Positions 1 through 29,014 of a stretch of 29,014 nt of DNA are shown piece after piece. Source of the DNA: a virus; the IMG/VR virus record IMGVR_UViG_3300020438_000193, positions 1-29,014 of that record; one strand, 5' to 3'. The notes beneath the pieces were generated by a model. It made no database searches. It saw nothing but the letters and a program-made list of their open reading frames with translations, and was not told where the DNA came from. Every line of letters starts with the position of its first letter. Positions within the stretch are counted from its first letter, which is position 1. A program made the position numbers and the translations under genes.

Positions 1-458
1 ATTTTATAAACAAAGTAAAGAAAACAGATTTATCTAAGTTTTCAAATAAGAAAAAGGAATTATCTAAAGTAGCTTTATCTGTAATTAGTAGGATAGATAC
101 AAATAGGGACTGGCTAGATAGTGCTTATGGTGTAGCTTCTTATTACGCTTACGAACGCTGGGACGAAATTATACAAGAAATACAAGATATGCAATTTGAA
201 ATAAGTAAAGAAGTAGATAACGTATATGTAAATAGTGAAGCTGGGGGCTTAGACGAAGTAGCTTCTGAAATGCGTGAAGACTTACAGCAAATTGAAAACG
301 CTGCAGACGAACTAGGAGTTTCACCTACGGAATTATTAGACGACTACGACGAACTTTCTGATATGGTAAATAACGCAGACGAAACTTATAACGAATATGT
401 AGACAAATACCGTGAAGTAGTAGATACTGCAGGCTGGCTACCTGACTTTAGTAGGTAG
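1..458 (+). CDS. Acidic tandem-family protein, 5' end outside window
   Basis: The reading frame is open from base 3 to the TAG at 456-458, so the start lies before the window. The first visible residues (FINKVKKTDLSKF) match the N-terminus of the gene at 28683 (YINKVKTSKIKKF), which makes this the fourth member of the family at 27734, 28120 and 28683. After a basic N-terminal tag of about 20 residues the body is acidic, probably helical, and rich in Glu, Asp and Tyr. Near the C-terminus it has the family motif ELGVSPTELLDDYDEL, which matches similar stretches in the paralogs. An internal Met at 189 is not the start, because the family tag lies upstream of it. The gene sits between the prohead protease and the scaffold gene. 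Function is unknown; an internal head or assembly protein is my inference. Confidence 0.8.
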   Translation, partial: FINKVKKTDLSKFSNKKKELSKVALSVISRIDTNRDWLDSAYGVASYYAYERWDEIIQEIQDMQFEISKEVDNVYVNSEAGGLDEVASEMREDLQQIENAADELGVSPTELLDDYDELSDMVNNADETYNEYVDKYREVVDTAGWLPDFSR

Positions 459-482
459 AAAATCAAATAAGAGTATAACAAT

Positions 483-499
483 TTCTATTATATAATAAC
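483..499 (+). promoter_or_regulatory. Putative phage promoter, copy with short leader
   Basis: TTCTATTATATAATAAC carries the same 11-base core as the copies at 3055, 15763 and 17456. Here the last three bases are AAC instead of ATG, and the start codon comes 15 bases later at 514. If the core is a -10-type element, this copy gives a short leader while the others would give leaderless transcripts. AATCAAATAA lies 22 bases before the element, and the same decamer lies 21 bases before the copy at 27101. Confidence 0.55.
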
Positions 500-513
500 A
501 AAAACATTTTAAA

Positions 514-1236
514 ATGAATTTAAAAAATCAAATTAGAGAAGCTTTAGGACTTTCTAAAGAAGTAAAGCTTGAAGCACAAGCAAAGTTAGCAGACGGGACT
601 ATTGTAGTTTCTGATACTGATTTTGAAGCTGGGGCAAATATTATGATCTTAGCTGAAGACGGCACTACAATGCCTTTACCAGTCGGCGAATACGAGCTAG
701 AAGACGGCACTGGTTTATCTGTAACTGAAGAAGGGGTAATTGCTGAAATTTACGAAACTGAAGAAGAAGAAGTAGACGCAGGTAAAGATAAAGACGAATA
801 CGAAGAAGAAGAAGCACCAGCTGAAGACGTAGCTGAAGAAGCTGTTACTGAAGTAGTAGAAGAAGTAGTAAGTGCAACTGACGAAATTGCAGCAGCTATT
901 GACGAAGCTACTGGTGAAGAAGTAACACCTGAAATTGCGCAACAAGCAGCTGAAATAGCTGTAGCTGTAGTAGAAGAAAAAGCTGAAGAAGTAGCTTTAT
1001 CTAAAGAAATGCGAACTGTTTTATCTATTATGAGAAAAGAACTTGACGCAATAAAAGAAACTAAAAAGGTTAAGCCAGTAAGAAAGTCTTTTAAAAAGGC
1101 TAAACCAGCTGCTAAACCAGTTCAAAGTAAAAAATTCTCTAGTAAGAAAAGAAAGTCAGTTATGGAAGAACTTTCAGCTACTGAATATAAAGCTTTAACA
1201 ACGAAAGAAAGATACCTATTTAACTTAGGTAAATAA
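514..1236 (+). CDS. Scaffold-like acidic protein
   Basis: 240 residues directly upstream of the major capsid gene. The N-terminal part (residues 1-85) is mixed and beta-rich, with an LPVGEYELEDG segment that I associate with pre-capsid proteins of Bacteroidota phages. Residues about 85-165 are very acidic, full of Glu, Ala and Val, and probably helical. The C-terminal 80 residues are strongly basic (many KK, KR and KS). An acidic helical body with a basic tail just before the capsid gene is the usual plan of a scaffolding protein, whose basic end touches the coat protein. The start at 514 follows an A-rich leader (aaaacattttaaaatg). It could instead be a capsid accessory protein that stays in the head. 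Family assignment is from pattern and position only. Confidence 0.65.
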   Translation: MNLKNQIREALGLSKEVKLEAQAKLADGTIVVSDTDFEAGANIMILAEDGTTMPLPVGEYELEDGTGLSVTEEGVIAEIYETEEEEVDAGKDKDEYEEEEAPAEDVAEEAVTEVVEEVVSATDEIAAAIDEATGEEVTPEIAQQAAEIAVAVVEEKAEEVALSKEMRTVLSIMRKELDAIKETKKVKPVRKSFKKAKPAAKPVQSKKFSSKKRKSVMEELSATEYKALTTKERYLFNLGK

Positions 1237-1271
1237 TATAACAATAATAATAACTAAAAAAAATTTAAAAA

Positions 1272-2180
1272 ATGGGATTTTCAATTACTTCTAATTTTAA
1301 GGGCGATCATGCTGGGCAGTATATTTCTGCAGCCTTAAAATCAGCAAAGACTTTAGACTACTTAACAGTCTTAGAAAACGTGAAATACAAAAGAAATATT
1401 ACAAAAGTAGTAGGTGCTACTTTAGTAAGAAATGCTACTTGTGATTTTACAGATAGTGGAACTTTAACTATGAGCGAGAAAGTTTTAACGCCAAAAAATT
1501 TACAAATAAATGTAGATTTATGTAAAGGTGATTTACTTTCTGACTGGCAAGCTTTACAAATGACTGCAGGAGCTAATAACAGTGGTATGAGTTCTGACTT
1601 TTCAGCTTTTGTAATGAGCCACTTAGCAGAGCAAATAGCAAATTCAACTGAAACTTCATGCTGGACTGGAGCTGCTGCGAATAACGGTGAGTTTGAAGGG
1701 TTTTTAACGCCTACAACTGGTGCGTTCTTAGTAGACACAGTAACTACTGGTTCAGTTTCAGGAGCTTTAACAGCTGCTAATATTATAGCAAACCTACAAA
1801 CTGCAGTAGATACAATACAAGCTAACGTATATGCAAAAGCTAATGAAGACTTATATATTTTCTTAAACCCTAAGAACTACAGATTTTATATTTCTGCAAT
1901 TTCTACTTTAGGTTATGTAAATGCTTACAATATGCAAGGTGATTATATACCTATGTTTAATGGAATTAAAATTGCCGTTGTAGGTGGTATGAACGACAAC
2001 GAAATCGTTGTAGGTGAAAAAAGTAATATGTTTTTTGGAACTGATTTACTTTCAGATAGCACTACTATTTCTATGCTTGATATGGCTAAGCTTGACGGCT
2101 CGGACAATTTAAGAGTAGTTTGTAAGTATTCTGCAGGAGTTCAAACTGGAGTAGCTTCAGATTTAACTTGGATAAACTAA
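1272..2180 (+). CDS. Major capsid protein
   Basis: 302 residues, of typical size for an HK97-fold coat protein without a long delta domain. Segments such as LYIFLNPKNYRFYIS (about 194-208), VVGGMNDNEIVVGEKSNMFFGTDLLSD (about 235-261, several sub-blocks) and the N-terminal TSNFKGDHAGQYISAAL fit coat proteins I know from Bacteroidota siphophages. The GTDLLSD block near the end is the most telling. It lies between the scaffold-like gene and the tube-like gene, the usual place. The start follows a leader that is nearly all A and T with no Shine-Dalgarno sequence, as expected in this host group. No cleavage site was recognised. I am confident of the role and less so of any named family. Confidence 0.87.
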   Translation: MGFSITSNFKGDHAGQYISAALKSAKTLDYLTVLENVKYKRNITKVVGATLVRNATCDFTDSGTLTMSEKVLTPKNLQINVDLCKGDLLSDWQALQMTAGANNSGMSSDFSAFVMSHLAEQIANSTETSCWTGAAANNGEFEGFLTPTTGAFLVDTVTTGSVSGALTAANIIANLQTAVDTIQANVYAKANEDLYIFLNPKNYRFYISAISTLGYVNAYNMQGDYIPMFNGIKIAVVGGMNDNEIVVGEKSNMFFGTDLLSDSTTISMLDMAKLDGSDNLRVVCKYSAGVQTGVASDLTWIN

Positions 2181-2206
2181 TATTAACTTAAAAAAATAAA
2201 GAAACT

Positions 2207-2770
2207 ATGGCATGTAATTTAACAAAAGGAAGAAATATTAGCTGCAGGGACACGGTGGCTGGAGTTAAGAGTATCTTTTTAGCTCAACATGACGAATTAA
2301 CTTCTTACGTTGCTGCTAGTGGTTCTTTAACAGATTTTGATTTAGGCGGTTCTGACGATATATATAAATACTTATTAAAACGTGGAACGGCGAGCGTTAC
2401 CGAAACGGTAAATGCTAACAGCGAAAACGGTAGTATTTTCTATTCGCCTTCAGTTAATATAAAGCTTCACAAATTGACTGCTGCAGATCAAAACGAGTTA
2501 AAACTATTAGCTGCACAAAGACTAATAATTTTTGTAGAATTAAACGAATTAAACGCAGCGGGTAAAAACGTTATATTAGCTTGCGGTTTAGATAATGGTA
2601 TGGAACTATCAGCTGGGACTAACAGTTCAGGGGCTGGTTTAGGTGATATGAACGGTTACGACTGGACTTTTGAAAGTCAAGAACCTTCACCTATGCAAAC
2701 GGTTGCAGACTATACTACGACACCGCTAGACAATTCAGCGTTTACGTTTAATAGTATAATCACTTCGTAA
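2207..2770 (+). CDS. Probable major tail (tube) protein
   Basis: 187 residues, beta-rich, 26 bases after the capsid gene and the last gene before the terminator at 2817. The middle (ADQNELKLLAAQRLIIFVEL) and the block after it (VILACGLDNGMELSAGTN, then GDMNGYDWTFES and EPSPM) follow a pattern I know from tube-type proteins of Bacteroidota phages: a strand of hydrophobic residues, a glycine turn, then a GxxxGY-T-T-xExxP ending. Two Cys (residues 3 and 13) lie in the N-terminal arm. Sharing a transcript with the capsid protein fits a product needed in many copies. A head decoration protein is the main alternative. Confidence 0.6.
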   Translation: MACNLTKGRNISCRDTVAGVKSIFLAQHDELTSYVAASGSLTDFDLGGSDDIYKYLLKRGTASVTETVNANSENGSIFYSPSVNIKLHKLTAADQNELKLLAAQRLIIFVELNELNAAGKNVILACGLDNGMELSAGTNSSGAGLGDMNGYDWTFESQEPSPMQTVADYTTTPLDNSAFTFNSIITS

Positions 2771-2816
2771 AACTTCAAACCTGAAAAGGTTTTGTTTTCA
2801 TAAATTCAATTTAAAG

Positions 2817-2843
2817 AAGGGTGGCGTAAGCTACCCTTTTTTT
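2817..2843 (+). terminator. Intrinsic terminator after capsid/tube genes
   Basis: A 9-bp stem (AAGGGTGGC with GCTACCCTT, one G-T pair) with a GTAA loop is followed by an unbroken T run to 2843. It lies 46 bases after the stop at 2770 and marks the end of the scaffold-capsid-tube unit. Confidence 0.9.
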
Positions 2844-2863
2844 ATAACTTAAAATAAATTAAA

Positions 2864-3028
2864 ATGTATAAATTAAAAGACGAATACAAAGGGGTTACAG
2901 TTAGTAAAACTGGGCGTATAATTATTTTAGACAATGTAAAATCTAGTGAAGTAGAACTTTTAGGTATAGAACAATTTTTTACGAAGTCAAAGAAAAAAAG
3001 TAAAACACCACCGCCGAGTAAGTTATAA
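2864..3028 (+). CDS. Small hypothetical protein (54 aa)
   Basis: 54 residues starting MYKLKDEYKGVTVSKTGRII and ending in a basic, proline-containing tail (KSKKKSKTPPPSKL). It starts 20 bases after the terminator, at an ATG with an A-rich leader (aaataaattaaaatg), and ends 26 bases before the promoter-like element at 3055. The body could form a small beta unit (VTVSKTGRIIILDN) and a short helix. Small proteins of this shape (YK-G-hydrophobic strand-K-G-R) lie near capsid genes in related phages, often in the head-completion region, but no function is established. Supported by codon use like its neighbours, its start context and the compact layout. Confidence 0.7.
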   Translation: MYKLKDEYKGVTVSKTGRIIILDNVKSSEVELLGIEQFFTKSKKKSKTPPPSKL

Positions 3029-3054
3029 ACAGAATAAAAATAAAAAGTAAGTTT

Positions 3055-3071
3055 TTCTATTATATTATATG
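3055..3071 (+). promoter_or_regulatory. Putative phage promoter overlapping start codon
   Basis: TTCTATTATATTATATG ends exactly on the ATG of the gene at 3069. It has the same 11-base core and spacing as the copies at 15763, 17456 and 27101. It would restart transcription after the terminator at 2817. Confidence 0.6.
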
Positions 3072-3551
3072 ATACATGGAATTTACGGCAGTTCATACTA
3101 TTATTTTTATCTTACTTTAGAAGATCAGCGTATAAATACAGCGGTGAGTAAAAACAATATATGGCACCTATTCAAATTTACGCACGACTTAACTAAAGAA
3201 GTAAAATATGCTTATGGAGCTAAAAACGTGCATAACGATAGGTATGTAAAATACATTTTTGCGCATAATACTACTGAAAATATTTTTACTGGTTTTATAG
3301 ATTTTAAACCACACGGCTACTGGAAATACGAAGTTTACGAAATTAGCTGGCTAGGAACGTTAGCGGTTAATGATACGAACGCACCAAATAGTGAAACTGA
3401 AGTTTTAGCAGTTCATAACGACAACGGCGTAGTTCAGGGTAAAGTAGAAGAAGGTAAATTGCTAATTTCAGAAACGGCAGGTTCGGAGCAAGTATCTTAT
3501 ACAAAATATACAGAAAACGACAATACAAGTAATTATTTATATACAAATTAA
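3069..3551 (+). CDS. Hypothetical virion-type protein
   Basis: 160 residues, rich in Tyr, Asn and Thr, with alternating beta-type segments. The N-terminus begins MIHGIYGSSYYYFYLTLEDQ. The middle is aromatic (FIDFKPHGYWKYEVYEISW, about residues 76-94). The C-terminal 60 residues are Glu/Thr/Val-rich with a repeated 'EV-AV-DNGVVQGKVEEGKL' feel, as in small beta-structured virion proteins. No catalytic motif is visible. Its start codon forms the end of the promoter-like element, so its mRNA may have no leader. It opens a three-gene group (3069, 3564, 3846) of likely surface proteins. Function is not known; decoration or fibre attachment is possible. Confidence 0.7.
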   Translation: MIHGIYGSSYYYFYLTLEDQRINTAVSKNNIWHLFKFTHDLTKEVKYAYGAKNVHNDRYVKYIFAHNTTENIFTGFIDFKPHGYWKYEVYEISWLGTLAVNDTNAPNSETEVLAVHNDNGVVQGKVEEGKLLISETAGSEQVSYTKYTENDNTSNYLYTN

Positions 3552-3563
3552 AAAAATTAAAAA

Positions 3564-3845
3564 ATGAGTTTAATAGACAATACAAGCACGTTATTGCGTG
3601 AGCAACTAGGTAAAGGTTCGGGAGTGGTTTTTACAACTGCAGCACAAACTGGTAAAGACTGGTATGCGGTTCATTTTGTTACTGAAAGCGTAGTAAGTGC
3701 TATAACTATGACTTATCACACTGGCGAAGCTGCTTTGCATACTACTATACCAGCTGGAACGGTTATATTCGGGCACATAACAGCTATTACTATGACTTCA
3801 GGGGTGGCTATAGGTTACGCTGAAACTGACGGTAAAGCAGGATAA
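3564..3845 (+). CDS. Small beta-rich virion-type protein
   Basis: 93 residues. The second half (IPAGTVIFGHITAITMTSGVAIGY) has the alternating strand-turn pattern I associate with small beta-sandwich proteins in Bacteroidota and other phages, often found beside fibre or decoration genes. It starts 12 bases after the gene at 3069 behind an A-rich leader (aaaaaattaaaaaatg). The next gene starts at the base after its stop codon, which suggests coupled translation. No enzyme motif, signal peptide or membrane segment was seen. A head decoration or fibre-associated role is an inference from fold pattern and context. Confidence 0.7.
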   Translation: MSLIDNTSTLLREQLGKGSGVVFTTAAQTGKDWYAVHFVTESVVSAITMTYHTGEAALHTTIPAGTVIFGHITAITMTSGVAIGYAETDGKAG

Positions 3846-4583
3846 ATGAAATTAGCTTTAAGCAATAATATAAAAAGTAGAGTAAACGCTGACTGGACGC
3901 CTGAAAAACTATCTAGTTTATTACACTGGTATAAATGCGACACTGGTATATCAACTTATGCGCATAGCACAAGTGGTAATAGAATTGTTACCGAGTGGCA
4001 AGATCAAAAAGGAACTAATAACTTAATAGATACCGCTACGCCAGCCGATACAGCTGGTTATAATACAGCTCACCCTAGATACGATACTTCTACAAAAGAA
4101 GTGGTTTTTGATCATGGAGGCGATCAGTTAGACTTAACAGAACACTTATCACTAGGAACTTTTGCTATTTTTGTAAGAATTGAGTTTGACGATACTACTT
4201 TTGGTGATTTTCTTTTTGAAGACGAAGCGGGTAACAATTTCTTAAAAGTTCAAACTGCTACAGAACTAAGAGTAAAAATAAGTGGTAATAGACACGATTT
4301 TACTATAGACGGTGAACTAGCACAAGATACTCGTTATGTTATAGGTTATCAGCGTGAAGACACTGCTTTAACTGCTGACGATATAATTTCTTGTTATGTA
4401 AATAATACAGCTGTTACACAAAGCGGTTCGGGTGACGGCACACAAGCAATAACAGATACTTTAGATTTAGAAAAAGTAGGTGATCCGTCAAATCAAACTA
4501 GAATAAAAGAAATAGTTATATGTAATAATGCTTTAAGTGGTGCTGATAGGACAAGCTTATTTAACTATTTATATAATTTATAA
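3846..4583 (+). CDS. LamG/concanavalin-like domain protein
   Basis: 245 residues. The N-terminal third has the signature of phage-borne LamG-like lectin domains: LLHWYKCDTGIS (about 25-36), then WQDQKGTNNLID (about 51-62), corresponding to the common 'W-D...W-D-SGN' pattern. The rest alternates short strands (GTFAIFVRIEF, DFLFEDEAGN, ELRVKISGN) and ends in a helix (LSGADRTSLFNYLYNL), which is also usual in this fold. Such domains bind sugars or other surfaces, so this may be a receptor-binding or head-surface adhesion protein. It starts immediately after the stop of the previous gene and ends 23 bases before the portal start. No catalytic residues were recognised, so binding is more likely than hydrolysis. 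Confidence 0.65.
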   Translation: MKLALSNNIKSRVNADWTPEKLSSLLHWYKCDTGISTYAHSTSGNRIVTEWQDQKGTNNLIDTATPADTAGYNTAHPRYDTSTKEVVFDHGGDQLDLTEHLSLGTFAIFVRIEFDDTTFGDFLFEDEAGNNFLKVQTATELRVKISGNRHDFTIDGELAQDTRYVIGYQREDTALTADDIISCYVNNTAVTQSGSGDGTQAITDTLDLEKVGDPSNQTRIKEIVICNNALSGADRTSLFNYLYNL

Positions 4584-4591
4584 TATATTTG
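4584..4591 (+). promoter_or_regulatory. Possible host-type -7 box before portal
   Basis: TATATTTG fits the Bacteroidota -7 consensus TAnnTTTG and lies 15 bases before the portal ATG. I see no TTG at the expected -33 distance, so the call is weak. Confidence 0.35.
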
Positions 4592-4606
4592 TAAAAAATT
4601 ATAAAA

Positions 4607-6607
4607 ATGAGTAAAAGAAAAACACCAGTAAATAAAGAAACAAAAGTTTTAAGTATAAATTTAGAAACGCAAACGGCACCTAAGGTTCAAGAAGTTCGGG
4701 GGCGTGATTATATAGAATATGGTTCTGAAGGGTGGGCAAACCTTTACCCGCAATTTTTAATTGATTTATATTATAATAGTTCTACGCATGCGGCAATTAT
4801 AAATACTACTGCCGATATGATAGCTGGCGAAGATTTAATTTGTGAAGACGAAGAAAACGATAATATAGAGCTAAAATCATTTTTAAGTAACGCAAACGGT
4901 AAAGAAAGTCTGCACGATATAATAAAGAAAATAAGTTTAGATTTTAAACTTCAGGGTGGTTTTGCTTTAAATATAATATGGAACGCAGAACGAACTAAGA
5001 TAGCTGAAATTTACCATGTGCCAGTAGAACGTTTAAGAGTAGGAATACCGAACGAAATGGGCGTAGTAGATACTTTTCATATATGTAGCGACTGGAGCGA
5101 CACAAGACAAAACCCACCGCAAGAAGTGCCAGCTTTTGATTTAAACGATAGGACTTCACCAAGTCAAATATTATATTCAGGGACTTATTCGCCTAATATG
5201 GATATTTACCATACGCCTGACTATGTAGCTGGGTGCAACTGGGCACTTATAGATCAAAAAGTTTCAGAGTTTCACCTATCAAATATAGAAAATTCGTTTT
5301 CAGGAAGTTATTTTATTAGCTTTAATAATGGAGTGCCTTCGCAAGAAGAACGAATGCAAATAGAAAATAGTATTGTAGAAAAATTTGTAGGGGCTAAAGC
5401 TGCAGGTAAATTTGTTTTAACGTTTAGCGACGATAAAAATAGAGAGCCTAGCATAACACCTATAAACCCGCCAGATTTAGATAAACAATATACCACTTTA
5501 CAGTCACTTTTATTGACTAACATTTTAACGTCACATAGAGTAGTTAGCCCCCTTCTTTTTGGAATAAGAGATACTTCAGGGCTGGGTAATAACGCAAACG
5601 AAATGAGCGAAGCCTTTGATCTGTATTTAAACAGTGTTATAAAACCCTACCAGAACCACATATTAAACGTTTTAAAGAAGCTTCTTACTGTAAATGGTAT
5701 AAACTACCCTTTGACGTTTATACAGAATAAACCACTTACAAATAGGTTTGATACCGATACACTTTTAAGCGTCATGACGCAAGAAGAAATACGTTCAGAA
5801 CTCGGCTTAGAACCCTTAAAAAAAGAAGAAGAAGTAGTAGACGACTTTGAAAAAGAACTACCTACTTTTGATACTAAAGAAGAAGCGATAGCAGAAGCAA
5901 AAAAACTAGGTTGTAGTGGTTACCATACGCATACAGAAAACGGTAAAACTTTATATATGCCGTGCGAAAATCATGAGCAAATAACAAGTTTAACTGAACA
6001 ATTAAATTTTAAAGATTATATACAAAAATACGGTGAAGAAATACCTGACGACTGGGAACTTATAGACGTAGAAAATGCAGAAGGCGAGCACCCTGAATTT
6101 AACTTTGAAGATACTTTAAACGAACTTTGTAATACAGAACTATCTAAAATAGAACTAGAAGAAGAAAGCGAACTTGACGGCTTGGGTGGTAAAAGGGGTT
6201 TTGTTTCAGGTTATTTTAGGGTTCGTTATAGATATACGCACGACGATAGCCAAGTAAATGAAACTGGCACGAGTAGGGACTTTTGCATAGATTTAATGAG
6301 TGCCGATAAAATATATACTAAAGAAGTTATAGAAGGTATGTTTAATGAAAATAGTTCTTTTGGAGCTGGTAAAAAGGGCGGTGGTTATGATAAATTTGAG
6401 TTTAAAGGCGGAGCCTATTGCGAACACTACTGGCAGCGTTTAATTTTCAGGACTTCTATAGGGCGTGGTATGAAACGAGATTTAGACGATAGTATGCTTG
6501 TATCTACAGCTAAAGCAAGAAGTGAAGGGTTTTACCCTAAAGCAATAAGGGACGAGTGGAAAACGCCTAAAGATATGAAAAATAGGGGTTCACTAAAAAA
6601 CAAATAA
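4607..6607 (+). CDS. Portal protein with long C-terminal extension
   Basis: 666 residues. Residues about 35-400 look like a phage portal: an N-terminal region that threads past YPQFLIDLYYNSSTHAAIIN, a mixed clip/stem region, then TNILTSHRVVSPLLFGI (about 304-320), GLGNNANEMSEAFDLY and a long helix SVIKPYQNHILNVLKKLL. The portal is the ring at the DNA-entry vertex. After an acidic linker (about 405-425) comes GCSGYHTHTENGKTLYMPC (435-453), a Cys/His cluster. A second domain follows at about 535-620 with C560, C605, H607 and W609 (CEHYWQR). I recall similar C-terminal modules on other Bacteroidota phage head proteins but know no assigned function. Typical portals are 400-550 residues, so the extension is unusual. 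The start follows tataaaaatg. Confidence 0.85.
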   Translation: MSKRKTPVNKETKVLSINLETQTAPKVQEVRGRDYIEYGSEGWANLYPQFLIDLYYNSSTHAAIINTTADMIAGEDLICEDEENDNIELKSFLSNANGKESLHDIIKKISLDFKLQGGFALNIIWNAERTKIAEIYHVPVERLRVGIPNEMGVVDTFHICSDWSDTRQNPPQEVPAFDLNDRTSPSQILYSGTYSPNMDIYHTPDYVAGCNWALIDQKVSEFHLSNIENSFSGSYFISFNNGVPSQEERMQIENSIVEKFVGAKAAGKFVLTFSDDKNREPSITPINPPDLDKQYTTLQSLLLTNILTSHRVVSPLLFGIRDTSGLGNNANEMSEAFDLYLNSVIKPYQNHILNVLKKLLTVNGINYPLTFIQNKPLTNRFDTDTLLSVMTQEEIRSELGLEPLKKEEEVVDDFEKELPTFDTKEEAIAEAKKLGCSGYHTHTENGKTLYMPCENHEQITSLTEQLNFKDYIQKYGEEIPDDWELIDVENAEGEHPEFNFEDTLNELCNTELSKIELEEESELDGLGGKRGFVSGYFRVRYRYTHDDSQVNETGTSRDFCIDLMSADKIYTKEVIEGMFNENSSFGAGKKGGGYDKFEFKGGAYCEHYWQRLIFRTSIGRGMKRDLDDSMLVSTAKARSEGFYPKAIRDEWKTPKDMKNRGSLKNK

Positions 6608-6610
6608 CAA

Positions 6611-7174
6611 ATGGCATATATATTATTTATATCAGAAAACAAAATAAAAGATAGCACTGCTATAGGTGGTAACGTTGATAATGAAACGTTATTGCCATAT
6701 ATACGCACGGCACAAAAGAAGTATCTTGAAACAAAACTAGGAACTGATTTATTTGCAAAACTTCAAAGTGATATACAAGCAGGTTCTTTAACTGGTAATT
6801 ATAAAACTTTAGTAGACGATTATATACAAGATAGTTTAGTGCACTGGAGTTTTTATGAGAGTTTTCATTTTTTAAGGTTTAAAATACAGAACGGTAATAT
6901 AGTAAGCCGTGATAGTGATAATGCTACAACTTTAAGCCGTGAAGAAGCACAAGATTTGCGAGAAGAAATAAGAAATACAGCCGAATTTTACACGCAAAGG
7001 CTAATAGATTACATAAAACATAATTTAAGTTTTTACCCTGAATACTCAACAAATAGCGGTGCTGACGTAAACCCAGATCGTAATGCGTTTTATAGTGGTA
7101 TGAATTTAGAAAGCAATAACGTTAAACAAACTGGTTTAACACTAGACGATTTTTTAACGCCTGATTTATCATAA
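6611..7174 (+). CDS. Probable head-tail connector (adaptor) protein
   Basis: 187 residues, mostly helical. It begins 3 bases after the portal stop. The region 27-70 (LPYIRTAQKKYLETKLGTDL, then KTLVDDYIQDSL) matches the plan of phage head-tail adaptors of the gp6/YqbG type in Bacteroidota phages: helix, 'Y-L-G-x-x-L' turn, helix, then a long helix with aromatic residues (VHWSFYESFHFLRFKI). The C-terminus is longer and polar. Adaptors form a ring under the portal and lead to the tail. Position after the portal supports this. No database check was possible, so the exact family (for example DUF6712-like) is a suggestion. Confidence 0.55.
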   Translation: MAYILFISENKIKDSTAIGGNVDNETLLPYIRTAQKKYLETKLGTDLFAKLQSDIQAGSLTGNYKTLVDDYIQDSLVHWSFYESFHFLRFKIQNGNIVSRDSDNATTLSREEAQDLREEIRNTAEFYTQRLIDYIKHNLSFYPEYSTNSGADVNPDRNAFYSGMNLESNNVKQTGLTLDDFLTPDLS

Positions 7175-7290
7175 TGAATAAGACTTACAAACCAAAAGCT
7201 AAAAATGAAACGGCTTTAAGAAAATATATAAAAAATGCCACTAAAAAGAGTATCGCAGGACATAAGCGAAGTAGTAACGGTAAACGCTAG
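7174..7290 (+). CDS. Small very basic protein (38 aa)
   Basis: 38 residues starting MNKTYKPKAKNETALRKYIK and ending HKRSSNGKR, with about 13 Lys/Arg and hardly any acidic residues. The ATG shares one base with the stop of the previous gene (ATAATG at 7171-7176), a pattern of coupled translation seen elsewhere in this window. Its 3' half overlaps the membrane protein at 7235 by 56 bases in another frame, so the sequence there is constrained by two frames if both are real. Function unknown; nucleic-acid binding or a role near lysis are only guesses. Its size keeps confidence moderate. Confidence 0.45.
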   Translation: MNKTYKPKAKNETALRKYIKNATKKSIAGHKRSSNGKR

Positions 7291-7405
7291 CGTTTTAGGA
7301 ATTACAACTTTTGCAGAATTTGAAACAATGTTAAAAATTATACTTATTATAGTTTCAATAGGTTATACTATAGCTAGGTGGCGAACGCACTGCAAAAAAA
7401 AATGA
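7235..7405 (+). CDS. Small single-pass membrane protein, holin-like
   Basis: 56 residues: a soluble N-terminus (MPLKRVSQDISEVVTVNASV), then one membrane segment (about 32-48, MLKIILIIVSIGYTIAR) and a short basic end with Cys (CKKK). Its TGA overlaps the ATG of the M15 peptidase (ATGA at 7402-7405). A small membrane protein translationally coupled to a cell-wall peptidase suggests a holin or other membrane partner in lysis. The start ATG follows an A-rich run (aaaatatataaaaaatg). A single membrane segment would make it class III-like; the candidate at 7813 has two. Confidence 0.65.
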   Translation: MPLKRVSQDISEVVTVNASVLGITTFAEFETMLKIILIIVSIGYTIARWRTHCKKK

Positions 7406-7791
7406 GTAATAAAAAAAAATATAGATACTTTACTTTAAGTGAGTTTGCAAGTCCTGACTTAGAAGGTTCGGGTTCTAATATGAAGCATGAATTTTTAATT
7501 AAATTAGACGAAGCCCGCCACTTAGCAAATATACCTTTTAAAATAAATTCAGGTTTTAGAACAGCAGCTTATAATCAATATTTACTAGATAGCCCCAAAT
7601 ATAAGGCGTCAAAGACTTCAACACACTTAGAAGGTATTGCAGCTGATATATCTGTAAAAGATAGTCGTAGTAGGTGGGTGGTTATAAACAGCTTAATGTT
7701 AGCAGGTTTTACTCGTATAGGTATAGCCGATACGTTTATTCATGTAGATTTGTCTAAAGAAAAGTCGCAAAATGTTATATGGACTTACTAA
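7402..7791 (+). CDS. Peptidase M15 endolysin (D-Ala-D-Ala carboxypeptidase-like)
   Basis: 129 residues from ATG 7402. A longer reading from a GTG at 7378 is possible, but the ATGA overlap with the upstream holin-like gene and the start of the family sequence (YFTLSEFASPD) favour 7402. The fold is that of small M15 peptidases: the substrate loop NSGFRTAAYN (49-58) and zinc ligands H75 and D82 (HLEGIAADI) and H114 (HVD). These enzymes cut peptidoglycan stem peptides or cross-links, releasing virions at the end of infection. There is no signal peptide, so export through a holin is expected. It lies between two candidate holins in a compact lysis cassette. Confidence 0.9.
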   Translation: MSNKKKYRYFTLSEFASPDLEGSGSNMKHEFLIKLDEARHLANIPFKINSGFRTAAYNQYLLDSPKYKASKTSTHLEGIAADISVKDSRSRWVVINSLMLAGFTRIGIADTFIHVDLSKEKSQNVIWTY

Positions 7792-7812
7792 TACTAATTT
7801 AAAATTAAGAAA

Positions 7813-7992
7813 ATGAAAGACTGGTTAATTAAACAAATGTTTCAAAGTAAGAAATTTTGGTATGCAATAGCTTCTATTGTAGTGCCAGCTATTGTAACTT
7901 ATTTAGGTGTTTCACCTGAAACCGCAAACGAAATTTTTTATGCAGCTTTAACCCTTATTTTAGGGCAAGGTATTGCTGATATAAAGAAGTAA
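7813..7992 (+). CDS. Holin-like protein with two membrane segments
   Basis: 59 residues. After a short amphipathic N-terminus with basic residues (MKDWLIKQMFQSKKFW) there are two hydrophobic segments: YAIASIVVPAIVTYLGV (about 17-33) and IFYAALTLILGQGIADI (about 41-57), joined by a short polar turn (SPETANE), with a basic end (KK). This is the plan of a class II holin or a related small phage membrane protein that permeabilises the inner membrane. It sits 21 bases after the endolysin and 1 base before the phosphoesterase start. The leader is A-rich (aaaattaagaaaatg). A role other than holin cannot be excluded, since another membrane protein precedes the endolysin. Confidence 0.7.
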   Translation: MKDWLIKQMFQSKKFWYAIASIVVPAIVTYLGVSPETANEIFYAALTLILGQGIADIKK

Positions 7993-7993
7993 A

Positions 7994-8719
7994 ATGCGTA
8001 ATAACCGATATAGGTTAAAGCCCCACGAAATTAAACTTTTAGAAAAAATGCGTTCGGAGCAAAGTCGTAACGTCTTAGTGATAGGCGACTTGCACGAACC
8101 TTTTTGTTTAGACGAATACTTAGATTTTTGTATAGAACAATACGAAAAATGGAACTGTAACCAAGTTATTTTTATAGGTGACGTAATAGATAATCACTAT
8201 TCTAGCTATCATGAAATAAACCCCGACGGTATGGGCGGTGGTAAAGAACTTGAATATGCTATAAAAAGAATAGCACGCTGGTATAATGCTTTTAACGATA
8301 AAGGAACTAAAGTTATAATAGGTAACCATGATAGGATAATAGCAAGGAAAGCTCAAACTGGTAACATACCTAAAAAATGGATAAGAAGTTACGCAGAAGT
8401 ATTAGAAACGCCGAACTGGGACTTTGTAGATCATTATATACAAGACAACGTTCTTTATCAGCATGGTGAAGGGGGCACAGCAAGAACTGCTTGCAAAAGT
8501 CACATGATAAATGTAGTTCAGGGGCACTTACATACGCAATGTTATACTGAAAACTTTGTAGGTAAAAACTTTAGGACGTGGGCGGTTCAAACTGGCTGCG
8601 GTATAAATTTTAGTCAATATAGTTTTGCCTATGCAAAGTATGGTAAAAAGCCAGCTATAGCTGCTGCAGTAGTTTTAGAAAACGGAACTATACCTATAAA
8701 CTTGTTAATGGACTTATAA
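7994..8719 (+). CDS. Calcineurin-like metallophosphoesterase
   Basis: 241 residues with the full set of metal-binding motifs of the family: GDLH (31-34), GDVID (62-66), GNHD (110-113), H157 in QHG and GHLH (177-180). Such enzymes use two metal ions to hydrolyse phosphate esters. Phage members include nucleases, 2',3'-cyclic phosphatases and Ser/Thr phosphatase-like proteins, so the substrate cannot be read from the motifs. The N-terminal 25 residues are basic. The gene follows the holin by one base and is the last before the control region, so it is probably on the late transcript, unlike most replication nucleases. Degrading host nucleic acids or counteracting a nucleotide-based defence are possible roles but inferences. 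Confidence 0.85.
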   Translation: MRNNRYRLKPHEIKLLEKMRSEQSRNVLVIGDLHEPFCLDEYLDFCIEQYEKWNCNQVIFIGDVIDNHYSSYHEINPDGMGGGKELEYAIKRIARWYNAFNDKGTKVIIGNHDRIIARKAQTGNIPKKWIRSYAEVLETPNWDFVDHYIQDNVLYQHGEGGTARTACKSHMINVVQGHLHTQCYTENFVGKNFRTWAVQTGCGINFSQYSFAYAKYGKKPAIAAAVVLENGTIPINLLMDL

Positions 8720-8880
8720 CACCCTTTTAAGACACCCTACACTATAAAAGGTATATTAGTATAGTATGAACCTTTAACCCTTTAAAAACGATATATCTTA
8801 TTAAACTATAATTGTTAATAACTTTGTAAATAAAAGTGTTAATAATTGTATATATCAATATTTATTTTTAACTTTGTCGT
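8720..8880 (+). promoter_or_regulatory. Control region before early genes, two TAACTTTG boxes
   Basis: This is the largest gap between genes. Two copies of the Bacteroidota -7 box (TAnnTTTG) occur: TAACTTTG at 8819-8826 and at 8869-8876. The second has TTG at 8846-8848, 20 bases upstream, as expected for the -33 element, so it should be a strong host-type promoter. It ends four bases before the ATG at 8881, so that mRNA may have no leader. A weak 7-bp inverted repeat (CCTTTTA at 8723-8729 with TAAAAGG at 8745-8751) may act in ending the late transcript. No gene was seen here, and the AT-rich stretch could also hold an origin, though nothing shows this directly. Confidence 0.75.
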
Positions 8881-9066
8881 ATGAAAACAAAAATTAAATT
8901 GTCTGAAGAAGACTACAAAGAATTAAAGTATTTAACCGAGCATGTTTCTGACGTAAAAGCTGTAATATATAGATATTTATGCAGGGAGCACTATTTAGAT
9001 TATATGAACTTTTCGTTTGACGAAGAGCTTGATTTGATAAATAGCATTCAAGACAAAATACAATAA
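8881..9066 (+). CDS. Small early protein (61 aa)
   Basis: 61 residues, acidic and helical (KLSEEDYKELKYLTEH, then a second helix VKAVIYRYLCREHYLDYM). It is the first gene after the host-type promoter and is followed at once by an intrinsic terminator. An isolated first gene behind a strong host promoter is typical of a host-takeover or anti-host factor. The layout also suggests that read-through of the terminator controls the replication genes, with this protein as a possible regulator. No family recognised. The start sits four bases after the -7 box, so translation may be leaderless. Confidence 0.75.
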   Translation: MKTKIKLSEEDYKELKYLTEHVSDVKAVIYRYLCREHYLDYMNFSFDEELDLINSIQDKIQ

Positions 9067-9069
9067 CAC

Positions 9070-9097
9070 AAGCTAGCAAAGCGCTAGCTTTTTTTTT
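9070..9097 (+). terminator. Intrinsic terminator after first early gene
   Basis: An 8-bp stem (AAGCTAGC at 9070-9077 with GCTAGCTT at 9083-9090) with a 5-base loop is followed by T up to 9097. It lies between the first early gene and the replication operon. No new promoter is evident between it and 9116, so partial read-through or antitermination is implied. Confidence 0.9.
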
Positions 9098-9115
9098 AAC
9101 TAAATAAATTGAATT

Positions 9116-9601
9116 ATGAAAAACAAATCTAAACACTATTACGATACTGAACGTAATAAAGATCCTTTTAATGTAGAACCTTTAATTGCAAAGCGTAAAG
9201 AAATTGACGCTGAAATTGAAAAGAACCACCCTGAAATTAAAGCTTTACAAGACGTAGACGACGCTATAAGTGATATTATAGACGCTCAAGAAACTGAAAA
9301 AGAAAAGATTTACGAAGTAGAAGTAACTGAAACCAAAAGGGTTATGAAAAAATTTAACGGTAACGACTTGCCTTTATATTTTCAGTGGCACGGCGGTATA
9401 AAAACATGGCTATATAAAGTATATATACTTGACGGCAAGATTAAAGCTGATAAACTTGTTTATTCTATAAAAGACAAAGAAATAGAATATACTTCGGTAG
9501 CTGTAGAAAGTGCTTTTAAAGAAGATCATGTAGAAGTAGACGCTTGCGTATGGAACGAAGGCTTACAACTAATATATAAAAATGCAGGTAATGATAAATA
9601 A
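9116..9601 (+). CDS. Hypothetical early protein
   Basis: 161 residues. The first third (about 20-65) is a charged helix, probably a coiled coil (LIAKRKEIDAEIEKNHPEIK). The rest is beta-rich with aromatic residues (LPLYFQWHGGIKTWLYKVYI and a following strand set). It opens the long early operon, starting 18 bases after the terminator hairpin in an A-rich leader (aaataaattgaattatg). The next gene begins inside its last codons, so the two are probably translated together. I recognise no family. The position just before the SSB-like and DnaA-like genes suggests a role in replication or early takeover. Confidence 0.7.
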   Translation: MKNKSKHYYDTERNKDPFNVEPLIAKRKEIDAEIEKNHPEIKALQDVDDAISDIIDAQETEKEKIYEVEVTETKRVMKKFNGNDLPLYFQWHGGIKTWLYKVYILDGKIKADKLVYSIKDKEIEYTSVAVESAFKEDHVEVDACVWNEGLQLIYKNAGNDK

Positions 9602-9917
9602 AGAATATTTTGAAGGCTGGGTAAATGGAACTAGAAGCACTTACGGCGACGATCCTACAGAATATAACGGTGCTGATATAGATTACTGCAAGAACTGCGA
9701 TATGGAGCCTAAAGAATACGGCGACGTATGCGCAGTATGTATAGAAGACTTTGAAGAGCAAATGCAAACCAGTCTTTGCTGTAGTGATACTTTGCATGTA
9801 GATACTAATAGGTGCACTTCTTGCTACGACTGGAGCGAAAGCTTATTTGACGAATTTTGCACAGAAAACAATTTTAATAGAAAAACTTATAAATTTAATA
9901 AAAAAGAAAATGAATAA
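9582..9917 (+). CDS. Cys-rich zinc-ribbon protein
   Basis: 111 residues if it starts at ATG 9582; ATG 9591 (MINKEYFEGW) is equally possible and removes three residues. Cys pairs CKNC (36-39), CAVC (50-53), CC (66-67) and CTSC (78-81) suggest two zinc-binding knuckles. The protein is acidic overall. The family is not known to me. Zinc ribbons of this size in phages often take part in protein-protein or nucleic-acid binding. It overlaps the previous gene by about 20 bases, and its last codons overlap the start of the SSB-like gene (ATG at 9910, stop at 9915-9917), so three early genes are linked by overlap. Confidence 0.75.
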   Translation: MQVMINKEYFEGWVNGTRSTYGDDPTEYNGADIDYCKNCDMEPKEYGDVCAVCIEDFEEQMQTSLCCSDTLHVDTNRCTSCYDWSESLFDEFCTENNFNRKTYKFNKKENE

Positions 9918-10353
9918 AAAAAGTAAAGTAACAAACGTTCAACAAAATGGAACGTGGGAAGGTAATTATGGTATAATGTATAAATTTGAAGTAGCTTTTG
10001 AAAACGGCGACGCTGGCGAATATAGCAGTAAGTCGCAAGATCAAAACAAATTTGTAGTAGGTAATGAAACTGATTACGAATATATAGACGGTAAATTTCC
10101 TAAAGTAAAGCCACTTTGGATAAACCCGCAACAAGTTCAAACTAAAACAGCACCTACTCAAAATAAACCACAAGCAAATAACGACGTTCAAGATATGATA
10201 GTTAAACAAAGTTCTTTGAAAGCTGCAGTAGAATTTTGCGATAAAAACTGCACTATAGAAGACGTTATAGATAATGCAGAAATATTTTATAAGTGGGTAA
10301 TGACTGGCGAAAAGCCTACAGCAAAACCTTCTAATAACGATATGCCTTTTTAA
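9910..10353 (+). CDS. Probable single-stranded DNA-binding protein
   Basis: 147 residues from ATG 9910. The frame is open further back to 9847, but that reading would overlap the zinc protein by 71 bases and gives a poor N-terminus; ATG 9910 in an A run fits better. Residues 1-60 form a beta-rich block (NGTWEGNYGIMYKFEVAFEN, then GEYSSKSQDQNKF) as in a small OB fold. A flexible Gln/Asn/Pro/Lys linker follows (about 75-95), then a helical part. The last residues are NNDMPF, close to the acidic tip (DDDIPF type) by which SSB proteins recruit partners. Its place just before the replication genes supports the call. The OB fold is inferred, not shown. Confidence 0.6.
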   Translation: MNKKSKVTNVQQNGTWEGNYGIMYKFEVAFENGDAGEYSSKSQDQNKFVVGNETDYEYIDGKFPKVKPLWINPQQVQTKTAPTQNKPQANNDVQDMIVKQSSLKAAVEFCDKNCTIEDVIDNAEIFYKWVMTGEKPTAKPSNNDMPF

Positions 10354-10354
10354 T

Positions 10355-10879
10355 ATGAAAAATAACGTAACTGACGAAAACCAAGTAAAAGAAATATGCG
10401 ACTTAGCAAGAAGGCACGCAGGACTTTTAGAAGGGCAAATTTCTAGCAAGAGTAGGCGCAGTGAACTACAGTTACCACGCGCAGTAGTAGGCGTGGTGGC
10501 TCGGGAATATGGAATACATTTTAATAGTATTGCTAAAATTCTTAACCGTGATCGTTGTAGTGTATATTATTACGTTAAGAAGCACCCTGAAAACTATGCT
10601 TACTGGCACGAATATAGGGACTTATTTAATAAGGTTTATAATTCTTACAGTGATTTAAAAGGTTCTAAAAAAACATTTGAAAGCGACGAACAATTAAAAA
10701 ATCACTTAATATATAGCGGGGTTACAGAAAATATATTAGATAATAAAGTAAATATAAAAGTAAGTTCAGATAATTACAATACTATTATAAAAACTAATTA
10801 TAAGGAATTTTCAAATACTTTAAAGAAAATAAGTGAAAATTTAGTAGACTACAACCATAAGCTAGACGTTCAAATATGA
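10355..10879 (+). CDS. DnaA domain IV-like DNA-binding protein
   Basis: 174 residues. Residues 33-77 resemble the C-terminal DNA-binding domain of the bacterial initiator DnaA: SRRSELQLPRAVVGVVAREY, then a helix-turn-helix HFNSIAKILNRDRCSVYYYVKK in which RDRCSV takes the place of the DnaA signature RDHSTV. No AAA+ ATPase domain is present, so this is an isolated DNA-binding domain with a charged helical C-terminal half (about 100-170). It may bind DnaA-box-like sites in the phage origin or capture host sites, working with the winged-helix protein that follows. It starts one base after the stop of the SSB-like gene, and its stop overlaps the next ATG. The match is by motif reading. Confidence 0.75.
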   Translation: MKNNVTDENQVKEICDLARRHAGLLEGQISSKSRRSELQLPRAVVGVVAREYGIHFNSIAKILNRDRCSVYYYVKKHPENYAYWHEYRDLFNKVYNSYSDLKGSKKTFESDEQLKNHLIYSGVTENILDNKVNIKVSSDNYNTIIKTNYKEFSNTLKKISENLVDYNHKLDVQI

Positions 10880-11580
10880 AACACTTATTAAGTAGTAGTG
10901 CATATTTAGTAGTAAATAAACAACTAGCAAGGCAGGTAGGGCTGAAGGCGGTAGTTCTACTTGCCGATCTTATTAGTAAAGAAAACTATTTTTTAATAAA
11001 TGGAACTTTAAAAGAAGGCTGGTTTTTTAATACTTCAAAAAATATAGAACGTGATACAACTTTAACTAATTACCAGCAAAAGAAAGCTATAAAGAAATTA
11101 GAAGAAATAGGTTTTTTAGAAACTGAACTTAAAGGAATGCCAGCAACCCTACATTTTAAGATACTTGAAAACAAGATTTCAACTTACTTGAATACAAGTT
11201 TTAAAGAAACTTCAAAACAAGATTTAAAGAAACTTGAAACAAATAAGAATAAAGAAATAATAATAACTAATAATAGTATATATAAACCTATTCAAAAAAG
11301 AGAAGCTGTTTTTGGTTTAGAAGTTCTTAAAATAGGTGAAGAAATAGAAGCTCCTTATAAAGACAAGCAAGACTTTTTAGATTACTGGACTGAACCTAAC
11401 CCTACAAAAACTAAAATGCGTTTTGAATTACAGAAAACTTTTTGTATTAAACGTAGACTAAAGACTTGGTTAAAACGAAGCAAACAATATAATAATAACG
11501 GAACTTCTAAAATAGATAAACAATTAGATAGCTACCAAAAAGCAATACAAATAGTAAAAAATAATTATGGAACTGAATAA
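10876..11580 (+). CDS. Replication protein with winged-helix N-terminus
   Basis: 234 residues. The N-terminal part (about 8-97) has the layout of phage replication initiators or helicase loaders: AVVLLADLISKENYF, then GWFFNTSKNIERDTTLTNYQ (recognition region) and a wing ending in LHFKILENK. A Lys/Asn-rich linker (about 105-145) follows. The C-terminal part (about 160-195) contains FLDYWTEPNPTKTKMRFEL and a nearby RRLKTWLKR, a block I know from replisome-organiser proteins of low-GC and Bacteroidota phages. It probably binds the origin and recruits the host helicase. The start ATG overlaps the stop of the DnaA-like gene (ATGA), and its own end overlaps the methyltransferase start. Confidence 0.75.
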   Translation: MKHLLSSSAYLVVNKQLARQVGLKAVVLLADLISKENYFLINGTLKEGWFFNTSKNIERDTTLTNYQQKKAIKKLEEIGFLETELKGMPATLHFKILENKISTYLNTSFKETSKQDLKKLETNKNKEIIITNNSIYKPIQKREAVFGLEVLKIGEEIEAPYKDKQDFLDYWTEPNPTKTKMRFELQKTFCIKRRLKTWLKRSKQYNNNGTSKIDKQLDSYQKAIQIVKNNYGTE

Positions 11581-12292
11581 AATATATAACGAAAATTGTT
11601 TAGATACTATGAAACGTATGCCTGACGACTTCGTAGATATGGTAATTACTTCACCACCTTATAACATAGGTAAAGCAAGGGCTAATACTAACAACCCTGA
11701 CTTAGTTTATGATACATATTCAGACGATTTAGAAATAGACGAATACTTTAAACAAACTAAAATATGGCTTGACGAACTTTTACGAGTATCTAAACACTAT
11801 GTATTTTGGAATATAGGCGAATACGCAGGCTGTAAAGGAATAGCAGGTTTTATAATGAATACATATAAAGAAAACCTAAAAGAAAATTTTATATGGATAA
11901 AGCCGAACCCGAACCCAGTAGGTAGGAATATAGTTTGTAATAGTTACGAATACATATTTTGTTTAGTTAAAGAAAATGCTGATAAAAGAAAATACGATTA
12001 TAATAATTTCGGTGATAATATGATAAAGAATTATATAATAAAACCAGTAAATAATAATAAAGACAACGGCGGGCATGGTTATGCTTTTGGCGAGTGGTTA
12101 CCTAAATATTTTATACATAACTTTAGTAAAGAAGGTGATACTATTTACGACTGTTTTATGGGCTCGGGCACTACAGCTGTAGCTTCGCACGTTTTAGATC
12201 GTAAATTTATAGGTTCTGAAATATCTGAAAAGTATGTAGGTATTGCGAACAAAAGATTAAAACCATACTTAACACAAACTAAACTATTTTGA
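11567..12292 (+). CDS. DNA methyltransferase, beta class (N4/N6)
   Basis: 241 residues, a complete small amino-methyltransferase. The catalytic motif IV, TSPPYNIG (28-35), comes first and the SAM-binding motif I, DCFMGSGTTAVAS (195-207), comes near the end, which defines the beta class. SPPY is common in N4-cytosine enzymes and some N6-adenine enzymes. The middle (about 90-160) should carry target recognition. No restriction partner of classical type lies beside it, so it probably modifies phage DNA to escape host restriction. A nuclease-fold protein lies one gene on (12663). Its start overlaps the previous gene by 14 bases; its stop overlaps the TTG start of the next. Confidence 0.92.
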   Translation: MELNKIYNENCLDTMKRMPDDFVDMVITSPPYNIGKARANTNNPDLVYDTYSDDLEIDEYFKQTKIWLDELLRVSKHYVFWNIGEYAGCKGIAGFIMNTYKENLKENFIWIKPNPNPVGRNIVCNSYEYIFCLVKENADKRKYDYNNFGDNMIKNYIIKPVNNNKDNGGHGYAFGEWLPKYFIHNFSKEGDTIYDCFMGSGTTAVASHVLDRKFIGSEISEKYVGIANKRLKPYLTQTKLF

Positions 12293-12666
12293 AAATAAAA
12301 GAATACGAAATACAAGAACTTACGCTTAAATGCGTAGAACTAATAAGTAAAACTTTAGTAGAACTAGGACAAGTTAAAGACGAAAAACATATTGTTATTT
12401 TAAGTTCAAGTTTAGCTAATGATTTAAAAGAAGACTTTAAGAACTTATACTTTGAAGACGTGCAACAAGCTTTTAGGCAAGGAGTTCGTAATACTGATAA
12501 ATTTGTTTTAAACGTTCAGAACTATTATTTATGGATAAAAGCACACCGTCAGTTAATATGGAACGAAGCAAGTAAAGAACCTGAACGTCAAGACAAAAGA
12601 CTTGTATATAGAAACACAAAAGGAAAGCTGGAGCATATATCTAAAAAATTAAACGTGCCTAAATGA
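12289..12666 (+). CDS. Hypothetical protein, TTG start
   Basis: 125 residues. There is no in-frame ATG before or near the beginning, and none inside the frame. The TTG at 12289 forms TTGA with the methyltransferase stop, the usual overlap geometry here, so TTG is very likely the real start. The protein is helical and charged: an N-terminal helix (about 3-25), a second region NLYFEDVQQAFRQGVR and a motif NYYLWIKAHRQLIWNEA (about 77-93) that I have seen in other Bacteroidota phage replication regions. The C-terminus is basic. The stop overlaps the next ATG. No function can be named; its neighbours suggest a DNA-metabolism role. Confidence 0.7.
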   Translation: MKIKEYEIQELTLKCVELISKTLVELGQVKDEKHIVILSSSLANDLKEDFKNLYFEDVQQAFRQGVRNTDKFVLNVQNYYLWIKAHRQLIWNEASKEPERQDKRLVYRNTKGKLEHISKKLNVPK

Positions 12667-13142
12667 TTATAAATTACCCTGAAGTTTTATATAATATAGC
12701 AAAAGAAATATCTACAGTAAGAACCGAAAGTATTAAAAAAATGGTTCTAGGTAATAAACGAAGTGAAAAGGAATTTAAAGATCATAATACAATAGGTGTT
12801 TTAGGTGAACTAATAGCCCAGCACTATTTTATAGAGCAAGGAGCACACTATAAAGCTACGCAAATATTAAGTAATAAACCTTTAATAGAAGCTGATATAT
12901 TTGTAAACACTATGTTTGATACAAGAAAAATAGACGTAAAGACTTTAAAGAGTTCACACCGTTATTTAATGGTAAACCAGTTCGTTCATGAAAACCCACT
13001 TAAAGACGTAAACGAATATATGTTTATACAAATCATAAAAAAAGGGCAATGTAAAATATGGTTTTATTCGCATGAAGACGTAGATAAATGGAATATAGTA
13101 GAACAAACTTATAGCAAAGTATATGCCAAAAAAATCAGTTAG
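12663..13142 (+). CDS. PD-(D/E)XK-type nuclease-like protein
   Basis: 159 residues. The pattern fits the PD-(D/E)XK nuclease fold: E49 in a helix (GVLGELIAQHYF, 45-56), D78 (EADIF) and DVK at 91-93 (RKIDVKTL), followed by a strand and helix. Spacing from D78 to D91-x-K93 is as expected for the metal site. Family members include restriction enzymes, resolvases and recombination nucleases. The gene lies one gene after the DNA methyltransferase and immediately before the NinG-like gene, so it may act in recombination, host DNA breakdown or site-specific cutting. Overlaps at both ends tie it to the operon. The catalytic residues look intact; the substrate is unknown. Confidence 0.65.
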   Translation: MIINYPEVLYNIAKEISTVRTESIKKMVLGNKRSEKEFKDHNTIGVLGELIAQHYFIEQGAHYKATQILSNKPLIEADIFVNTMFDTRKIDVKTLKSSHRYLMVNQFVHENPLKDVNEYMFIQIIKKGQCKIWFYSHEDVDKWNIVEQTYSKVYAKKIS

Positions 13143-13515
13143 TAAATTAAAAAAAGAAATAGATAAATACTTTAGTCTTTATATAAGATTACGATACGCA
13201 AGCAAAGACGGTATGGTAAAATGTTTCACTTGTAATAAAACTTCACACTATAAAAAAGGTATGCAGGCTGGGCACTTTCAAAGTAGAAGGTTTTTACCTA
13301 CACGCTGGAACGAAGACAACGTGCAAGTTCAGTGCGTTAAATGTAATATGTTTTCGCAAGGCGAACAGTATAAGTTTTCACTGAATTTAGGTGAAGACAA
13401 AAGTAAGGAGTTAGAAGCTTTAGCCCGATCAACTGTAAAGTATATGCGGCACGAATACGAAGAACTATTAGAACGTTATAAACAAGAAGTTAAGAAACTA
13501 ACAAACGATAGTTAA
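13123..13515 (+). CDS. ninG: NinG/Rap-like recombination protein
   Basis: 130 residues, shorter than lambda NinG (about 200). The core matches the NinG pattern: CFTC (34-37), then QAGHFQSRR (48-56), TRWNEDNVQVQC (60-71) and CVKC (71-74). C34, C37, C71 and C74 would hold zinc, and H51 with nearby residues forms an HNH-like centre. In lambda, Rap/NinG is a structure-specific endonuclease that helps recombination. It overlaps the upstream nuclease gene by 20 bases and is the last gene of the early operon before a promoter-like element. The N-terminal 30 residues are basic and helical. Confidence 0.82.
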   Translation: MPKKSVSKLKKEIDKYFSLYIRLRYASKDGMVKCFTCNKTSHYKKGMQAGHFQSRRFLPTRWNEDNVQVQCVKCNMFSQGEQYKFSLNLGEDKSKELEALARSTVKYMRHEYEELLERYKQEVKKLTNDS

Positions 13516-13553
13516 AAAGTATATTATAAATTAAAAGAATATGCAAATTTAGT

Positions 13554-13570
13554 TTATATTATTGTATATG
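13554..13570 (+). promoter_or_regulatory. Divergent copy of the putative phage promoter
   Basis: TTATATTATTGTATATG ends on the ATG at 13568. Compared with the exact copies, the 11-base core TTCTATTATAT differs at three positions, and the TATATG end is identical to that of the copies at 3055 and 27101. It lies in a 52-base gap between two gene groups and would drive the group holding the sigma-like gene. A weaker match could mean host or early recognition. Confidence 0.4.
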
Positions 13571-13933
13571 TTTAAAAAGCCTATCTATGTAAATTACCAG
13601 CATGAAATAACAGTAGAAGCATATTTTGATATAATTTATGTAACTATGAAGGAACTTTGCGGTTTAAACGAAGAAAAGTTTGACGACTTTATACATATAT
13701 CAAATGTTATAATAGAGCACCATAACAACTATAGAGCTGCAACAAACGAAGGTAACTATTTAGATTTTATGAGTATAATTCCTACAAACTTTACAGCTAT
13801 GATAAATGGCTTTTTAGCTGGTATAGAAAATAAAGATAATAAAAGTTCAGTAAGGATATATAAAGAAATACTAACTAACCACGCATATAGATTAGTAAAG
13901 GAACTTGAAACTATAAAACTAACTAATGAATGA
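13568..13933 (+). CDS. Hypothetical protein
   Basis: 121 residues from ATG 13568; a TTG two codons upstream is in frame, but the ATG at the end of the promoter-like element is preferred. Mostly helical, with an aromatic N-terminus (FKKPIYVNYQHEITVEAYF) and a Cys in MKELCGLNEEKF. The second half contains hydrophobic helices (FMSIIPTNFTAMINGFLAG) that do not look long enough to cross a membrane. The stop overlaps the start of the sigma-like gene (ATGAATGA), so the pair is translated together, and a regulatory partnership is possible. No family was recognised. Confidence 0.7.
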   Translation: MFKKPIYVNYQHEITVEAYFDIIYVTMKELCGLNEEKFDDFIHISNVIIEHHNNYRAATNEGNYLDFMSIIPTNFTAMINGFLAGIENKDNKSSVRIYKEILTNHAYRLVKELETIKLTNE

Positions 13934-14474
13934 AATTTACGAAATAATAGGTAGTTTAAGATCAAAGTTTGAAACTATGGCTTACGGTTTAACAACTGAT
14001 AAAAACACTATAGACGACGCAGTTCAGGAACTAATGCTTTACTTTTTACAAATGAACCCTGAAACACTAAAACGAATATATAAGCAAGACGGTAAAAAAG
14101 GTTTATTAAATTATGGAGCTGTAGCACTTAGAAGAAGTTTAGATAGTCCAAGAAGTAAATACTATTATAAGTATAGAAAGTATTATACAAAAATAGACGG
14201 CGCAAGTATAGCAACTTATGAAACGCCTAATAATAAACATATAACTAATATACCTGACGAAAGTTATAAAGAAGAAACTAAGACGTGGCAAATGTATGAA
14301 AAGTTAGATAAAGTTTTAGATACTCTTTACTGGTATGATAAACAAATTTACTATTTATATTACGAAGGTGAAACTTTAGATAGTCTAGCTAAAAAAACTG
14401 GTATAAGTCGCAATAGTTTATTTACAACTATAGACAATGTAAGACGATTACTAAAAGAAAAGTTAAATGAATAA
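13926..14474 (+). CDS. Sigma-factor-like protein
   Basis: 182 residues. The N-terminal part (about 14-82) resembles sigma region 2: a helix pair with TTDKNTIDDAVQELMLYFLQ, then LLNYGAVALRRSLDSPR. The C-terminal part (about 127-180) has a region-4-like layout: KLDKVLDTLYWYDKQIYYLY, then GETLDSLAKKTGISRNSLF, a helix-turn-helix, and a closing basic helix NVRRLLKEKL. Between them is a polar linker. Small sigma-like proteins of this plan occur in Bacteroidota phages. It could direct RNA polymerase to the 17-base elements in front of the terminase, tail, head and surface genes. It lies in the group just before the late genes. Similarity to true sigma-70 is weak, so a general HTH regulator remains possible. 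Confidence 0.6.
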   Translation: MNEIYEIIGSLRSKFETMAYGLTTDKNTIDDAVQELMLYFLQMNPETLKRIYKQDGKKGLLNYGAVALRRSLDSPRSKYYYKYRKYYTKIDGASIATYETPNNKHITNIPDESYKEETKTWQMYEKLDKVLDTLYWYDKQIYYLYYEGETLDSLAKKTGISRNSLFTTIDNVRRLLKEKLNE

Positions 14475-14868
14475 TTTTTTTGTAACAACTGAAATAAAAA
14501 ACGAAAGGCTTAATATATGTAGAAGCTGCGATATGTATTTTAAGCCGACGGGCTCATGTAAAATTTGTAAATGCTTTATGCGTATAAAAACTTCTATTGC
14601 AAACCAAGAGTGCCCGCAGAACTACTGGGGCAAAACAACTGAAGTAGAAACGCCTGAAGTTATACCTGAATATTTAATAGACGAACTAAAAGAAGTATGG
14701 TTACATATAAAAAACAAAACAGCTACAAACGCAGAATATAAAGCAAGAGCTATAGAACTATATAATACAATATACAAATCAAACTATAAAACAACTTCTA
14801 ATTGCGCCAGCTGTTTACAGTCAGTATGGAGCGGTTTAAATAACATAATTAAAAAACTTGAACTATGA
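14467..14868 (+). CDS. Zinc-finger protein of phage type
   Basis: 133 residues. The N-terminal 50 residues hold C18 and C21 (CRSC), C31, C34 and C36 (CKICKC) and C49 before P and W (ECPQNYW), a spacing I know from a small zinc protein common in T4-like and Bacteroidota phages (R-xx-C-xx-C ... G-xC-xx-C-xC ... CP...W). The C-terminal half is helical, with a second pair CASC (about 113-116) and W120, and has the form of a separate small domain. Function in phages is not established. It overlaps the sigma-like gene by 8 bases and the next membrane-protein gene by 4. Confidence 0.75.
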   Translation: MNNFFVTTEIKNERLNICRSCDMYFKPTGSCKICKCFMRIKTSIANQECPQNYWGKTTEVETPEVIPEYLIDELKEVWLHIKNKTATNAEYKARAIELYNTIYKSNYKTTSNCASCLQSVWSGLNNIIKKLEL

Positions 14869-15023
14869 ATATAATATTTTGGATATTAGCAGTTATAGCT
14901 AGTATTTTTGTAGGGTTCTTTATATTTATCTTAATAGGTATGAAAATTGAACGAAAACGAAAGCATAAACAATTACTAAAGGACTTAGACGAATTTCATA
15001 ATAATAACAAAAAATACTTTTAA
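14865..15023 (+). CDS. Small single-pass membrane protein (52 aa)
   Basis: 52 residues: one long membrane segment near the N-terminus (IIFWILAVIASIFVGFFIFI, about 3-22), then a strongly basic stretch (KIERKRKHKQLLK) and an Asn-rich polar end. By the positive-inside rule the C-terminus should be cytoplasmic. The ATG overlaps the stop of the zinc-finger gene (ATGA at 14865-14868). It is followed one base later by another membrane-anchored protein at 15025. Possible roles include superinfection exclusion or host-membrane modification; there is no direct evidence for either. Lysis is less likely, given the separate cassette at 7235-7992. Confidence 0.72.
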   Translation: MNIIFWILAVIASIFVGFFIFILIGMKIERKRKHKQLLKDLDEFHNNNKKYF

Positions 15024-15024
15024 A

Positions 15025-15321
15025 ATGATCTCAATAGTAACTTTTGGCGTAGGGCTAGCAATAGGTATGTATATAGTAACACAAATAGAAAAATCAATAG
15101 ACAAAAATATAATGAAATACAATAATATAAAAAAAATACTTAGTAAGCAAATTCAAAATAATGTAAAAACTTTTTGGGTTTATAACGAAGAAAGTAAAGA
15201 GTTTATAAATATATATAAAATGTATAGTAACAAATATACTATATACACACCTGAACAACTATTAAACTACATAAATGATATTTTACTGCAAGAAGTGCAA
15301 GACGAAAACAAAACTACATAA
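15025..15321 (+). CDS. Membrane-anchored hypothetical protein
   Basis: 98 residues with one N-terminal hydrophobic segment (ISIVTFGVGLAIGMYIVTQI, about 2-21), short for a membrane anchor but plausible, followed by a lysine-rich helical cytoplasmic part with Tyr/Asn-rich strands. It begins one base after the stop of the preceding membrane protein, and its last 47 bases overlap the next gene in another frame. The two neighbouring membrane proteins may work together. No family was recognised and no catalytic motif seen. Confidence 0.65.
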   Translation: MISIVTFGVGLAIGMYIVTQIEKSIDKNIMKYNNIKKILSKQIQNNVKTFWVYNEESKEFINIYKMYSNKYTIYTPEQLLNYINDILLQEVQDENKTT

Positions 15322-15538
15322 AGTAAGGTTGTCTTATATAAACAATAAGTTAATATGTAAAGAAGCTTATTGCTGCGACGAATATATGGAGCAAGTAATA
15401 ACTGACGAATATAAAGGTATGCCAGATATTAAACGAAACGAAGAAACGCATAGCAAGCCTAGTGGTAATAAACTATGGAACGACGCAAAAAAAGATTTAC
15501 TAAGTGGTGAAGGTATGAATAACTATGAAAAGAACTGA
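15275..15538 (+). CDS. Small zinc-ribbon protein
   Basis: 87 residues starting MIFYCKKCKTKTKLHKVRLS. CKKC (5-8) pairs with CC (33-34 region, EAYCCDEYMEQV), giving a four-Cys zinc ribbon. The C-terminal part reads DEYKGMPDIKRNEETHSKPS with a nearby GNKLWNDAKKDLL, a block I recall from small proteins of Bacteroidota phages ('F-G-x-P-x-I-x-R-N-E...LW-x-x-A-K'). The 47-base overlap with the preceding gene is long for this genome, but the strong Cys pattern, the family resemblance and the link to the next gene support it. Function is unknown. Confidence 0.7.
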   Translation: MIFYCKKCKTKTKLHKVRLSYINNKLICKEAYCCDEYMEQVITDEYKGMPDIKRNEETHSKPSGNKLWNDAKKDLLSGEGMNNYEKN

Positions 15539-15758
15539 ACAGCAAAACAAATACTATTTTAAATGTATAGTAATACCACTAGGCAAATTCTTAGGCTACC
15601 ACAAGTTTGAATTTCACGAAGTCCTGAAGACAATGTTTATATACGATACAAGCAAAGAACTAACTAAAGAAGAATTTACTAATTACTGTAATGAAATAAG
15701 AGCATGGGCGTGGAACGAGTTTAACTTTGATATAGAAGAACCTAAAAATAATTATTGA
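15525..15758 (+). CDS. NinB-like/recombination-associated small protein
   Basis: 77 residues. The pattern RTEQQNKYYFKCIVIPLG, then GYHKFEFHEVLKTMF, then the block SKELTKEEFTNYCNEIRAWA and a proline near the end follows that of a family in many phages described as NinB-like or recombination-enhancing: R-x-QQN-x-Y-hydrophobic, H-E-x-L-K, ST-x-L-T-x-E-F, I-R-x-W-A. Lambda NinB (Orf) binds single-stranded DNA and SSB and helps strand exchange; it is about twice as long, so this would be a short version. Its start overlaps the previous gene by 14 bases. It ends 4 bases before the promoter-like element in front of the terminase genes. Confidence 0.6.
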   Translation: MKRTEQQNKYYFKCIVIPLGKFLGYHKFEFHEVLKTMFIYDTSKELTKEEFTNYCNEIRAWAWNEFNFDIEEPKNNY

Positions 15759-15762
15759 TATA

Positions 15763-15779
15763 TTCTATTATATAGTATG
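15763..15779 (+). promoter_or_regulatory. Putative phage promoter overlapping terminase start
   Basis: TTCTATTATATAGTATG ends on the ATG of the small terminase gene. It has the same core and the same distance to the start codon as the copies at 3055, 17456 and 27101. Confidence 0.6.
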
Positions 15780-16139
15780 GAAAACGAACAAAAACGAACA
15801 ACCGAAAGTAAAAAAAGGATATTGAAAGCTTTAGAAGGTAGCCTAGGTATAGTAAGCAAGGCTTGTGAAGAAAGCGAAATATCAAGAACTCAATTCTATA
15901 AATGGTGTAAAGACGATAAAGATTTTGCTACAACTGTAGACGAACTACAGAACGTAGTTTTAGATTTTGCTGAAAGCACTTTACATAAACTAATAGCTGA
16001 CGGTAATACAGCAGCTACTATATTTTTCTTAAAGACAAAAGGCAAGAAACGTGGGTTTATAGAAAAACAAGAACTTGATCTTACAAGTGGTGACGAACCT
16101 ATTAAAATAAACATAAATATAAAGGGCGTTGAATATTGA
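15777..16139 (+). CDS. terS: Terminase small subunit
   Basis: 120 residues. The N-terminal region (about 10-45) is a helix-turn-helix typical of small terminase subunits: KKRILKALEGSLGIVSKACE, then ISRTQFYKWCKDD. A helical core follows with ADGNTAATIFFLKTKGKKRG (about 87-106), a block common in these proteins. The subunit recognises phage DNA and starts packaging. It directly precedes and overlaps the large subunit gene by 11 bases. The start codon lies at the end of a promoter-like element, so the terminase pair seems to be a separate transcription unit. Confidence 0.88.
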   Translation: MENEQKRTTESKKRILKALEGSLGIVSKACEESEISRTQFYKWCKDDKDFATTVDELQNVVLDFAESTLHKLIADGNTAATIFFLKTKGKKRGFIEKQELDLTSGDEPIKININIKGVEY

Positions 16140-17439
16140 TCCTATATTTACTAGCACACAAGAAACCGCAATAGAGTATTTATTTGACGATACTACTAAC
16201 GACGTTCTTTTTGGTGGGGCTGCTGGTGGTGGTAAAAGCTTTGTAGGTTGTAGCTGGCTTATTATAATGGCTTTACGTTACCCGAAGACTAGGTATTTAA
16301 TAGGACGCTCAAAACTTGATACTCTTAAAAAGACAACCTTTAATACCTTTACTGAAGTTTGTTCTAACTGGAGTTTGTTAGCTGGTAAACACTATACGTT
16401 TAATGCTTCTACTAATATCATATCGTTTTATAATGGTTCTGAAATAATACTTAAAGATTTATTTCTTTACCCTTCAGATCGTAATTTTGATAGTTTAGGT
16501 TCTTTAGAAATTACAGCAGCCTTTATAGACGAAGCAAACCAAATAACAGAAAAGGCTAAGAATATAGTAGCAAGTAGAATAAGATACAAGCTAGACGAAT
16601 ACGGTATAATACCCAAAATGTTATTGACTTGTAACCCTTCAAAAAACTGGTGTTATACTGAATATTACCGCCCAGCTAAAGCAGGAACTTTACCACCACA
16701 CCGTAAATTTATACAGTCTTTAGTAGACGACAACCAGTATATAAGTAAACACTATAAAGGGCAACTAGAAAAATTAGATAGGTTAAGTAAAGAACGTTTA
16801 CTATATGGTAACTGGGAATACGACGCAAGCGATACTAACTTAATAAACTATGATAGTATATTAAACCTATTTACTCAAAAAGGTAAAGAAGGTGAAATGT
16901 ATATAACATGCGACGTTGCAAGGTTCGGTAAAGACAAAACTGTAATAATGGTATTTAGTGGACTTCAAGTTATTAAGATCAGAACTTTTGATAAAAGTAG
17001 TGTAGTAGAAGTAGCTGACGAAATAAGAAGCTTACAGTCACAATACAACGTAAACCTACATAACATAATTGTAGACGAAGACGGCGTAGGGGGCGGCTGC
17101 AAGGATATACTACGCTGTAAGGGTTTTCAAAATAACAGCAAACCACTAAAAAACGAAAACTATCAGAACCTTAAAACCCAGTGTTATTATAAACTATCTG
17201 ATTTAGTAAATAAAGGGCAAGTAGGTATAGACACAAAAGATATAAATATAAGACAATACATAATTGAAGAACTGGAGCAAGTCTGCATGCACCACCCCGA
17301 CAAAGATAATAAACTACAGATAGTGCCTAAAGATACTATTAAAGCAATACTAGGACGTTCGCCAGATTTTAGCGACGCTTTAGCTATGCGGTGTTATTAT
17401 GAAATAGATAGTAACTATGGGCGCTATTTCGTTCAATAA
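16129..17439 (+). CDS. terL: Terminase large subunit (packaging ATPase/nuclease)
   Basis: 436 residues, a complete TerL. ATPase half: Walker A FGGAAGGGKS (28-37), Walker B AAFIDEA (130-136, catalytic E135) and the coupling motif TCNPS (167-171). Nuclease half, RNase H-like: D262 in CDVARFG, D316 in VDEDG and D413/D416 in PDFSDA. It pumps DNA into the prohead and cuts the concatemer. The start is a TTG at 16129 overlapping the small subunit gene; no ATG lies before the conserved N-terminus, and TTG also starts the gene at 12289. The short gap after it carries the promoter-like element for the tail unit. Confidence 0.95.
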   Translation: MNIDPIFTSTQETAIEYLFDDTTNDVLFGGAAGGGKSFVGCSWLIIMALRYPKTRYLIGRSKLDTLKKTTFNTFTEVCSNWSLLAGKHYTFNASTNIISFYNGSEIILKDLFLYPSDRNFDSLGSLEITAAFIDEANQITEKAKNIVASRIRYKLDEYGIIPKMLLTCNPSKNWCYTEYYRPAKAGTLPPHRKFIQSLVDDNQYISKHYKGQLEKLDRLSKERLLYGNWEYDASDTNLINYDSILNLFTQKGKEGEMYITCDVARFGKDKTVIMVFSGLQVIKIRTFDKSSVVEVADEIRSLQSQYNVNLHNIIVDEDGVGGGCKDILRCKGFQNNSKPLKNENYQNLKTQCYYKLSDLVNKGQVGIDTKDINIRQYIIEELEQVCMHHPDKDNKLQIVPKDTIKAILGRSPDFSDALAMRCYYEIDSNYGRYFVQ

Positions 17440-17455
17440 ACTAAAAATCAAAAAT

Positions 17456-17472
17456 TTCTATTATATACTATG
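17456..17472 (+). promoter_or_regulatory. Putative phage promoter at start of tail unit
   Basis: TTCTATTATATACTATG ends on the ATG of the chaperone-like gene at 17470. It has the same core and spacing as the other copies. Confidence 0.6.
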
Positions 17473-18072
17473 AAATACTTAATAACAGAAGACGGTAAAG
17501 ATAAAACCTATAGTTTGCCTACGGTATGGAATAACGTTAAACTAGATAGCTATATGAAAGTATGCGCTATTTTAGAAAACAAAGACGACGACGAATATAG
17601 ACAAACCTTTAAATTGTTACGGGCTTTAATGGGCTTAAAAACAAAGACTATAGAGAAAATGCCTTTATCTGTTATTAGACAAATATATAAGGATATAGCA
17701 GTTTTAATACAGCAACCTATAGACGATAATTTAAGGCACAAAATAAAAATAAATAAAACGGTTTATGGTTTTCACCCGCAGCTTAGTAATTTAACTTTAG
17801 GCGAGTTTGTAGATATTGAAGCTTACATAAAAGACGGTATTCATAAAAACATGCATAATATACTTAGTGTATTATATCGTCCTATAACTAAAGAAAAGGG
17901 GCACCAGTATAATATAGAACCCTACGAACCCAGCGACGATAGGGCTGAACTATTTAAAGAGAATTTAACTATAGGCGACGTAAACGGTGCGTCGGTTTTT
18001 TTTTACAGTTTAGGCAAGGAACTTTTAAGTTATTCAGCCAAATATTTGAAGAAGGCGAAAACGAAGAAGTAA
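17470..18072 (+). CDS. Probable tail assembly chaperone, short form
   Basis: 200 residues in the zero frame. Helical and charged, with a conserved-looking block LRHKIKINKTVYGFHPQLSN then LTLGEFVDIEAYI (about 94-125) and VNGASVFFYSLGKELL near the end. This layout (LGEFVDIE, then a late FF-x-x-LG-x-EL) resembles tail assembly chaperones of Bacteroidota phages. The VFF codons lie on a run of nine T, where a -1 shift opens a longer product (see 17470-18242). It is the first gene of the tail unit, behind its own promoter-like element. Tail chaperones usually lie next to the tape measure gene; here seven genes intervene, which is unusual. Confidence 0.65.
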   Translation: MKYLITEDGKDKTYSLPTVWNNVKLDSYMKVCAILENKDDDEYRQTFKLLRALMGLKTKTIEKMPLSVIRQIYKDIAVLIQQPIDDNLRHKIKINKTVYGFHPQLSNLTLGEFVDIEAYIKDGIHKNMHNILSVLYRPITKEKGHQYNIEPYEPSDDRAELFKENLTIGDVNGASVFFYSLGKELLSYSAKYLKKAKTKK

Positions 18073-18242
18073 GCGCTATGGCTAAAAAGTGGGGGTGGTA
18101 TACGATTATATACAGTCTAGCAAATGAAGACTTATTAAAAATAGACGAAGTAGTAAAGAAACCTTTATATGAATGCTTAACTTTTATGAGCCATAAGCAA
18201 GATATAGAAGAAGCAAAAAACGTAAATATAAAAAATGATTAG
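17470..18242 (+). CDS. Tail assembly chaperone, -1 frameshift product
   Basis: Proposed 257-residue product made by a -1 shift in the T run at 17996-18004: about 178 codons in the zero frame up to 18003, then 79 codons in the -1 frame from TTA at 18003 to TAG at 18240. The -1 frame is open across the slip site with no own ATG until 18078. It reads LQFRQGTFKLFSQIFEEGEN, then MAKKWGWYTIIYSLANEDLL, and continues in normal codon use to the stop. Siphophage chaperones are commonly made in two lengths in a fixed ratio, the long one binding the tape measure. The alternative is a separate gene from ATG 18078 (54 residues). The stop overlaps the next start. Confidence 0.6.
17996..18004 (+). other. T9 slippery site for -1 frameshift
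   Basis: Nine consecutive T follow GTCGG. In the zero frame the codons are GTT TTT TTT TAC. Slipping back one base gives TTT TTT TTA CAG and opens the downstream frame. A run of this kind allows tandem -1 slippage and also polymerase slippage. I see no strong stem-loop just downstream. Confidence 0.65.
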
Positions 18243-18732
18243 ATTTAAAAATTACAGTAATACTTTAGATACTATCAAATGCATAGCTGATAGTTTGTAT
18301 AATATCAATTCAGTTACAACTGGTGATTTATTTGAAGTTTCACTTGAGAAAAACGAAATTTACCCACTATGCCACATACTAACTGAAAACGTAAATGTAG
18401 AGCAAAGTATTCAAAAGTTTAACTTCAGGATATTTGTAATGGACTTAGTAGAGCCTGATTTATCAAACGAGCAAGACGTTCAAAGTGATACATACCAAAC
18501 TATAGTAGATATTATAGGACTATTAAAACATGGTGAAATTCTATATGGATATAACACGGTGCACGGTGAAGAACAACGTTATTTTGTAGATAATGATTTT
18601 ACAATAGAACCTTTTACAGAACGGTTTTCTTCAAACGTTACGGGCTGGACTTGTAGCTTTCCTATAATTATAGAAAGCGTTTTAGACACTTGCGATATAC
18701 CGCACGACAATACAAAACTATGCTCCAAATAA
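18235..18732 (+). CDS. Probable tail completion/terminator protein
   Basis: 165 residues with mixed strands and helices. The block KFNFRIFVMDLVEPDLSNEQ (about 62-81), then DTYQTIVDIIGLLK, and the ending GWTCSFPIIIESVLDTCDIP (about 137-156) fit small tail-end proteins I recall from Bacteroidota phages, where a 'D-T-x-x-I-x-x-D-I-I' helix is followed by a strand with 'W' and a Cys-Pro end. Location after the chaperone and before tail proteins agrees. Its ATG overlaps the stop of the -1 frame (18240-18242), which itself supports that frame being used. The role of tail terminator or completion factor is inferred, not shown. Confidence 0.5.
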   Translation: MIRFKNYSNTLDTIKCIADSLYNINSVTTGDLFEVSLEKNEIYPLCHILTENVNVEQSIQKFNFRIFVMDLVEPDLSNEQDVQSDTYQTIVDIIGLLKHGEILYGYNTVHGEEQRYFVDNDFTIEPFTERFSSNVTGWTCSFPIIIESVLDTCDIPHDNTKLCSK

Positions 18733-18788
18733 AAATAGGTAAATATAAAATAGAAATAGGTTTTTTTAAAATAACAATAAAATTATAA
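18720..18788 (+). CDS. Possible tiny ORF (22 aa)
   Basis: MLQIKIGKYKIEIGFFKITI followed by KL and a stop. It overlaps the previous gene by 13 bases and fills the gap before 18792 exactly, with alternating hydrophobic and basic residues as in an amphipathic strand. Codon use looks natural, but 22 codons could be open by chance. It could also be only a leader for the next gene. Confidence 0.25.
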   Translation: MLQIKIGKYKIEIGFFKITIKL

Positions 18789-18791
18789 CAA

Positions 18792-19244
18792 ATGGCAGAC
18801 TTAACAACAACAATTATAGAAAGCGTTTCTATAAATGGAACTCAAAGGGGTTCTACTAATACCGTTACTACAACTGGTATAGTAGATACTTTAGAACGAA
18901 CTATATCTTGCACCCACTCGCAAACTACTACTATAGCCGAGTTCGGAGCGACACCGCACGCAGCGGCTAGTAATATTGATCGTGATAATGTAAAGTATTT
19001 AAGAGTAACAAATTTAGACGATACTAACGAATGCATGCTAGGCGTAGTTACTGGGGCTTCAAATTATCAAGTAAGATTAAGAGCGGGGGCTTCGCATGTA
19101 TTATATAACGGTGACGATATAGCAATAGGTGAAGAAGACACTACGCCAGCTTTTGCAGCTATTACTGGTGATCTAGCTTCGTTACAAATTCGTCCTAGTT
19201 CTTCAAATGATATTCAAGTAGAATTATTTGTAGCTAGCGTATAG
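18792..19244 (+). CDS. Beta-rich virion-type protein
   Basis: 150 residues, rich in Thr, Ala and Ser with no long helix. The first 50 residues repeat short Thr-rich strands (TTTIIESVSINGTQRGSTNT). The second half (VKYLRVTNLDDTNECMLGVV, then a block RLRAGASHVLYNGDDIAI) looks like a beta-sandwich of the decoration or tail type, and it ends IQVELFVASV. The gene has an A-rich leader (aattataacaaatg), and the next gene's GTG overlaps its stop by one base. Small beta-rich proteins in this position may be tail or neck proteins; I cannot assign a role. Confidence 0.65.
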   Translation: MADLTTTIIESVSINGTQRGSTNTVTTTGIVDTLERTISCTHSQTTTIAEFGATPHAAASNIDRDNVKYLRVTNLDDTNECMLGVVTGASNYQVRLRAGASHVLYNGDDIAIGEEDTTPAFAAITGDLASLQIRPSSSNDIQVELFVASV

Positions 19245-19792
19245 TGGCTTCAGGTATTCAATATACAAGTTTAGATAGGTATGTAAATAGCTATTGCGAA
19301 TATATAATAAGGCAAGCTAGAAATAGATTATCTGAAAAAGACGTTTCAGGAACTTTAAGCTCAAGTTTATCTTTTCAAATTAAGAAGAAAAAAAACAAAT
19401 GGACTTTAGAATTTTCAGGTGCTAAATATGCAGACTATGTAAATAAAGGGGTTGCAGGAACTGAAGGGACTAGAACGTATATAGATATAACTGGTAAAAG
19501 AAAACGAACAAAATACAAATTTAGAAAAGGTAAAGAAAACGCACCACCACCAAGTAAGTTAAGGGACTGGGCTAAAGCTAGGGGTTTAAAAGGACGTGAT
19601 AAACTAGGTAGGTATATAACAGACGAAAGTTTTGGTTTTGCTTTAAGCCGTGGTATTCAGAAAGCAGGAACGCCAGCAGCTAGTTTCTTTACGCAACCGA
19701 TCAGCTGGAGTTTTAACGTATTTAAACAAAAGATACAGCAACATATAAAAATAGATATACAAGAATATATAAAACAAATAAAATTTGATTAA
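19244..19792 (+). CDS. HK97 gp10-like neck/tail completion protein, GTG start
   Basis: 182 residues. The block KYADYVNKGVAGTEGTR (about 62-78), then PPPSKLRDWAKARGL (about 102-116), and FALSRGIQKAGTPAASFFTQ near 144-163 form the familiar pattern of gp10-like neck or minor tail proteins in Bacteroidota phages: 'Y-A-x-Y-V-N-x-G' and 'A-x-x-I-x-K-x-G-x-x-A-x-x-F'. Such proteins help to join head and tail. The protein is very basic (KKKK and RKRTKYK stretches). The start is a GTG that shares one base with the previous stop; the next Met is too far inside to serve. It fits the order of terminator, neck protein and tail genes. Confidence 0.7.
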   Translation: MASGIQYTSLDRYVNSYCEYIIRQARNRLSEKDVSGTLSSSLSFQIKKKKNKWTLEFSGAKYADYVNKGVAGTEGTRTYIDITGKRKRTKYKFRKGKENAPPPSKLRDWAKARGLKGRDKLGRYITDESFGFALSRGIQKAGTPAASFFTQPISWSFNVFKQKIQQHIKIDIQEYIKQIKFD

Positions 19793-21244
19793 ATGGCTTT
19801 AGTAAAAGAACAAGAACCTTTATATAACGTTATGCCAGTGGGGCAACCTATTATATTTACAGTCTTTGATAGTGCTGTAATAAGTGGTTCAAATCACAAA
19901 ATAAAATATATAGCTGAAGTATATGTAGATACAGATAATTCTAACGTAATGGTAACAGCTAATAGAGTAGCTATATTAAAAGCAACGCCTAATTTAAGCG
20001 GTTATGGAATGTTTGATTTTTCTACTATATTAGATAGTTATGTAACGCCCGACTATACTGGTGGTGAAGTAGCTGACTATGCAACTGGTAATTTTTCGCA
20101 ATACAAAGGAAATAATTACAGCGATATAAACCCACATAGTATTCACCAAATAGACAAATTCAGCACAAATAGAAATGCTGTAAGATACTTTAAAGTAAAG
20201 TTTAAAATTGAATACGCTACTACAGCAACGGGCACGGTAAGCGAAGCGGGTTACACTGTAGAAAGTGATAAAATAGTTATCTTTAATGGTGTTTTATACG
20301 ACAACGATATTTTCGTTCAAAGTGCTAATGGTTTTGGCTACCCACTTAATCAATACGGCTACTATGCTAATAACAATGGAACGAAAGGTGTTTTAAGTAA
20401 TGCACCGCAAACGCAATATATACGAGAAAATGACTTTGCTACACTTGCTTTTTTTAATCAAATCAGTTTTGCTGAAAGTGGCGAAAGTCCAGTAGCAGCA
20501 ACTGGTAATGTAGATACTATAGGCGACGTTCATATTACTTTTTATAATAGTTCAAATGTAGCTTTAAGCACAATAAATTTAGAAAACATAGCTACTAATG
20601 GTGGTTCGGGTGTTACTTTTCATAGTCACGCAGCTGCTAAAATAGGTTATGTAGGTATAGGAACAGCTAACATAGAAAACGCAGGGGGCACTATACCAGC
20701 AAACTGGCACTATTATACAGTAGAATTAAGAACCGATACTAATATAGTAATAACTAGCGAGTGGCGTTTTTATAAGCAAACTGACGACTGTAAAGGTTTT
20801 GAAACTATAAGGCTTACATGGCTTAATAAGTGGGGCTTTTGGGACTACTACAATTTCACTAAAAAATCAATAAGAAACTTTAATACAGAACGAAAAGCAT
20901 ATAAACAAGTTTCAGGAACGTGGGGCGGTTCTAAATATTTAATTTCAGATCATACTGGCGGTATGAAAAACTACAGCTCAACTATAAAAGAAACAATTAC
21001 TTTAAATACAGATTACATAACAGAAGCTGAAGCACTTTGGCTAGAAGAACTTTTTATATCAAACGACGTTTATATACTTTCACAAAATAGTAGTGATACT
21101 ACTTATGGATATATAAGAAAATATATAACACCATGCAGACTTACGACAACTGACTTAATTAGAAAAACTACAGCTAACGATAAACTTATACAATACACTT
21201 TTGATATAGAAACTGATAGGACTAAGAAAGCACAAAAAATATAA
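19793..21244 (+). CDS. Tail structural protein
   Basis: 483 residues, beta-rich with many Asn, Thr and Tyr. The N-terminus (VMPVGQPIIFTVFDSAV) and the C-terminal third, with RLTWLNKWGFWDYYNFTKKS (about 342-361), then ITEAEALWLEELFISNDVYI (about 408-427) and a strand set near the end, match a tail protein I know from Bacteroidota siphophages where 'N-K-x-G-x-x-D-x-Y-x-F' and 'W-L-E-x-L-x-x-S' are conserved. The middle (about 200-320) looks like an inserted beta domain with HIS-type motifs (GVTFHSHAAAK). It is probably part of the distal tail or baseplate. The phage core of CTATTATAT also occurs inside it at 19848, where it simply encodes PII. Confidence 0.68.
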   Translation: MALVKEQEPLYNVMPVGQPIIFTVFDSAVISGSNHKIKYIAEVYVDTDNSNVMVTANRVAILKATPNLSGYGMFDFSTILDSYVTPDYTGGEVADYATGNFSQYKGNNYSDINPHSIHQIDKFSTNRNAVRYFKVKFKIEYATTATGTVSEAGYTVESDKIVIFNGVLYDNDIFVQSANGFGYPLNQYGYYANNNGTKGVLSNAPQTQYIRENDFATLAFFNQISFAESGESPVAATGNVDTIGDVHITFYNSSNVALSTINLENIATNGGSGVTFHSHAAAKIGYVGIGTANIENAGGTIPANWHYYTVELRTDTNIVITSEWRFYKQTDDCKGFETIRLTWLNKWGFWDYYNFTKKSIRNFNTERKAYKQVSGTWGGSKYLISDHTGGMKNYSSTIKETITLNTDYITEAEALWLEELFISNDVYILSQNSSDTTYGYIRKYITPCRLTTTDLIRKTTANDKLIQYTFDIETDRTKKAQKI

Positions 21245-21246
21245 AT

Positions 21247-23982
21247 ATGAGTTTACAGTTAATACTTTACCCACAAAATTATAACGGGCAATATAGTGTT
21301 ACAAGCACGCCTAACTATACCGAATATGTAGGCAACTATTCTTTTTATAATTCAGGAATAACAACTTATAGCGTAGGTGGTTCGCAGCCATGGAATACTT
21401 TTCAAGCTGCACAAACGCCTAGTTCTGCGTGGCAAGGGTGGCACGACGACGGTTCTGTTTATAACGACGCGCCAGCACCTACTTTAACAAGTGGGCGTTT
21501 ACGATTACCTACGGCAGCAGGGGGTTCATGGAGTGGAGCAAGACAAAAAATAACTGGTTTAACTGGTGGGGCTCAATACGATATAACTTTTGAAACAAAT
21601 GCGGCTAATACTGGAACTATATATTTTGGTGACGGTGTTTCTACTTATACCGATAGTTTTGGAACTACGTTTAATTGTTTAGTTACTTTACAAACTTTTG
21701 CTAATTTAGCTGCTGGGGTTCATACTTTTACAGTAACAGCCCCTAGCTCAACTGCTACTTTAGATATAAATTTTTATGGAACTGGTAGCACCTTTGTAGA
21801 TTTTAACTATATATCTATAAAAGAAAATATATCTAGCGTGCCTACAACCGATATTTATTTTGACGGGCAAGTAATTTGTGATCTATATAACGACGAAAGC
21901 ATACCTTTAAAATTAAGTATTGACGAATTTAAAAACGTAGCCGAGAAAGCACAAAGTTTCAGTAACCCTTTTAACCTACCTTCTACGAAAAGAAACAATA
22001 AAATATTCAGCCACTTATTTGATACTCAAATTTCTGTTAACGAAGACGTTTACGCTTTTAACCCTTATAAGAAAACAAAAGCTGTTTTAAAAGAAGACGG
22101 GCACACTTTATTTGACGGTTTTTTAACTTTAATAGATATAAATAATAAAGACGGTGAAATAAGTTATAACGTAAATTTATATAGTAATACTATAACTTTA
22201 AAAGATACTTTAAAAGATAAAAAACTAAGTGATTTTAATAGTGGTTTTTCTGAACTTACGCACGCTTATAATTATACAAATATAGATTTAAGCCAAGACG
22301 GAACGGGCGTTGTTTATACTGCAAGCTCTACAAGTGGGTTTAGAAGTGCTGATACTATAAAATACCCGCTATGTAACTGGAACGGTGAAATTACTTTAAA
22401 TGCCAGCGATCAGCCAAAAATAAACAAATTAGAAAACGGTTACCGTCCATGGCTTAAAATGAAGTATTTAGTAGATAGAATTTTTGACGAAGCGGGTTTT
22501 ACTTATACTTCTACGTTTTTAAGTTCTACAGCTTTTACTAAATTGTATATGGACTTTAGCGGTGAAAACGACGCTGAAGTAAAAACAGCTTATGCTAATA
22601 GGGGTTGTGATCCTTCAGGTGCTGTTAGTGATACTGTTTCAGGAACTTCTACAACTACTTCATTTGCAAACTTACAATTTGATAGTAGTAATATAAACAG
22701 CGAATTTGCAGCTATGGGCTACGATCAAGCGAACCACCGTTTTGAAGCTCAACAAGACAATACACAACTTACAATAGACTACTACTCAAAAATACGACAC
22801 TCGGGCAGTTTAGGGACTGGAGCATACCAACAGCGTTGGAAAAAAACAGAAGCTGCTACTGGTAATATAACATTTTACGACGAAGGTAGTTTTACTGGTT
22901 ATGGTTCAAATGTAGTAATTCAGTATTCAGGAGTTTTATATATATCTTGTAACGACGGCGATTATTTAGAATATCAGCATAGACAAATTTCAGGAAGCGG
23001 TAATTTTGCACAAACCGATCATGCAGCCGAACTTATAAATTTACACATGAATGCTACAACTGGTGATACGGTAATTACTTCAAATAGTTATTTTCAGTCA
23101 GAACGTGGTAAACTAAAACAGTGGAACTTAATAGAAGGTATTATAAATATGTTTAATTTAGTTTTATTAAAAGATAAAGACAACCCTACTAATTTTATTA
23201 TAGAACCTTATAAAGATATATTTGTAGATAATTCTGATATAGTTACGCACGACTGGACTAGCAAAGTAGATATAAGCGATATAAAATTAAAACCAGTAGA
23301 ATTAAAAAAGATTATAACTTTTAAATACGACGAAGACAAAGACGATTACGCTAAAGGTATTTACAAGTCTGCAACGGGCGTAGGTTACGGTAATACTGAA
23401 ATAGACGCTGATAGTTTTACTCTTTTAGTAGGTGAAACAAAAGTAGTAGCTACGCCGTTTGCAGCAACATATATAAAACCTTTATTTGATATTACGCCTG
23501 AAATTATTTGCCCAGCTATATTTAAAATGAAAGACGACGGCAGCACTGAAGGCTATAAAAATAAACCAAGAATATGTTACGACAACGGCGAAATAACAAT
23601 AAGTGATATTATTAAAATACCAGCACAAAACGACGTAGCAGCACAAGACGCTACAAAGTATTTGCAATTTTCGCACCTATCTACTATACCTTCAGTTTCA
23701 GCTACTACACAAGACTATAATTTCGGTGCTAGTCAGCTTATAAATATAATAGGTGATACGCCTATAGATAATTTATTTAACGTTTACTGGGCACCTTATT
23801 ACGACGAACTATATAATGCTGATACTAAAGAAATGAGTATAAACGTATATTTAACACCTTCAGAAATAGCTAATTTTAATTTCTTTGATAAAGTGCAAAT
23901 TAAAAACCGAACCTTTAGAGTAAATAAAATAGAATATAAGGCAGGCGAATTAAGTAAAGTAGAATTTATACTAATAGGATAA
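21247..23982 (+). CDS. Large tail-tip/baseplate protein with N-terminal binding domain
   Basis: 911 residues. Residues about 40-195 form a jelly-roll-like domain (WQGWHDDGS, GARQKITGLTGGAQYDITFE, then a long set of strands to about 190) that resembles carbohydrate-binding or fibronectin-like modules. From about 215 comes the tail core: IPLKLSIDEFKNVAEKAQSF, SNPFNLPSTKRNNKIFSHLF, then GFLTLIDINNKDGEISYNVN, the 'F-S-N-P-F-x-L-P-x-T-K-x-N-x-x-I-F' motif typical of Bacteroidota phage baseplate proteins. The C-terminal part (about 740-911) ends in a small beta domain (FDKVQIKNRTFRVNKIEYKA). It probably forms the tail tip and touches the cell surface; the N-terminal domain may be the receptor contact. 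Confidence 0.75.
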   Translation: MSLQLILYPQNYNGQYSVTSTPNYTEYVGNYSFYNSGITTYSVGGSQPWNTFQAAQTPSSAWQGWHDDGSVYNDAPAPTLTSGRLRLPTAAGGSWSGARQKITGLTGGAQYDITFETNAANTGTIYFGDGVSTYTDSFGTTFNCLVTLQTFANLAAGVHTFTVTAPSSTATLDINFYGTGSTFVDFNYISIKENISSVPTTDIYFDGQVICDLYNDESIPLKLSIDEFKNVAEKAQSFSNPFNLPSTKRNNKIFSHLFDTQISVNEDVYAFNPYKKTKAVLKEDGHTLFDGFLTLIDINNKDGEISYNVNLYSNTITLKDTLKDKKLSDFNSGFSELTHAYNYTNIDLSQDGTGVVYTASSTSGFRSADTIKYPLCNWNGEITLNASDQPKINKLENGYRPWLKMKYLVDRIFDEAGFTYTSTFLSSTAFTKLYMDFSGENDAEVKTAYANRGCDPSGAVSDTVSGTSTTTSFANLQFDSSNINSEFAAMGYDQANHRFEAQQDNTQLTIDYYSKIRHSGSLGTGAYQQRWKKTEAATGNITFYDEGSFTGYGSNVVIQYSGVLYISCNDGDYLEYQHRQISGSGNFAQTDHAAELINLHMNATTGDTVITSNSYFQSERGKLKQWNLIEGIINMFNLVLLKDKDNPTNFIIEPYKDIFVDNSDIVTHDWTSKVDISDIKLKPVELKKIITFKYDEDKDDYAKGIYKSATGVGYGNTEIDADSFTLLVGETKVVATPFAATYIKPLFDITPEIICPAIFKMKDDGSTEGYKNKPRICYDNGEITISDIIKIPAQNDVAAQDATKYLQFSHLSTIPSVSATTQDYNFGASQLINIIGDTPIDNLFNVYWAPYYDELYNADTKEMSINVYLTPSEIANFNFFDKVQIKNRTFRVNKIEYKAGELSKVEFILIG

Positions 23983-24821
23983 TGGAATATAAAAAAGGAT
24001 ATAAAGTTAAACCAAGCGAAATACAGTCTAATGGTGAAGTTATATTTACTGACGGCACCGATACTTTTACGCCTAATCAAATTTCGTGCGAAGCATACGG
24101 TTATAGATACGATAGCCAGCTAGGAATATGTAAAGCTTTTGAATATACTTCAAGACTAGCTATAAAAACTAAAGAAGAAAAAACAGAATTAAAAGGAACG
24201 AATAACAGAATTGAGCGTGGGGTGCGAGATACTTTAATAACTGGTTTAGACAATACGGCTAAAGGTGATAATACAAATGTTATAGTAGGTGGTGAAAAAA
24301 ACGAAATAGAACGTAGTAATAATAACGGTTTACTGATAGGTAAAATGGGCAAGATTACAAACGATAGCGAATTTTGTATAGGTGGTGGTGGTTTTAATAG
24401 TGAAGCTGGTTTATTGCAATATAGTATATTACAACTTTCAGGTAAAACTACAAGTGCTTCAGACGTTGCTTTAACTATAGAGGGAATATCAAGAAAAATT
24501 TTATTACCAGCAAATAGTATAACGACTTACGAAATATGGTTAAGTGGTTTAGTAACTGGTGGTTCTTCAGGAACGGCAGGCGATTATGAAACTTACGAAT
24601 ATCATGGCACTATGCGAACTAAAAACAACGGCACAATTACTCATAATGCCAAGATCAGTAGGCTTTTAGGTAGAACTGGTAGTTTAGGAACTAAAACAAT
24701 AGATACAGCTACAGCATATACTTTAAATATAAATATAGCAGGGCAAGCAAATGTAAATACGCAATGGCATGCAGTAGTAAAGTTACATATAAATAAAACG
24801 AACGCAGTAGAATTAACTTAA
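23982..24821 (+). CDS. Tail fibre-like protein with YadA-like repeats
   Basis: 279 residues. Residues about 80-130 carry short repeats of the left-handed roll type: GTNNRIERGVRDTLITGLDN, then TAKGDNTNVIVGGEKNEIE and SNNNGLLIGKMGKI, much as in YadA-like heads and many phage fibres (G-x-x-N-x-I-x, each turn about 15 residues). The N-terminal 60 residues include two Cys (SCEAYGYRYDSQLGIC). The C-terminal half is a beta domain with Gly/Thr-rich loops (SGLVTGGSSGTAGDYETY) suited to surface binding. Probably a trimeric side fibre or receptor-binding protein. The ATG lies at the end of the preceding stop, and the tape measure gene follows 4 bases after its stop. Confidence 0.65.
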   Translation: MEYKKGYKVKPSEIQSNGEVIFTDGTDTFTPNQISCEAYGYRYDSQLGICKAFEYTSRLAIKTKEEKTELKGTNNRIERGVRDTLITGLDNTAKGDNTNVIVGGEKNEIERSNNNGLLIGKMGKITNDSEFCIGGGGFNSEAGLLQYSILQLSGKTTSASDVALTIEGISRKILLPANSITTYEIWLSGLVTGGSSGTAGDYETYEYHGTMRTKNNGTITHNAKISRLLGRTGSLGTKTIDTATAYTLNINIAGQANVNTQWHAVVKLHINKTNAVELT

Positions 24822-24825
24822 AAAT

Positions 24826-27078
24826 ATGAGCGAAGAAATATATGCAAAACTGAATTTAGACGCCGAGCAAGCAGGGCGTTCTTTAAACGATATAAATAAA
24901 GAATTAAAAGAAACTAACGACGCACTAAAGCAAGTGGCTGTAGGTGGTAAAAACTTTGATAAACTTACTAAACGAGTAAAGGAATTAAAAGCAGAACTTA
25001 AAGGTATAAGGGGTGCTGCAGAAAGTTCAGCTGTAAGTATGCGAGATATTACAAACACCGTTTCAGGTGGTTTTGCTGTAGCTACTGGTGCTATGGCTTT
25101 GCTAGGCACGAAAAGTGAAAAATTAGCTGAAGTTCAAAAAAGAGTTCAAGCTGCAATTGCAATAGCTGTAGGGGTTCGTAATTTACAAGAAAGTAAGCTT
25201 AATATGACTATGATTAAGCAAGGAGTTATAACAGCTAAAAACAAAGTTATAACTTTAGCTATGGCAGGAGCACAAAAAGTAGTAGCTGGAACTACTAAAC
25301 TTATGGGCATAGCTGCAAATACAAGTAGTAAAGGTTTTAAGGCTTTAAAAATTGCTATTGCCGCTACTGGTATAGGTTTAATTGTAGTAGCTTTAGGTTT
25401 GATAGTAGCATACTGGGAAGATATAATAGGTTTAATGGGCTTCGGAACTTCGGAAGCTGAAAAACAATTGCAACTTACTACAGCTAAAAAAGACGCAGCA
25501 ATGGAAGAACTTGAAAGCGTAGAAGGTTCTACAAATCAAATGAAGCTGCAAGGTAAAAGTCAAAAAGAAATTTTACAATTAAAAATAAAAGCAGTAGACG
25601 CAGCAATTCAAGCTTCAGAAGTAGAAATGGCTGCACAAAGGGCAAAAATAAAAGCCGATATACAGTCTGCAAAACGAAATAAAGCTATACTTACTGGTAT
25701 GCTTTTAATGATTACAGCTCCTATAGACGCTTTAATTTACGCATATAATTTATTACCAGGTGTAGACGATATAGCTTACGCAAGTGAAAGTATTGCAGGT
25801 ATGTTTTTTGATCCTGACGACGTAGCGGCTGAAGGTGAAGCGGCTTTAAAAGAACAAGAAAAAGCTTTAGCTTCACTTAAAGAGAAAAAAGCGGGCTTAC
25901 AATTATCAGTTCAAGAAATGGATAAAGCAAATTCAGGAAAGTCAAGAGAGCAACGTAAAAAAGAAGCTGCAGAAATGCGTAAGTTAGAAGAAGAACTAGC
26001 TTTACAGAAACTGGAACTTGACGAAGAACGAGCTGTATTAAAATTAGAGCACCAGTTAGCATACGAACTAGAAGCTTTAGAAGGCAAGAAAAATGCTAAA
26101 GAGCAAGAACTTTTAATAACAAAAAAATATAATCAGCTAATAGAAGACGCAGAAAAGGAACTAGCAGCTAAACGAAAAGAAATTGCCGAGAAAACAGCTA
26201 AACAAGTAGAAAAGTTTTTAACTGATAGTTTAGCAGAATACGACGAAGTATATAACGAAATTAAAGATTTACAACGTGAAGTAGGCGACGAAATACTAGC
26301 TAATAACGGGCAACACTTAAAAGATAAACATACGCAAGAACTAAAAGATTTTGACTTAGCGCATGTAAGGCGTAGGGCTGACTTAGCGCAAAAAATTCAA
26401 GCTTTACAAGACGAAATAGACGTTTCAGAAGACGCTACTGAACTAAAGAAAGCACAACAAATTTTACAATTTGAAATGGCTGACTTAGATATAGAAAATA
26501 ATAAGTTAAGAAACTTAGTTATTAAACGACAAAATCAGGAACTAGCAAAAGAAGGTGAAGACGTGCAACAAGCTACTATAGACGCTTCGCAACAAATGTT
26601 AGACGCAATAAATGCAAATATAGACGCAAGTATTGCAAGGAATACGTCTAAAATGGAAGCTGAAATAGAAGCAACGGGTGCAACTGGAGCAGCTAAAGAA
26701 GCTATAGAAGAAAAATATGCAAAAAAAGAAAAGAAGTTACAAGCAAGGAAGAAAGCAATAAGTGCTTCACAAGCAATAATAAATACTATGGTAGGAGCTA
26801 CTAAAGCGTTGGAGCTAGGTTTTCCCGTAGGAACTATAGCAGCAGCCGCAACAGTAGCAGCTGGTTTAGCTAATGTTAGACAAATATACGCACAAGACGT
26901 AGGGGGTGGTAAGGGTGGTTCTACGCCAGCAAGTGCACCTACGCCTAGGGGTGCAAATCAAGCCTTTACTTTAGGTGGGGCACAAAAAGACGAAGCAATA
27001 CGTGCTTACGTTGTAACTGACGAAGTAACAAATAGTCAAGATCAGCTAGCGAATATAAGACGTAGAAGCTCAATTTAA
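24826..27078 (+). CDS. Tape measure protein
   Basis: 750 residues, the longest helical protein here. It begins with a charged coiled coil (INKELKETNDALKQVAVGG, KELKAELKG), then a hydrophobic stretch (IAIAATGIGLIVVALGLIVA, about 176-195) that could insert in a membrane, then a long Lys/Glu/Gln coiled-coil region (about 380-660), and a second hydrophobic Ala/Gly/Val segment near 665-690 (GTIAAAATVAAGLANVRQIY). This plan is standard for Bacteroidota tape measures. By the usual rule of about 0.15 nm per residue the tail would be near 110 nm. It ends the tail unit; the next gene has its own promoter-like element. Confidence 0.85.
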   Translation: MSEEIYAKLNLDAEQAGRSLNDINKELKETNDALKQVAVGGKNFDKLTKRVKELKAELKGIRGAAESSAVSMRDITNTVSGGFAVATGAMALLGTKSEKLAEVQKRVQAAIAIAVGVRNLQESKLNMTMIKQGVITAKNKVITLAMAGAQKVVAGTTKLMGIAANTSSKGFKALKIAIAATGIGLIVVALGLIVAYWEDIIGLMGFGTSEAEKQLQLTTAKKDAAMEELESVEGSTNQMKLQGKSQKEILQLKIKAVDAAIQASEVEMAAQRAKIKADIQSAKRNKAILTGMLLMITAPIDALIYAYNLLPGVDDIAYASESIAGMFFDPDDVAAEGEAALKEQEKALASLKEKKAGLQLSVQEMDKANSGKSREQRKKEAAEMRKLEEELALQKLELDEERAVLKLEHQLAYELEALEGKKNAKEQELLITKKYNQLIEDAEKELAAKRKEIAEKTAKQVEKFLTDSLAEYDEVYNEIKDLQREVGDEILANNGQHLKDKHTQELKDFDLAHVRRRADLAQKIQALQDEIDVSEDATELKKAQQILQFEMADLDIENNKLRNLVIKRQNQELAKEGEDVQQATIDASQQMLDAINANIDASIARNTSKMEAEIEATGATGAAKEAIEEKYAKKEKKLQARKKAISASQAIINTMVGATKALELGFPVGTIAAAATVAAGLANVRQIYAQDVGGGKGGSTPASAPTPRGANQAFTLGGAQKDEAIRAYVVTDEVTNSQDQLANIRRRSSI

Positions 27079-27100
27079 AAATCAAATAATAACTAAAAAT

Positions 27101-27117
27101 ATCTATTATATTATATG
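27101..27117 (+). promoter_or_regulatory. Putative phage promoter at start of head unit
   Basis: ATCTATTATATTATATG ends on the ATG of the protease gene. It has the same core and spacing as the other copies, with an A instead of T at the first base. AATCAAATAA lies 21 bases before it, as before the copy at 483. Confidence 0.6.
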
Positions 27118-27741
27118 GGCAAGAAAAAGAAAAAGTATAGAAAAAGCACTAAAATTGTAGAACTAATAATTGCCGACGACGCAGAAAGTTTAGCAATTGA
27201 CGCAATTTCTTTAGTGAGTGCTCCAGCTATTGAAGAAAACATGGTTTATTTTAATAAGGCTAAAAACAATTTAACTTTATCTAAAATAGACGAAGACAAA
27301 AAAACAATTATAAGCCCAGCACTTATACCGAACAAGCAAATTTTTAGATACGACGCTAACACCGATCAAGAATATTACGTTTATTTTTCTAAAGATACTG
27401 TAAAACAAGCTTCAGAATTATATTTAAAACATAATAATCACCATAAAGCAACTTTAGAGCACGCTGAACGTATTGCAGGAATTTTAACAGTAGAAAGCTG
27501 GATAAAGGCAGGTGACGAAGACAAATCTAATTTATATGGATATAAGGGTTTACCGATAGGAACGTGGTTTGTTTCTATGAAAGTAGACAACCCTGACGTA
27601 TGGAAATTAGTTAAAGAAAATAAAATACTCGGGTTAAGTATAGAAGGTTATTTTGTGGATCGTGTAGAAAGTTTACAAAAAAAGAATACCTTTACAAACG
27701 ATAAAATACTAACTGCACTTAAAGAATTATTAAATGAATAA
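27115..27741 (+). CDS. Prohead protease, XkdF-like (peptidase S78_2 type)
   Basis: 208 residues. The N-terminal block DAISLVSAPAIEENMVYF (29-46) and the following core match the XkdF-like protease family: KATLEHAERIAGILTVESWI (111-130) with H116, then GTWFVSMKVDNPDVWKLVKE (149-168) and ILGLSIEGYF (171-180) with S175. H116 and S175 are the likely catalytic residues of the serine protease. It would cleave scaffold and head proteins during maturation. It begins with a run of Lys (MGKKKKKYRKSTK). Its stop overlaps the start of the first tandem-family gene (ATGAATAA), so protease and family members are translated together. Proteases of this type normally lie near the capsid gene, here about 2 kb away round the map. 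Confidence 0.85.
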   Translation: MGKKKKKYRKSTKIVELIIADDAESLAIDAISLVSAPAIEENMVYFNKAKNNLTLSKIDEDKKTIISPALIPNKQIFRYDANTDQEYYVYFSKDTVKQASELYLKHNNHHKATLEHAERIAGILTVESWIKAGDEDKSNLYGYKGLPIGTWFVSMKVDNPDVWKLVKENKILGLSIEGYFVDRVESLQKKNTFTNDKILTALKELLNE

Positions 27742-28114
27742 GAAATTAGAATACTTAAATAAAGTAAATACACCAAAAAAATTAACTTTAGGTAAAATAG
27801 ATAATTTATTAGACAATATAAGGCAAGATTTATTTGACGGCACACAAAAAGCAATAGGGCACGGGCTAGACGCAATACAAGACTTAGACGCTTGTAAAAA
27901 TCAAAGCGAAGAAAATAGAAGTATTTATGTAAATTATGTAGCGGAGCTACAAGAAATTTTGGCAACATTTGACGAACTAGGTTTAAGTGAAAGCGACGTG
28001 CCAGATTTGCAAGAAGTAGTAGAAGCGTTAAATGAGTTCGGCGACGTAGAAGCACGGTTTGATAATTTAGATAATGTAATAAATGATTTAGTAGAATTAT
28101 TAAGAGATAATTAA
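27734..28114 (+). CDS. Acidic tandem-family protein 1
   Basis: 126 residues. The N-terminal tag MNKKLEYLNKVNTPKKLTL is almost the same as that of the gene at 28120 and like those at 28683 and 1. The body is acidic and helical. The motif DELGLSESDVPDLQEVVEAL (about 80-99) recurs in each paralog as ELG-x(3)-P-(D/S)-x-x-Q/E. It lies directly after the prohead protease with an overlapping start. A conserved short basic tag on divergent acidic bodies recalls T4 internal head proteins, which enter the prohead with a targeting tag that a protease removes. That role is my inference; the sequence only shows the tag, the paralogy and the location. Confidence 0.8.
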   Translation: MNKKLEYLNKVNTPKKLTLGKIDNLLDNIRQDLFDGTQKAIGHGLDAIQDLDACKNQSEENRSIYVNYVAELQEILATFDELGLSESDVPDLQEVVEALNEFGDVEARFDNLDNVINDLVELLRDN

Positions 28115-28119
28115 AAACT

Positions 28120-28587
28120 ATGAATAAAAAATTAGAATACTTAAAGAAGGTAGCGAAGCCTAAAAAATTAGACTTAAATTCTATTTCTGATTTACAACAA
28201 AATATAAGTTCGTTAAAAGATTTGCACGAAGCTGCTGAAACTGATAATAACAATTTATTTGACGGTTATCAAGATTACTTTAATAGTTTAGATAGTCTAA
28301 TAATGGATAGCGCTTTTATTAAAGGTATGAGTGAAAAAACAGAAAACGCGCACGAAGAAATATACCACTTAATAGAAGACACGAAAGAAAAAATTGATTA
28401 CTTTATAAGTCAATTTGACGAACTAGGAATTGAACCAACGCCTGACTTTCAAAATTTATTAGAAACATTTTTTGATTTACATAACGCAGCTACAGAAGCT
28501 TATGCTGAGTTTGATAGTTATAACAATATAAGGGACGAAGCCGAAGAAGTATATAATACAACTCAAAATAAGAACTTAAATTTTTAA
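28120..28587 (+). CDS. Acidic tandem-family protein 2
   Basis: 155 residues. The tag MNKKLEYLKKVAKPKKLDL differs from the first paralog at few places, and DNA identity at the start is high (atgaataaraaattagaatac). The body then diverges: a Asn/Asp-rich helix set with a repeat of Leu/Asp pairs (NLFDGYQDYFNSLDSLI) and the shared motif DELGIEPTPDFQNLLETF (about 100-117). It starts 5 bases after the previous gene. The C-terminus is Asn-rich and short of basic residues. Codon use is like the rest of the genome, so this looks like duplication inside the phage followed by divergence. Confidence 0.8.
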   Translation: MNKKLEYLKKVAKPKKLDLNSISDLQQNISSLKDLHEAAETDNNNLFDGYQDYFNSLDSLIMDSAFIKGMSEKTENAHEEIYHLIEDTKEKIDYFISQFDELGIEPTPDFQNLLETFFDLHNAATEAYAEFDSYNNIRDEAEEVYNTTQNKNLNF

Positions 28588-28588
28588 T

Positions 28589-28678
28589 ATGAAAAAAATA
28601 ATTTGCGATTTAATTTGCACAATAACACTAGGAATAATTTGCTTAAACTTATGCGGTAATAACTGCTGTAAAAAATAA
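28589..28678 (+). CDS. Tiny Cys-rich hydrophobic peptide (29 aa)
   Basis: 29 residues, MKKIICDLICTITLGIICLN then LCGNNCCKK. A basic start, a hydrophobic core of about 17 residues and six Cys suggest a secreted or membrane peptide or a very small lipoprotein-like product, though LNLCG is a poor lipobox. It fills the gap between two tandem-family genes, starting 1 base after one and ending 4 bases before the next. In a genome this compact a gap of 95 bases without a gene would be unusual, which supports it. No homologue is known to me. Confidence 0.45.
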   Translation: MKKIICDLICTITLGIICLNLCGNNCCKK

Positions 28679-28682
28679 TAAA

Positions 28683-29014
28683 ATGAATAAAAAAGATTAC
28701 ATAAACAAAGTAAAGACTTCTAAAATTAAGAAGTTTAGTATTGAAAGTAAAATAGACTTAAATAAGTTTGACGAAATAGAAGAAAGTTTAAATCATGCAG
28801 ACTATTTAGTAAATGAAGCTTTTGTAGAAGCTATGGATATAGGCGACGAAAAATATATGCTAGGGCGTGATATTATGCGTTTTGATTTTAACGACGCTTT
28901 AGGTGAAGCTGAATATCAAATTGACGAAATAAAATCTACACTTGACGGGCTAGGCGTAGATTACCCTTCAGAACTGCAAAACGTTATAGATAGGTTAAAA
29001 GAGTTAGAAGAAGA
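28683..29014 (+). CDS. Acidic tandem-family protein 3, 3' end outside window
   Basis: At least 110 residues, cut by the window end. The tag MNKKDYINKVKTSKIKKFSI is the closest match to the partial gene at the window start (FINKVKKTDLSKFS). The body is acidic and helical, with LVNEAFVEAMDIGDEKYML and the shared motif DGLGVDYPSELQNVIDRL (about 88-105). Judging by the paralogs, 15-50 further residues are expected. Joining the window end to its start would continue this frame for 12 codons to a stop but would leave the gene at the window start without an ATG, so the two ends are probably not directly contiguous. Confidence 0.8.
   Translation, partial: MNKKDYINKVKTSKIKKFSIESKIDLNKFDEIEESLNHADYLVNEAFVEAMDIGDEKYMLGRDIMRFDFNDALGEAEYQIDEIKSTLDGLGVDYPSELQNVIDRLKELEE

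Follow-up and report, generated by a model that had tools for sequence, protein, structure and literature searches.

A Bacteroidota phage contig without GATG/CATC and with at least sixteen further depleted motifs, probably reflecting elimination of host restriction sites

The stretch of DNA analysed here (the window) is a whole viral contig of 29,014 nucleotides with a G+C content of 33%, whose genes all have the same orientation. Its products include a terminase, a portal protein, a probable capsid protein, a tape measure protein and an endolysin, together with NinG and a DnaA-like protein (Table 1), and the contig is that of a tailed phage of Bacteroidota. Its terminase shares 50–53% identity with the terminases of Flavobacterium phage 11b and Cellulophaga phage phi10:1, and its gene order is similar to that of Nonlabens (Persicivirga) phage P12024S, an Inhavirus (L309), to whose proteins both the capsid and the tail proteins of the window are distantly similar. 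The hosts are most likely Flavobacteriaceae. No tRNA was found in the window, and no integrase was recognised among the part of its proteins that was scanned.

Table 1. Features of the window and their closest matches
Feature	Position	Strand	Remarks
Whole viral contig (G000, virus record)	1..29014	.	Without GATG/CATC; 16 further motifs at 0–2 copies
Probable major capsid protein	1272..2180	+	Distantly similar to Nonlabens phage P12024S protein; 85% to L102
Portal protein	4607..6607	+	85% to L102 contig
Orphan N6/N4 DNA methyltransferase	11567..12292	+	PF01555, E 1.7e-33; TSPPYN motif
159-aa ORF	12663..13142	+	Residues resemble PD-(D/E)XK core by eye
NinG/Rap-like junction-specific nuclease	13123..13515	+	Structure-specific family
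Terminase large subunit	16129..17439	+	95% to L001, 94% to L002, 92% to L003, 72–75% to many others

An earlier note, written from the letters of the sequence, had described the tetramer GATG and its complement CATC as completely missing and, indeed, the string count over the whole window is zero for both. As the note had also observed, ATG is never preceded by G (T 192, A 164, C 44, G 0), nor ATC by C (T 62, G 41, A 34, C 0), and CATG and GATC are retained in 44 and 41 copies, respectively. Likewise, aspartate ahead of a codon starting with G is written 174 times as GAC and never as GAT, although GAT occurs 194, 69 and 34 times ahead of codons starting with A, T and C. In the codon-shuffled null that the note had put forward as a check, synonymous codons were permuted across all genes, preserving the proteins and the codon use and treating codons as exchangeable between genes. 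It yielded 136.4 ± 7.8 GATG/CATC sites in coding DNA, compared to the zero observed, and the lowest of 200 shuffles contained 111. When all the other purged motifs described below were forbidden in the null, the expectation was still 111 (minimum 97). Expectations over the codon-shuffled nulls thus range from 111 to 138 in coding DNA, bearing out both the hundred or more sites that the note had predicted and its proposal that selection acts at the DNA level. The word is expected and yet missing in each of the three codon phases and on either strand; the approximately 2.3 kb outside the called genes likewise lack it. A longer target around GATG was ruled out because each of its 5-mer contexts has a zero count; the target is the tetramer itself, as the note had held. 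GATG/CATC is the most abundant word removed from the phage.

The earlier note had recognised this motif only, but GATG is accompanied by at least 16 other purged motifs. When motifs were sought one after another, each being forbidden in the null once accepted, about 20 were returned at 0 to 15% of expectation in the window. Seventeen of these were re-tested singly with all the others forbidden, and in every case the observed count fell under every null sample (Table 2). Besides GATG, the canonical tetramers GTAC, GACC/GGTC, TCGA, GGCC and CCGG are wholly absent, CCTC/GAGG is reduced to two copies, and the absent words also include several 5- and 6-mers. Other short palindromes (GATC, CATG, AGCT, ACGT and TTAA) are found at near-normal levels. 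For every asymmetric purged motif, the loss extends to both orientations. The Biopython REBASE list contains eight of the 17, and GATG, the site of MhoVII, raises to nine those with a known enzyme; the remaining eight, all asymmetric, have none in the list used, which is a subset of REBASE, so that some of them may have known enzymes.

Table 2. Observed and expected counts of the 17 motifs re-tested in the window
Motif	Observed/expected	Known enzyme
GATG	0/111	MhoVII
GTAC	0/96	Biopython REBASE list
CCTC	2/54	Biopython REBASE list
GGTC	0/52	None in list
GANTC	0/45	Biopython REBASE list
CCAAT	0/36	None in list
TCGA	0/31	Biopython REBASE list
CCTGT	0/30	None in list
GGATT	1/27	None in list
GACAT	0/26	None in list
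ATTAAT	0/21	Biopython REBASE list
TGACA	0/20	None in list
GATTG	0/19	None in list
GGAGA	0/18	None in list
GACAG	0/17	Biopython REBASE list
CCGG	0/14	Biopython REBASE list
GGCC	0/13	Biopython REBASE list

Relatives of the phage were sought with the terminase large subunit and the probable major capsid protein as queries; they are metagenomic fragments without metadata, on which genes were called by a simple longest-ORF rule. Phages whose terminase is 72–75% identical, and whose G+C content is the same as that of the window, typically carry about 85 GATG per 10 kb, and the four closest contigs (L001, L002, L003 and L102) carry about 0.5 to 18. The purge of GATG is common to L003 and L102, with one site each, while 22 of the 70 expected sites are kept in L001 and 5 of 19 in L002, despite their closer terminase (94–95%). 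The purged sets of these four contigs and the window overlap and yet differ: L001, for instance, has kept GTAC but lacks GGTC, TCGA, TGACA and GANTC. When the shared genes were compared codon by codon, none of the avoided-motif sites of the relatives was found to be kept by the window (0/53 for L102, 0/26 for L001, 0/34 for L002 and 0/23 for L003, counts that are not independent because the four contigs overlap in the genes compared), in contrast to other tetramers, kept at 51–63% at the same aligned codons. Of the L001 sites, 9 of 9 for GTAC and 4 of 5 for GATG were lost by synonymous change alone. This comparison with related phages, also suggested in the earlier note, shows the relatives' sites to be gone at aligned positions, mostly via synonymous changes. 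Additional, although not decisive, support for the purge comes from the dipeptides Met-Met and Trp-Met, which force GATG: none occurs in the window, L102 or L003, whose own residue frequencies predict about six. The sites remaining in L001 are mainly CGATG and TGATG, with AGATG still depleted (3/31), a pattern that would fit either waning avoidance or selection on a longer site.

The same motif search was run on 89 non-redundant related contigs. Most of their lineages purge small sets of their own, often GATC, CATG, TCGA, GANTC, ACTGG, GGTGA, CCGC or CATCC, and the recurring avoided sites include those of BsrI, HphI, FokI, AciI, MboII, HinfI and DdeI. Among these contigs, known enzyme sites (Biopython REBASE list) make up 65 of 185 avoided asymmetric 5-mers (35%, versus 6.4% of candidates), 12 of 44 avoided asymmetric 4-mers (versus 1.7%) and 86 of 86 avoided four-base palindromes (versus 83%). 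The highest motif count is that of the window (20 in this version of the test, the next contig having 13), partly because it is one of the longer contigs; per kb it ranks fourth. Two 13.5-kb pieces of the window gave 10 and 11 motifs, and pieces of relatives of similar length 0–12. Another heavy-avoider lineage, L152 and L154, purges GTAC, GAAGA, TTTAAA, GTTCA, TGACA, GGTGA, CCTTC and ACGT, and encodes a relative of the window's methyltransferase. Furthermore, CCAG/CTGG is entirely or almost entirely purged in 13 of the 89 contigs (for example, 0/71 in L042), ACAGC in 10 and CGTC in 8 (L042, L038, L286, L254, L170, L136 and others); since none of the three is in the enzyme list used, this suggests common undescribed specificities. 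GACC, ACAGG and TGACA are likewise recurrent words that the list lacks.

These observations can be integrated if a marine Bacteroidota tailed phage has eliminated the recognition sites of many host Type II restriction-modification systems, which we consider very probable. The window presents what restriction-site avoidance should leave behind: site counts significantly under a composition- and codon-aware expectation, avoided words that are recognition sites of restriction enzymes (9 of 17, with the enrichment found in the 89 contigs), and sites lost by synonymous substitution relative to close relatives. Elimination of host sites explains the short fixed words, the mixture of palindromic and Type IIS-like motifs, the differing sets of sister lineages and the match to known enzymes. 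In this model, restriction in the actual hosts would be the agent of the purge, and the hosts would carry a GATG-specific enzyme, which might resemble MhoVII or belong to a different Type IIS-like system with a 4-bp asymmetric site. Such an enzyme would cleave entering DNA at any GATG, and site loss, mostly synonymous, would render the phage DNA uncuttable. The purge of both orientations of every asymmetric motif is as for enzymes able to act at single sites. So many systems at once are, nevertheless, unusual for one host strain.

Alternatively, the motifs could be read by host defences of other kinds (BREX-like methylation, phosphorothioate-based Dnd/Ssp, Type IIG or Type III systems), an explanation that we regard as improbable. 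It would account for the several asymmetric 5-mers, typical of Type IIG, Type III and BREX-like methylation, and for the eight motifs without a listed Type II enzyme. However, GAAC/GTTC, a well-known phosphorothioate core, is over-represented in the window (267 copies versus 166 expected). Type III systems usually need two opposed sites, so that purging one orientation is enough, as in the strand-biased avoidance of T7-like phages, whereas both orientations are gone here for all asymmetric motifs; Type III avoidance was thus ruled out for these motifs. Moreover, Type I and IIG systems have been found to elicit no avoidance, and Type III very little (PMC6286503).

Of the two causes offered by the earlier note, escape from host restriction is the better supported; the other, self-exclusion from a phage nuclease that would degrade host DNA at GATG while the phage is spared by lacking the site, now seems very unlikely. 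The phage does encode a methyltransferase, a NinG-like nuclease and a possible PD-(D/E)XK ORF, but one or two nucleases cannot account for at least 17 unrelated motifs, nor for the overlapping but different sets purged by L003, L102, L001 and L002. NinG/Rap is a junction-specific family and, because the family is structure-specific, its member here is a poor candidate for motif-specific self-exclusion. The only candidate for a phage-encoded sequence-specific nuclease, and a weak one, is the product of the 159-aa ORF, which is 92% identical in L003 and gave no family match in our searches. As for the methyltransferase, whose nearest solved relatives are an N4-cytosine methyltransferase and CcrM, it was ruled out as the cause of the purge because its 74–85% identical relatives sit in phages that keep GATG. 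A compositional, codon-pair or mutation bias, or an assembly artefact, could be invoked given that the window is AT-rich and has all its genes on one strand, but it is hardly credible in view of the codon-aware nulls, the absence in all codon phases and outside genes, the GATG density of relatives of the same G+C content, and the complete loss at aligned sites. Practically no weight is given either to the avoidance of CRISPR protospacer-adjacent motifs: their depletion in phages has been reported (PMC4246573), but the complete loss of 17 motifs of 4–6 bases, many of them palindromic, far exceeds what escape from spacers needs, and known Type II sites are enriched among the avoided words.

Elimination of host restriction sites is itself a known strategy, of which the window is an extreme and striking case. 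In a survey of prokaryotic dsDNA viruses (Rusinov et al. 2018, PMC6286503), complete or nearly complete site elimination was reported for roughly one viral genome in ten, and avoidance was found almost only at orthodox Type II sites, the palindromic ones being tabulated in the main text of that survey. Its phage genomes resemble the window in having completely eliminated short Type II sites; the window differs in that at least 17 motifs, most of them asymmetric, are affected at once in 29 kb. P12024S, in the same test, purges GGCC and ACCGG only. A restriction-modification system acting at exactly GATG/CATC, MhoVII of Mycoplasma hominis, was experimentally proven in 2026; two adenine methyltransferases are fused in it, and its restriction enzyme cleaves the site only when it is unmethylated (PMC12898733). 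Its target is the same word that is purged in the window, and it represents the kind of enzyme that would create such pressure, not a part of the phage; however, it is known from mollicutes, not from marine Bacteroidota, and no homologous locus was found among the searched genomes of the host group. GATG/CATC forms part of the Type IIS sites of FokI/BtsCI (GGATG), SfaNI (GCATC) and BccI (CCATC), which some relatives avoid, but each enzyme would remove only one 5-base context, whereas in the window the tetramer is missing in every context. In the open-licence literature searched, no previous description of phages avoiding GATG was found. New aspects are how many motifs have been purged together, how large a proportion of them is asymmetric, and the eight words without an enzyme in the REBASE subset used; GATG as a target outside mollicutes would be new as well.

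More tentatively, and with somewhat less than even confidence, the purged words might reveal the repertoire of restriction systems in an uncultured population of marine hosts, comprising a GATG/CATC system outside mollicutes, at least eight undescribed asymmetric specificities (GGTC, CCAAT, CCTGT, TGACA, GGATT, GACAT, GGAGA and GATTG) and more than 15 systems acting on one phage lineage. The window shows that a small phage is able to erase many restriction targets together and that the erased words are statistically readable from metagenomic contigs. They provide testable predictions of restriction specificities in uncultured bacteria, among them a 4-base asymmetric specificity for which proof came only in 2026, as well as a route for matching phages to hosts via the methylome.

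Searches for the host and its enzymes were made in bacterial genomes. A nucleotide search with 19.9 kb against 397 Flavobacteriaceae genomes gave weak gene homologies only and no convincing protospacer, and the terminase relatives in bacterial genomes are distant (at most 54%). An AlwI-family search of 396 Flavobacteriales genomes yielded no YhdJ+D12 (MhoVII-type) locus: four genomes had matches above the cut-off, with no YhdJ+D12 pair in the stretches examined. Type IIS-like loci with paired methyltransferases do exist in Flavobacteriaceae/Flavobacteriales genomes (L347, which encodes two D12 enzymes, L350 and L355), but none of those recovered by the D12 and AlwI searches of the host group is assignable to GATG, specificity not being readable from sequence. 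In L350, from a Flavobacteriaceae genome, a DUF7226 protein (4998–6020) is encoded downstream of two D12 methyltransferases, and a similar-looking protein adjoins an AlwI-family enzyme in L353; DUF7226 proteins are possibly a restriction enzyme family.
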